Origin: Chloranthus sessilifolius
Lineage: Eukaryota; Streptophyta; Magnoliopsida; Chloranthales; Chloranthaceae
Assembly: GCA_021018995.1 (NCBI GenBank)
Contig: CM037590.1
Span: 83,298,097-83,362,096 of the forward strand
Length of the DNA stretch: 64,000 nucleotides
Reading direction: 5' to 3'
The notes beneath the pieces were generated by a model. That model was given only the letters and a program-made list of their open reading frames with translations. It ran no database searches and was not told the DNA's origin. Shown here in pieces: positions 1 through 64,000 of this stretch (position 1 is its first letter; each line of letters begins with the position of its first letter). The position numbers were made by a program, and so were the translations under genes.

Positions 1-730
1 TGTATATATTTTTGTTGTTTTTATTTGTGTATACAAAATGGATTTTTTTTTTGTTGCTTTTTGTTTATTTTTTGTTTACATAAAGTAATGGATGTTTGGT
101 TTTTTTTGTTTTTTATTTTATGAATACTAATTTAGGAGAATATTTTTGGGTCTTTGTATATACATATTTTTTGAAAACCAACTAAGGAAAAGGGGTTTTA
201 TTTTTTTGTTTTCTTTTCTTGTTTTGTGTGTTGTTTTTTGGGTTCTAAGGACTTGGTTTTATTATTCTTATTTATTTATATATACAAAAAGGGTCTTGTT
301 TCTTTTGCTTGTAAGAGAAAGAGAGAGTGAGATTTTTTTTTTTTGGGTTTTGATTTTGGGAAGCCTAAAGGAGAGATTTTTTTTTTCTTTTCTTTTTCTA
401 AGAAGGACCTAAATAAAAATAAGTGCGCTCATTTTTGTCTCTCTAGATTTTTGTTTTTAGGAATATAAAGGCATGATTTTTTGTTTATGCTTTTCTGAAC
501 ATAAAAGAAAGACTTCTTCTTTGGTTGTTTTTTTTCTAAACAGAAAAGAACAGGACTTCTCTTTTTTTTTATTTTTCGTTTTTATGAACATAAAGACATG
601 ATTTTTTTATTGACTTGTTTTATTTTTAAACCTAAAAAAGGCACTTTGTTTTATTTTTATTTACTTTTGAAGATAAAAAGGAAAGGACTTCTTTTTTGGA
701 TTTTCAATCTAAAAGGATTTTTTTTGTTCA
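1..730. repeat. T-rich degenerate tandem repeats
   Basis: No gene is visible. The stretch is strongly T-rich on the plus strand. It is built from diverged units of roughly 50-70 bases in which AACATAAA or AATATAAA is followed by purine-rich GGACTTC or GGCATGA and a T run (near 465, 500, 590, 630 and 670). Comparable T-rich stretches lie in the 3' regions of elements C (29280-29520) and D (57300-58400). I read it as the 3' region of a Tat-type element preceding its antisense PMD gene; that assignment is an inference. Confidence 0.45.
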
Positions 731-870
731 GGTATGTGTGTATCTCTTTTTTCTGAAAATGCACAGAAAGAGGGTGAGCATACTTACCTCCCCTTGGTGT
801 GTAGAACAAAATGATTCTTTATCACTGATCTGCACTGATATGATTGTCTTTTGTTGTTTTGTTGCCCTAG

Positions 871-3074
871 AATGTCTGGTGATGAAGAATATGTATCCGA
901 GGAGGGCCATAAGGAAGGGCCCAAGATAGTCTATGGTCCGCGGGGGGAGCAGTTCTTTTGGACAGAGCGAAAAGTGGGCCCTTGGCTCGAAATGCAGGGC
1001 AAGGCTGCCCAGATCGGCTTCCTACACTAACAATACATTCACATTTCAAATTTTGGCATAGCGGGCAAGGTAAATGATAGGTTTAATTTTTTCTTTGTGC
1101 AGCTTCGCTCCATTTCCATGATCTTATGCATTTTCTTTTTGGGTGCAGAACCTGCCCTCTATTGTATTTCGCGGGGGGTGGCTGGATTTTCATGACTTCT
1201 ATCGCTACGTTCCCCTCGTGGTGAAATACCTATTGGGGCAGTCGGGTTTTGGGGAGTTTCTATCCTGCCCCCTATGAGAGCTAATGCAGCGTACTTGAAG
1301 GCGCTAATTGAGCAGTTCCGCCCGAAGACTATGACCTTCCAAATGTCGTACACTGAGATGACCTTGAAGCCCGTAGATTGGGCCATGATTACTGGCATCA
1401 GGATGGGGGGCATACCAATAGCTAGCCTTATGGTGCTGAGCAGAGAGGACATTATCCGATTGATAGGGGCCTATCCCCCTCGCGGGCAGGTGCATGGCAC
1501 CAAGGTTAAGATGGGTTGGCTATCCAGTCTCTACACGACGGATGAGATTGTGGATATGGGTCAGCCAGATAGGGATCTCTATATTACACCCGAGCGGGCG
1601 AGCATCTTGGCCCGTATTACGCTTCTGCTCCTTTTGGGCAAGACCCTCTTCACGAATGAGAGCGGTGGGCGGGTCAGCTTGGCACTATTAAGCATCATGG
1701 AGAACTTCCTTGACATTCATCGGTATGACTGGGGTGGGGCCGGATATGCTTGGCTGATGTATGGCATAGCCCGGGTGACCATTGGGGAGGCTAAATCCGT
1801 CGTTGGCTTTTAGGCCACTTTGGAGGTAATCCCTTGCTCTTTTGCTTTTGTCAGTTTCGCTTGGATGATCTCTATATGCTACTGACTCACTCTTTTATGT
1901 ACTACTCCTCTCAGGTATGAGGGTTCCATCACTTTTATCCTGGGCACCCACTCCTCCATTCAGATGCATATACCTTCCCCCTTCTTAGCAACTGGAACCA
2001 AGCCTGGTGCAGTGTTGTGGGCATGAAGCACCTCGAGATGGGCCTAAGGTACCAACTCGACCTGATGGTCCCTGAGTAGGTAATGCCTCTGTTTATTTCC
2101 GTTTTGACAATTGTCCTTTAATATTACATTGTAATTCTGACTGATCGGTCATCCCTTTACTCGAGTAGATCCTCCACGACCGGTACCTTACCTCCATCTT
2201 CTGGGACCGAGCAGTCGTAGGCCCATCACGCCTATTCAACAATCGCCGCGTGGTCTTCTTTTATGGGGCGCGAGCCAGGGTTTACAATTTAGGGGAGTCG
2301 GTATTGCACCAGTATCAGGGTTATCACGCCATACCCATGGACCTTCCTGCTGATATCATGGACCCGATTGGCAGTATTGAGGAGCTTACCGCAGCTTTCC
2401 ACCAAAATAGGATCCCCACCAATGCCCTTCTTGTGCCCGGGGATTATCATATATGGTACGAGTGCCTTCCATATAAGTTCATTTTGCCCCACTTCGTCCC
2501 TAGCACCAACTTTCTTGCCTTCGGTGGCTCGCATGCTCAGGTAATTCTCCTTTCTAGTCTAGTCCCCTTTTATTTTAATTCAGCCTTTGTTCCTTCTGAG
2601 CAGATTTCTATTTTGTTCATAGTTTGCTCAAGGGGATGACTCAGATGGGGGAGCGAAGGTGGGTGCTACTGATACTTCGGGAGCAGGTCCTTCGGGTGCT
2701 GGCCCTTCTGGTGGCGGTCCCTCGGGTGAGGGCTCCTTCGGTGCCGGTCCGTCGGGTATCTCTCATGCGGGTGCCCTTGGTGGTGATCCACCCGTGGTCT
2801 ATGGGACCTATGATAGCTTCCTCTCGGGCCTCTGTGCTGATGTGGATAGGCATGCTCGTATCTCAGCTGAAGCAGCTCGGGTCCCACCTCCCAAGGTGAT
2901 TACAGGGGTAAGCCTTCTCAAGATCATTTTTTCTTTATCTCGGCTCCTTTTGCATATATTTTGTAATTGCCCCGATAACTGACATCCTATCCCTCTGAAT
3001 GTAGGACTTTGACTCAGCTATGGAGTATGCGGCATATCATCGTAACATTGCAGAGCTTCGGGACGTGAAGACCG
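871..3074 (+). pseudogene. plant mobile domain (PMD, aminotransferase-like) gene 1, broken
   Basis: PMD proteins occur in plants as host genes and inside transposons; no biochemical activity is established for this group. Exon 1 starts at ATG 871 (MSGDEEYVSEEG) and ends at 1069 before GTAAAT. The next exon starts after CAG at 1149 and runs to a GTAATC donor at 1826. The core at 1274-1813 shows the family signature: LIEQFRP, then FQMSYTEMTLKPVDWAMITG, then a Y-D-W-G block near 1725. Later pieces lie at 2220-2540 (FGARARVYNLGE-like region), 2640-2895 (Gly/Ser/Pro-rich hinge) and 3005-3072. Breaks seen: TAA in exon 1 near 1027, a one-base frameshift near 1272, and TAG at 1811. The likely context is an antisense gene of a Tat element. 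It could instead be a lone degenerate host or MULE-derived copy. Confidence 0.75.
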
Positions 3075-3639
3075 TGAGTATTCTGTTGCTCTGCTTTTCC
3101 TGTTAATTCCATGATCCTTTGTTCCCCAATTGATCCTGATCTCTGATTTTGACTATGACTTGCAACGTGCACGCGCCAAGGGTCGCCCTCTTTGCTAAGC
3201 CGAATTTCACAGGCATGGTTATGGGTTGGGGGTATTCGGACCTTCCAAAGCTCCTCACGTCGGTGGAAGATTTCAAAGGGTGCCAGCAAAGATTAGGTCC
3301 TAGTTTCTGCATTTTTGAACAATTCAAACATTTTAGTACTTTTGAGATAGTTTTATTGGGATTTTTGCAAAGTTTGTAATAGATTTTGTGGTATGGGATG
3401 ATTATATGTTTAGACACGTTCAGTGCTTTTCTTTGATTGCAATGCCATCTCTCTCTTGAATATATCCAGATCTCGATGGCTGCCCATGAAAGTGGCCCTC
3501 GATGCTGCATGCCTTGGTGTGGGCTTTTCCAGCATGAGAGTCAAACCTATTTTTATGTTAGATGCCCTTTTAATTCTTAGGTGCAGATGTTTTTACACAA
3601 TAGGTGAACCAGGTGAGTAGGCTAAGGGGGCCAGCAATG
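3075..3639. other. 3' part of PMD gene 1 or spacer, no clear gene
   Basis: After the exon ending at 3072 (donor GTGAGT) I find no further convincing PMD exon. Short open frames here have no recognisable family. The stretch probably holds introns and the degraded 3' end of PMD gene 1, up to the LTR that begins near 3640. Confidence 0.4.
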
Positions 3640-4454
3640 GCCCACAAAAATTCCCAAAAACCCAGAAAAAGTGGCATTGGGGGGGGGGGGGGGTTTGTGC
3701 TGGCACAACTATTAGTTGTGCCAGGTGCTTAATCTGGGACAAATTGTACTAGCGCAATAATAGTTGCGCTAGTTTTGGCCTGGGGAGTTGTGGGGCCTTA
3801 TATACTCGAACCAGTCCAAATTCCCTCTCTTTTCCTTTTGACTTGGCCTTTTTTCCCGATTCCTTTTCTCCTTTCTTTCCCAAGGGCGGGTCCATCAACA
3901 TACATTGAGTTTTATATTCTTGAAAATCTTTGTACGTCTATGGACCCGCTTTCCAACCCTCCCTTACAAGGAGGGCCCGAAACCAATTTACTTATTCCTT
4001 TGGGCTTGGGGCCCAATTTTCTTAAAATAGACTAGTGTTTCAGTGTACATTTCGACCATATACTATTATTTCAGTATATAGTCTCCCTACATTGGGATCT
4101 GAGCTACAGAGCTATTGTTTCAGCCTGTGTTCAGCCATGTACTATTATTTCAGTGCATTGTTCCCACGTCAGGGTCATGGGGCCTGAGCCACAAAGCTAT
4201 TATTTCAGCCTGTGTCCAGCCATATACTATTGTTTTAGCATATGATCCCATGTTAGGGTAAAGGGATCTGAACTACAGTGCTATTGTTTCAGCCTATGTT
4301 AAACCATATACTATTATTTTAGTATATGGTCCCTTCGTCAGAGTGTGAAACTTCCAGAGAAGGTAAATCCTTCCCAAAAAGTCACGGGCAATGTCGATGG
4401 TTGACCGAATAGATTTGTATATTCTGAGAGGGCAAAATGGGTGTGTCTACAGTT
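3640..4454 (-). mobile_element. LTR end (L0) of element E, minus orientation
   Basis: The right 400 bases match the U3 side of the Tat-type LTRs elsewhere in the window: the repeated phrase GCTATTGTTTCAGCC, then GGTTGACCGAATAG and the terminus GTGTGTCTACA at 4454 (TGTAGACACAC in sense). The left edge near 3640 is placed because CCCAAAAACCCAG..AAAAAGTGGC resembles the U5 edge of the LTR at 8887; it may be off by tens of bases. No target duplication could be verified. Beyond it, GTTCCCTCTAC reads as a polypurine tract on the minus strand, so this is a 3' LTR with the element body to the right. Confidence 0.55.
3679..3773. repeat. G15 run followed by two perfect hairpins
   Basis: A run of 15 G at 3679-3693 is followed by a palindrome at 3701-3723 (arms TGGCACAACTA and TAGTTGTGCCA, one-base spacer) and another at 3748-3773 (arms ACTAGCGCAA and TTGCGCTAGT, six-base spacer). 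They lie inside the L0 LTR. Confidence 0.85.
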
Positions 4455-5506
4455 CCCTCTACTACAACTAATTCTCTTAGGACCGCGGTTATTTCAACAG
4501 TCGGCTTTTCCAGGATCACTGTAATTGCTACAAGTTCTTGCGTGGTCTCTGGTATAGAAGAAGTACCCATCGTTTGTGTAGAAATAGGAATATTCTTTTT
4601 ATTTTCAGAGCTCAGAGTTCTCCTACAAGCCACGGCTGTTAGGCCTTCTTCTGGTCTGGGTAAGGCCTTTTCCTTGGGATCAAAGTTATATCCCACATTC
4701 ATCAATAGGTTTGTAATAAAACCTCCAAAGGGCATACATAATTTATTCATTTGATACTTTTCTTGACTCAGTTTCTCTCTCACGGTGTTAATGACTTCTA
4801 ACAGATAGGATGGAACATCGAACCAAATTCAATTAGCCATTAAGTACAAAACTCTCATAAAGAGTGCTCTGCATTGGGTTCCATGACCCGTAGGGTGGAT
4901 AGTCTTGTGAATCAAGACATTCAGGAAGTGGAGTTGTAAGTTTCATGATTCCAAATCCTTATGCAAGAAAAATGATCTGTCTTTTGGGGGTTTACCTAGC
5001 AATTCTGTCGCCATCTGAATAAAATCTAGAAGAGTATTGGGATGTTCTCATAAGATGTTGGCTTCCGGGTTGTCAGGGGACACTTCAGGTCTTTCTAAGG
5101 GTGCGTTCATGACCCTAACAATCATTGCCTTTGTTACAAGTATTGGAAATCCGTCAATGGTTGTGGAAAGAGCTGGGAATGGACCCTTGCTGCTATTAAT
5201 CATATTTTCATAAAACAGTCTTACCAATCTCGGGTAAACTCGTGTGACTCCGGGCTCTAAGAAGTAATGAAGCCCTGCATCCTTAAAATACTTGATTGAA
5301 TCTCCACTACTTTCAAATTTTTTCCAAAAGGTAACGTCCACAGCAACCTCGGCTCCCACAAGATGATGTTTCATTGAGGTTGGGATCCGATCTAATGTCC
5401 TATCATAGGACATTGGCTTTTTGCCTTTATCCATGTTTGTTCTCTTCTTAGGGGTAGATATTAATTTAGTTTCCATTCCCTCTCTTGGTGTTTCTCTGGT
5501 AACCAC
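4382..5506 (-). pseudogene. ORF2-like 'putative plant transposon protein', element E
   Basis: Two minus-strand blocks, 5506-5048 and 4783-4382, belong to one broken gene. The first starts MVTRETPREGMETK, has a basic stretch (TPKKRTNMDKGKKP) and then a domain with FWKKFESSGDS, PRLVRLFYENM and MIVRVMNAPLE. The region 5047-4784 joins them with stops and shifts but still reads LLGKPPKDRSFFLHKDL and TGHGTQCRALFMRVLYLM. The last block has KLCMPFGGFITNLLMNVGYNF. This architecture (basic N-terminus, conserved transposon domain) matches ORF2 of elements A and B, which lies between pol and the 3' LTR. The reading frame runs into LTR L0. The function is unknown; an envelope role is not supported because no signal peptide or membrane segment is visible. 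Confidence 0.6.
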
Positions 5507-5867
5507 CCTTAATGATTTGGACTTCTTTTTAGGTGGGTTTGTTGCTTTTGATTTAGCTTTAAGGGCAGCAAACCACCGGAATCGAACAGAAAATGCAAGG
5601 GAGGTATAAGAAACAAAAATGGTTGAGTCATGTACAAAGGATTTTCAAAAAATATAGGAAATGTAGGAGTAAAAATGGAGAGTTTAAAAATGGGGCCAAC
5701 GTATCCTCTCATGAATATGTAGGCCCTTATTTCAGTGATGACCTGCTGAATCGGTCATCACACATATTTTAAACTTAGAGTTGTCGGTTTTAGCTCTAAC
5801 TTTCCAGCAATCGTGAATGCGAACTCTCGCATCAGTTACTTGTAATCGCTACGTTTTAACTGATGAT

Positions 5868-5993
5868 CTTATAAAAAAAGGTATGACGATTGATCGTAAA
5901 TCTATACGATTGTTCGTACTAATATACATTTAGGACTATATTACGATTGTTCGTACTAATAGACATTTAAGACTATTACAATTGTTCGTGCTT
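5868..5993 (-). promoter_or_regulatory. ACGAT palindrome array and TATA-like site 5' of E ORF2
   Basis: Four units lie at about 5886, 5906, 5943 and 5978. The first is a perfect palindrome, ACGATTGATCGT; the next two read ACGATTGTTCGTACTAATA; the last is ACAATTGTTCG. On the minus strand the array lies upstream of TTTTATAAG (5868-5876) and of the ORF2-like gene. This is the same layout as the spacer promoters of A and B. Promoter function is inferred. Confidence 0.5.
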
Positions 5994-6069
5994 TTCCATA
6001 ATTTGGCTTGTAATTTACTACCTAAGTTTCTAGGCAATTACAAAATGGTTTACATAATTTACAAAAGGG

Positions 6070-6689
6070 GCAACGGATGAGTCGGTAGCTCAACAGAGCC
6101 ATGAGGTTGTTAGTTTGGAATATGGGGAGTTAGTGTCTCCCCCAAGAACACTTGTCCTCTAGGATTGTTGATTGGCTATGTTGGCAATTGGCCACTCTCT
6201 CTTTGCCACTTGCGAAGCTAGTTGGACAATCTGGCTCTCCAACTTTATAATGGACTGAGTGTGTGAATGGAGTACTTGGGAGAATTGAGTAAGCTGGGAT
6301 AAATCTTTTGAATGTTGATGGGACTGCTGCTACAAATCTTGAAAGATTTGAACAACTGTGGCATCGGTAATATTACTCGGTGGTCCAAATTGGGGCAGTA
6401 CAGCTAACATTTGAGGTCTTTGGTGGAAAACTTGGGTTTGGGAAAATCGAGGTTGCACAACTGATGGAGCTAGTTGTGCCCCGCTAGTGGATCCATAGTT
6501 AAATCCAGAGTGGTTCCTCCACATTGGTTTATATCTGTTCCCATAGTCTCCCCTTTGAAAGGTCATTACTTGTTCGTTCTCCACCACCTCTTGATATGAT
6601 GGCACAGTGAGGTTCTCAGTATAAGGAAAACTCTGACAATTTGAATAGTTTGCTAAAGGTCTATTTGAAGTATTAGGTTTGGTAGCCAT
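6070..6689 (-). pseudogene. Athila-type gag C-terminal half, element E
   Basis: The minus frame from 6689 has YKPMWRNHSGFNYGS, the Trp-Arg-Asn-His block that follows the zinc knuckle in Athila gag. After a stop at 6330 the frame continues with LESQIVQLASQVAKRESGQLP and NNPRGQ, matching the gag end KREEGKLPSQP of A and B. The matrix/capsid region and zinc knuckle are absent, as are protease, RT and integrase. The ORF2-like gene follows directly, so pol was deleted or never present in this copy. Confidence 0.65.
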
Positions 6690-7125
6690 TAACTTTCAAG
6701 TCAAAACTAACGCATGACCAGTCGCATGAGTGATTGTGATACCTCTCTTTCTCGCGTGGCCTTCTAAAGAGATTGCTCGAGCGATTTTAAATTCGTGCGC
6801 GCGAGTTCAGTAGTTTCTTATGATTTTTGCTATTTTCTGTTTGGTTTCTTCTCCTCATGTTAATTTTATCTTTTTCTCTTCCATTTACATCAAGATTTCG
6901 AGTACGTGGTCTATACACACATACCCACTACATGAATTTAAAACATGGAACTCCATTAGTCAACTCTTGGCAATACTTGATGATTTGCGACTCATGTTAG
7001 ACGTCCTTAACATAATGTTAACTATTTGATAACCATCATATTTGCTAAATGACAATTATATAAAAGTGATTCATTAATCTTATACACCACATTGCAATAA
7101 CTCAAAATTTTACATGGCTCCTTCG
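6690..7125. other. unassigned spacer between E gag and Tekay pol
   Basis: No gene is seen. It contains CpG-rich words (CTCGCGTGG, GCTCGAGCG, GTGCGCGCGAG at 6750-6805) and then AT-rich DNA. The right part should be the 3' untranslated region of the Tekay-like element. The junction between E and Tekay must lie here, but I could not fix it. Confidence 0.35.
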
Positions 7126-7518
7126 CTCAATTTATTCGAAGAGTTGCGGGTACGGATTACTTATGTCCGACTCATGTTCCCAAGTAGCTTCTTCTGTCGA
7201 ATGGTTTCTCCACCTCACGAGTACCAACGGGATGCGTTTGGTATGCAACACTTGCTCCTTTCGATCAAGAATCTATATTGGCTCTTCTCTAATAGTCAAG
7301 TCTTCTTGAATCTTGATCGGTTGATATTCTAAGATGTGAGTTGGATCCTTCACGTACTTCCTTAGTATCGACACGTTAAATACGTTATGCATGCTCGATA
7401 GTTGCGATGGTAGAGCAACTCGATACGCAACTTCTCCAACTCTTCCCAAAACCTCAAATGGTCCTACATAACATGGACTAAACTTCCCACATTTTCCGAC
7501 GCACATTACACCCTTCAT
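7126..7518 (-). pseudogene. Tekay-like pol C-terminus with chromodomain
   Basis: The minus frame reads MKGVMCVGKCGKFSPCYVG, then GPFEVLGRVGEVAYRVALP and LSSMHNVFNVSILRKYV, the conserved integrase C-terminus of chromovirus gypsy elements. Past a stop near 7273 it continues with ILDRKEQVLHTKRIP and a chromodomain-like W-R-N-H-S-TEEATWE block ending PYPQLFE before TAA near 7126. In this family the chromodomain directs integration to chromatin. The order (LSSMHNVF, PTHILEY, chromodomain) is typical of the Tekay/Del clade. Confidence 0.85.
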
Positions 7519-8170
7519 GGGTGAAATCTTTATGAATACTTTATCTGCGTGTTAAAACTCAACGCCAATTCCTTTCAGATCGGCATAGCTTTTCTGCCGG
7601 CTCTGTGCTACTTTTAATCTCTCACAGATCAAGCATACTACTTCGGTGGTAGTCTCAATAATTTCTGGAAATTGGAGATTTACATCTTTGACCGTATAGT
7701 GCTTCGTAGGGAGCTATACTGATGCTTGTTTGATAGCTGTTATTGTATGCAAACTCGATCAATGGTAAGTATTGATCTCACGATCCTTGAAAATCAAGCA
7801 TACAGACTCTGAGCATGTCCTCTACAATCTGGTTCACCCTTTTGGTCTGTTAATCTGTTTATGGGTGAAACGCAGAGAAGGAGTATAACCTTGAACCCAT
7901 TCCCTCTTCTAATTTCTGCCAAAATTGCGATATATACAATGGGTCTTTATCCGAAACAATGCCCACAGGAATACCATGCAATCGAATAATCTCTTTCAGG
8001 TACATCTCTGCAAGTCTACTCGTATGCTTAGTGTTGTAAGATAAGAAATGAGCTGACTTGGTTAGCCTATCTATGATTACCCATATTGCATTGTGTCCCT
8101 TCATCATTCTCGATAATCCTAAAATAAAGTCCATGGAAATAGATTCCCATTTCCATTTTGGTATCGGTAA
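7519..8170 (-). pseudogene. Tekay-like integrase core
   Basis: Minus-strand 8134-7859 gives MDFILGLSRMMKGHNAIWVI, then DRLTKSAHFLSY, IIRLHGIPVGIVSDKDPLY and FWQKLEEGMGSRLYSFSAFHP. This holds the first two Asp of the D,D-35-E triad: Asp of MDFI and Asp of SDKDP. Between 7858 and 7519 the frame is broken, but RLKVAQSRQKSY and related pieces remain. The Glu part is degraded. Confidence 0.85.
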
Positions 8171-8173
8171 AGG

Positions 8174-8886
8174 CTATAATAGACTCGATGGATGTCGATG
8201 ATCCACTTTCACTTGCTGGGACACACACTTTAAGACGCACTCAGTGGCATCCTTCTTCAAACCTCTCCACCAAAAGTTCTTCTTAAGATCCTGGTACATC
8301 TTGGTACCACCCGGATGAATAGCATATTTGGACTTATGGGCCTCTTCAAGGATTGTATGCCGGAGATCAACATCGATCAGTATACATAGACGCCCTCTGA
8401 ACAGTAGCGATTCATCCTCGTTGATGGAGAAATCTAGTCTAGTACCATCGGTTACACCACGTCTAATCTCGGTAAGCTCTGCATCATTCATCTGAAGCTC
8501 GTAGATGCCATCGAAGATCGTCGATCTGATCTTGATGTTTGCCACTAAGGCTCCTGAATCTTTCACCTCAATGTTTTTCCTATAAAATGAGATTGCCTCT
8601 AATAAATTCCATCTACGGATCCCCATGATGAGGCTCAATAACTAAACTAATCTCTTTTGACTCAAAGCATCTGCCACGACGTTTGCCTTACCTAGATGAT
8701 ATTGAATGGAGCAATCATAGTCTTTGAGAAACTCAATCCATCTTCTCTGCCTTATATTTAGATCCTTCTGGGTAAACAGGTACTTGAGGCTCTTATGATC
8801 AGTGAATATCTCAAAGGTTTCCTCGTAAAGGTAATGCCTCTATATCTTTAATGTAAAGATCACTGTTGCCAATTCAAGATCATGTG
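8174..8886 (-). pseudogene. Tekay-like RNase H and integrase zinc-binding region
   Basis: Minus-strand 8886-8640 reads DLELATV, then a broken [14 protein letters not shown] block, the RNase H core of gypsy pol, ending with the ADALSQK-type motif. Block 8638-8174 reads HTILEEAHKSKYAIHPGGTK and WWRGLKKDATECVLKC, the HHCC zinc finger ahead of integrase. At 8882-8886 the frame is cut by insertion of element C. The upstream codons (ending NYPTH) are found at 52206-52312. Confidence 0.87.
8882..8886. repeat. target site duplication ATGTG, left of element C
   Basis: ATGTG directly precedes the LTR terminus TGTTGG at 8887 and recurs at 52206-52210 directly after the terminus TGTCTACA. Both copies fall in the same point of the split Tekay pol. 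Confidence 0.92.
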
Positions 8887-9329
8887 TGTTGGTTCACGCT
8901 TTTCCTGGGTCCCTTTTGGTCCCCGGAAGAAGTGGCCCAATTCGGTTCGAGTGGACTCTGGCTAGGGCGGTGGAATAATAAACTATAAAATATTAAATTG
9001 TTGAAATTAAAGAGGCGAATATTAAATGAAGAATATCTGGGTTGATGTGATTGCCACCTGCAGATATTTATCAACGCTGCAACACGTCATTGATCACGCA
9101 GGGAGATGTAGGTTGACTCCTTTACTGAACTGTTGGCCACCCGATTCCAGCAGCTATGGGTTGCCTAAGACCTAACTAGCTTGGTTTCCTAATTCTACTG
9201 GGAATCTACTCTAAGAAAAGGGTGGTGGCCCGCACGCTTGAGAGGATCGGCCCCATTCCCGGGTACCCTCTATAAGCTCCCATGGGTAAATCAGTTGGCT
9301 AAGGGCTGTTTTGTGAATATTATAGATTG

Positions 9330-9660
9330 AAAACTGAATTTAAGTTAGAAAATTGAGGATTTATGAATCGAAATTATGGGTTTTAAGAGTTAAGAATTAA
9401 GAATCAAAACTAGAACTGAGGGCTATTGAACTAGAAGTAAGAAATTAGGAACTAGAACTAGAAATTAAGAACTAGAACTTAAAAGAATAAGAACTAAGAT
9501 CTAAAACTCAGAGAGATTAAGAACTATTGAACTAGAAGTAAGAATTAGGAACTAGAACTAGAAATTAAGAACTAGAACTTAAAAGAATAAGTACTAGATC
9601 TAAAACTCATAGAGATTAAGAACTGAAAACTAAGAATTAAGACCTAAGAACTAGAAATAG
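9330..9660. repeat. AG-rich minisatellite, unit near TAAGAACTAGAA
   Basis: Dense repeats of AAGAACTAGAA and AATTAAGAACTAGAAC. A longer segment repeats nearly exactly at about 9420-9500 and 9520-9600. Related repeats fill 53040-53560 of LTR L3, but they are absent from the right LTR of C. Confidence 0.8.
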
Positions 9661-9795
9661 ATTACCTGTAGCTAAGCGCTTCTGCCTCCTTCCAATGTTG
9701 CAGGGAGAAGAAACTCGAGCTTAGGAACGGCCTGAGCTCGAGAGAGAGAGATCTCTATTGAAATTCATGTTTTTTGGGGTGATGTAAGGGGGTCT

Positions 9796-9802
9796 TTTTA
9801 TA
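9796..9802 (-). promoter_or_regulatory. TATA box of element C left LTR
   Basis: The minus strand reads CCTATAAAAAGACC. The same box is kept at 51331-51338 in the other LTR and as CCTATAAACAGG at 53691-53696 in L3. The palindrome array lies immediately upstream in the sense of transcription. Confidence 0.7.
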
Positions 9803-9810
9803 GGTAGTGG

Positions 9811-10450
9811 GCTAATTCTGTGCATGTGGGGATGTGCGAAATTGGTGAATTCCACGCATGTGGGAACGAGCTTAATTAAATTCTACGCAGTGGCATATGT
9901 GTTTGATTCAGTTCAAGTTGGCTTGTGAACATGGCTTCCTTGTCCTAGTATACCTAGAGAGCTTATTCCGCATAGTGGATCGCATAGTGGAGTATGTGCT
10001 CGATTCGATTCCACGCAGTGGAGTATGTGCTTGATCGTAAGTTTAGGCGGTCTAAAGAGTTAGAGGCGGGGTTCAACTGGGAACCAATTCTGTGCATCTA
10101 GTGGCACGTGGAATCTAATTCTCCACAAAGGGGTATGTGCGAGATTTGGGTCCCTGGGCGGTTTGGGGAGTTAGAGTCCTAGTCCAGTTTGGACTCATTC
10201 CGTGTATATGGACATACATGGAATCAATTTCACGTAAGTGGGTCTGCGTGGGATCGAGGTCGTCGGGAGGTTAGGGGAAGTGGAGTTCTAGTCCAATCTG
10301 GACCTATTTCGTGTGTATGAGAACACGTGGGATCAATTTCATGCTAGTGTATCTGTGCGAAATCGAGAACTTCAGCGGTGCATAGAAGTTTGTGTCGCGC
10401 AAGTGTATTTACGTGGAATCCAATTCTGTGCAAGTGTGTTTACGTGAAAT
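9811..10450. repeat. palindrome array in C left LTR (ATTCCACG..CGTGGAAT type)
   Basis: About ten imperfect inverted units, spaced 45-70 bases, have the form AATTCCRCGC, a short centre with GTG, then YGTGGAATC. Clear units lie near 9812, 9845, 10010, 10090, 10195 and 10400. The same array recurs in the right LTR (51345-51970). Confidence 0.75.
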
Positions 10451-10637
10451 TGGGAACTTTTGAGGCTTTAACGGGTTAAAGCCGCAGAGCTATTGTTTCA
10501 GCTCGAGGTCTCGACCATATGTTATTGTTTCAGCAATGGTCCCCATATTAGGGTCGTAAAGTCTTTGAAGAAAGTCAGTCCTTATCTAGAGATCGTTAGT
10601 AAGGTCAAAGGTTAATCAAATAGGATTATATACCTAG

Positions 10638-10642
10638 AGAGG
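10638..10642. repeat. target site duplication AGAGG, left of element A
   Basis: AGAGG precedes the 5' LTR of A and recurs at 27405-27409 after the 3' LTR terminus CAACA. Joining the flanks gives the U3 terminus seen in related LTRs (GAGAGGCAAAAATTGGGGTG). Confidence 0.88.
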
Positions 10643-10994
10643 TTATTTACTAAAAAGAACTATTTTTCACCTCTTAACTTGCCCTTTTCTACACCTTGAA
10701 GATGACTAATAACTTTTGTTTAAGTGTGTTTTGTAGTTAGTAATAAATTATATAGCTTAACACAAAGTCCATATTTTTTGTGCCAAGAAGAGAGAGAATT
10801 CAAACCAAGGATGATAGCTGAACCAAAGACTGATGGAACACCATGGTGGTACACACCATGGTGACTACTTTGCATGTCATGATGGACCAAGGAAGTCTAG
10901 CAGATGAAAGAAGTATAGATGAAAGTGGACGAAACTGCAACAGAAGCATATGCCTTGCAGCAGAGGAACAAATGACTTATCTTGCACAGTTGAG

Positions 10995-11460
10995 GTGCTG
11001 CCTCGCGTAGCTAAGGCTGCAGTAAAACTTCCTCACGCAGCAATTGCGCACTTCAACTGCAAGCACCACTTAAAGAACTCACGAGGTTCTCGCGTGGCTA
11101 TGGAGGAGAGAGCTCCAGAAGTTCTCTCACGTAGCTCTCGCACGCCTAGAAGCTTAACCCTGTACCGAGTTAGATGTGCTATCCACTTGACAAGAAACTA
11201 AGCGAGATGTAAAGGCATCTGTGCGAGTACCTCGCGACAGGAAATTCTAAAGCCCTACTATGCGAGTGCATTCAAAGCCCTAGCAGCTGTGTGATAATGT
11301 GAAGTCCACCTGTGCGAAGGAACTAAAGAGCAAAAAGCAACGGTGTGACAAGCTTAAATCCTTCTGCGCGAGAAAGTAGCATTTAAAACCAAAATTTTTC
11401 CTCGCAACTACTTTTCAAGCCATGCGAGAAAATTAATGTGTAGAAACTAGCCTCACGAAG
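10995..11460 (+). promoter_or_regulatory. CTCGCG/TGCGAG array in U3 of element A
   Basis: Some fourteen CpG words are seen: CTCGCGTAG, CTCACGAGG, TCTCGCGTGG, CTCTCACGTAG, GTGCGAGTAC, CTCGCGACAG, CTGCGCGAG, CCTCGCAAC, CATGCGAGAA, CCTCACGAAG and others, in both orientations, spaced about 20-60 bases. The array precedes the TATA-like box by about 200 bases. The same words fill the spacer in front of ORF2 (19511-19935). Confidence 0.7.
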
Positions 11461-12118
11461 GTCGGGCTCTCCACTTCTTAGTCTTAACTCAAGGACCTTT
11501 TGAGGATTTCCCCAAGTCTAGGGCACACATCTTGAGGCTTTGATCTTGAGGCACACATCCCAAGGCATCCAAGGGTTATAATAGTGCCACATCTATTAGG
11601 AAATTAGGGTGAATCTTCTTTGAGCCAAGGCATTAGGGACAGAGTATTTAAGTTATACTTGTAACTTAGAATTTTTATCTTTCCTTTAACTCCTGTCAGC
11701 TGAGAGCTCAAGTAGACTAGGGTTAGGGTTTAATAACCTCTTTTTCTCATTTTTCTTCTCTCTTAACCCAACACTTGCTGGCTAAATCCCTTGAAAGCCA
11801 TTAGGTATAGGTTTATTTAGTTTTGTAATGGGTCTTGTAACCTTTGGGATTTTGTGAAGATCTGTTGTGCACAAGGCTGCTACCTTGAGAAATCTCATTG
11901 TAAGTACTGTGTTGATTAATGAGATTTATTTTTTTAATTGTACACTCAATCTGTTATTTTTCTATTTGCTCGTAGTTTTGTTCATTATATGCATGCAATT
12001 AGGATTTGAGCTGATTAAAAGGCCCATGGAAGCTTGAGCTTGTAGCCTTAGGACCATGGTGGCAGCAACAGTTTACATGTTCTTTCTTTGACCCTTGTGG
12101 TGTGGATAACCTCTGTGG

Positions 12119-12150
12119 ATAGCCTGTGACCATTTAAGTGGACAGACTAT
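12119..12150 (+). other. conserved leader hairpin in element A LTR
   Basis: Arms ATAGCCTGT and ACAGACTAT (one mismatch) enclose GACCATTTAAGTGG. Related copies lie near 12511-12550 and 12620-12655. Element B has ATGGTCTGT..ACATACCAT around the same core at 38101-38132. Confidence 0.6.
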
Positions 12151-13187
12151 AGCCCTAGGGCGAGTCCAAGCTACAGATCTAGGAGGGATTCTTCTCCTCT
12201 ACACATGAGCTTGTAACCTTGGGAGAGGTTGTTGCAGGAACTGGCTCCCCTCTGTTTTACTTGACCAATATCAAATGTTAGATCTGATTTCTCTATAGTG
12301 ATTACAAACTTGTGAGCTGAGTCATTGCAAGCCTTTTGTAGCAATGTCAGCTGCTTTTAAGTCTCCAAATAGCCCTTGAACAACTGTGGTTCCCACTAGT
12401 CTTTCAAGATCTGTTTGCTCCCTTGGATGCCTGAGCTTGTAGCCTGGCAAACATGGTGTCTGCAATGGTTTTCATGATCTGATTTAGCCATTGGCTGGAG
12501 GACATCTATTGGATCATCTGTGACCATTTAAGTGGATAGGTTATACCCTTAAGATTAGTCTACTCCGTTGGATCCGATTAGTATTCTGATTTGATTCATG
12601 TGGTTTGATCCTCTCTATTGGATAGTCTGTGACCATTTAAGTGGACAGGTAATAGCCTTAAGAGACCATGTCAAACCATATGAATTGAGTTAGATACCTC
12701 CTCCTTGTAGATGTGCTTGTAGCCATCTAAAGGACTGCTACAGAGACAGCCCTAAGTCTGAGTTACTTAACTGAATCAACATTAGCTTAATTACCTACTT
12801 CCCATCATTTTATCTTTCTTTTTGGCACACACCATCCCCACCTTCTTTATAACCCTTTCTCTAGGATAGGACTGCACTTTATTTTTCTTCTTTTAGTGGT
12901 AATTTAGTGTAGTTGTGACACCCAACTCCCTTGATTTAGGATTGTCAGATCTGTAGCCAGATTTGGAGGCTTACTATTATAGCCCAATTTGGGTTCTAGA
13001 TGAAAATCTCTGTGGGACAAACTCTTACTTACTTAAAACTTGCTACAATAGCATTGTATCTTGCAGGTTGTGTGTATCTTAGGTTGCTACTTTCATAGCA
13101 ATTTCACTCCACCTTTGTATTCTGATTTTTTCCACCACATCACCACTTTAAATAACAGCAGGCATACCTAGGTAGTCAACAAGTATT

Positions 13188-13206
13188 TGGCACCGCTGCC
13201 AGGGAT
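13188..13206 (+). other. primer binding site of element A (tRNA-Asp type)
   Basis: TGGCACCGCTGCCAGGGAT lies seven bases after the 5' LTR end. It matches the TGGCGCCGTTGCCGGGG form complementary to the 3' end of plant tRNA-Asp, with three C-to-T or G-to-A type differences. Confidence 0.85.
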
Positions 13207-13524
13207 CTTGATCTTTTAGTAGACTTGAGTTGTATTGTAATTTAGTCTAACAAATTCTTTGTAGCTGTGCCTTAACTAGAATAAAATGTACTACTGAGTT
13301 TTTTTGGAAATTTGTAAAATTGGACAACAGCAGTAGGGAAAAGCTAGAGCTACAACTGGAATTTAGCTAGCTCTGTTTGCACTTCTTTTACCCTAAAACT
13401 CTGTCCCTTTATGTTGAATTCTCTGTCATTAGTTTAGTTGTAAATATGTTTAGTTGTAAATTTTGTTTGAAAATTTTTTATGTGCTGTGAGCATCTTCTT
13501 TACCTACTGATTTGTGTGTGTATG

Positions 13525-15372
13525 CTTGGAAGAAGGTCCCTTATTCCTGAGTTGGAACCTCCAAATCTTAAGGTTGAAAGGGTCCTTAGACTAAGAAACA
13601 CCACACAAGACCCTACTGTTGAAATTGAACCAACTGTCATGGCTGAGAGGCAGAGAACTTTGAAGGAGTATAATGCACCTAGGGATTACACATCTCCCTT
13701 TTGCATTCAATTTCTCTCTGTTGTGGGGAATTATGAAATCAAGTCCTCTACCATTAACATGTTGCCATCTTTTCATGGGCTCAGTAAGGAAGATCCTTAT
13801 AAGCACATTGACCAATTTTTAGCACTTTGCACCACTTTCAATATTGCTGGCCTAGGACCTGAAGCTAGCAAACTAAGGCTTTTTCTTTTTCTCTAAAGGA
13901 CAAAGCCAGCACCTGGCTCTCTAAGCTCCCAGCCAATAGCATCTAGACATGGAGTGACCTCCAAAGCCAATTTTTGGAAATTCTTTCCCATGAATAAAAT
14001 AAGCCAGATGGGGACAAACATATTGTCATTTACTCAGTCCTCAACTGAGAATTTTTATGAGGCATGGGAGAGATTTTCGGAGATGTTAAAACAATGTCCC
14101 CACCACCAAATTCCACAGTGGCAACTTATGCAAGTATTTTACCAATGAATTAATCTCAAGAGTAGGGATATGGTGGATGCCTCATGTGGTGGTAGCTACC
14201 TCCACAAGACAGCTGATGAGGCATGGGAGTTGTTTGACATCATAGGGGAAAATTCCATACAGCAGGAGTCACTGTCTCGCAATGGCAGCCAGACCCCAGC
14301 TAAATTGGTGAAAGAATCTACCCCTAGAGGTGAAATGTATGAAGTTAAGGTGCAAAGTGATTTGAAAAGGAAGGTGGACAATATGAGTTTAAAATTTGAC
14401 AAATTGATGAATATGATGTAGCCTAAGATGGTTGCACAAGTGAAAGACGCATGTTTGATATGCCAATCTCCCACATATTTACTTCAAGATTGTCCATCGG
14501 CCAACCAATTCCCTGAGTTAGTGTTGGAACATGCCAATGCTGCCGAAGCATATGGGCAGTAACCTGCTAGGTACACATGGAGAAACCACCCAAATTTGAG
14601 GTGGAGACAAAATACATACCCTCAGCCCCAGCAACAGCAGTTGGTAGCTCCATACAGACCCCAACACCAGTTAAACCAAGGTTATCCACCAAGGTAGAAT
14701 TTTTAGTTTCTAGCCCCACAACCCAATCAGTTGGTCCTGCCCCCACAACAACCCAAATCCTCTTCATTTGAAGAGCAAATGCTGGCATCTATGCAGAATT
14801 TGGGGAACTTGGTACAAACTATCAACTCTCATGGGCAAAGCATTAAAATGATAGAGGACCAGCTGGGTCAAATTTGTAATGCTTTGAACAAGAGAGAGGA
14901 GGGAAAATTGCCTAGTCAACCCTTAGCCAATCTAAAAGGGAAATGCATGATTGGAGAAGCATCCTCTACCCATGAGGAAGCTAATGCAATCACTACCCTA
15001 AGGAGTAACAGAGTGGTTGATAATTTAGTGGGTAAGGCAACTGAGGAGGTTATGGAGAGTGAAAATGAAAAAAATGTGAGTGTTGAAGAACCAAGGAAGT
15101 TATTCCCTGCTGTGGATTAGGAAGGGCAAAATAAAGGGGCTAATGTAGAGCCCCACCAGCAAATAATAAGTGAAGAAAAAAGGAAAAAATAAAAATTTGA
15201 CCATGATATTGATAGGCATGCAGCAGTGGCACCAGAAGTCCCACAGCTGCCATTTCCTCATGCATTAGTTAGACCATCTCCTTTTAATAAGGGGAATGCA
15301 CAGATAGAGGAAATTATAAAGACCTTCAAACAAGTCAAGATTAATTTTCCCTTGCTTGATGTTATAAAATAA
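13525..15372 (+). pseudogene. gag: Athila-type gag, element A
   Basis: Structural polyprotein of the particle. It starts MLGRRSLIPELEPPNL at 13525. The retrotransposon gag domain follows: FCIQF, MLPSFHGLSKEDPYKH, LALCTTFNIAGLGPEASKL, then after a frameshift near 13888 EAWERFSEMLKQCPHH and MVDASCGGSYLHKT. The zinc knuckle CLICQSPTYLLQDCP (about 14453) should be CX2CX4HX4C but has Tyr instead of His (TAT for CAT). The C-terminal part has WRNHPNLRW, Gln-rich sequence and KREEGKLPSQPLAN. Stops interrupt at about 14146, 14419, 15118, 15189 and 15370; the last is TAA where element B has CAA. No single product could be made. Confidence 0.9.
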
Positions 15373-15393
15373 GTCCCTGCATATGCTAAATTC

Positions 15394-15921
15394 TTGAAGG
15401 ACCTCTGCACACAAAAGAGAAAAGCAAGGGTGCAGTTGTCCAAAAAGGTTTTTGTTGTTGAGCATGTTGAGTTAGTTTTGTCCATTGCCATACCTGAGAA
15501 ATTACAAGATCCAGGGATACCTACTATCCCCTACAGAATTGAAAACCACACCATTGGAAGAGCCCTTTTGGATTTAGGGGCCAGTGTGAACCTACTCCCA
15601 TATTCAGTGTATGAGGAGCTAGGTTTGGGGGAGCTAAAAGCCACAACAGTTGTGCTCCAACTGGCTGATAGGTTTGAGAGGAGACCCGTGGGTGTGGTAG
15701 AGGATGTTTTGGTGGGGGTGGACAAGTTCTACTATCCTGCTGATTTCCTTATTTTGGACATGAACCCTTGCAAAAGTAAAACTCCAATTCCTGTCATCCT
15801 TGGCAGGCCATTCTTGGCCACTGCAAATGCTTGCATACAATGTAGATCAGCAGTGATGGAGGTGACCTTTGGGAACATGAAGGCCCAATTAAATCTATAC
15901 AATGCTGCAAGGCAACCTTAG
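15394..15921 (+). pseudogene. aspartic protease, element A
   Basis: The frame 15394-15921 is open for 175 codons. The catalytic motif is LLDLGASVNLLPYSVYEELG (D-L-G-A-S in place of the commoner D-S/T-G), followed by VVLQLADRF, GVVEDVLVGVDKF, YYPADFLILDM and PVILGRPFLATANA, the flap and the second hydrophobic-Gly motif. It cleaves gag-pol in this family. This is one of the best preserved domains in the element. The preceding TAA (15370) and the TAG at 15919 cut it from its neighbours. Confidence 0.92.
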
Positions 15922-16236
15922 ATGGACATTAAGGACTGCTATGTAATAGATGTACTAGATGGCCTTATGGAAGAAGAATTATCCAATCTGCTAGATTGGG
16001 ATAATGTGACTGAGAAACTGGAAAATATTTGGAGTATGGTTGAGAAGGAGGCCCAAACTCGCATGATAGAAGATAGCTCCAAAATAGAGTCTTCTGTAGG
16101 CCTAGTGCAGCATTCCAGTTGGAAACCTACATTGTTGCCCCTTCCTCAAATCACTAAGACACCTTTGTTGCCTTCCATTGAAAGTCCCCTTGAGCTGGAG
16201 CTAAAATAGCTCCCAGACATATTAAAATATTCTTTC
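15922..16236 (+). pseudogene. protease-RT linker, element A
   Basis: An acidic linker (VIDVLDGLMEEELSNLLDWD) ends SSWKPTLLPLP and a stop at 16207. Element B has the same SSWKPATLPLPQTAKVPLLP before its RT. No enzymatic motif is seen; it is a conserved spacer in Athila pol. Confidence 0.8.
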
Positions 16237-17064
16237 TTGGGGCAAAACAACAAGCTTTCAGTGATTATCTCATCCTCTCTCACTAGTAAGCAGGAGAAGG
16301 TATTATTGACTGTTCTCAAGAAGCATAAAAAAGCAATGGGATGGACAATAGCTGATCTTGGAGGCATTGATGCCTCAGTTTGCATGCACAGAAATCACTT
16401 GAAAGAGGGTGCAAAACCCTCTAGGGAGATGCAGAGGAAGCTTAATCCTCACATGCAAGCGGTGGTATTGAAAGAGACAGTAAAACTGTTGGATGTAAAC
16501 CCTATTTCGGATTCAAAATTGGTGTCACCTATCTAGGTGGTACCTAAAAAATCAGGCATAACAGTTGTTACTTCTGATTCTAGGGAGTTGCTGCCAGCCA
16601 GAGAGACCACTGGCTGGAGGGTTTGCATTAATTACAGAAAACTCAACTCTAAAACCAAGAAAGACCACTTTCCTCTCCCCTTCATTGACCAAATTCTAAA
16701 AGTGTTGGCTCGGAAGACATTTTACTGCTTTCTTGATGCATACTCAGGGTATAACCAAATCCCTGTGTATTCTCAAGATCAAGAAAAAATTACTTTCACA
16801 TGTCCCTTTGGCACCTTTTCTTACAGGAGGATGCCTTTTGGACTATGCAATGCCCCAGCCACATTTCAGAGGTGCATGTATGCCATTTTTTCTAATATGA
16901 TTGACAAATTCCTGAAAATATTCATGGATGATTTCTCAGTTTATGGGGACCACTTTAGCCAGTGCTTGAGTCACCTTGACCTGATTTTACAAAGGTGTGA
17001 GGAGACCAATTTGGTCCTAAGCTGGGAAAAGAGCCACTTTATGGTGACATAAGGAATTGTGTTA
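16237..17064 (+). pseudogene. reverse transcriptase, element A
   Basis: Entry region GWTIADLGGIDASVCMH and PSREMQRKLNPHMQ, then VVPKKSGITVVTSDS, WRVCINYRKLNSKTKKDHFP, the first catalytic block [34 protein letters not shown], and the active site FMDDFSVYG at 16921-16947. Stops TAG 16534-16536 and TAA 17050-17052 replace CAG and CAA of element B. About ten bases are missing near 16495, where B reads LLDAGVIYPIS. Confidence 0.93.
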
Positions 17065-17740
17065 GGATATGTGGTCTCCCATAGAGGAATTGAGGCTGAC
17101 AAGGCTAAAGTGGACTTGATTTTACAACTACTCCCACCCAGGACTGTCAAGCAAATCAGATCATTCTTAGGATATGCTGGATTTTACAAGAGGTTCATTA
17201 AGGACTTCAGCAAAATTGCCAAGCCATTGTGCCACTTGCTGTGTCAGGATGTTCCATTTGAATTTTCTGTTGAGTGCCTTGAGGCCTTTGAAGTCTTAAA
17301 AAAGTGCCTTACCACTGCTCCTGTAATCCTGGCCCCAGATTACTCACTCCCCTTTGAACTGATGTGTGATGCATCAGACTTGGCCATAGGTGCTGTCTTA
17401 GGATAGAGAAAAGATAAGTTGCCTGCAGTGATTTATTATGCCAGCAAAACACTAGTTGAAGCTTAGCTCAATTACACCACCACTGAGAAGGAGTTGCTTG
17501 CTGTGGACAAGTTTAGACCCTACTTGCTTAGGCCTAAAATTATTATTTTTACAGATCATTCAGCCCTGAAATACCTATTGGTTAAAAAGGATGCCAAACC
17601 AAGGCTGATTAGATGGATCCTCTTCTTACAGGATTTTGATCTTGAGATCAAAGATAAGAAGGGAGTTGAGAATGTGGTGGTTGACCACCTCTCTAGAACT
17701 ATTTTGGAAGAATGTGCAGCAGCATCTGTTAATGAAATGT
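17065..17740 (+). pseudogene. RT thumb and RNase H, element A
   Basis: GYVVSHRGIEADKAKVD, then QIRSFLGYAGFYKRFIKDFS, then RNase H with [49 protein letters not shown] and VENVVVDHLSR. The catalytic Asp residues of CDASD and FTDHS are kept. TAG at 17404 and 17464 replace CAG codons of B. A short deletion lies near 17505 (B has [14 protein letters not shown]). Confidence 0.92.
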
Positions 17741-19061
17741 TCCCTGATGAGCAGCTATTTGTTATGCAGTCTAGTGTACCCTGGTTTGCACACATAATCA
17801 ATTTTCTTGCTATTGGCAGGATCCTCCCTCATTGGTCCAAGATGGACAAAGACCTATTCTTCTCTCAGGTCAAACATTTTCTGTGGGACGATCCATACCT
17901 TTACAAGCATTGTGCAGATCAAGTGGTTAGGAGATATGTACTTGAAAGTGAATTCCACAACATTCTTTCTATGTGCCATGAGCAGGCTTGTGGAGGTCAC
18001 TTTAGTGGTAAAAAGACTGTAGCAAAAGTGTTGCAATGTAGTTTTTATTGGCCTTCTTTGTTCAGAGATGGATACATACATTGCCTGTGAGAGATGTTAA
18101 AGGTTGGGAGGCATTTCCAAGAAAGATTCAATGCCATTGCAGCCCATCCTTGTGATAGAACTTTTTGATATCTGGGGCATTGATTTTATGGGTCCCTTTC
18201 CTTCATCTTTGGATTTCAATTTCATATTGTGACTGTAGACTATGTGTTCAAATGGGTGGAAGCCATTGCCACAAGGACCAATGACCACACAGTTATCCTC
18301 AAAATTTTGAAGGATAATATCTTCTCAAGATATGGCACCCTCAGAGCTATCATTAGTGATGGGGGGAATGATTTCTATAATAAACATTTTGAGAACATGC
18401 TAAAAAAGTATTCTGTTACCCACATAATTGTAACTCCCTACCACCCACAAACTAGTGGTCAAGTTGAAATTTCTAATAGGGAGATAAGCATATCTTGAAG
18501 AAGACTGTGAGGACAAATAGAAAGGATTGGGCATAAAAGTTGAATGATGCTTTGTGGGCTTATAAGACTGCCTATAAGACCCCTATTAGCATGTCCCCAT
18601 TCAGGCTGGTTTATAGCAAGCCTGCCACCTACTAGTAGAGTTAGAGCACAGAGCCTATTGGGCTATCAAAATACTTAATTTTGAGCTACTACTGTTGGTT
18701 TTCACAGAAAATTGTAAATGGTAGAACTTGATGAATTGAGAATGGAAGCCTATACCAATGCCAGAATTTACAAGGAGAGATCAAAGGCATTCTTTGATAA
18801 GAAATTAATGAGGAAGGACATCAAGGCTTAACTAAGGTTTGGCTTTTCAACTCTAAATTAAAGTTCTTTCCAGGGAAGTTAAAATCCAGATGGGATGGAC
18901 CTTACACTGTCATCCATGCTTCCCCATCTGGTGCTATGGAGATCTTGGATCCTATGTTTAGAAAGATTATGAAAGTGAATGGTCAAAGGCTAAAAATATG
19001 CTTAGAAAATTCTTTGGAGCCCCCTCAGACCATTCACCTATATGAACCTCCCACTGCTTAG
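17741..19061 (+). pseudogene. integrase, element A
   Basis: N-terminal zinc finger [14 protein letters not shown] with its Cys pair displaced by a frameshift near 18085. The core has [10 protein letters not shown] (first Asp), [11 protein letters not shown] (second Asp) and [20 protein letters not shown] sequence with the catalytic Glu near 18465. The C-terminal part (18840-19061) reads FFPGKLKSRWDGPYTV, ILDPMFRKIMKVNGQRL and ends at TAG 19059-19061. Several stops and shifts fall between 18100 and 18840. Confidence 0.9.
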
Positions 19062-20331
19062 TGATCCACAGCTTTATAACATGTGTACCATATATGTTGA
19101 AAATTTTATCTTGTTTGATGTTGCTTAGAAATCTATCAATTACTGCTTTTAGTGTGATGATGATTTGCTTGTTTGTTTTATTCTATTTTATTTTATTCTG
19201 TTTTGAGTACATGTGCAAATGTGTCATCTGAATTTAATGTGCATGTCTGTTGCTGCTATGGTTGAGGTGCTCTTATAATAAATGTCATGAATTTGATATG
19301 AAAGACTATCTTTAGAATTATGCATTTTTTATGTATAGATATTGATAATGGGCATATAATTATAATGATGAAATGGAGTACATGTGAAGGGGTTGGTGCT
19401 GATGCCCAATGGATAGGTGCATAATAGGATGGATGCATTAGTCAATGTGCAACACTGAGACAAAGGTTAAAAGTTGCTTTCTCACTAGGCTAAAAGGCCT
19501 AAATTACACACTCGCGAGTCAATTCTTGGCGTTCTCGCGGGGCTCTAAAATGGCATGTGTTGCCTCGCAAGCTAAACATCTGAAGAATAACTACATATGA
19601 GCCTCGCGAGGCTATCTCTTCTCCGCAACATCAAGCTACGTGAAAATTATAAGTCATGTGTTTTGTTCCTCACGAGAACCTCACAAGGTAAAATTCTGAA
19701 GCCTGCACTTCTACCAACATTGCGTGGTACTTGATGCTCTACATGTATGAGTCTCGTGAAGCTAGATAGCACAGTTGGGCGAAAGATGAAAGAGGCATCT
19801 TGTGCACCTTGGCTTCAAATCAGCCCCATGAATACCTCGCGAGGCTATGTTCTTCTTCGCGATAGCACTTCTCACGAGATTGAATTCATAAGTGCACGAG
19901 AAATCTACTTTGCAAGAACCTGGCGATAGCCGCACAAGGCACGGGTTCAACCTTATAAACCCCGTGATTTCTTCATTTTCTTCATTTCATACCTCTTTGC
20001 CCTAGCCTCCACTGAGCAAGACCAAGCTTCTCTCTCCCTTCTTTCTTCTCTACAGCCTAATCCACTCCACCTCAAAGAGTTTCCTCCTACTATTTTACTC
20101 CCCATCACCTTCTGGTCATGTTGAGCTAGGTTTGGGGGGATTTGAACCTTTGTGAAATATTTAAAGTGAAACCCTAGCTTCAAGTTAGTAAGATCTCTCA
20201 CTCTCTCTGTTGCTTTGATTGAATAGTAATTTAGAGTTAAGAAGGGAAGATTTTAGGTGCTACTATAGTTATCAAGTGTGCATTGCATAATCTGAGAGTT
20301 GCAAGCCATAATTTAGAAAATTTGAATAGCT
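19062..20331 (+). promoter_or_regulatory. pol-ORF2 spacer of element A with CTCGCGAG array and TATA box
   Basis: No gene in 19062-19500. From 19511 to 19935 CpG palindromes recur: CTCGCGAG (19511), TCTCGCGGGG, GCCTCGCGAGGC (19601-19612, perfect), CTCACGAGAAC, CTCGTGAAG, CCTCGCGAGG (19835-19844, perfect) and CTCACGAGA. They match the array in the LTR of the same element. TATAAA follows at 19954-19959 in CCTTATAAACCCCG, about 370 bases before the ORF2 ATG. The arrangement suggests a separate internal promoter for ORF2. Confidence 0.7.
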
Positions 20332-23300
20332 ATGGCCACGGGTTCAAAATTCACAGAAACCTTGGCTACTTTGGTGACTTCTACAGCCAATGGCAGCCCC
20401 GTGGCCACTCGAAAATCTGCAAGGATTGTAGAGGCTTCCATTATGGAGACCTCTGAGACACCTACATCCATTGTGGAGCCCCAAGTAGAGCAACCAACTG
20501 AGAAGAGGGCTGCCCCAGTGAAGAAGGGTAAGGCTATGGCCTCTGATACCCAAGCCAAAAAGAAATTTGCCCCAAAGAAGAGGGCCAGAGAGCACCAACT
20601 TACCAAAAGCCCTGAGAAATCTAAAAAGAAACAGAAAAAGGGCAAGGCCGTGGCCAAGAAGGTCCCTGAGGTGGACACTAATGAGGAAGAAGATACTGAG
20701 TACCTCAGAGTCCCATCTGAATTTGTAACTGCAATTAAATTGGAGAGAAATAATTTTTAAGAAAATTTATTTTGAAGAGCTACCAAAGACATCAGCCTCC
20801 ATTGAGTACCTAACTAAGGCAACTCTACTACCCTTGTTGAGGCCCCCACTACAGCTAGTTTTCCCTAGACTAGTGCAACTATTTTATTAGAATATCAGAG
20901 TAAAGATTGGGGATGATGGGAACCTAGCATTGCTGGTATTGATTGACAAATTTGAAATGCTCTTCAATCAAGCTGCAATAGTAGAAATACTTGAGATTCC
21001 AGCCAAGTATAGCCCTAAGCAAGGCTTGGGTCCTCGTTTAATAGCCACCATCCCAGAAATAGCCAAGGAGCTAACTGGAGGGGTCACAGCCTCAGGAGTC
21101 TCAATTAGGAAGAGGGATCTGCACACAAACCTCAGATTTATGGATGGGGTGTTGAGGAAGAATGTGCATTGCTCTAGCCATGAGCAGGAGAGGAGGTCAC
21201 CCATTGCCAATGCACTCTACTCATTCCACATGACTCACTACTTGGGTGCTGCGAAGTTGATTTTTGAGTAGATGAAGGATATTCACGAGAAGGTGAAGAC
21301 AAAGAAGAAACCCCATTCCCTTCTCTACTGCAGGCTTATCACAGCCTTGTTGTAACTTGGTGGATACCCCTTTTAGAGGGAGGAGGAGACTGTTACCCTG
21401 GCCCCCAAAAAATGTGGAAAGAAACAACGGGGGATCAGTGGTACTCTAATTGAGAAGAAGAAGAAGAAGAAGGTAGATCTGCTAGCTCCAGTAGCCCCTA
21501 CAATTCAAGAAGCAACTGCTACTGTTGCTGCCTCTATGGCTGTAAGCTCTGATGCCCTCTCTCAGGCAGCCCATTCATGTGTGCCAGCTAGCACCACCTC
21601 CACATCTGAAGCCATTACCTCACCAGCCACCCCTTCAACTTCCATGCCAGCCACCACTACCTTAACCCAAGCCTCACAACCTTTCATAGTCCCATAAACC
21701 TTACCCCAGCCAATTCTACGAACTACCACTACCACCATACCTACTGAAACCTTAACTGTACCCCCACCCATCACATCAGCCACACCAAGACCATCCATCC
21801 ATACCATATTTGATGAAAGCATACCAGTACCTCCAACAAGCCCACCTGTGATAACCACCTATAAAAAGAAAAGAAAATTAACCAAAGCCCACAAAGATAT
21901 CCCAAACTATCCCAATTTCAGAAACCTCAGCCATACCAGACCCATCCATTGAAATCCAACAACCCTCACCAACCCAAACCTCCTCAGCCCAAGCCCCTAA
22001 AGTTGAAGCCTCCTCTCAGCCCATTGAAACCTCCACACCTTTTGAAGCTGTTACCTTTAAGCCTTTAGGCCAATCCATCCCATTTTCTCCTTTCCATGAC
22101 CATGACCCACTTTCAGGAGAAAGGTACTTAGCTATGATGTCCTCTATCATAGGGGGTATCAACTATGAGTACACCCCTCTCCCAGACTCACCTCACCCTC
22201 CCCATATCACCCCTACTCATGATTCATGCCACACCCATCAATTTACACCTATACCTACTTCCCCACAGCCAACAAACTTTCACCATGCACCCACTTCTCT
22301 ATTTCAACCAATTGTAACCAGTCAACCCACACTACCTGTTATCCTTGATATCTTACCCTAAATATTCAACCTCCTACTCTCCCTTCAAGCCCAAGTGTTG
22401 GCCAACACCCAAACTCATTCATCCATTGAGTCCAACCTTCAAACTATGACCCCCACCCTCCAAAACCAAGCCTTAATCCAAACTAGCCTACAAGCCATCC
22501 AATCCATATTGTCCCTCTTAACCCAATCTTCATAACAACCAACTATCTCTACACCCACCCATTTACCTACTCCACCCCCTTCTCCCCAACCCTCAACCCT
22601 ACCTGTAACCACACCTATACCCATTGAACCTATCCCAAAAATCCCACCTGCTGTAGCAACATTTGACTCTACCACAGATGTGGAAGACTCAATCCCGACC
22701 TCTTGAATCCTAACCCAAACAGACCCTGAACCTAAACCAGAACCCCAACCTGAGCCTGAATCTGAAGTCCCCCAGCCCATTCCTTCTACTACCACCCCAC
22801 CCATGTCATCATCCATTCCCTCTCCATTTCTGGCTGGCCCTTCTTCAAGTGATGAGTAGCCCTTAATACATGCCTCTTCCTTTTCCATACCTCCATACTC
22901 CACCCTCCTCCATGCTATGAAAACTAACCCTTACCTTAAAAGGATGTCATTAGAGGCATGAATGACATCAGAACATCAATCAGGGTTCCCTATGAAGAGA
23001 AGATTCATCTAATGGAGCTGGATTCTAAAGTTTAATTGCTGAGAATAGAAAAGGGCTGGAAACAAATGTTGATTCTCTTTAAAGCCCAACAGTGTGTTGC
23101 AGAAATAGAAAAATAGAGAGTAGATACACTGAAGACAAGGTTAGCTACCTCGAAGGAAGTAACAAGGGCTACCAGGGAACTCTATGAAAGTAGAGTTCTG
23201 CTTGCTGAAAAGAAAGCAGAAATTCTTGAAAGGAGAGTGGCTGAAATGACTGCCAGAAAGCTTGCACAAGATGCTGCTGCTGCTGTTGTGAAGCAAGAGA

Positions 23301-23337
23301 AGGGAAAAGGAGTCAAAATCATGGATGAGGCTACATA
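20332..23337 (+). pseudogene. ORF2 (plant transposon protein), element A
   Basis: Extra gene between pol and 3' LTR, as in Athila. ATG 20332 opens MATGSKFTETLATLVTSTAN. Residues about 60-125 are lysine-rich with nuclear-signal-like clusters (AKKKFAPKKRAREH, KSKKKQKKGKAVAKK). The central domain (20930-21340) has LEIPAKYSPKQGLGPRLIA, VSIRKRDLHTNLRFMDGVL, HEQERRSPIANALYSF and LLYCRLITALL, parallel to the B protein. A long Pro/Thr/Ser-rich region follows (21480-22850). A coiled-coil-like charged tail ends KGKGVKIMDEAT at TAG 23335-23337. Many stops and shifts occur from 20758 on. There is no signal peptide or membrane helix, so I do not call it an envelope. The function is unknown; a DNA- or chromatin-binding role is inference. 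Confidence 0.72.
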
Positions 23338-25250
23338 GGATTCAAATGTCGATTTTACACATACAATTAGTTAGGAAGTAGTTATTTAAATTTTGTGTAG
23401 TTCTTTTCCCTTACATTGTAAAAATTTCTATATATAAACGAAATTTTTCTTTGTTATGTTTATTTGATGTACTTTCTGTCATTGTGTTGGTTTATGTCTT
23501 TTACTTGTGTTTGTGTGTTTTATTTGTTGTTGTTAATTACTTTGTTTATGTCTGATTTTACCTTGCTGCACATGCCCTTTTATCTTTGAATCAGTGAGGA
23601 CACTGCTCCTCATAGGGTTGGGGGTGTGGCAAGGTTTCCCAATGATATATTTAACCCAAGTGCGGCAGAAGCAAGTAAGTGAGATAGATATAGATCTATG
23701 TTCACCTAATAAACATGAAAAGTGAGAAAATTTAAAAATTTTGCAAACCCTTAGGCATTAAAAACTTTTAAGTTTTAGCATTTCCATGAGGTGAACACTA
23801 AGAAAACTCACTCATATCAATACTTAGTGAACCATTAAAGAGAGAAAAAGGTAAGGACATGCCTAAGAATTCAATGGAAGACCATACCTAGTGAGATTTG
23901 GGCTTATAAAAAAAAAAAATTTTGAGGAGTGACTGAGGCAATTCTTTTTGCTCTAAGGACTAACTGAGTCAATGTCCTCACTAGAAGTTAGGCATCTCCA
24001 AGTTGAAACAGTTGACAATACTCATAACATCTAGGAAAGGATCAAGGCCTTCTCTTGGACAGTTTGAGCTTAAACATATCAAACCTGATAAATTACCCTT
24101 GTGTATACACCTTTTGAGCCTTAATTTCTAGTTTTCTTCAAAATACACTTGAGTATTTATACCTGAACCTATGGACCTGATTCAAACCTACCCCCACTCT
24201 GAGAATTCAAAAGGTAAAGGAGAAGGAGTTGAAGATGGATAAGGTAGGGTCAACATTGGGTGAATGAGGAGAAACACCTAAAGGACAACAGTGTAGCAGT
24301 TGAGGAGAGGGTGGCATTTCAGAAAAATAAAAAGGAAAATGTATCGAAAGGAAAGAAAAATAATAATGAAAAGAAGTAGAGAGGAGTCAAGAGAAAAATT
24401 TCAATGGAAAAATTAAAAATAAGAGGAGAAGCTGGCCACTTCAAGTCTGAAAAATGTCAAAGAATATGAAAGGTGTTGAACTAAAGAATTTGGTGAAGTC
24501 ATGAATCACCTCCCACACCTGCTGATTTCTCAATTTTGCATCCCTTTTCACCCTTCCATTCTTTATAACCTACACCCATAAGCCACATTATAACTCAGTC
24601 ATAAGACCTTGTGATCCTAAGTTGAATGAGTTGTTATGTGGAGATGAGGAGTTGTCCAATCTATGGTGAGGAATAGCCAATGATGCCAGAATTTAGGAGC
24701 TTTGCCTATGCTCATGCTTATAGACCCATTTGGGGGCTGTAACTGCTCTTGAGCTTGTGTGAAAATGAAAGACCTTAAAGTTTTTTGTGAGTGACTGCCC
24801 TAATAAGCATTGGGTTTGATATTGAAGGTATTGGGCATTGCCTAAACCTAATTGTTGAATTAATGGTGAGCTCAGTACTGACATACACTTGTTATTGCTC
24901 TTGTTGTAAGCTAATTGGAAATGATGTGCATGCATGAAAAAGTTTTAATGATTAAATGTATGTGCATATCATGTGTTTAAATTCCTCACATATCGAGTCA
25001 AAGGTGAACTGATGCTCTGTGTATAGATAGCTTACTTGACAACTTTACACAATTGTTAACTGTTTCATTGAGAAGTTTGTGGGTACCTTCACTGAAAACC
25101 CTCAGGAGACTTCACTCCTCCACTAGGGATCACCTAGGGGTTTAAAAGGCTTGATGCATAAGCTAAATGCATTTGTGTTCCCTACAAAAGTGGTATTTAC
25201 ATTCATAGAATAGTTATTTAAATTTTACTTTGCTCAGGGACTAGCAAAGA
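23338..25250 (+). other. 3' non-coding region of element A
   Basis: No gene. It holds an internal polypurine-like copy AGGGTTGGGGGTGTG (23614-23628), phrases shared with element B (AGTGAGRTTTGGGC near 23892; GGACAGTTTGA near 24058), and an 83-base block at 25071-25153 identical to B. AG-rich, A-rich and T-rich patches fill the rest. Confidence 0.75.
25071..25153 (+). other. 83-base block identical in elements A and B
   Basis: By eye the sequence from AGAAGTTTGTGGGTACC to TTTAAAAGGCTTG is identical, base for base, to the segment of B starting at 49070 with the same words. The flanks on both sides differ at once. It is non-coding and lies about 110 bases from the 3' LTR. Confidence 0.85.
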
Positions 25251-25265
25251 TTAGGGTTGGGGGTG
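25251..25265 (+). other. polypurine tract of element A
   Basis: TTAGGGTTGGGGGTG lies directly before the LTR start TGTTATT. It is the expected plus-strand priming site, nearly the same as TTAGGTTTGGGGGTG before the B LTR. Confidence 0.85.
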
Positions 25266-27404
25266 TGTTATTCACTGAAAAGTACCATTTCTCACATTTT
25301 AACTTGGCCTTTGCTATACCTTGAAGATGACTAATAACTTTTTTTTAAGTGTGTTTTGTAGTTAGTAATAAATTATGCAGCTTAACACAAAGTCCATGCT
25401 TTTGGTTCCAAGAAGAGAGAGAATTCAAGCCAATGATGACAGTTGAACCAAAGACTGATGGAACACCATGATGGTACACACCATGGTGACTACTTTACAT
25501 GTCATGATGAACCAAGGAAGTCTAACAGATGAAAGAGGTAAAGAGGTATAGATGAAAGTGAAGGAAGCTGCAACAGAAGCATATGCCTTACAACAGAGGA
25601 ACAAATGACTTATCTCTTGAGTTGAGGTCTTTGCACGCGTGTAAGGCTGCATAAAACTTCAGACAAAGAATTAAGACTTCAGCAAGCACCACTTAGAGAA
25701 ATCGTGAGGTTATCACGTGGCTATGGAGGAGAGAGAGCACCAGAAGTTCTCTAACGTAGTTCTCTCACGCTTAGAAGCTTAACCCGGTACCGAGCAAGAT
25801 GTGCTATCCACTTGACAAGAAATTGAGCGAGATGTAAATGCATCTACGCGAGTACCTCACAAAAGGAAATTCTAAAGCCCTATTGTGCTAGTACATTCAA
25901 AGCCAGAGCAGCTGCGCGATAATGCAAAGTCCACCTACGTGAAGGAACTAAAGATGCAAAAAGTAACTGCGCGACAAGATTAAATCCTTATGTGCGAGGA
26001 AGTAGCATTTAAAGCCATAATTTTACCTTGCGAGTACTTTGCAAGCCACACGAGAGAATTAATGTGCATAAGCTAGCCTTGCAAAGCTCGGGCTCTCCAC
26101 TTCTCTGTCTTAACTCAAGGACCTTTTGGGGATTTCTCCAGGTTTAGGGCACACATCCCAAGGCCTTGATCTCGAGGCACACATCCCAAGGCATCCAAGG
26201 GTTGTAATAGTGTCACATCTACTAGGAAATTATCGTTAATCTTCTTTGAGCCAAGGCATTAGGGATTGAGTATTTAAGCTGTACTTGTAACTTAGAATTT
26301 TTATCTTTCCTTCAACCCCTCTCGGTTGAGAGCTCGAGCAGACTAGGGTTAGGGTTTGATCACCTCTTTTTCTCATTTTTCTTCTCTATTAGCTTAGCCA
26401 TTGTTGGCTAAATCCCTTATAAGCAATTAGGTATAGGTTTATTTAGTTTTGTAATGGGTCTTGTAACCTTTGGGATTTTGTGAAGAGCAGTTGTGCACAA
26501 GGCTGATGCCTTCAGAAATCTCATTGTAAGTACTGTGTTGATCAATGAGATTTATTTTTTTTAATTGTACACTCAATCTATTATTTTTCTATTTACCCGT
26601 AGTTTTGTTCATTATATGCATATAATTAGGATTTGAGCTGATTGAAAGGCCCATGGAAGCTTGAGCTTATAGCCCTGGGACCATGGTGGCAGCAATAGTT
26701 TACATGTTCTTTCTCAGACCCCTGTGGTGTAGATAACCTTTGTGGATAGCCTATGACCATTTAAGTGGACAGACTATAGCCCTAGGGTGAGTCCAAGCCA
26801 TAAATCTAAGAAGGATTCTTCTCCTCTGCACATGAGCTTATAGCCTTGTGAGAAGTTGACCATTTAAGTAGACAGGTTATAGGCTTAAGAGACCAGGTCA
26901 AACCATAAGAATTGAGTTAGATACCTCCTCCTTGTAGATGTGCCTGTAGCCATCTAAAGGATTGCTACAGAGACAGCCCTAAGTCTGAGTTACTGAACTG
27001 AATCAACCTTAGCTTAATTACCTACTTCCCATCATTTTATCTTTCTTTTTGGCATACACCATCACCACCTTCTTTATAACCCTTTCTCTAGGATATGAAT
27101 GCACTTTATTTTTCTTCTCTTAGTGATAATTTAGTGTAGTTGTGAGACCCAACTCCCTTGATTTAGGATTGTCAAATTTGTAGCTAGATCTGGAGGCCTA
27201 CTATTATAGCCCAATTTGGGTTCCAGATCAAAATCTCTGTGGAACAAACTCTTACTTTAAACTTGCTACAATAGCCCTGTATCTTTTAGGCTGTGTGTAT
27301 CTTTGGTTTCTTTTTTCATAGCCATTTCACTCTACCTTTGTATTCTAATTTTTTCCACCACATCACCACTTTAAATAATAGCAGGCATACCTAGGTAGTC
27401 AACA
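25266..27404 (+). mobile_element. 3' LTR of element A
   Basis: TGTTATTCACTG to GTCAACA, aligned with the 5' LTR over its length except for a missing segment of about 400 bases near 26848. That join falls inside one copy of the GACCATTTAAGTGG hairpin phrase. The CpG array (25640-26085) is retained but eroded. Confidence 0.92.
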
Positions 27405-27409
27405 AGAGG
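27405..27409. repeat. target site duplication AGAGG, right of element A
   Basis: Second copy of the duplication seen at 10638-10642. The next 20 bases (27410-27429) are the cut-off end of the left LTR of element C. Confidence 0.88.
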
Positions 27410-27429
27410 CAAAAATTGGGGTGTCTACA
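27410..27429 (-). mobile_element. terminal 20 bases of element C left LTR
   Basis: CAAAAATTGGGGTGTCTACA, the U3 terminus (TGTAGACACCCC in sense), separated from the rest of the LTR by element A. GATGCCCTTCTTCGG follows, a polypurine tract on the minus strand (27430-27444). Confidence 0.85.
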
Positions 27430-27444
27430 GATGCCCTTCTTCGG
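27430..27444 (-). other. polypurine tract of element C
   Basis: The minus strand reads CCGAAGAAGGGCATC directly before the LTR start TGTAGACACC. Element D has the same at 54473-54487. Confidence 0.8.
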
Positions 27445-27954
27445 CGCGTCATTGTGGAGTAAGGATGCGTCGAAGAAGTAGACACCCCTCTTCTGAGGTG
27501 TCTTTTCATTTCTTTGAAAGATCACAAGTGTGAATCGGGGAGCTAACATGAAAGTGGCATCCCACCGCATATCGCGACTTGCTCCAAGGGCAGTAAAACA
27601 GAGGGAAATTGATATAATTGTGGTATCGGGGAGCGTCATATGAATGTCCAAAGACAAGGTCAAGTGACCGGATAATATGATGTAATTTGATGTAGAAGGT
27701 TTTCGCAAGTCATGTCAAATCGGGCACGTCATTGCTCAGACCAGTGGCACGTCAGAGGTCCCATTCCAATGGATATTTGTGATTTCTCAGAGTTGAGCAT
27801 ATTTAGTGTTCAGTTTCCTAGGGGAAGGAACGAATTGGAGTGAGAGGTGAATTTTGATAGATAGAGGGTTTATTTATTATCATTTTTTTATTTTGTTTTT
27901 GAAAGTTTGGGATTCTTCATTTAAGATCAATTCGGTGGTAAAACGACAGAAAAT

Positions 27955-28137
27955 GTGACTTCAGAGACGTCACTGAGTAGATCCATCAGAACGAGATTTA
28001 TGGACCCGACCATTGATGTGGTTGTCAAGACGACACTTGGTATGCCAAATACTCCATCTAATCTTCTCGTGAATATTGATGGTTGTCTCTTATGGGAGGA
28101 CTACAATGATTCACGTGTTAGGAGAGACGGGTTTTGA
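27955..28137 (+). CDS. conserved small ORF, antisense in element C 3' region
   Basis: Sixty codons from a GTG (no in-frame ATG start; the frame is open back to about 27922) to TGA, ending DYNDSRVRRDGF. A homologous frame of exactly the same length sits at 55246-55428 in element D. By my alignment 42 of 60 residues are identical, and many differences are third-position or conservative. Shared blocks are SLSRS, DPTI, VKTTLG, PSNLL, LWEDY and RDGF. I recognise no family. It may be an exon of an antisense transcript rather than a whole protein. Both copies are followed by TTACTTACCTGATTTA-like sequence, a consensus splice donor on the minus strand. Confidence 0.4.
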   Translation: MTSETSLSRSIRTRFMDPTIDVVVKTTLGMPNTPSNLLVNIDGCLLWEDYNDSRVRRDGF

Positions 28138-28199
28138 AAATATTTGACTTAATATTAGCTAATTATATTTTATAAGGAATATCGAGCAGCAAGAAAGTG

Positions 28200-29110
28200 G
28201 TGATACTTACCTGATTTATTGCACAATGGGATGTTCGGATTGCCTGTTAAGATGTTCGCGAAGGGACTTGATAATTGATAGGCACTATTATTTTGTGTTG
28301 GTCACGCGGTGGGACATTAGGGCGCATGATGAGAGGCTCGCGACAGGGTATGAAATTTATTGGGTGTGATGGGACGTTGAAGGGTTACCTCTCACTTCTG
28401 TCGGCGAGCATATGTTTTTTTTATTATGGTAGAGTCTGGCAACTGCTGTGCGATGGGACATTTGGGGGGTTCGACTCTTTGCTTTTCGTGATGGGATATT
28501 GATTGAGCCTTCCTTTTGTTTGCTATACGGGGTCATGCAATGGGGTTTCAGGGAAGTGTAATTGGCGATGGGACATTGGTGGTCCTCCCCTTCTGGTTGT
28601 GTGTCATGGCGGGTTGCGACGAGACTTGGGGCATTTCAATTTGATGACCCCTTGGCTGTTCTGACGTCATGATGGGACAATGATGGTGTCTTTCTTTTTT
28701 TGGCAGATCTTGGTTATACAATGAGTTGTTTTTAGTTTGAATGGTGTCTGAGATAGCGACGGGGCTTGCCTTTGGCCTTGGTGGTGTGGCAGAGCTTTAG
28801 TGTCACGATGGGACATGAAGTCGTGGCTGATTTATGTCAATGAACTTAGGTGTTTGGATAACATTGGTTATATGTGCGTTCTGTCATGATGGGATGTATT
28901 ATTGTCGGGATGTGTGATGGGATATCAATGGCTTTCTCTCTTTGGTTGGCGTGTGGGGTTACGTGATTGGATAAGGGATTGTGATTCTGTTCGTGGTGGG
29001 GCAGTAGCGCGGAATGATTTATCTTGTGGCTACTTTGTCGTTATTCGGGTGTCGTTCTCATAATTTTTGCTTTTGTGTCACGATGGGACTTTTATTATTA
29101 TTTTTTGTTC
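28200..29110. repeat. degenerate GCGATGGGACATTG repeats, element C 3' region
   Basis: At least twelve copies of a core like CACGATGGGACATTG, spaced irregularly by about 35-120 bases: near 28222, 28303, 28364, 28449, 28490, 28565, 28672, 28803, 28886, 28914 and 29076. Some carry the same follow-on phrase (ATTGATTGAGCCTTCC). Element D has the same family of repeats at 55525-56345. Confidence 0.75.
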
Positions 29111-31690
29111 TAGTGGTTTGAATGTGACAAGGCATCGGGAGGTGTCCTGAATTATTTATATTTTTGGGTTGTGTTATTGCGATGAGAATGCGAGCGATAA
29201 TTTTATTTTATGTTATTTGTGTTATTTATCGCAGCAGAACTAGTGGCGGGCGTCGGGGAGGGATTTGGTCGCAATGGGGCTGCGGACAGTAGTTTTTACT
29301 TTGATTTTTGTATGATTTTTACTGTGATTTTATTTGGTTTTTATTTGATTTTTTTGTTGGTTGTATTTTTTGTTTGTTTATTTTGATTTGTTTGTTGGGT
29401 TTTGTTTTCTTATTCTTGGGGAATTTGAAGTGTTTGTTTTGTTTAAGGTATGGATTTGTTTGTTTTGGTCTTATGTTTGGCTTGGAGTGACCCTTGGTTG
29501 AAATGTGTGAATTTGGTTTCAAAGCTTAGATGGGTATTAGATGTTTTAATCCTACTGGTTCATCTATTTTGTGGTGGATTTGTGTTTCTTTAAGGGGTAA
29601 GTGTTTTGCGATTATTGATTTATCTCCATTTACCATGGATTATGCTTTGTTTGAAAGGCTAGGTGTCTTGTTTTGGACATTTGTTTTGGGGTCCCATGGT
29701 GGAAAAGTAAAAAACAAACTGAAAATAAAATATATAAAAAAAAATGCCCTAGTTTGGGGTGTCAATCTCGTGGCTTAAGTATCGCTATCAAGGTGCTAGC
29801 GTTCTTAAAAAAATGCCCTAGTGTCAAGTGACGGTGGGACTTTTATTGGCCTCACAGGTGTCCTAGAGTGTATTTGTGATGCTCCCACATTGGGAAGTAG
29901 TTTGATTATTTCGGCCACATGTAGCACTTGATTTTGTAAGTGTTGAATGATCGTCATGTATCGTAGCATTTAGTAAGATTGTGGTGAATAGTATATAATG
30001 AGTGATTGCATCATTTGTCATTCAAGAGTTTTCGATTTAATTCTCAAAAGATTTTGAAAATCATTTGACTCATTGTCTGAAAAAATTAAGGGTGAAGAGG
30101 AGGCAAGGTTTATTGATTAGGGGGTAACTTCTTATTCAACTAAATTTTGAAATAGTAGTAAACTACTTTCTTCTCAGGTGGGTAATGCGGTGCTATAATT
30201 AAGCTCTCCATCATGGTCCAACACTATCAAATCATCAATTCTGTGATTAGTAGTGGTTGACCTCCTCCCGCCACTGTACGACGACATCTAGTAGTGTGAG
30301 GATGTTAAGGATGCCCTCACTGTTTTGATTATGCCTTCTTGGTGAGGAATACCAAGGGGTGGCCTCACAGTTCCGCTTATGCTTCCCTAAATGCATTGAC
30401 TGTTTATTCGTTGTATTGCTCTCGCTCGATTCTGCTTCTTTTTTGTATATTTTTTGAAACAACCTACGAACACAAGAATTATGAGGTTTGATGAAACCTT
30501 GCATTTTTTTTTTTTTTATTCTCTAACATCGACTCAATGGTTGAAGAGGTGTATGAGAATCCTAAGTTTTCTACATTTCAAAAAGGTTTCATGATTCACT
30601 GGTCCTTTCGATCAACTTGTCCGAATAGGAGGAGTGGTTAATGAGTCAGATGATTCCCAAAATATTTTTTGAAAATAGTGACCTACAACTGGCGAATGCC
30701 TTGTGATGAATACGAAGGTGATAGATGTGTGAGTATGCCTATTTAGGCTACGAGACATGATGGTCATTGAGTTATGAATATCGCTGCAAGGTTTAGGGCA
30801 TTCTTCCCCTATGACAATTTCCTGGGCATGTTGCCGAAATAATGTAGGTACTCCCCTTATGGGTTTTGACTTTCTCCTAGGTGAGGCAATTGTGTAGCCA
30901 TTGTTTCTTTGGCTCAAGTTCCTCGACTTCGAGTTCTCGGTCGAGTAAGAGTTATAAGTCATAGATATTGTTATGCAAATTATATATGTATATATATATA
31001 TATATATTTATTTATTACGTATATTTTTTCATATTTTTTTTTTTATTACTATTGTGTTATGGTACAACATCAGTTCCTTAAGCAGGGGACTGACTCAGGA
31101 AGTCCGCTTGGTGGGACATGTTGGATGGTCGATGTGACCGTTTGATTAGATAATGTTGTTTTGGAGTCCTCAATCCCTTTCGATATGATCGATCAGGTAT
31201 GAGAGGGAGGTTATGTTCGGGTTTGTGGTTTGGATGATGTGAGATTTGTCGAAATAGGTGTGACGTCTTTTAACTTCTTTGTTTGATAAATCTTTTATGG
31301 CCGAGGCCTCCTTGTCGGGAGGGACCTTCTTTCATTTTTCGGCGGAGTGAGGCATCTCGTAGAGTTGGAGCGTAGAGTTGTTAGAGAGTTTTCCAGAATT
31401 ATTTACGAGTTGTTTGAAAGTTGTTCGTGGGTGAAGTTGGAACGGGATGCGTTGAGAGGGAACATTGTGTTGTGAAGGTAATGAGAGGATAAGGCAAAGG
31501 TAAAGCAAGAGGAAGAGGCGTGAAGGAGTGGGCCAAGGTTGATCGTTCCTTCATGTGGGGAGGTTTAGTTTTATTTGATTATGCTTATTTTGTTTGATGT
31601 GTACTTTGGGCTTATTGTGAGGTTGTTTTAAAGTTTTGTTTGTAATTTTTCGAGGAGGTTTGGCTTCAAAGGCTTGATGTTGCAGTATTA
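29111..31690. other. element C 3' interior, mostly without recognisable genes
   Basis: T-rich DNA at 29280-29520, a short plus-strand block at 29530-29625 conserved in D (near 57954; 20 of 32 residues identical, flanked by AG and GTAAGT), a TA microsatellite at 30985-31010, and minus-strand open frames at 30247-30504 and 30612-30962 that I cannot assign. Pol would be expected in this interval in a complete Tat element; no protease, RT or integrase motif is visible. Confidence 0.5.
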
Positions 31691-31699
31691 TCATCGGTT

Positions 31700-32520
31700 G
31701 AATTTCTACGGGGCTTGATTGCGAGGTCTATGGAGATTTTGATATGAGATTCAGATGAAATTTCAGTTGTGATATCAATTTTATATTGTGAGGTTTGAGG
31801 ATTAGGTGACATGTTAGTTTTGATGTTGATCGGAATTGTAGGATTTGGGTTTGATTTGATCTCGAGAGTGGGAGGAGTGACGGTTTTTTGGGTCTGTTTG
31901 TCGTCAGGTTCAGTGGTTGGTATGAAGGCCGTTGAAGGTGGTGTTGTAGAGATTGGTTCAGGATTGATGATAGGTTTAGTTTCGATAATGGGTTCGTAGT
32001 TGATGATAGGTCCAAGTTTGATGACGGGTTCAAGTTTAACGATGGGCTCGGTTTTGACGATGGGTTCATGTTCAACAATAGGTTTAGATTTGTTGATAGT
32101 TTGAGGTTTGATGACAAGTTTGTGTTCAGTGATTGGTTTAGGTTCGACGATAGGTTCAAGTTCGAGGATCGGTTTGATGATAAGTTTAGGTTCGAGGCTT
32201 AGTTTCGTAGTTGGTGGAACGGTAAGTTCAATAGTGGGTTTAAGTTCTTATTTCGGAGTTGAGGGGATGATAAGTTCGGTGGCGAGTTCTGTAGGGATTG
32301 AATCATGAGTTGGTTCTAAAATTAGCCCAATGAGTGATTTTGGAGTGGGTGGTTTGGAGGTCTGTTTGGTGACAGAGCCAAATTTGGGGTTTCGTTTTGA
32401 AGTTGGTGAGGTGATGAGTTCGGTAGTGTTGAGTTTAGGTTTTGAAATGGGTTTTAGTTCGAGAGCTGGTTCCGAGGTTGGTGGGGTGATATGTTTGACA
32501 ATGTGTTCAGGTTTGGGGGG
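31700..32520 (-). pseudogene. Pro/Glu-rich repeat region after gag, element C (distal part)
   Basis: On the minus strand a largely open frame reads many short repeats of the type EPI-V/I-x-x-x-P (KPIVEHEP, VKTEPIVKLEP, IKLGPIINYEP). It continues the gag region at 34445-35170 and was split by a solo LTR. It is low-complexity and probably a disordered linker. The plus-strand Gly/Ser/Val frames here are its mirror image. Confidence 0.55.
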
Positions 32521-32525
32521 GTTAG
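32521..32525. repeat. target site duplication GTTAG, left of solo LTR S1
   Basis: GTTAG here and at 34440-34444 flanks the solo LTR exactly. Confidence 0.88.
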
Positions 32526-34439
32526 TGATGTTGTTCTAAGTGTGCATGATTTATTTGTATTTTGAAAACAGATTTTTCAAAGTATGGATTATACTAAAAT
32601 TAAAAAATAAAAAAGAAAGAAATATCAGCATAGAGAGAAATCAATTAGCCTGCAAGATCAGGGCCAATTGTAGCAAGTTTTAAATGTAAGTGAGTAAAAG
32701 ATCGTCCACAGAGAATTAATTTAAAATGTATGGTAAACCTCCAGATTTGAGCTACCAGATCTGGCCTCTAATCCTATCTACAAAGAAAGTAAGATGAGAG
32801 GTTGAATTTGTCACATTAACTAAATTATCTAAAAGTAAAATTTAAACTAAGTGATCCAGATCTGAGTTGGGGGAATTGGGTGCAAAATTAATAGGAATGG
32901 AGAAATAACAGCTATCTTAAGCTTAGTAATTGATTGCAGAATGAGAAATAGTGTAACACAGTTGAGAAAGTATCAAATCTTCATCTGGCTACCAGCTCAG
33001 ATGTAAGAGAAAATAATCCAATTCAAGGATTAGAATTGAGTTGAACTTATGGCTATGATCTATCCACTGTCATGGACACAGAGCATCCAATAGTTTCCTT
33101 CTTCAATCCAAAGTCTTGATTCAGAATATAAGCACCACTACAAATGCTGTAAGAACCAGGTTACAAACACAGATTCTCACAGGGATAGGGAATTAAGGGA
33201 AATTGCTTAAAAATAGCAGATCTAAAAGAATCTAATGAGTGAGGAGATCACAATGAACCCTCAACATGAATCCGATTGAGAACGTACTGATGAAAGCAAC
33301 CTTTTCAAATCCACCATTACAATTACTGAACACAGCTTACAACAGCTCTCGGATTTGTAGTCTTGAATACAATTCTCACTTGAATTACACAAATATCTCA
33401 CAGTTCTCAATTACAGACAAAAGCTAGGCTATTATAGAGGTTTCAGACAAGCTATCTTGATCTGAATTGGAAAATGGGGCAGCAAGAATGAAACTCAAAT
33501 TCTGGATACCCAAATTGGGCAAATAGTTCGCCTATTTATAGTTTTCCCCAAGTCCAGCTCAGATGTGCATCAACCAATCAGAATTTGTTAGATCTATATT
33601 AAATAATAGGAGTTGAGCACAAGGATCCAGATCTGTTCTAGCCAATCAGAACTGCTTGATCTGGTTCAGCTAATCAGGAGACAGAGGCATCAATTCTGTT
33701 ATGTAATTCAAAACTCTGTTTGAGCTTCTAGAAGTTCCCGCCAAGTAATTTCATCTTTGGGTGTTCACATGGAGTGGAATATGCTTCTGGATCATGCTCA
33801 AAATCTTCCAGAATGACCCTGGGTTTTTAAATGCATTGGGGCGCGTGCAGAGATTACTAAAATGCCCTTACAAATGCTGGGAATCTTTAGAATACGATTT
33901 CGCATAGTTTGGGGGCCTTTTCGAAAGGTACTGTAACTTCTGGAGCTCTATTCACACAGATCTGGTGTTGTTCGCAAGGAGTTTTCTTCTTTTCGAAAGG
34001 ATCATCAGCAAATTTGGTTCCTTTGGAATAGATCAGGTGCTCTTCGAAAACCAAGCCTGGAGCTTTAGTTATTTTCGCAGTGTTCAGGTTCTTTTCGAAT
34101 AGATCAGGAATCCTTTCGAATAGATCAGGGATCCTTTCGAATAACATTATGTAGTGCATTCTTCTTTTTGAATAGCTCCAAACCTATTTCCAGGTTGGAA
34201 CCAGGCCTTTGTCTTCTTTAGTTTAGGCATTTTGACAGCTAGTGAGGCTGTCCCTTCTCCTTCTTCCTCCAGATCAAGATGGGTCATCATCTTTTTGGCA
34301 CTTTTAAGCTACTTTCAGGGTTAAGCCTGCCTTTATTGTTAGCTATAAAACAAACACTTAAAACACTTATTTAGTTCTCTCAAGGGTCTATCAAGGCCTA
34401 GGTTAAGGAGTGGAAAATGGTATTTTCCAGTTCTTAACA
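32526..34439 (-). mobile_element. solo LTR S1 of the element B family
   Basis: The reverse complement runs from TGTTAAGAACTGG (at 34439) to AACAACATCA (at 32526), matching the LTRs of B throughout: TTCGAA-type array at 33890-34150, the TATAAATAGGCG box at about 33530-33545, and the leader region. The interior of the element was lost by recombination between its two LTRs. It sits in the Pro-rich region of element C. Confidence 0.92.
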
Positions 34440-34444
34440 GTTAG
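34440..34444. repeat. target site duplication GTTAG, right of solo LTR S1
   Basis: Second copy of the 5-bp duplication of the S1 insertion. Confidence 0.88.
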
Positions 34445-35170
34445 TTTCAGAGTTGGTTCGATTAGGGGTTTTGATTGGGTTACAAGTTCATGTTAAGAGT
34501 TTATCTTTGTGATTTGTTTAAGTATGAATGTTGTCGTAGTATATGGATAGATTAATTTGAGAATTACTTTCGGGGTAGGTGGGGGAGTTTGTTTAGGGAA
34601 TGGCCTCGAAGTTGGTTTCGGTGTCGATTGAGGTAGCATGGGGATTGGTATGCTTGTCGGTAGGCTATCGAGTTCAAGGGTAGGTTGAGTCGGTTTTAAG
34701 ATAAGTGCACTGAGCTTGGCGATGAGTTTGGTGATGGGTTGAGTTAGTTTAGGGGCAGATTCGGTAATAGTTTGGATTTTAGTGATCTTGGTGACCGGTT
34801 CAGGGCGAAAGGTAATTTTGCATTTATCGGTACATGGGATAGGGTTGGTTGGTTGTGAGTGAATGGTATGGACGTGTTCTGAGGAAAGTTTGATTCTACA
34901 GATTAGGCTAGCCGGGTGGAATGGGGCAGGAATGGTTGAAGGCGTAGAGTTTAATTAAGTATGGTATGGTAAGGGATCGTAAAAGATAGGGTTGGTTAGT
35001 ATGGTGTTGTAGCGAGTTTAGGGGTTGATTAGGTTTGGTCAAATAATGGGTTGTGGAAGGTGGTATTGTTGGGATGTTGGTCTTGATTCTGGTTAGGACA
35101 TAGAGATTCAGTATAGTCTAGGTATAGGTTTGTAAACAAATCTTGAGCTTGGTCATATGGATGGTATGGT
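34445..35170 (-). pseudogene. Pro/Thr-rich region after gag, element C (proximal part)
   Basis: The minus frame is open for long stretches with PVTKITKIQTITESAPKL, LILKPTQPTLELDSLP, PKPTSRPFPKQTPPPTPK and similar. Tat-type gag proteins commonly have a proline-rich tail before protease. Here it extends, with the distal part, over about 1.5 kb of own sequence and is never followed by protease. Confidence 0.5.
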
Positions 35171-36276
35171 TGAGATTTTATTTGGTTTTATTCTTGGTTC
35201 AGGTTGATTTGTTCGAAGTCTATAGCTTCGTTTAGGGTGTTTTTTCTAGGGTTATTAGACGTTAGTGTGGAGAGAATAAGGCCTCCATTCTTCAGTCGAC
35301 GTTCTATGCGTGAAGCGCATTCACAAAGGCTAGAGAAATAAGAGTAGTCGCTTAGGATGAGAATGCTCTGAAGAGGCTCTCGGGAATTGTCGATCACGAT
35401 TTCTTTCACATCGATTTCTTTTATTTGATTCTCCGTGCGAGCGGTAAGCCTTTTCTAGCGGTTAGTGAACATTGAGAAGACTTCATCATCCTCTTGTCTT
35501 GTGTGCATCAAGTTAGCAAGACTGATCTCTTCATGAGTCAGGTGTTGGTATTAGTCTAGGAATCTATCGGCTAAGTCTTCGAAGGTCTTAATTTTTGTTA
35601 GAGGCAGAGCAGCGAACCAGTCAAGGGCTTCTCCTTTTAGTGACCTCTAAAAGTAGTGGATCAGGAATCCATGATTAGTTTGAATCTGTAGGCAATCGTT
35701 ATAGAATAGGGCCAAGTGGTGTCTCGGGTTCCCTGTACCGCTGTATTTGTTGAATTTCGGTGGTTTGAACCCGACGGGTACAGTGAAGTCGAGGTCTTGG
35801 CAAAATTGGTCGAATTCAGAGGATCCCTTAGAATGTTCTTTCTTAGCCATGTAGGCGTCTAGAAATTGAGGGAGGTCGTCCATGCTGATCGTAGCATTGT
35901 CTTTCGGTGTCTCGGGAGAGGTTTGTCTTTGGTGGTTGTCGTCATAGGGGGTTCGAGGTGTGTATGTGTTATGTGTCCGAGGAGTCGGAGTATGCGAAGG
36001 AGTTGGCATCCTTCCTCTCTGTCTGCTTCCGAGAGTAATTTGTCTCTGGTCTTTTACAGCTTTGTATAAGTCGGTCAAAGTTTGGAGTAGGGCATCAGCA
36101 TCTTTTCCTCCTTTCTGGAGTGCACTGGCAATGTGGTCTATAACTTTGCTAGCTGGGTAGCTTTGCTCAGTACCGCTTTCTCCACTGCTGTCACTATGAT
36201 TTGTGTTTTGTGGAGCGAAGAGGTATTTTTCGCTCTCACTAACCATGTTTACCCGGGACGACGCTGGGCTCTCCAT
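35171..36276 (-). pseudogene. gag: Tat-type gag, element C
   Basis: Start MESPASSRVNMVSESEKYLF at 36276. The N-terminal part has SKVIDHIASALQKGGKDADA and a Thr/Pro-rich hinge. The gag core then reads FKPPKFNKYSGTGNPRHHLA, FLIHYF, SLKGEALDWFAALP, TFEDLADRFLD and ISLANLMHTRQEDDEVF, then VKEIVIDNSREPLQSIL and RIERRLKNG. This order is that of Tat/Ogre-type gag. Stops near 35647, 35555 and 35460 fall where Gln or Trp codons are expected. No zinc knuckle is seen downstream. Confidence 0.8.
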
Positions 36277-36530
36277 GGAGATGGCCTAACGTTATACTCG
36301 GTGTCACTATGGGAAACATGAGGATGGGTCGATATTATTAAAGTTCGACATTTTAAAATAGTTTTATTTATTTATTTATTTTTATTATTTTATTATATAT
36401 ATTTTTTATTTTCAAAAAGCTAGGTACATAGTGTGAGTGTGTGTTAAAAGTGATAGCATAAAGTAGAAATGAAAACCAAAGAGAAAAAAATAAAAACAAA
36501 ATTAATTAAACAGGGAAACCCTAGCGAAAA

Positions 36531-36552
36531 GGGTCTCATCGCGATCACCAGT
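36531..36552 (-). other. primer binding site-like sequence of element C
   Basis: On the minus strand TGGTGATCGCGATGAGACCC starts a few bases after the LTR end. It resembles the TGGCGACTCxGCTGGGGA form used by Tat elements, with several transitions. Position is convincing, sequence match only moderate. Confidence 0.5.
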
Positions 36553-36553
36553 C

Positions 36554-36786
36554 TGTTGGTATGCGCTTTTTCTGGGTCCCTTTCGATCCCCAGAAGAAGT
36601 GGCCCAATTCGATCGGAGTGGACTCTTGCTAGGGCGGTGGAATAATAAACTATGAAATATTAAATTGCTGAAATTAAAAAGGCGAATATTAAATGAAGAA
36701 TACCTGGGTTGATGTGATCGCCAGCTGTAGATATTTATCGATGCTGCAACACGTCATTGATCACACGGGGAGATGTGGGTTGACTC
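36554..36786 (-). mobile_element. right (5') LTR of element C, left fragment (L2)
   Basis: Starts TGTTGGTATGCGC and aligns with 8887-9118 of the left LTR. It is cut at 36786 by insertion of element B; the rest is at 51118-52205. Confidence 0.9.
36782..36786. repeat. target site duplication gactc, left of element B
   Basis: GACTC here and AACTC at 51113-51117 (one mismatch). The undisturbed left LTR reads TTGACTCCTTTACTG at this point. Confidence 0.8.
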
Positions 36787-37053
36787 TGTTGAGAACTGGA
36801 AAATATCATTTTTCACCCCTTAACCTGAGTCTTGATAGACCTTTGAGAGAACTAAATAAGTGTTCTAAGTGCTTGTGTTTCAGCTAACAATAAAGACAGG
36901 CTTAACAATAAAAGCAGCTTAAAAGTGCCAAAAAGATGATAATCCATGTCGATCCAAAGGAAGAAAGAGAAGGGACAACCTCATTAGCTGTTAAAAGGTC
37001 TGAACTGAAGAGGCAAAGACCTGGTCTCAACCCAGAAAAGAAGTATGGAGCAA

Positions 37054-37300
37054 TTCGAACAGAAAAATGCACTACAGAGTACTTTTCGCAAAGAACCTGA
37101 ACTGTTCGCAAAGAACCAGAACTCTGCGAAAAGAACTAAAAACTCCAGGCTTAGCTTTCAAAGAGCACTTGAACTCTTCGAAGAGATGATTGACCTTTTC
37201 GAAAAGAAGAAAACTCCATTTGAACAGAACCAGAACATTGCGAAAAGAGCTTCAGGAGTTACAACACCTTACGAAAAGTTCCCTAAACTATGCGAAAAGG
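37054..37300 (+). promoter_or_regulatory. TTCGAA/TGCGAAAAG array in U3 of element B
   Basis: About ten words: ATTCGAAC, TTTTCGCAAAG, GTTCGCAAAG, CTGCGAAAAG, CTCTTCGAAGAG (37174-37185, perfect palindrome), CTTTTCGAAAAG (37195-37206, perfect), TTGCGAAAAG, TTACGAAAAG and TATGCGAAAAG. It is about 350 bases upstream of the TATA box. The same words recur in the spacer before ORF2 and in solo LTR S1. Confidence 0.75.
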
Positions 37301-37655
37301 TATTCTGGAGATTCCCAGCTTTTGCAAGGGCAATTCAATAATTTTTTTCACGCGTCCCAATGCATTTAAAAACCTAGGGACATTTCAGAGGATTCTAAGC
37401 ATGAAACGAAGGCATATTCCACCCCATGTGAGCACCTAGAGATGAAATATCTTGGCGGGAACTTCTAGAAATTCTAACAAACTTTTAAAATGCATAACAG
37501 AATTGATGCTTTTGTCACCTGATTGGCTGAACCAGATCGAGCAATTCTTATTGGCCAGAACAGATCTGGATTCTTGTGCTCGACTACCATTGGTCGACAC
37601 AGATCTGAGCACTTCTGATTGGTTGATACACATCTGAGCTGGACTTAGGGAAAAC

Positions 37656-37664
37656 TATAAATAG
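37656..37664 (+). promoter_or_regulatory. TATA box of element B 5' LTR
   Basis: TATAAATAG within AAAACTATAAATAGACG, conserved in the 3' LTR near 50117 and in solo LTR S1. Confidence 0.8.
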
Positions 37665-38100
37665 ACGAACCATTTGCCCAATTTGGGCATCCAGATTTTG
37701 AGTTTCATTCCTATTCCCCCATTTCCAAATCAGATAGTTTGTCTGAAATCCCTGTAATAACCTCACTTTTACTTGCAATTGAGAGCTGTGAGATACTCCT
37801 GTAATTCAAAGGAGAGTTGTATTCAAGACTACAAATCTGAGAGCTGTTTAAGCTATGCTCTGCAATTGTAATGGTGAATTTGAAAAGGTTGCTGTAAACC
37901 GTACATTCTCCATTGGACTCATGTTAAGGGTTCCCTCTGATCTCCTTATTGCATTAGACTCCTTTAGATTTACTGTTTTTCATACAATTTCCCTTGATGA
38001 TAAGTTCCTGTGAGAATTAGTGTTTGTAACCTAATCTCTCACGGCATTTGTAGTGATGCTTCTTGTTCTAAATTAAGGATTTGGATTAAAAGACTATTGG

Positions 38101-38132
38101 ATGGTCTGTGGCCATTAAAGTGGACATACCAT
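38101..38132 (+). other. leader hairpin of element B LTR
   Basis: ATGGTCTGT and ACATACCAT enclose GGCCATTAAAGTGG. The 3' LTR copy (50553-50585) pairs TGGTCTAT with ACAGACCA. The stem differs from element A, with matching changes on both sides. Confidence 0.6.
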
Positions 38133-38664
38133 AGCCATAAGCCTAAATATAATCCTTGAGTTAGATTTATTTCTCTTACATCTGTGCTGGTAGCCGGATG
38201 AAGATTGAATCATCCCTCAGTTGAGCTGCAGTCTTTCTCATTGTATTTCAAGGACCAAATCAAAGTTAGGTATTACTTCTCCATTTTTTTATAAGTTTAC
38301 CTCAAAATTCCCCCAACTCGGATCTGGATCATTTAGTTTAACTTTTACTTTTATCATTTAGTTAATGTGACAAATTCAACCTCCCATCTTATATGCTTTC
38401 TAGATAGGATAAGAGGCCAGATCTGGTAGCTCAGATCTGGAGGTTTATCTTGCATTTTAGACAAATTCTCTGTGGACGATCTTTTACTCACTTACATTTA
38501 AAACTTGCTACAATTGGCCCTGATCTTGCAGGCTAATTCACTTCTCTCTGTGCTGATATTTCTTTACTCTTTTTAATGTTCTAGATTCATTATAACTTAG
38601 CAGTTGCAAACCTATTTTTCAAAACACAAATAAATCAAGCACACTTAGAACAACAACAAGTTTT

Positions 38665-38683
38665 TGGCTCCGTTGCCAGGGAA
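38665..38683 (+). other. primer binding site of element B (tRNA-Asp type)
   Basis: TGGCTCCGTTGCCAGGGAA lies six bases after the LTR end and matches the tRNA-Asp-complementary TGGCGCCGTTGCCGGGGA with few changes. Confidence 0.87.
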
Positions 38684-38860
38684 TTTGTTCTAAAATAGGT
38701 AGACCTAAGTTTTCACTTTTATTTTTATACCAGTACTAAACTATTCTATTGTTTATACCTGTGCAATTATTCATATCCAATTTTTGAAGAAGGGAAACTA
38801 CTTAAAAAGGAATTCTGAAGGTTTGCTGTGAATAATCAGATTTTTTTGTTCTGAGTTGTA

Positions 38861-40362
38861 TGTTTGGTAGGAGGACTCTCAGCCCTAAGATTGTCCCACT
38901 GAATTTAGAAGTTGAAAGGCTATTATGAACCAAACAAACAACACAGAATTCTGCTAATATGGGTGAAGAACCTCGACTTTTGAGGGATTACTTCGCACCT
39001 GTTACTTATAATTCCCCCTTTTGCATTCAATTTCCTACTGTTGAAGGAAATTATGAGATCAAATCATCAACCATCCAAATGCTTCCTTCCTTCCATGGGT
39101 TGAGTAAGGAAGATCCATACAAACATGTGGATGAATTCTTGGCTCTTTGCACCACATTCAACATAGCTGGACTTGGTCCAGAAGCAACCAAGCTTAGGCT
39201 CTTTCCTTTTTCATTAAAGGATAAAGCTAGAGCATGGTTATCTATGTTAGCACCAAATAGTATCACTTCTTGGAATGATTTGCAGTGTCAATTTTTAGCC
39301 AAATACTTCCCAATGTCTAAAACAAGCCAATTGAGACAAAGTATTATTTCTTTCTCACAAAACTCAACTGAAACTTTCCATGAAGCATGGGAAAGATTTA
39401 AGGAACTCTTAAGACAATGTCCTCATCATCAAATTCTCAGATGGCAGCTGGTTCAAAGCTTCTATCAAGGAATTGATCAAAAAGGGAAAAATATGGTGGA
39501 TGCCTCCTATGGAGGCACTTACTTTCAAAAAACAGTTGAGGAGGTTTGAGACTTATTTGAAGTAATTGGTGAAAACTCAACTCAACAGGAATCTCTGTCA
39601 AGAGATATTGAAAATCCTGCTAGGTTGAACAATCAGCAAACCACCAAAGGAAAGATTTATGAGGTGAATGAGTTGGAAAGAAAGATGGACAATTTAACCA
39701 CAAAGTTTGATAGATTGATGGACTCACTTAAAAATTCAATGGTTGCAAGAGTAGAGGAGGCATGTCTGATATGCCAGTCCCCTACTCATTCAATTGACCA
39801 ATGTCCGCACCACATTCCCAGATTTAGTGGTGGAACAAGCTCATCTTTGCTCAATCATTTGGATGATGCAACAAATGAATATCCATGGAGAGGGCACCCC
39901 AATTTGAGGTGGAGCCAAGGGAATTATCAATCACAACAGCAGCAGCAACCAAAGAACCAAATGCCTTTCAAAACTGCACAGCCTTATCAGCAAAATTTTT
40001 ATGCCAAGCCAAATTTTCAAATTTATTCCACAACAACTGCATGACAATCGCCCAGTTCAAATCACTTCCAGGTCCCCTTCTTTTGAAGATCAAGTCATAA
40101 ATTCACTCCAGAATTAGGATCTTTAACTCAGACTGTGAATTTTCACAGCCAGAGCATAAAGAAGATTGAAGAAACATTGGGACAGCTTTCAAATACTTTG
40201 GCCAAAAGAGAGGAAGGAAAGTTACCCAGCCAACCTTTGAACAATCCCAAAGGACAGTTCATGGTTGGAGAAGCTTCTATTTCGCATGAAGAAGTAAAAA
40301 CTGTCACAACTTTGAGAAGTGGAAGAATTATAAATAACAAAGTGGTAAGAAGAAAAAAATGA
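38861..40362 (+). pseudogene. gag: Athila-type gag, element B
   Basis: The frame begins MFGRRTLSPKIVPLNLEVER at 38861, stops once near 38926, and runs on through MGEEPRLLRDYFAP (38959). Gag domain: FCIQF, MLPSFHGLSKEDPYKH, LALCTTFNIAGLGPEATKL, RAWLSMLAPNSI, TFHEAWERFKELLRQCP. TGA at 39547 replaces a Trp codon. The zinc knuckle CLICQSPTHSIDQCP (about 39764-39808) keeps its CX2CX4HX4C pattern. C-terminal: WRGHPNLRWSQGN, Gln-rich part, KREEGKLPSQPLNNPKG. TGA at 40042 and further breaks end it. Confidence 0.92.
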
Positions 40363-40378
40363 GGAAAATGATAAAAAT

Positions 40379-41136
40379 ATGCAGCAAGAGCAGCATAATG
40401 ATAGCAGTGGAGGTGCTGATATACCTCAGAAAAATCAAACAAATGAAAAACAAAAAATTCAAAAAAATTCTGAAAATGCTTCCAAAGCTGTAGATGAAGG
40501 ACTAGTTCCTCATTTGCCATTTCCTCATGCAATGAAATCTGTATCCCCTTTTGATAAAGGGAACACAAAAATAGATGAAATGATGGAGACTTTCAAGCAA
40601 GTCAAGATAAATCTACCTTTGCTTGAGGCAATCAAACAAATTCCAAAGATATGCTGAAAGATGTTTGCACTCACAAAAGACAGTCTAGGATACAGTTATC
40701 CAAGGAGGTCTTTGCTGTGGAAAGAGTTAATCAGGTGTTATCCATTGCCACACCTCCTAAACTTCAAGATCCTGGAATCCCCACAATCCCTTGCATTATT
40801 GGGGAACATACCATTGAAAAGGCTTTATTAGATCTGGGTGCTAGTGTCAACCTACTTCCATATTCTGTATATGAGAAACTAGGTTTGGGAGAATTAAAAC
40901 CCACTCATGTGGTGTTACAACTAGCAGACAGATCTGAAAGGAAGCCAGTTGGGATGATTGAAGATGTATTGGTGGGAGTAGATAAATTTTTTTATCCTGC
41001 TGATTTTCTAGTTTTGGACATGGAACCTACCAAAAGCAAAACTTCCATTTTTTGGGAAGACCATTCCTGGCTACAGCAAATGCTTGCATTCAATGCAGGT
41101 CTGGTATTATGGAAGTCTCTTTTGGAAAAATGAAGG
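40379..41136 (+). pseudogene. gag-protease linker and aspartic protease, element B
   Basis: 40379-40657 gives a linker ending LPFPHAMKSVSPFDKG and TFKQVKINLPLLEAIKQIP, then a frameshift. Protease 40651-41040: CIIGEHTIEKALLDLGASVN, LPYSVYEKLGLGEL, VVLQLADRSER, VLVGVDKFFYPADFLVLDM. A shift near 41048 displaces the GRPFLATANA motif, which is read from 41052. Confidence 0.9.
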
Positions 41137-41474
41137 TAAAATTAAATGTTTATAATGCAATCACACAACCTCAATTCAGCTCTAAGGAATGTTTTCATGT
41201 TGATCTATTGGATGAACTAGTAGAAGGGACTTTACAACAGTTTCTGCAGTGTGAAGATTTCACCACAGATGCTAAAGATGCTTGGGGAAATCCTAAGGAA
41301 GAAACAATTTGTATCTCAAAGTCTGAGGAAGTAAATGTTGTGCAAGGAACTCATAATCAATCAGCAAGTTTCTCTTCTTGGAAACCTGCTACTCTTCCCC
41401 TTCCACAAACAGCTAAGGTACCTTTGTTACCTTCTTTTCTCACTCACGATTTAGAATCAAGCCTGAAAATTTGA
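41137..41474 (+). pseudogene. protease-RT linker, element B
   Basis: Continues from the shifted protease end (MEVSFGKMKVKLNVYNAI) through an acidic linker (VDLLDELVEGTLQQF) and SSWKPATLPLPQTAKVPLLP to a stop at 41472-41474. Same position and wording as in element A. Confidence 0.8.
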
Positions 41475-42620
41475 AATATGTGCTTTTAGGAGATCATAAA
41501 TCATTGCCTGCAATTATTTCTTCCTCCCTCACAAAGGAGCAGGAGGAAGAGCTGTTGATTGTTTTGAAAGAACATAGAAGGGCAATTGGCTGGACTATTG
41601 CTGATTTGGGAGGAATCAGTCCAGCTGTTTGCATGCACAAAATCCATTTGGAAGAAGATGCAAAGCCTTCTAGGGAAATGCAAAGGAGGCTGAACCCTCA
41701 TATGCAAGAAGTAGTCATGAAAGAGGTTGTTAAGTTGTTGGATGCAGGGGTCATTTACCCCATTTCAGATTCATCTTGGGTGGCACCTACACAGGTGGTA
41801 CCTAAGAAATCTGGGATCACTGTTGTAACCTCAGATACTAGTGAGCTTATGTCAACCAGACAAACAACTGGGTGGAGGGTCTGTATTGATTACAGAAAAT
41901 TAAATTCAATGACCAGAAAAGACCATTTCCCTCTCCCATTCATTGATCAGATTTTAGATAAGCTAGCAGGAAAAGCTTATTACTGTTTTCTTGATGGTTA
42001 CTCTGGTACAATCAGATTCCTGTGTACCCACAAGATCAGGAAAAGACCACATTCACTTGCCCTTTTGGTACTTTTGCCTATAGGAGAATGCCTTTTGGTC
42101 TTTGTAATGCCCCTGCTACCTTTCAAAGATGCATGTATTCCATTTTCTCTGATATGATTGACCAATTTATGGAGATTTTTATGGATGATTTTTCAATCTA
42201 CGGAGACAGTTTTTCCCAGTGTTTACATCATCTCAAATTGGTGTTACAGAGATGTGAAGAAACCAATCTAGTTTTGAGCTGGGAAAAGAGCCATTTCATG
42301 GTCACCCAAGGCATTGTCCTTGGCCATGTTGTTTCCCACAAGGGCATTGAGGTGGACAGAGCAAAAATTGATTTAATTGCACATTTACCACCTCCCAAAA
42401 CTGTTAAACAAATCAGAAGTTTTCTGGGACATGCTGGATTTTACAGAAGATTCATTAAGAACTTCAGTAAAATAACCAAGCGTCTTTGTCATTTGTTGTG
42501 CCAAGATGTCCCTTTTGTTTTCAATAATGAATGCATGAAGGCATTTGAATTCTTAAAAAATTGTTTGATTTCAGCTCCAATATTGCAGTCTCCAGATTAT
42601 TCACTACCTTTTGAACTGAT
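41471..42620 (+). pseudogene. reverse transcriptase, element B
   Basis: GWTIADLGGISPAVCMHKIH, PSREMQRRLNPHMQEVVMK, LLDAGVIYPISDSSWVAPTQ, VVPKKSGITVVTSDT, WRVCIDYRKLNSMTRKDHFP, FLDGYSG. A frameshift near 42005 is followed by [21 protein letters not shown] and the active site FMDDFSIYG at 42178-42204. All polymerase Asp residues are present. The shift in the first catalytic block would prevent synthesis. Confidence 0.95.
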
Positions 42621-42970
42621 GTGTGATGCATCAGATTATGCTTTGGGAGCTGTCCTTGGACAGAGAAAGGAAAAGCTGCCTCATGTCATAGCTTATGCCA
42701 GTAGATCAATGATTGATGCACAGCTCAATTACACAACAACTCAGAAGGAGTTGCTGGCAATTGTTTTTGCTTTAGAGAAATTCAGGTCATATGTCTTGGG
42801 TTCACAAATAGTGGTGTTCACTGACCACTCTGCCTTGAAATACCTTCTGTCTAAGAAGGACACCAAACCAAGATTAATCAGGTGGATTCTCCTATTACAG
42901 GAATTTGATTTACAAATCAAAGATAAAAAGGGGGTGGAGAATGTGGTGGCTGATCACCTGTCTAAAATTT
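42621..42970 (+). pseudogene. RNase H, element B
   Basis: [58 protein letters not shown] and [11 protein letters not shown]. Catalytic Asp/Glu residues are kept. It is in the same long open frame as the RT thumb (42022-43425), so this domain itself is intact. Confidence 0.94.
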
Positions 42971-44336
42971 TAATTGCTGAGATTGATAGGCTGCCTATCA
43001 ATGAATCTTTCCCTGATGAGCAACTTTTTGCTATTATTGTACACACTCCTTGGTTTGCAAACATAGTCAACTTTTTGGCTACTGGAAGAATTTCTCAACA
43101 TTGGAATAAAATGGATAAAGATCTTTTCTTCTCAAAGGTTAAACATTTCATCTGGGAAGATCCTTATCTGTTTAAGAGTTGTGCAGACCAAATAATAAGA
43201 AGATGTGTCCCTGACCAAGAATTTCATAGAATACTTTCTATGTGTCATGAACAGGCCTGTGGAGGTCATTTTAGTGGAAACAAAACTGCTGCAAAGGTTT
43301 TGCAGTGGGGATTTTATTGGCCTACACTTTTCAAAGATGCTTTACAGCACTGTAAGTCTTGCCGTAAAATCGTAAATTGGGCAAGATTTAAGAGAAACTC
43401 AATGCCTTCTGACCTATTTTGGTAGTTGAGTTGTTCGATGTTTGGGGGATAGACTTCATGGGTCCCTTTCCTCCTTCCAATGGGTATAATTTCATTTTAG
43501 TAGCTGTGGATTATGTATCCAAATGGATTGAAGCCACAACCACTAAAACCAATGACCACAAAGTGGTTCTTAAATTTCTAAAGGATCACATTTTTTCCAG
43601 GTTTGGTTTTCCCAGAGCTATTATCAGTGATGGGGGAAGCCATTTTTGTAATAAACATTTTGAAACTTTATTGAAAAAATACTCTGTGACTCATAGAGTA
43701 GCCACTCCATATCATCCACAAACCAGTGGACAAGTGGAGATTTCCAATAGAGAAATCAAACATATACTGGAAAAGACTGTGAAGAAGGACAGAAAGGATT
43801 GGTCCTTTAAGCTGAATGATGCATTGTGGGCATATAGGACAGCCTATAAAACCCCAATTGGCATGTCCCCATTTAGGTTGGTCTATGGCAAAGCATGCCA
43901 TTTACCAGTGGAATTGGAATATAAAGCCTTTTGGGCCATTAAAACATTGAACATGGATCTAACTACTGCTGGTAATCACAGGAAACTGCAACTTGCTGAG
44001 TTGGAGGAGCTTAGAATGGATGCATACACAAATTCAAGAGTTTACAAAGAGAAAGTCAAAGCTTTCCATGATAAAAATTTGTTCAGAAAAGAGTTCACAG
44101 CTGGCTCTAAGGTATGATTATTTAACTCAAAACTTAAGTTTTTTCCTGGAAAGCTGAGATCCAAATGGGAAGGGCCATATACTGTCATTCAGACAACTCC
44201 TTCTGGAGCTGTTGACATCTTAGATCCAAGTAATGGAAGAATCATGAAAGTAAATGGTCAGAGGCTCAAACCATGCATTGAAAATACCCAGGAGCCTGTG
44301 CTGCCCATCTACCATCAAGAGCCTCCCCAAATCTGA
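42971..44336 (+). pseudogene. integrase, element B
   Basis: The zinc finger has [14 protein letters not shown] and HCKSC (HHCC complete). A frameshift near 43420 precedes the core [16 protein letters not shown] (first Asp), [17 protein letters not shown] (second Asp) and [16 protein letters not shown] (Glu). Then [23 protein letters not shown] at 44115-44117, then the C-terminal part FFPGKLRSKWEGPYTV, IMKVNGQRLKPC and TGA at 44334-44336. The triad is complete, but in two frames. Confidence 0.93.
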
Positions 44337-45018
44337 TGGTATACAACTGTACAATATGCGTTTATTTCATAGTTTTTGCTTAGTTTCTTTTTCTCTGTTT
44401 TTGTTCATGTTTTGTCTCTTTTCGCATGGTTTAAATATGTGAAAAGTTAAGTCGCAAAGTACAAATTGTCTTTTTGCAAAGTTCAATTTACTTTTCGAAA
44501 AGAATCTGGATTGGTAACGAACTGCTCGAAAGCAAGGATTTTCTTTTCGAAAAAATGTTTCTGAAGCCTTTTTCTTTTCGAAAAGATGTTTCTGAAGCTA
44601 TTAGCTTTTCGAATGGTACTGATGCCATTCTCAGTTGTAAAAAGGTCTATTTTGGAACTTTTCGAAAACTTAAAAAGGACTTTGCGAAATTAACTCTGAG
44701 CATATTTAAACCCTTTCGAAGTAAGGGTTTCATATTCGAAAGCTTTCTAAGAACGACCTGTTCCACAGAAACCCTATTTCTTTCTTTCCTTGCGTGATTT
44801 GAGAATCTAGCCACACTTTTCTTCACCTTGGTTCAATCATTTAAGCTTTCAGAGAAGGATTTTAGCTTCTAGTCTGAGGGATTTCAACAAGCAAGCAACA
44901 CGTTCAATCAAAAAACCCTAGATCTCGGTATTTTTTTGCGCATTCTCTCTGTTTATCATTTGAAAATTTTGATTGTGTGTCAGCATCTGTTGTGGGCATT
45001 TTCATACATAAATTTAGA
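44337..45018 (+). promoter_or_regulatory. pol-ORF2 spacer of element B with TTTTCGAAAAG array
   Basis: At least eleven words between 44419 and 44745: TTTTCGCATGG, GTCGCAAAG, CTTTTCGAAAAG (44491-44502, perfect palindrome), CTCGAAAGC, CTTTTCGAAAAA, CTTTTCGAAAAG (44574-44585), GCTTTTCGAATG, CTTTTCGAAAAC, TTTGCGAAAT, CTTTCGAAG, ATTCGAAAG. They equal the words of this element's own LTR array and not those of element A. TATTTAAA at 44703-44710 is a candidate TATA box for ORF2. Confidence 0.75.
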
Positions 45019-47479
45019 ATGGGAAAAGCGAAATCATTGCCATGTTCCCAAAATCCTCTGCTAAGAAAGTTAGCAAACCTACCCCAAAAGGAAAAACCAA
45101 AACTTCAGCCAAAAGAAAACTTTCAATGGATAAAGCGGATAGGGTGGAGAAAGGGAAGAAAGTGAGACATGAGGAACCCATCCCTGCAGCTGCTAGTCCT
45201 GAGCCTGAGCTTCCTCCTCTGCCTATACATTTGGTACTGCCAAATCCATTTATTGAAGCTCAGAAGCTAATTCTCGTGATTGTGGAGGAAACTTTTTCAC
45301 AACAAACCGATTGTCTCCGCTATCTCTAAGATACATGAGAGATGCCTCACTAAGCAATATCCTTACCCTCTCGCCAAAAAATTTACCATGAATGGTGAAG
45401 TTATGGTACCAAAACCTGGTAAAAGTCACTGAAAGAGATGCTGATGTCCCTACCCTGGTTATCTTTATTGACAATTGCGATCTAACTGTCACATCTGAAG
45501 ACATAGGGAATGCTTTGGGGATACCCTTCCAATTTGATCCTTCTGGTCCATTGGTTGCACCAGAAGCAGCCTCCTTTAGAGAAATGGCTGCACATTTAAC
45601 CCAAGGAATTGTTGGACGGATACCCATCATGAGGAGAGACCTAGCCCCCCAATTTTTATTGATGGATTCCATTTTGAGGGGAAGTTTTTATGTCACCAGG
45701 CACAACCAAGAGAGGAGAACACCAATTCTAGAGGCTCTCTTTCATTTTTCTAAGGGGCAGTTTTTCAATGCCCCTATGTTAATTTTTGAAGCCATGGCTG
45801 ATATTAGTGCCAGGTTGAAAAAGGAGCAGAAACTAGCTGGACTCCCATTTGGTAGATTGATCACAGCCCTCCTCAGAGCTAAATTTGATATTGATGACCA
45901 GGAACCATTTGAAGTCATAGCCCCTCACAATTTTGGGAAAAAGGCTTGGACTACAGGCCAAGCCATGCTGAAAAGACTGAGAGAGGAAGGTGAACATGCA
46001 TGCACGCACTGCATAAAACCCGCCTGCAGCTCCCTTAGAACCAGTTTTGCCAAGTCCTGAGGTGACCAGCTCTTTAGCTGCACCAATTCTTGAAGCAGCT
46101 CTGCTAGACCCTGTGGTGACCAGCTCTTTAGCTGCACCCATTCTTGAAGAAACTATCCTTCCCATGGTGACCAGCTCTTTAGCTGCACCAATTCTTGAGG
46201 AAGTTGGCCTTTACCCTCCTCACCTAGTCCAGTCCCTGCCATTTCACCTATCCCAGCTGTCCCATCTCCCATACCCACCATTATCCCAATTGTAGATTCC
46301 CCTCTACACCAACCACTCCAACCATACTCACACCACCAATTTCTCCCACCAATGTCAAGTTTTATTGCCCAATCTCCCTGCACTCCTATGCTCCAAAGCC
46401 CTTCAAATTCACCTGCTCATTCAGCCCACACACCTGAAGTATCCCATACACCTGAACCTGAGCCTTTCACTACAGAGGCTTATTCCTCATTAATGGGATC
46501 TATTTTTGAAACCGTGGGGCTTGAACCTGTCCCTATACCTGACCCTCATCATTTCACTCACTTACCTACTTCTCCCTTTACAGCCATTTCACCCATTGCA
46601 CCTCCACCATCCACTTCTTGTACCCGCTCATGGACACCTCCCCACACCAATCCATTAACCAAATACTTGCCTACCTCCAATCCATCCAAGCCCAACTACA
46701 AATCAACACGAAAACCATCAGTGACCAATGACCTTCTCCAAACCTTAGCCTCCACATCCCACACAACTACCATTACCCTGTGCATTTCACTTGATGCCCA
46801 TGCTACCCAAACTGAACCAGAGGTAGTATTGGTTGATCTGCCCACCCCCACCACTATTATCCATGCTACCCAAACTGAACCTGAAGTACCTCTGGTTGAG
46901 TCCCCTTTACCACTCCTCACTTTCTTTGAGCAAGCCACTCAGACCGACCCTGAAGTCCTCCTTCTGGACACTTCTTCTCCCACTCCCACAGCTGGGATAC
47001 CTTTGGTCCCCTACCATTCCATTCCCCTTCCCAGATTTGCCACCCTCAGAAGAGCCATGGAAGAAAATCCATATATCTGTAGAGATGTTCTAAAGGGGTT
47101 AGCTGATTTACAAGCCTACATTAGAACCCCTTATGAAAACCAGATTCAGAAATTAGAGTTATTTATAAAATTTGAGAGAGAGAAAATGAAGGACTTGCTG
47201 GGTCAAACCTTTTAGATGGTTCGGAGTGAGCAGCACAAGGTGACCATGTTGCAAGCACAGCTTGACCAGGAAAAGCTGAAGACCACTAGACTTGGCAAGT
47301 ACATTAGCCTCACCAAAAAGATCAAATCAGAGGAATACACTGAGCTGCAAAACACAATCCAGGAGAAAGCTAAATCAAGTTCAAACTCCAATACTGATTC
47401 TAGTTCTGACTCTGACAGTGACTCCAGTTTTGAGCCCATTGAACCAACTTATGATACAGATTTTGACCCCAGTTATTAA
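45019..47479 (+). pseudogene. ORF2 (plant transposon protein), element B
   Basis: ATG 45019 (MGKAKSLP) then a shift into the frame with SAKKVSKPTPKGKTKTSAKR and KADRVEKGKKVRHEEP (basic, nuclear-signal-like). The central domain at 45392-46020 has WYQNLVKVTERD, FIDNCDLTVTSEDIGNALGI, RIPIMRRDLAPQFLLMDSIL, HNQERRTPILEALFHF and GRLITALLRAKFDID. Next come three tandem copies of VTSSLAAPILE (46061-46200) and a Pro-rich region with three ATQTEPEV repeats (46800-46960). A charged coiled-coil-like end crosses one TAG (47213) to SSDSDSDSSFEP and TAA at 47477. No membrane segment is seen. Same architecture as ORF2 of A; function unknown. Confidence 0.75.
46061..46200 (+). repeat. three tandem 48-51 base units in ORF2 of B
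   Basis: GTGACCAGCTCTTTAGCTGC followed by ACCAATTCTTGA occurs three times at about 50-base spacing, coding VTSSLAAPILE in one frame. Confidence 0.9.
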
Positions 47480-49239
47480 AGCACTTTGTACTTATCTGTG
47501 TTATGAGTTTGTCATATAAATTCTGGTTTTTCTTGTGAAATTACTGTGCATTTATGTCTGTCCTCTTGTCATCATGATTTTTTTTCTTACTTGTTTCTCT
47601 TCTTTGCTTTGGACCAGTGTCGACCCTGCTACCCTTTGGTTTGGGGGTGTGACAGAAATGTCAATAATCAATAATTGAGTTAACATCAGTACAGCTTATG
47701 ATCAGTGAAATTTTTGAAAATGAAGTACTTTCACACCTGCTGTTTTGAAAAAAAAAAAAATGAAGTTAAAAACTTTTTGAAATTAATTTCTAGTGTAATT
47801 CTAATACTTTCATGAAGTGAATGTCAGGAAATTTCCAAAAGAAAATTGATGTTTTAGTAAACCTAAAAAGAGGGAAAACAGTGATGATACACCTCAGGAA
47901 TTTGATAAAAAACCACACCCAGTGAGGTTTGGGCCTGAAATGTATTCTTTGGAGGTATGAATTGTCAATTTTTTCAGCTTTTGGGACTGATTTGAACCTG
48001 CTTACTTACACTAGAAGTTACACATATCCAAATTAAAATAATTTGACAGCACTCGTGATATTAAAGACATGATGTAAGGCCTCCTTTTGGACAGTTTGAA
48101 CCTTACAAAGCCCCACCTTTTGAAACTGCCCTTGATACACACCGTTTGAGCTTTACAAATCTAAGATTTCTTTGAAACCTCATCTAATAACCTCATCAAC
48201 TTCATTTAGCCTAACCCTCACTCTGAGAAGTCAGAAGATAAAGGGAAGGAAGCTGAAGAAAGGAGAATTGAGTAACAGTTTGACAACAACAGAAGAATAA
48301 AAATTGAAGACAATGATGTATCTGCAGAAGAAATGTGGCATTCCAGTCAATGCTAATTTGAAAAAAAAAATTAAAAAAAAAATGAGAAAAACAAAAAGAG
48401 AGAAGGCATTTCATTGGAAGCTTGAAAAAGAAAGAGAAAAAGATGGCCACATTGGCTCTGGAAATTCAAAGAAGAAGATGAAAATATGCTGAATTAAAGA
48501 AGGTTTGTGTATCACCTCCTGACCTTGACTGACTTCTCAATTTTGAACACCATTCCACCCCTTTATTCTTGAGAAATTTCTCCCATAAGCCACATTACAA
48601 CCCCAGTAAAGTCCTTACTGATCAATGATGGATTGAGTTGTCATATGGAGATAAGAATTTGTGTAATCTATGGTGAAAAGAGTAGTGAATTCTGAACTAA
48701 AAGCAATGCCTATGCTCATGCTTACAGTCCTATTTGAGGGTCAGAATCGCTTCTTGAGCCGTGTGAAATAGTACAACCTCTTACTTGCATGTTGAGTGAA
48801 ATCCTGAGAGTTGGGTTTGAAATCAACTCATTGGGGTAACATCAAAGCTGGATTCCTAAATAGAAGGCAAGCTGTTCATTAATTTTTCTTGTAAATAACC
48901 TTTGACATAAATTGACTGAGTGGTAACAAGAATTACAGCAGAATTTTAGTTTTGAACTGATGTTTTTCTTGAAAATCTTCTTACAACATGACTGATACAG
49001 GTGTGAATAAACAGATTGGATGAAAGTTCGCTGTAACAGAACTGCAGTGATCTTAACTGATTCATTGAAGAAGTTTGTGGGTACCTTCACTGAAAACCCT
49101 CAGGAGACTTCACTCCTCCACTAGGGATCACCTAGGGGTTTAAAAGGCTTGTTGCATATGCTAAATGCAATTGTGCTCCATACAAAAGTGGTTGTTTACT
49201 TTGTTTTTATTTTGTCTTTGCTCAGGGACTAGCAAAGCT
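47480..49239 (+). other. 3' non-coding region of element B
   Basis: No gene. It contains an internal polypurine-like copy TTGGTTTGGGGGTGTG (47636-47651), A-rich runs, phrases shared with A, and the 83-base identical block at 49070-49152. Confidence 0.75.
49070..49152 (+). other. 83-base block identical in elements B and A
   Basis: Counterpart of 25071-25153. It lies about 100 bases from the 3' LTR. Immediately outside it the two elements differ. Confidence 0.85.
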
Positions 49240-49253
49240 TAGGTTTGGGGGTG
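49240..49253 (+). other. polypurine tract of element B
   Basis: TAGGTTTGGGGGTG directly precedes TGTTGAG of the 3' LTR. Confidence 0.87.
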
Positions 49254-51112
49254 TGTTGAGAACTGGAAAATACCAATTTTCACCCCTTAACCTGAGTCTT
49301 GATAGACCTTTGAGAGAACTAAATAAGTGTTCTAAGTGCTTGTATTTCCGCTAACAATAAAGACAGGCTTAAGCATAAAAGCAGCTTAAAAGTGCCAAAA
49401 AGATGATAATCCATGTCGATCCAAAGGAAGAAAGAGAAGGGACAACCTCATTAGCTGTTAAAAGGTCTGAATGGAAGAGGCAAAGACCTGGTCTCAACCC
49501 AGAAAAGAAGTATGGAGCAATTCGAACAGAAAAATGCACTACAGAGTACTTTTTGCAAAGAACCTGAACTGTTCGCAAAGAACCTAAACTCTGCGAAAAG
49601 AACTAAAAACTCCCGGCTTAGCTTTCGAAGAGCACTTGAACTCTTCGAAGAGATGATTGACCTTTTCGAATAGAAGAAAACTCCATTCGAACAGAACCAG
49701 AACATTGCGAAAAGAGCTTCAGGAGTTACAACACCTTGTGAAAAGTCCCCTAAACTATGCGAAAAGGTATTCTGGAGTTTCCCAACTTTTGCAAGGGCAA
49801 TTCAGTAATCTTTTTCACGCGTCCCAATGCATTTAAAAACCTAGGGACATTCCAGAGGATTCTAAGCATGAAGCTTAAGGCATATTCCACATGGTGAGCA
49901 CCCCAGAGATGAAATAACTTGGCGGAACTTCTAGAACTCTAACAACTTTCAAAATGCATAATGTAATTGATGCTTTTTTCACCTGATTGGCTGAACCAGA
50001 TCGAGGAATTCTGATTGGCCGTAACAGATTCGATCTCGTTCGATTTCACCATTGGTCAATATGTATCCGAGTACTTCGATTGGTTGATACACATCCGAGT
50101 GGACTTAGGGAAAACTATAAATAGATAACCATTTGCCCAATTTGGGGTATCCAGATTTCATTCTTATTCCCCCATTTCCAAATCAGATAGTTTGTCTAAA
50201 ATCCCTGTAATAACCTCACTTTTACTTGCAATTGAGAGCTGTGAGATACTCCTGTAATTCAAAGGAGAGTTGTATTCAAGACTACAAATCTGAGAGCTGT
50301 TTAAGCTATGCTCTATAATTGTAATGGTGAATTTGAAAAGGTTACTGTAAACCGTACATTCTCAATTGGACTCATGTTAAGGGTTCCCTCTGATCTCCTT
50401 ATTGCATTAGACTCCTTTAGATTTACTATTTTTCATGCAATTTCCCTTAATTCATTAATCCTGTGAGAATTAGTGTTTGTAACCTAATCTCTCACGGCAT
50501 TTGTAGTGATGCTTCTTGTTCTAAATTAAGGATTTGGATTAAAAGACTATTGGATGGTCTATGGCCATTAAAGTGGACAGACCAATAGCCATAAGCCTAA
50601 ATCTAATCCTTGAGTTAGATTTATTTCTCTTACATCTGTGCTGGTAGCCGGATGAAGATTGATTCATCCCTCAGTTGAGCTGCAGTCTTTCTCATTGTAT
50701 TTCAAGGACCAAATAAAAGTTAGATATTACTTCTCCATTTTTTTATAAGTTTACCTCAAAATTCCCCCAACTCGGATCTGGATCATTTAGTTTAACTTTT
50801 ACTTTTATCATTTAGTTAATGTGACAAATTCAACCTCCCATCTTATGTGCTTTCTAGATAGGATAAGAGGCCAGATCTGGTAGCTCAGATCTGGAGGTTT
50901 ATCTTGCATTTTAGACAAATTCTTTGTGGACGATCTTTTACTCACTTACATTTAAAACTTGCTACAATTGGCCCTGATCTTGCAGGCTAATTCACTTCTC
51001 TCTGTGCTGATATTTCTTTACTCTTTTTAATGTTCTAGATTCATTATAACTTAGCAGTTGCAAACCTGTTTTTCAAAACACAAATAAATCAAGCACACTT
51101 AAAACAACAACA
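49254..51112 (+). mobile_element. 3' LTR of element B
   Basis: TGTTGAGAACTGG to ACAACAACA. Differs from the 5' LTR by scattered substitutions and small indels. Array, TATA box and leader hairpin are all retained. Confidence 0.94.
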
Positions 51113-51117
51113 AACTC
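51113..51117. repeat. target site duplication aactc, right of element B
   Basis: AACTC, one base different from GACTC at 36782-36786. Confidence 0.78.
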
Positions 51118-52205
51118 CTTTACTGAACCGTCAACCGGCCATCTCCAACAGCTATGGGTTGCCTAAGATCTAACTAGCTTGGTTTCCTAATTCTATTGGG
51201 AATCTACTCTAAGAAAATGGTGGTGGCCCGCTACACAGGGAAAAGAAACTTGAGCTTAGAAAAGGCCTGAGCTCGAGAGAGAGAGATCTCTATTGAAATT
51301 TGTGTTTTTTTTGGTGAGGTAAGGGGGTCTATTTTATAGGTAGCAGGGTAATTCCGCTCATGTGGGGATGTGTAGAATTGGTGAATTTCGTGCATGTGGG
51401 GACGAGCTTAATTAAATTTCGTGCAGTGGCATATGCGCTTGATTCAGTTCGAGTCAGCTTGTGAACCGGGCTTCCTTGTCCTAGTATACCTGGAGAACTA
51501 ATTCCACGTAGTGGAGTATGCACTCGATTCAATTCCACAAAATGGAGTATGCGTTTGATTATTAGTTTAGGCAGTCTAAGGAGTTAGAGGTTGGGCTCGA
51601 CTGGGAACCGATTTCGCGCCTCTAGTGGCACGTAGAATCTAATTCCGTGCAATGGGGTATGCGGGGGATTCAGGTCCCTAGGCGGTCTAGGGAGTTAGAG
51701 TCCCAGTCCAGTTTGGACTGATTTCACGTATATGGACATATGTGGAATCGATTTCGCGCAAGTGTGTCTGCGCAGGATCGGGGTCTTTGGGCGGTTTGGG
51801 GAAGTGGAATTCCAGTCCAATCTAAACCTATTCCACATGTATGAGCACACGTGGGATCAATTGCGCAGAAGTGTATCTGTGGAAAATTGGGAACTTCAGC
51901 GATGCACCAGAGTTTGTGCCTAGTCCTAATGGGACTAATTCCGCGCAAGTGTATCTGTGTGGAATCTAATTTTCCGTAAGTGTGTTTGCGCGAAATTGGG
52001 AACTTCCGGGCTTTAATAGGTTCAAGCAAAAGCTATTGTTTCAACCCGAGGTCTCGACCATATGCTATTGTTTCAGCAATGGTCCCCATATTAGGGTCGT
52101 AAAGTCTTTGGAGAAGGTCATTCCTTATCCAGAGATCGTTGGTAAGGTCAAAGGTTGACCGAATAGGATTGTATACTCCGAGAGGGAAATATTGGGGTGT
52201 CTACA
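51118..52205 (-). mobile_element. right (5') LTR of element C, right fragment (L2)
   Basis: Continues from 36786. TATA box on the minus strand at 51331-51338 (CCTATAAAATAG), palindrome array at 51345-51970, terminus TGTCTACA at 52205. It lacks about 470 bases present in the left LTR (join near 51231). Confidence 0.9.
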
Positions 52206-52312
52206 ATGTGTTGGGTAATTCTTTTCATGATCTTTGAGCTGTCTCGAACCATAGGCAATAACATTCTGGTTCTGGTTAAGCACACAGTCTAACCCAATAT
52301 GTGAAGCGTCAC
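52206..52312 (-). pseudogene. Tekay-like pol fragment: start of RNase H
   Basis: On the minus strand the frame reads [21 protein letters not shown], then [14 protein letters not shown], and is cut by element C exactly where the fragment ending at 8886 begins (DLELATV). On the other side it is cut at 52312 by the LTR of element D. The rest of this pol (RT, protease, gag) is not in the window. Confidence 0.92.
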
Positions 52313-52639
52313 TATTGGTAAGCACTTTTTCTGGGTTCCTTTCGGTCCCCGAAAGAAGTGGCCCAATTTGGTCCAAGTGGACACTGGCAAAAGCGGCAAA
52401 GTAATAAAAGGAAAATAAAAAGGTAAATTCTAGGGTGAGGATACCTGGTTCATTGCGATCGCTAGCTGCAGATATTTATTGACGCTGTAACACGTCACTG
52501 ATCACGCATTCCGGGGTAGAGATACGGGTTGTTCTCTTTACTGAAGGATTGGTCGGCCGATGTCAACAGAACTGGATTACCTTGAAGTTTAGTTAAGCTA
52601 GTTTTCCTACTTCCGCTCTAATTACTCTGCTTTTCCTAA

Positions 52640-52930
52640 TCCTACTGCAACTCCTTAAGTTTCCTAGTGTTAATAGGATTCTATTTAATTTAATTCTATT
52701 AAAAAGTCTATTTAATTTAGATGTCTTAATTCTATTAAGATTCTAAGTAATTAAGTCTCCTAATTTGATTAGGAGTCTAATCAATTTAGTTTCTTAGTCT
52801 AACTAAAAATTTAATTAAAATCCTAATTACAATGAAAATCTAATTAATATCCTAGTTCTACTAGGAATGTTATAATTCTATTAGCACTCTAATTAAAGTA
52901 AGTATACTAATTATACTGAAATTCTAAAGA
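52640..52930. repeat. AT-rich repeats, unit near CTAATTCTATTAGGA
   Basis: Many copies of TAATTxxATTAGxxTCTAAT in both orientations, giving short hairpins. Found only in L3 within this window. Confidence 0.75.
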
Positions 52931-53039
52931 AAAGGGGTTTGGGCCCGCTACGCTAAGGAGGATCGGCCCCATTCCTGAGTACCCTCCGTCAGCTCCCTTG
53001 GGCAAATCAGTTGGCTAAGAATTATTTTATAAATATTGA

Positions 53040-53560
53040 AGATTGAAGAAACTGAATTTGAATTTACGACTTATGGGTCTATGGATTGAAAATTAAGAAA
53101 TTTTAAGAATTAAATTAAAAATTAGGACTAAAATTCTAGAACTAAAATTTAAGAACTAGAACGTCAAAATTTACCTAAGAATTAGAACCTAAGATCTAAA
53201 ACTAGAGATTTAGAATTAAAATCAAAATTTTAAGACTGAATTTAAGAACCAAATTTAAGGGCTTGTTCCAGAAACTAAGAATTAGAACCGAAAAACTAGA
53301 AATTTAGATTTAAACCTAAGATCTAAGATCGAGAATTTAAGAACTAGAGGGCTAGAACCTAAATCTAGAATTAGAATTAAAAAAAAGGAACCGGTTGTAG
53401 AACCTGAGAACTAGAACCAGAGGAAAGAAGTAAAAGTTAAGAACTAAAAGGGAATTTAAGATCTAAAATTAAAAGCTTAAAAACCTAAGGTCTAGAACCT
53501 ATGATCTAGAGCTAAGAGCTAGAACTAAAGAAATTAAGAACTAGAAAGAAAATATACCTG
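53040..53560. repeat. AG-rich repeats, unit near AGAACTAGAACCTAAG
   Basis: Diverged relatives of the minisatellite at 9330-9660, in the corresponding part of the LTR. Confidence 0.75.
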
Positions 53561-53699
53561 AGGCCAAAGTTGCAGAGAGAGATCTCGAAATTCTAAGCTT
53601 GGAAGCAGGGAACTCAAAACTTGAGAATTGATGTGTTGGATATTCTGAATTGTCGAATTGATGTTTTTCAGGACGAGGTGGTGGGTCCTGTTTATAGGT

Positions 53700-54265
53700 A
53701 ATTGGCCAATTGCATGCCCTGTGGGGTTCGCTCAATTGGTCGGTGAATTTCAATTACGCGCCCTGTGGGGTGCGCTTAATTGAAATGCACACCTTTTAGC
53801 AGGCTCTTACTCACTTTGAGTCGGTGACTGACTCAGTGAGTGACTGGCTGAATGGCTCAGCCGGGTATCCCAATCCTAGTCTAACTAGACTAATTGCGTT
53901 CCTTGTTTAGTGCGCTCAATCAATTAAGTGGTTGAATGCATGCACTTAATAGGAGATTTCAGGCGGTCTAGGGAATTAGAAACCGGGTTGGCTTAGGAAC
54001 CAATTATGCATAGGTGGAGAGGTGCATAATCCTATTGTGCGCAGTAGATAGGGCGTGCAATCGCGTCTCAGGCAGTTTCTAGAAGGTTAGGCACTAGTCT
54101 AAATTGGACTAATTGCGTGCTGGTGATGTAGCGGGCAATATGGTTGCGCACACCTGTCAGGGCGCGTGATCAAGTCCAAAGGGGTTCAACAAGTGACTAA
54201 TTGCATGCCAGAAGTCAGGCATGCAATTGAATTATGCACTCTGTACAGGGCACATAATTCAGGAT
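53700..54265 (-). promoter_or_regulatory. palindrome array in LTR L3 (AATTGCGCGCC..GGCGCGCAATT type)
   Basis: About eight inverted units. The clearest are ATTGCATGCC..GGCATGCAAT at 54202-54228 and GAATTATGCACTC..AGGGCACATAATTC just after it. Others start near 53706, 53751, 53891, 54002, 54034 and 54111. The array lies directly 5' of the minus-strand TATA box. The same unit, including its CTCTxxxCAGGG centre, recurs before the PMD gene at 59526-59555. Confidence 0.75.
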
Positions 54266-54472
54266 CTACCGGGGTTTAGGTCGGGTTCGAGCCGCGGAGC
54301 TATTATTTCAGCCCGGGTCTCAACCATGTACTATTGTTTTAGTGCATGGTCCCCGAATTAGCGTTTTGAAGTCTCCAGAGAAGGTTAGTCATTTTCTGTA
54401 AATCGCAGACAAGGTCAAAGGTTGATCGAATAGGTTTGTATTCTCTAAGAGGGAAAAATGGGGGTGTCTATA

Positions 54473-54487
54473 GATGCCCCTCTTCGG
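54473..54487 (-). other. polypurine tract of element D
   Basis: The minus strand reads CCGAAGAGGGGCATC before the LTR start TATAGACACC. Confidence 0.78.
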
Positions 54488-55245
54488 CACGTCCTTGCAG
54501 AGTAAGGATGCGTCGAAGAAGTATACAACCCTCTCCCAAGGGTGCCTTCTCATTTCCTTGGAAAATAACAACTGTGAACCAGAGATGCTGACATGAAATG
54601 TTTGGCTTTCTTATCTATCAGCACAAGCTAAAATGGAGCATTCGGGGGCCTAGTGGTAGCTGTCGAATGGCGTATTCCATATCATGGATGAGAGTAACAT
54701 CCCGTCGCATATCTTGACCTGCTACCAGTAGCAATCAATGGGGGAAAAGTGGCATAACCTAAACCATGGGTGCAAGAGGCATCCCACTGCATATCGCGAC
54801 CTACTGTAAGGGGAAGTCAAATGGTAGGAGAGTCGATATCCTAATCTATAGGCGCAAGGGGTAATCAAACAAAGGAATATTCGACACAAATCGAGGTATC
54901 GGGGGGCGTCATACGGATGTCTAGAGACAAGGTCTAGAGATCAAATAATAAGATGTAATATCATGTAATGGCAAAGGCTTTCGCAAGTAATATCAGACCG
55001 GGCGTGTCATTGCTCACACCAATGGCACGTCAGGTGTCCCTTTTCCAGTGAACATTTATGATTTCTCAGAGTTGAGCATACTCATTGTTCGGTTGCCCAT
55101 GGGAAAGAATGGATTGGAGTGGTGAGAGATGAATTTTGATAGAGAATTTTTTTTTATTATTATTTATTTCTTTTTGTGAAAATTCAAGATTTTTGAAATT
55201 TTGGTTTTAACTTAAGATCAATTCAGTTGTAAAACTTTAGAAAAT

Positions 55246-55428
55246 GTGGCTTCTGAGGCGTCGTTGAGCAGATCCACTGGTATGAGATTTGTGGACCCGA
55301 CCATTTATGTGTTTGTCAAGACGACACTTGGTGTGCCGAGTGCTCCATCTAACCTTCTCATGAATACTGATGATTGTCACTTATGGGAGGACTACAGTGA
55401 TTCACGAATAGAGAGAGACGGATTTTAA
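55246..55428 (+). CDS. conserved small ORF, antisense in element D 3' region
   Basis: Counterpart of 27955-28137: sixty codons from GTG to TAA, with SEASLSRS, DPTI, VKTTLGVP, SNLL, LWEDY and RDGF. The frame is open upstream to about 55213. Same length and position relative to the LTR as in C. Coding status is unproven. Confidence 0.4.
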   Translation: MASEASLSRSTGMRFVDPTIYVFVKTTLGVPSAPSNLLMNTDDCHLWEDYSDSRIERDGF

Positions 55429-55524
55429 AAATGTTTGACTTAATATTAGATAACTATATTCTATAGAAAATATCGAGTAAGAAGAAAGGGAGTTTTACTT
55501 ACCTGATTTATTGCTAGTGGGAGG

Positions 55525-56345
55525 ACTTTGTATGCGATGGGACTAACCGGTTGTCGCAGTGATGTTGCGATGGGACATTAGAGGATTTCCTCTCTTTGTT
55601 TCTTCATTTTTGTTATAGCGGGGCCTGATAGTTGCCGGTGTGATGAAATGTTTTGCGGAGGTGAGGTTAGCGATTGGTCGTTTGGTGATCCACCCCTTCT
55701 GATTGCGTGTTGTGGTGAGGCAGTCAGGAATAGGGTTCTCTTGTTTCACGATGGGACGTGATCGAGCCTTCCCCTCAGTTTGTTATGTAGAGTCATATGA
55801 TGGGATCTCAGGAGGCGTGATTTGCGATGGGACTCGGAAGGTTCGACTCTCTGCTTTTAGCGATGGGACATTGACTGAGCCTTCCCTTCTTAATCGTACA
55901 TAGTGAGGGGCCGTGTTCGATAGTCTTGGGTAGTAGTGTTGCGATGGGGTGGGTTAAGTTGTAGTTGCATCGTGACAGGTCATGTGCTAGGTTGACGATT
56001 CCTTGGTTGTTTCATTGTTGTGTTGGAATAATGATGGTGTTTCTTTCTTTGGCAAATCTTGATTATGTGATGGGTTGGAGTTAGTTTGAGTGGTATCCGA
56101 GAGTGTGACGGGACCTATCTTCGATGTGGTGAGGTTTTTTTAGCATCACGATCGGACATAGCTAATTTATGCTTGTGTTCAAATGTTGCAAGTCCTACTG
56201 CGATAAGCCGTGAGTGTGATCAGTGGCTCTCTTTGTCTCTCTAAACAGCCTGTAAGGCTATGCGATGGGATAGGAGAGAAGGATTTTGATCGTGATGGGG
56301 CTACATGAGTTATCAAAGGGATAACTCAGTTGTGATGGGACTAAA
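55525..56345. repeat. degenerate GCGATGGGACATTG repeats, element D 3' region
   Basis: At least ten copies near 55527, 55568, 55749, 55799, 55824, 55859, 55935, 56149, 56262, 56296 and 56332, with shared follow-on phrases (TTGACTGAGCCTTCCC). Homologous to 28200-29110. Confidence 0.75.
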
Positions 56346-56519
56346 GGGGATGCCTTGGTTTATGCATTCGAAATGGTCTCCGTAAGAGGATCTCGTAGGG
56401 TTTGAGAATAGATATGTTTGGTTTGAGTGATCATTTTTCAAGGTGGACGTGTGTGTAGGAGGGAATTTTTCCTTCGAGTTTATAGATTGTGTGTTTAAGT
56501 GAGAGTCGTGGGCTTAGAA

Positions 56520-57250
56520 TAGCATGCCTGAACAAGGGCGCGAGATTTAATTATGAGCAGGTGAAGCTACGCGTGATTGGTGCACAGGTTAAGATGTGTG
56601 TAATCTGAAGTGTAGTGCATAATCCTATTGTGCACAGGTTAAGATGTGTGTAATCAAAGCGTCAATGGGATCGTAAGGTAGAGTGTTCGGGCGGCTTTTC
56701 ACATTTTGTGCTATGATGTAAGCGTTTAATTCAATTGAGCGTTCTAGTTAGTGCACGTGATTGAGGGGTCACCAGGGCACTGTCCGGGTGACTTTAAGAA
56801 TTTCGTGCAGGGTGGAGGATGTGTGATTTGATTGTGCGCAAGATGGTCCTCCCGGAATTGGAGTGCCGAGCATTGTAGGCGGTCGGAAGTTCAATTGCGT
56901 GAGCATGGAGCTACGCGTGATTGGGATTATGTGCCAGTGTCTACGTATAATTGAATTGTGCATGATGTTTCGAGTGCTTAATTAGGCAGGTTTCTATATA
57001 TATCCATGTTTCTTTCATTTCTTCTTCATTCGTTCCTGTTTTCCTTAAGTTTCGTGTTTTAGCGATATCTTGTGATCCGATCATCCGATTGTGATTTCGT
57101 TTCTTCCTATGTTTGTTATTTCGCTTGATCTTCATCCTAAGGTGCTCGGTGATGATGGCATGGCTATGAGAATGGGAGGTAGTGGGAATGAGGAGATCGA
57201 TACATCCTTCATTGTTGTTAGAAGGTGAAGATGGCAGGAGGGAAGTCCTC
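56520..57250 (+). promoter_or_regulatory. second copy of the PMD promoter region, with TATATATA
   Basis: GTGCACAGGTTAAGATGTGTG occurs twice (56580 and 56632), then words like AATTGCGTGAGC and ATTGTGCGCAAG, then CTATATATATCC at 56993. The following leader (TTCGTGTTTTAGCGATATCTTG) resembles the leader of the PMD gene at 59780-59800 (TTCCGTGTTTACGAGATTTC). CGGGTGACTT is shared with 59480. It looks like a duplicated promoter and first exon remnant; no long frame follows. Confidence 0.5.
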
Positions 57251-58400
57251 CAAATGGATGGAAAGGGTGTTCCCCAACCAATCCTCCCCTTCGCCTTCCG
57301 TTGCTTTTGATTGGATGAACGGTGCTCGGGCTTTATGTTTGTTTTGGGTTCGATTTTCGTTTTGGGTTTTAAGTTAGGGCGTTAGGTTTTTATTTTGGGT
57401 TGTAAAGTCAAGAAGTATGCCTCCGGTGATATCTGTAAAATTTTATTAAATAAATTAATAAGTGTTTTGTTTATTGTGTTTATTTTATTTATGTTTGTCT
57501 GCGTTTATTGTTGGATTTAATCAGACTTATTTGGGCATTTATCTGATTTTACTGGAATCTATTTGAGTTTATTCGGCTTATTAGGAATTGATTCATTTTA
57601 GGATTCTGCCTTGATTTTATGTAGGATTTGATTTAACTTGAAATTTTAGGATTTATTTGGAATTTATTTAGGATTGGTTTGCAATTTTATTTGATTTATC
57701 TAGGATTTTTTGAGTATTTTATTTGATATATTGAGTTTCATTTAGAACTTTAGGTGTATTAGGGCATTTATTTTATTAGATTTATTTGACTTTATTTGGA
57801 GGGTTATCTTGAGATCACCTTGTGGTTTAAGGTAAGGAGGTGAATCCCATGTTTAAAGTTTAGTGTATTTTGTTTTGGTCCTATGTTTGATTTGGGATGA
57901 CACTTGTTAGAAAAATGTGAATTTAGTGTTTAATTATTATTTTTAATTTCTAGATGAGTGTTAAGTGTTCGAATCCTATTGGTAAATCTATTTTGCTTTG
58001 GATTTGTGTTTCTTGGAGGGGTAAGTGTTGTGTGATTCTTCGTTTATCTATGTCTACCATGGATTATGATTTTTATGTGGGCATGTGTTTGGCTCGGATT
58101 TAATTAGACGAAGGGTGCTTTAAAGTGAGACATTTGTCTCATTGTGGTGAAAAGGGTTTAGGAAAGTGACATTTGTTGCTTTGTATCTTTAAGGAGTATG
58201 TTATAAATAGGGGCTTTGAATTTTAGACTTAGGATTAAAAGTTTGGGACATTTTTGAATTTTAAAAGGTTTGGAGCATTTTATTTTATTTATTTTAATGT
58301 CATTTCTTCCTTTTTATTTTGTATCACGGGTATTAAACCCTAGAAAGGTTTGTAATTATTTTGTATATTTTGGGAATGGATGGTATTGGGAATACGGAAT
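57251..58400. other. T-rich 3' region of element D, no clear gene
   Basis: T-rich DNA with GATTTATTTGG-like repeats. At 57954-58020 a short plus-strand block (starting MSVKCSNP after CTAG, ending at GGGGTAAGTG) is conserved with 29530-29597 of element C. Confidence 0.5.
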
Positions 58401-58930
58401 GGTGCTAGGGTTGATGATGTTAATCTGACCCGAAGTGCCACCACATTGGGGGAAGAGATGGAAGAGTCAAAGGTGGAGGAAAGAAAACCAAAGGATAAGG
58501 TGGTGTCAGAATTCTCATGACCGCCGCCAACTGCTCCTTGGGAGGCTCTATGGATTGACTGCTAGTTGCCGCTTTCTTGGGAGCTTCCAAGACTGGCCTT
58601 CCATAGGTATATCCATAAGATATTGGGTGGCTTTCAGTGAGCCACTTTCTTTTTTGCCGACTCGGGGCTCTGCGATGCTGCTAATCAGTTGTGTAACTTG
58701 AAGGATTGCATCATAAGCAACATCTCCAAAAGAAAAGGAGGGGAAGGTCAAATTCTTATTGGTATTCATTCATGGTGTGCTTCTCCTCCGGACTTCTCTA
58801 TTATTTTTACCCATTTTGGGCATTTCTTTTAGGGATACCTCTTCTGCATGTTTACGGGCTCGGGTGTCTTTGAGTATTTGTCTAAATACAAATTCATCCC
58901 TCGCTCCGAGATCATAATTATTTTTGTAAA
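58400..58930 (-). pseudogene. unrecognised coding fragment in sense with element D
   Basis: On the minus strand the frame NYDLGARDEFVFRQILKDT, then RARKHAEEVSLKEMPKMGKN, crosses one TGA (CGA expected) and continues MNTNKNLTFPSFSFGDVAYD, ILQVTQLISSIAEPRVGKKE and MEGQSWKLPRKRQLAV. A shift near 58553 is followed by SIEPPKEQLAAVMRILTP. Composition is like a real protein, not low complexity, and unlike gag, pol or PMD. I do not recognise the family. It may be a host gene fragment captured by the element or an uncommon retroelement ORF. Confidence 0.5.
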
Positions 58931-59319
58931 TTCAAAGGCTATGACCTTGGTGTAATTTGTAATTGATTATTAAATGTATGAAAATTTTCAATTATAATTA
59001 TTTGTATTTGATTAATTTTTTAATTTGACTTCACTTGGTTTGGATTTACCTCATTTAGTTGGGTTATCATTATTCAATTAAGTTGGGAATGTTTTGAGCA
59101 TATTAATTTGGTCTATTTCGGTCCTGATTGGGTATAAGTTTCAAGTGGGCTTCGATGGTTTTAACTGTGAATATATAGGTGAATTTTTTTATTTTGAGTG
59201 TGTATGTGCCTAAGTCAGGGCATGTATGTGCAATCTGAACAGTGTATGGTATTTTGGTTTAAGTCTGGTTATCATTTTGGCTGCTGATGGCTGACATATA
59301 TTTTTGGCTCAACCTGGGT
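58931..59319. other. AT-rich spacer, nothing recognised
   Basis: No open frame of note and no repeat that I can name, between the unassigned fragment and the PMD promoter array. Confidence 0.6.
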
Positions 59320-59690
59320 AATTGCGTGCGGGGTTTAGGTCGCTTAATGTAATTGCGGACTGGGTAGGGTGCGCAGAAATTATGAACCTAGGGGTCAATT
59401 AAGCGCGTTGAGAGGGGCATATAAAGAAATCGCGCGCTAGGTAGAGAACGCGCAATCCAAGCGTCTTCCGATCACTATTCGGGTGACTTTTGGATTTGCT
59501 CGCCTAAGACAAGGCGCACAATATAATTGTGCGCTCTACCCAGGGCGCGCGATTGGAGTTTGGGCGGGCGACAAATTGATTACGCGCCCATTCTGTGGCG
59601 CGTATTCAACTTTAAGTGTAGGGGATAGTACGCGCGATTCACTAGCGCGCCTGTGTTTAGGCGCGCGATTAACCCACGCGTTATAAAAGC
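59320..59690 (+). promoter_or_regulatory. PMD promoter: GCGCGCGATT palindrome array and TATA box
   Basis: Units include AATTGCGTGCGGGG, ATTAAGCGCGTTG, AATCGCGCGCTAGG, GAACGCGCAATCC, the perfect palindrome GCGCACAATATAATTGTGCGC (59514-59534, arms of nine), GGGCGCGCGATTGG, ATTACGCGCCC and AGGCGCGCGATTAAC. TATAAAA stands at 59682-59688, right after the array and about 170 bases before the PMD ATG. CpG content is high for such an old element. Confidence 0.75.
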
Positions 59691-60098
59691 CGTAAGACTT
59701 TCAGTTCAATCCCGTGCTTCCTGATTTTTTTGCAATTCCAAACTCTTTCCTTCCTTGCTTCATGCATTCCGTGTTTACGAGATTTCTTGGGATCTACATG
59801 TCCGGTTCGGATGCCATTTCTTGCATTTTCTTCAGTTTTTCGCGCTCTTTGATTTGAGATGGAGTCTGAGGGTAGCGACCGCCTATGCCTGATTGCTTCG
59901 GAGCTTGAGCGGATGGTTGAGGAGGGTGGTGAGACTTCTGAGGTCCGCACCGGTGCTGATGCCGGTATAGTTGAGGGCGACACAGAGGTAGTCGTCAGAG
60001 ATGAGGCACCTGAGACTGATGGCAGGGCGAAGGAGGAGGCTGCTCCGCGCGAGGACACGATGAAGATTCCGCTAGAGGAGTTCTTCATGCAAGATTAG

Positions 60099-60474
60099 GT
60101 AGGTACCCGTGAGCAAGAGTTTCCTATTATTTCTAGGCATTTAGGTTATAACATAGATTTGTTTAAAATGGAAACCCTTTTTTAATCTATGTTGAACTTG
60201 CATTCAGCATTAGGGTGTGTGCGCATCCATGAATCATGTTTGTATCTAGTTTTAGGTAACGTTTGCTTTATCGTTTTGCGTTTATTCATGTTTTTCTTGG
60301 TAGTTATAGATTTACACTTATAGCCTTTTTGTTGTTATTATTATTATCATTACTGTCGTTATTGGTATCGTTGTGATCTTTTAGGATTAGACTTGGTCAT
60401 TGTGTGTAATTAATGTAAGTATAGATTTTAGGTTGAATGTGTTGTTTGACTCGTCATTCGTTAGGAGCCTCCGA
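60099..60474 (+). other. first intron of PMD gene 2
   Basis: GTAGGTACC donor, T-rich body, TTCGTTAG acceptor at 60474. No other feature seen. Confidence 0.6.
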
Positions 60475-60870
60475 CATTAGCCATTAGCACAGCGTGGTTA
60501 GAGTCTCACGCCTGGTACCATGCCATGCCTAAGTTCTAGGAGGTGTGGTTAGCGGCTTTCAACTTCTGGCTGATTTTGGAGTTGGAGCCCTTCACGGTCG
60601 ACCGTGGTCTGATAGGGGCGATCATGGAGAGGTGGAGGGAGGAGTAGCAGCCAATGCTCTTCGTAGTTGGGATGTTGCTGAAGGATTATGTCCGTATTAC
60701 TGAACTCAGGTTCGAGGGGGCACTGATTACGGGGTGGATGGAGAGTTATTACCTGGCCGTATGTTTAGAGGTGCTTGGTGTTGAGTACCGACACAATGGA
60801 TCGGGGACCGGGGTGGTCCGAGTTACCTAGTTTTTTTATACTTTTGTGAGTGAATTCGTTCCTCCGAGGC

Positions 60871-60875
60871 GTCAC
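60871..60875. repeat. target site duplication GTCAC, left of solo LTR S2
   Basis: GTCAC here and at 62415-62419 flanks TGATCA..TGATCA exactly. Confidence 0.92.
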
Positions 60876-62414
60876 TGATCAGTCACATAATTTACCAATT
60901 TATCACCCTTAACTTAGTGCTGCTAGGACTTAGTTTGCTACTAACAAGTTGTTGATATGTAGATATTAAGGAAAAATAATAAAATAGAGTTAAAGTGTTA
61001 ATATTCATCAAAATGAACTTAAAAGGCATTAAGAATGACGAAAGAACTAGAAGACGAAGCTCCACCTACTGAATAGAATTAAAAATCATTATTTATGATT
61101 TCTCAAGAGTGAGAGACTATGAAAGTTAAAGAATCGTTATTTACGATTCTCTAAAAGAAGCCACTCAAGGAAGAAAAGCAAAGAATCGTATTTTACGATT
61201 TTCCAGAGAATCGTCTGAAAAGTCATAAGAGAGAGAGCAATATGAAGATATAAAATTGTCATTTATGATTTTATAGCAAAATGACAAAACTGAAGAATCA
61301 TCTTTTACGATTTCCCTCAAAGAACCATACTGATAAAAAGAGAATTGTAATTTACGATTTTCTACCAAAAGAAAGAACAAAGAATCGGTATTAACGATTT
61401 TACAGAAAACTTAGCCCAAAACTGCTGATCACGTGTATTTTATACCGCCATGAACCAGAATTAGAACATCTCTTGAATTAGAAGTCTGGCAAGTCACAGA
61501 TTCGAGAAGATTGATGAAGAAGATTTTAAAGGACTGTTGCTGAAGATTAAAGAATGTTCTAGAAGTATATCAACCGTTCAAAGAAAGAAGGAAAAATAAA
61601 ATTAGAAGTAGAGCATATTAGGATAGTTTTATTTCTTTTATTAGAATTAGAAGTTTTGTAAACCGACTCCTTATGATCTATAAATAAGAGAGCCCGATAT
61701 AAGAATAGATATCGAGAAGAATTACTCAGCATCAATTGACAACTGAGGTCTGTTTGTTCTTCCGATAAAAGTAGTTAGGCTTTATAAAGTAACATCATCC
61801 ACAATTCTCTAAGGTCTTTCCTGACAACCAAGGCTGAGGAAGCTGAAGGACCGACCCTATGGATGGTTCTACTTTCGCTTTCTAGTTTAGATTTTTATTT
61901 TCTTTGATTTATTGCTTTATAAACATCTTCAAGTTTTGATTTGAATTGACGACTCAGGTTAGAATTTGCAGATTAGTGTAATGGCTTTTACTTTCATTCT
62001 TCAATTTTCTAGAGTTTGATTGACGCCTAAATTTGTGGTTGATTGTTGATTAGATTAAATCTATATTGATAGGACTTTAGTGTTGATTGACGCTCAACGC
62101 TAGAAGAATTGATATATGGTGTAATGGTACTGCTTAATTTCATAAATATCCAATAGCAGAAGATTGTGATTGACAACTATAATCTGAAGTTGGAGGATTA
62201 GGATTTATTTTATGCACTTTAGATTAAGAAAATTCTTTATTCATATTTCTCCAGTAGTTTAGGAATATTTAAAGATAAATATAAGTTTTCAGAAAAGTAG
62301 ATTAATGAAATAATAACTATCTTCATGGGAACGATCCTATACTAGCTCTACAATTTCCATTGTGCACTTGCAATAGGTTAAGACTTAATTAGATACACAT
62401 ATAAGTAGTGATCA
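60876..62414 (+). mobile_element. solo LTR S2, Athila-like
   Basis: 1539 bases bounded by the inverted repeat TGATCA and a 5-bp duplication. The start (AATTTACCAATTTATCACCC, then TTAACTTAGTGCT) resembles the starts of A and B LTRs. TATAAATA at 61679-61686. It carries no internal region. It lies in a PMD exon or next to its splice site, in the same orientation as the gene. Confidence 0.92.
61084..61399 (+). promoter_or_regulatory. seven AATCGT-N5-ACGATT palindromes in solo LTR S2
   Basis: 17-base units at 61084, 61132, 61184, 61254, 61296, 61343 and 61383. Arms AATCGT/ACGATT are perfect in the second and third; the others differ by one or two bases, sometimes on both arms (AATCAT..ATGATT). 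Spacing is 40-70 bases. The TATA box lies 280 bases downstream. Confidence 0.9.
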
Positions 62415-62419
62415 GTCAC
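62415..62419. repeat. target site duplication GTCAC, right of solo LTR S2
   Basis: Second copy of the duplication. Confidence 0.92.
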
Positions 62420-64000
62420 TCGGAGAAGAGGTCGGTTTTCTGAGCACGCATTGATGCGATGGCATGCCAGGCGCCGGTGGCGGAGCTGAGAGTAGCAACA
62501 GATTGAGTACTCCGTGCGTTCGTAATGCATTTCTTTAGGGCGATCCTTTTCTCATCCTCGACTCAGGGATGTGTGATGGGTCTCTTCTTGACCTTATTAA
62601 GGGACCTTGATCAAGTTCCCACCTACGCCTGCGGTGCAACGGTGCTAGCGCACCTCTACGAGCAGCTGTACCGAAGAGGGAGAGGTGTCACGACCATTGG
62701 AGGCTTTCTTCTAGGTGAGTCTGAGTCAGTTTATTGGTGTGGGTAAAGTCATTGTCATTCTATCTTCATTTTAATGACTGTCTTGGCATTTGGTGTGTTT
62801 AGTTTTTGGCGTACGATCATTTTATGTTTCTGCGCCTGAGGGTCCCAACTACAGTGACTTTCACATTCCCACAGATGCATGTGTGAACGACAGCACTAGG
62901 ACACCGCCACCAATCTTTAGATCTTCAGACTGACTATTCGAGGATATGCATGCAGGGCAGGTGCATATTATTTGTGTTGTCAAAAATGTTTTAGGTGTTT
63001 AGGTCTATATTGTTCTATTTAATGAGTTGACTTGCTTTCTTCTAGTCACAGGTGATTTGGAGGCCCTATGGTGATAGGGAGGATGCCGATTAGCCGGTAA
63101 TTCAGTCCGGTCGACCCTTCTTTGATGTGGACATCTGGGTCCACTTTTTTGAGAAGGTTGAGCGTATCCACCTCTCTCTAGTGGTACGACAGTTGGGGCT
63201 CCATCAGGGAGTCCTCTTAGAGACTCGCCACAGTGTGGCAAAGAGGATGACTGGTCCCTCGAGTTGGATATTTTCATCTAGGATGGCAGCTCAGATTGAG
63301 GACTTCAGAGTTGGGGGAACCAGGGTCATAGGGGCACATGATGAGGCAGATACCCGAGAGTTCTTAAGGTGGTTCCATGACTTGGGCAGTGGTCGGCTCT
63401 TCACCCGCCCTATTCATGGGAGCGGTTCCTTCGCCGTCGGCGGGCTTGAGTCTGCTTCGACTTTGAGAGAGAGATTGGTCGTGTTAGAGCAGGGCCAGTT
63501 AGGTGCGGGTGTCCGCAGAGCACTTGATGCTCTCCACTGGACGATGGAGCAGACAGGCAGTGCTCCTTGCCCGGATTAGGAGATGTTGCGGTCGTTGACT
63601 GAGTCTGTCTTTCAGGCCAGGATCTCGGAGGACGAGTTGAGGGGTCAGCTTGTAGAGACCCGACGATTTTTGGTGAGCTTACTTCATTGTAAGTTTTACT
63701 CATTCCTACTTGTAGTCGTCTTAGTTTAATGGTCTTGTTTGGTTTCCGTATGGTAGACTGAGAGAGAGCGAGGTTGCCAGGCAAGGGGCATTGCTCGAGT
63801 TATTTCATAGTCAGCAGCAGGCTGGTCGGGAAGTAGAGGCCAGCCTACGCTCTGAGATTGATCGACTGGTATGTGTTTACTTTTTTTTCTTGATCGTTAG
63901 TGTTTGTTGGCTTTATCATGTCTGATGAGTTTGTCGATATTCGCAGAGAACGGAGCTATCCGCCTCTAGAGTGCCTGCTCCGACGTTCGATCCATCTATC

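Follow-up and report, generated by a model that had tools for sequence, protein, structure and literature searches.

Matching palindrome arrays at the LTR and second-gene promoters of putative Athila- and Tat-type retroelements in Chloranthus sessilifolius

In a 64,000-nucleotide stretch of Chloranthus sessilifolius DNA (the window), matching arrays of short palindromes were found in the LTR U3 region and in the spacer preceding the second gene of two putatively Athila-type retroelement families (A and B) and of family D which, like C and F, we take to be Tat-type. The arrays had been noticed in an initial annotation and are real, with the corrections given below. New here are this architecture in Athila- and Tat-type Ty3 elements, the helical phasing of the sites and the switching of the word between related families. 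The features are listed in Table 1, which also includes a third D array (D2), an array in family E and the exceptional family F, all three additional to the initial annotation.

The words were searched for by de novo palindromic EM with ungapped and gapped models, and no words were supplied. The U3 and spacer words obtained were cctcGCgagg and cCTCGCGAGg for A, CTtTTC|GAAaAG and CTTTTC|GAAAAG for B, and TTgcGcGC-N10-GCgCgcAA and gcGCGC-N10-GCGCgc for D. Motif discovery on U3s against spacers, proposed earlier as a check, gave agreeing words in A, B and D when run within the window. The U3 word of C was ATTccgCG-N12-CGcggAAT, that of S2 AaAATCGT-N5-ACGATTtT, and the dyad symmetry in the gapped models had a single gap size per family. 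With gapped EM the five best matches in the A U3 were not headed by the CTCGCGAG word, and in several sets the listed word ranked below the top model; with ungapped EM two S2 models were no better than their own shuffles. The exact strings ATTGCGCGCC and GGCGCGCAAT of the initial annotation had zero occurrences, and the D word is a degenerate consensus.

Models trained on U3 alone were then scored on other regions against 400 dinucleotide shuffles per cell. They performed best in the cognate spacers, with z values of 18.1 (A), 27.7 (B) and 49.3 (D), none of the 400 shuffles being as good in any of the three cases, which bears out the claim that one word is common to both promoters. The word had also been said to be specific to its family. 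In a whole-window scan clusters were indeed confined to promoters of the own or the sister family (B/S1, C/D), but the sister pairs cross-score: the S1 model reached 21.2 on the B spacer and the C model 21.5 on the D spacer. Smaller values were obtained with the A model on the B spacer (3.9; 2/400 shuffles) and on the B, S1 and C U3s (3.4-4.8), with the D model on the A 3' U3 (3.6; 5/400) and with the S2 model on the S1 U3 (6.1; 1/400). Among seven control regions the largest cell was the S2 model on A pol (5.9; 3/400), and other top cells were C on A ORF2 (2.3; 13/400) and A on A R-U5 (1.9; 14/400).

That the arrays lie just 5' of the TATA box, as first described, was correct in the spacers and in the U3s of C and D, where the last site is 16-27 bp upstream. 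It was not correct in the U3s of A (189 bp, from a TATA-like TATTTAAG at 11645) and B (331 bp) or for the principal array of S2 (288 bp); a further two, weaker, matches in S2 are nearer to the TATA box. In all five Tat-type promoters the distance from the last dyad centre to the TATA box was nearly constant (27, 27, 27, 26 and 26 bp in C copy 1, C copy 2, D U3, D spacer and D2, respectively).

Table 1. Positions of palindrome arrays, LTRs and second genes in the window
Feature	Position	Strand	Details
A 5' LTR	10642..13183, ends approximate	+	blocks matching 25267-27406 at 87% and 84% identity
A 5' U3 array, CTCGCGAG-type palindromes	10980..11460	+	14 sites at score 5
Decayed A 3' U3 array	25628..26090, limits approximate	+	7 sites at score 5
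A spacer array, pol-ORF2 interval	19510..19939	+	12 sites at score 5; TATA at 19954
Broken A ORF2, start plus first pieces	20334..21268	+	basic N-terminus; weak Transposase_32 match (PF20167, 13.5 bits, E 0.067)
B 5' LTR, Athila-type	36787..38659	+	94.6% identity to 49254-51113
B 5' U3 array, CTTTTCGAAAAG-type	37051..37330	+	12 sites, phase ~10.5 bp; TATA at 37656
B 3' U3 array	49518..49797, limits approximate	+	12 sites, spacing as in B 5' U3
B spacer array before ORF2	44418..44691	+	8 sites, phased; TATA-like ATATTTAAA at 44702
B ORF2 piece, Transposase_32-like	45392..46060	+	PF20167, 27.1 bits, below curated cut-off 45
S1 U3 array, B word, phased	33895..34165, limits approximate	-	within S1 LTR 32526-34439
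C U3 array copy 1, AATTYCRCG...	9815..10450	-	13 dyads; TATA at 9802
C U3 array copy 2	51351..51996	-	13 dyads; TATA at 51338
D U3 array, AATTGCGCGC-type	53710..54257	-	10 dyads; TATA at 53696
D2, third D array, antisense to D LTR	56519..56982	+	9 dyads; TATA-like TATATATA at 56995
D spacer array before PMD gene	59322..59668	+	9 dyads; TATA at 59682
D PMD gene, broken, S2 element inserted, antisense to D LTR	59859..63579	+	PF10536 at 62507-62743, 30.7 bits, cut-off 34.9
S2 U3 array, AATCGT-N5-ACGATT	61082..61401	+	7 dyads; TATA at 61679
E array, TACGA-N4-TCGTA	5885..5990	-	4 dyads; TATAAG ~5874 on - strand
E ORF2-like piece	5048..5644	-	no match in Pfam; N-terminus basic
F U3 dyads, ATACT-N8-AGTAT type	4020..4327, limits approximate	-	without CpG; partly 84-bp tandem repeat

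The site spacings in B follow the DNA helix: all 14 non-redundant segments deviated by no more than 1 bp from a multiple of 10.5 bp. In this test look-alike segments had been dropped (14 of 18 were kept), and none of 200000 jittered controls was as good. The S1 U3 and B spacer arrays were likewise helically phased, and the B and S1 arrays differ by indels of 22, 10 and 1 nt. Phasing did not reach significance in the A spacer (p 0.18), the A 3' U3 (p 0.26), the two C arrays (p 0.17 and 0.50), the D U3 (p 0.25) and S2 (p 0.52). The LTR arrays of A are decayed: 11 of 33 CpG positions were kept in both LTRs, and at 16 of the 33 a CpG in one LTR was matched by TpG/CpA in the other.

Comparison of the C and D arrays revealed that they are positional homologues, eight of the ten D dyads lying no more than 3 columns from a C dyad (circular shift p=0.0056), and that the word has been switched between them. 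Position 6 of the half-site is a pyrimidine in 44/52 cases in C and a purine in 20/20 cases in the D U3, and the D spacer carries the switched letter of D (purine in 17/18), as does most of D2 (14/18). The words thus diverge in concert, as had been proposed: the dyads stand at homologous places and their letters differ. The D2 and D spacer arrays may be old duplicates of each other, judging from their sequences, and are not claimed here as independent arrays; they share one 18-nt match, and their alignment (195/398 identical) only equals the best of 20 shuffles (0.490). The 5' half of D lies beyond the window, and the D LTR and the array at 59.3 kb may therefore stem from different copies. No pol was recognised for D or F within the window. 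C has gag, with no recognised second gene in the window, and the whole-window scan detected no internal C array.

In family E the array precedes an ORF2-like gene. In F a PMD gene (52.2 bits) lies on the + strand and the LTR on the - strand; in both D and F the accessory gene is antisense to the LTR (the D match being under its cut-off). A search of the 871 bp that precede the F PMD gene within the window did not detect the F word; this region is of low complexity and dominates any motif model. F is either a family that does not fit or lies partly outside the window, and it was not used as a supporting case, its U3 dyads having no CpG and being partly a tandem repeat.

The arrays are better explained by a dimeric DNA-binding protein common to the two promoters than by RNA hairpins or LTR copying. 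Each array would be a cooperative landing platform for a family-specific dimeric DNA-binding protein, which would act at two promoters per retrotransposon, that of the LTR and that of the second gene. The likeliest candidate is the product of the second gene itself (ORF2 in Athila-type elements, the antisense PMD protein in Tat-type elements), in which case the element would regulate itself, probably by shielding or re-activating its own promoters in a VANC-like manner. To this reading as a whole we give about an even chance. It is suggested by five observations: both promoters have the word in common, the word is specific, sites in B and S1 are phased, Tat-type promoters keep a constant distance to TATA, and C and D differ by a concerted change of word; helical phasing in particular points to protein rather than RNA. 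The reading of the word by a protein, the dimeric state and identity of that protein, and its effect (activation or relief from silencing) are our inference. Counting against this explanation are the PMD gene of F, to which no array in the window corresponds, the lack of detectable similarity between ORF2 and PMD, the chance that the D LTR and the 59.3-kb array stem from different copies, the phasing that is not significant in the A spacer, A 3' U3, C, D U3 and S2, the within-dyad matching in D (see below), which is also expected from an RNA hairpin, and the conservation of the B/S1 sites, which is no better than that of their flanks (113/144 at the sites, 110/137 between them and 464/571 outside).

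Enhancer repeats in other plant LTRs are read by host factors. It is possible, but in our opinion unlikely, that host transcription factors read the words described here as well, each family having recruited a different one for both of its promoters. The arrays are enhancer-like in preceding TATA boxes and in showing phasing, and TTTCGCGC, present in some C dyads, presumably resembles an E2F site. In Sireviruses, according to the accessible part of the report, palindromes matched mainly stress-related sites when the authors compared them with known plant sites (PMC2829016). A conserved host factor, however, would be expected to hold its word constant, so the C/D switch, in which the dyads stayed where they were and every one of them took the same change of letters, the D spacer included and D2 for the most part, argues against host factors. 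Moreover, several unrelated words in one genome would require several factors.

A role at the RNA level, with transcript hairpins feeding or dodging small-RNA silencing, an idea discussed for the LTR palindromes of maize Sireviruses, appears improbable. In three families of these Sireviruses the LTR regions rich in palindromes are hot spots of small-RNA mapping in the account available in PMC5311732 (after Bousios 2016), and the D dyads match internally beyond chance (p=0.006, 19 dyads). The words of A and B, however, have a gap of 0, and a single loopless word cannot form a stable hairpin; the spacing in B and S1 follows the DNA helix; and within-dyad covariation was absent in A, B, C and S2 (p 0.87, 0.67, 0.80 and 0.15), D being the exception among the five families. 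We therefore disfavour RNA hairpins. Equally poor prospects are given to functionless words that arose by copying of LTR sequence into the spacer or by simple tandem duplication: tandem units of 20, 21 and 31 bp exist in B and S1 and of about 109 bp in C, short U3-spacer alignments were found (31 nt at 81% in A, 38 nt at 76% in B, 42 nt at 71% in D) and the best flank pairs of A and D lay above the 99.9th percentile expected at random, but phasing persists without the look-alike segments, the surroundings differ from site to site, and the copied LTR block that the initial annotation had named as its refutation was not seen; with mean identities of the flanks (0.27, 0.29 and 0.34 in A, B and D) near the random level (0.25-0.26), we reject it as the principal cause, short look-alike stretches remaining.

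Athila ORF2 and Tat PMD proteins have long been labelled env-like or unknown. ORF2 had no sequence relative of known structure, and its structure prediction from three sequences was unusable (mean pLDDT 36.8). PMD gave chance matches only against known structures, and an NCBIfam search gave no meaningful match. Common ancestry of ORF2 and PMD was considered and dropped, as comparison of two shallow profiles gave no signal (hhalign probability 0.2); with no detectable similarity, two unrelated proteins would be needed for one role. In viral contigs B pol had three pattern matches, none of which was confirmed, and no relatives of B ORF2 were found. For sunflower Athila second-gene products nuclear signals are predicted, as far as the accessible text states (PMC11728184).

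More tentatively, Athila ORF2 and Tat PMD proteins could be sequence-specific self-regulators and anti-silencers, counterparts of VANC, in which protein and word switch together at all sites of an element, as between C and D, the plan having arisen or persisted in Sireviruses, Athila and Tat; we hold this to be somewhat less probable than not. If the palindromes are the targets of the second-gene products, these Athila and Tat genes would acquire a role that can be approached by a direct binding test, with a prediction for each family. A plan common to Sireviruses and two kinds of Ty3 element would make self-recognition by a private word general in large plant retrotransposons, and such self-recognition would explain fast U3 divergence.

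The architecture of palindromes plus an env-like gene is known from the repeated motifs of Sireviruses (Bousios et al. 2010). In the part of that paper available, all nine Sireviruses with an env-like gene have linker copies, 77 of 79 copies lying before the gene, whereas none of the four without the gene has them (PMC2829016). As there, the LTR TATA box is preceded by many copies of a short family-specific palindrome in A, B, S1, C, D and S2, and more copies precede the accessory gene in A, B and D; C, in which no such gene was recognised, showed no cluster inside the element. Sireviruses, however, are Ty1/copia elements, whereas B has RVT, RNase H and then integrase H2C2 in one ORF, which is the Ty3 order. 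Nearly all Sirevirus words, Tnd-1 being an exception, contain a CGG-CCG core, which none of the words here has, and the accessible sections make no mention of helical phasing, TATA spacing or word switching between positional homologues (PMC2829016). For Athila or Tat, a search of open-licence papers gave no account of palindromes that agree between the LTR and the second gene. Retand, Grande and related elements carry, in the interval from pol to the 3' LTR, a gene that runs antisense to gag-pol, and D and F have genes of this kind; the Grande gene has its own promoter and a nuclear product, and DNA binding has been suggested for the Retand antisense proteins, with their TRP28 domain. The accessory domain here is, in contrast, PMD, and a match to an LTR promoter word is not described in the available parts of those reports (PMC7264820, PMC11963269). 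The MAIN/MAIL1 proteins, which have PMDs, are needed for genes with a common promoter motif (DOWN); that system concerns host genes, and direct binding is one hypothesis offered, not shown, in the sections available (PMC7156037). The VANC precedent cited in the initial annotation is apt: according to the accessible text of Hosaka et al. 2017, VANC21 binds a short repeated motif, YAGTATTAY, not called palindromic there, and related VANCs have other motifs (PMC5735166). VANDALs are MULE DNA transposons, A and B LTR elements whose pol is of the Ty3 type, and VANC binding and demethylation were shown by experiment whereas the present arrays are known from sequence; the likeness would lie in an element-encoded factor, in short repeated words as its targets in the non-coding DNA of the element itself and in co-evolution of protein and target (PMC5735166).

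Palindromic EM searches on U3 (the LTR region with the main promoter) and on the spacers before the second gene (ORF2 in families A and B, PMD in family D) were run with no words supplied, and recovered the family-specific palindromes that the initial annotation had described in both places, although some models in some sets were not clean. In the key test, models derived from U3 alone were used to score unseen regions against 400 shuffles. That the U3 word recurs before the second gene in A, B and D was borne out: the cognate spacers reached z values of 18.1 in A, 27.7 in B and 49.3 in D, and in no case did any of the 400 shuffles score as high. Sister families cross-matched (S1 model on the B spacer, z 21.2; C model on the D spacer, 21.5), and regions of B, S1 and C gave a weak signal with the A model (z 3.4-4.8). 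Little signal was obtained with these U3-trained models in seven control regions, the top cell being that of S2 on A pol (5.9; 3/400). In a scan of the 64 kb, clusters were located at promoters of the same or a sister family, with 0-2 hits per 500 bp elsewhere except in windows at the edge of the C arrays (3 hits).

The window is made up of plant LTR retrotransposons nested within one another. We provisionally take A and B to be of Athila type and the sister families C and D of Tat type, lineage names that were also used in the initial annotation. The B pol domains (reverse transcriptase, RNase H, integrase zinc-finger) follow the Ty3 order, the likeness of B ORF2 to Transposase_32 scores under the cut-off, and the PMD genes of D and of a further family, F, run antisense to their own LTRs. 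The PMD gene of D is split by S2 (59859-63579), an element with a different word in its own U3 array. The start of the F LTR (4020-4448, -) contains the dyads ATACT-N8-AGTAT and GCT-N8-AGC within a tandem repeat of 84 bp; units of this type, one or two in number, also occur at the start of the C and D LTRs. Right after a TATA-like box in the F LTR (3700-3790, -) there are two clear inverted repeats, AGCGCAA...TTGCGCT and TGGCACAACTA...TAGTTGTGCCA. A non-palindromic GATGGGACATTG-like word is present in many copies in the 3' internal regions of C and D (28200-28760; about 55700-56300).

Positions of LTRs and of the family E array in the window
Feature	Position	Strand
A LTRs	10642-13183 and 25267-27406	+
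B LTRs	36787-38659 and 49254-51113	+
S1, lone LTR of B's sister family	32526-34439	
C LTRs (two, each interrupted by A or B)		-
D LTR	about 52312-54470	-
E array, four TACGA-N4-TCGTA dyads ahead of TATAAG	5885-5990	-

Two arrays were absent from the initial annotation. The C and D models both cluster at 56519-56982 in the D internal region (array D2), directly upstream of a TATA-like box at 56995 (z 32.3 with the D model, 44.1 with the C model; 0/400 shuffles as high in each case). As D2 lies within 54447-58072, which matches LTR-adjacent C sequence piecewise, it is tied to D's LTR more securely than the array at 59.3 kb. The E array is flanked by a gag-like ORF and by an ORF in the ORF2 position with a basic N-terminus, which had no match in a Pfam search; the E LTR falls outside the window.

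The arrays had been placed just 5' of the TATA box. This holds for the C and D U3 and for the A, B and D spacers (16-27 bp), but not for the A, B and S2 LTRs. The last dyad centre is 27 bp upstream of TATA in both U3 copies of C and in D U3, and 26 bp in D2 and the D spacer. In the second-gene spacers of A, B and E the distances are 19, 16 and 18 bp, as against 189, 331 and 288 bp in the LTRs of A, B and S2, the last having two weaker hits closer to TATA.

Dyads in B follow the helical repeat. Centre spacings are 31, 20, 20, 32, 20, 21, 21, 20, 31, 21 and 31 in U3 and 52, 21, 52, 31, 31, 53 and 22 in the spacer; after removal of mutually similar segments 14 of the 18 were left, each deviating by no more than 1 bp from a multiple of 10.5, a regularity equalled in 0 of 200000 jittered sets. 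The S1 array is also phased, and array indels between B and S1 measure 22, 10 and 1 nt. Phasing was weak in the D spacer (p 0.015), reached p 0.029 in the A 5' U3, and was not significant in the A spacer, A 3' U3, C, D U3 and S2. Dyad pairs 30-32 bp apart are frequent in C, D and D2, whose arrays are partly homologous and hence not independent.

Between C and D the word has switched at homologous positions. When the two U3 regions are aligned, 8 of the 10 D dyads lie no more than 3 columns from a C dyad, and 7 of these coincide exactly (circular-shift p 0.0056), the alignment being aided by letters common to the dyads; identity is lower within matched dyads (120/243) than outside (303/472). 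At position 6 of the half-site, family C has a pyrimidine in 44 of 52 cases, counts that are not independent because the two C copies are homologous, and family D a purine in 20/20 (D U3), 17/18 (D spacer) and 14/18 (D2). Selection of C and D sites by own-family models biases towards this difference, yet the D2 sites, chosen with the C model, carry D's letter.

Copying of an LTR block into the spacer was rejected as the principal explanation, since flanks of U3 and spacer sites show near random identity; the longest of the short U3-spacer alignments is 42 nt. An RNA hairpin predicts within-dyad matching, which D shows (p 0.006) but A, B, C and S2 do not. In the A LTR arrays (10975-11465 in the 5' LTR, with its counterpart in the 3' LTR) 16 of 33 CpG positions are intact in one LTR but read TpG or CpA in its partner: these CpGs have undergone strong deamination after insertion, as in methylated DNA.

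A dimeric protein binding each dyad at both the LTR and the second-gene promoter would account for the symmetry, the phasing, the TATA spacing and the concerted change of the word; in B and S1 several molecules might line up along one helix face. The simplest candidate is the second gene's own product, because the word tracks the element, and the array is located upstream of that gene. Published support is indirect and consists of predicted nuclear signals in an Athila protein of sunflower (PMC11728184), suggested DNA binding by Retand antisense proteins (PMC11963269), PMD proteins tied to a promoter motif (PMC7156037) and VANC as a working precedent (PMC5735166), VANC-like factors in Athila being posed as an open question (PMC12844716). 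Family F counts against the second-gene product, as does the lack of detectable ORF2-PMD similarity in a profile comparison of shallow alignments. By eye, ORF2 (45392-46057, ..LTVTSEDIGNALGIP..) and PMD (1196-1810) have a common strand-strand-helix pattern, which that comparison did not support.

No description of matching LTR and second-gene palindromes in Athila or Tat was found in searches of one open-licence library. The basic architecture is already known, since Sireviruses likewise have palindromes before TATA and before the env-like gene, the linker copies occurring only when this gene is present (PMC2829016). In contrast to Sireviruses, the elements studied here belong to another superfamily and have second genes in both sense and antisense orientation; phasing, TATA spacing and the word switch between positional homologues are added.
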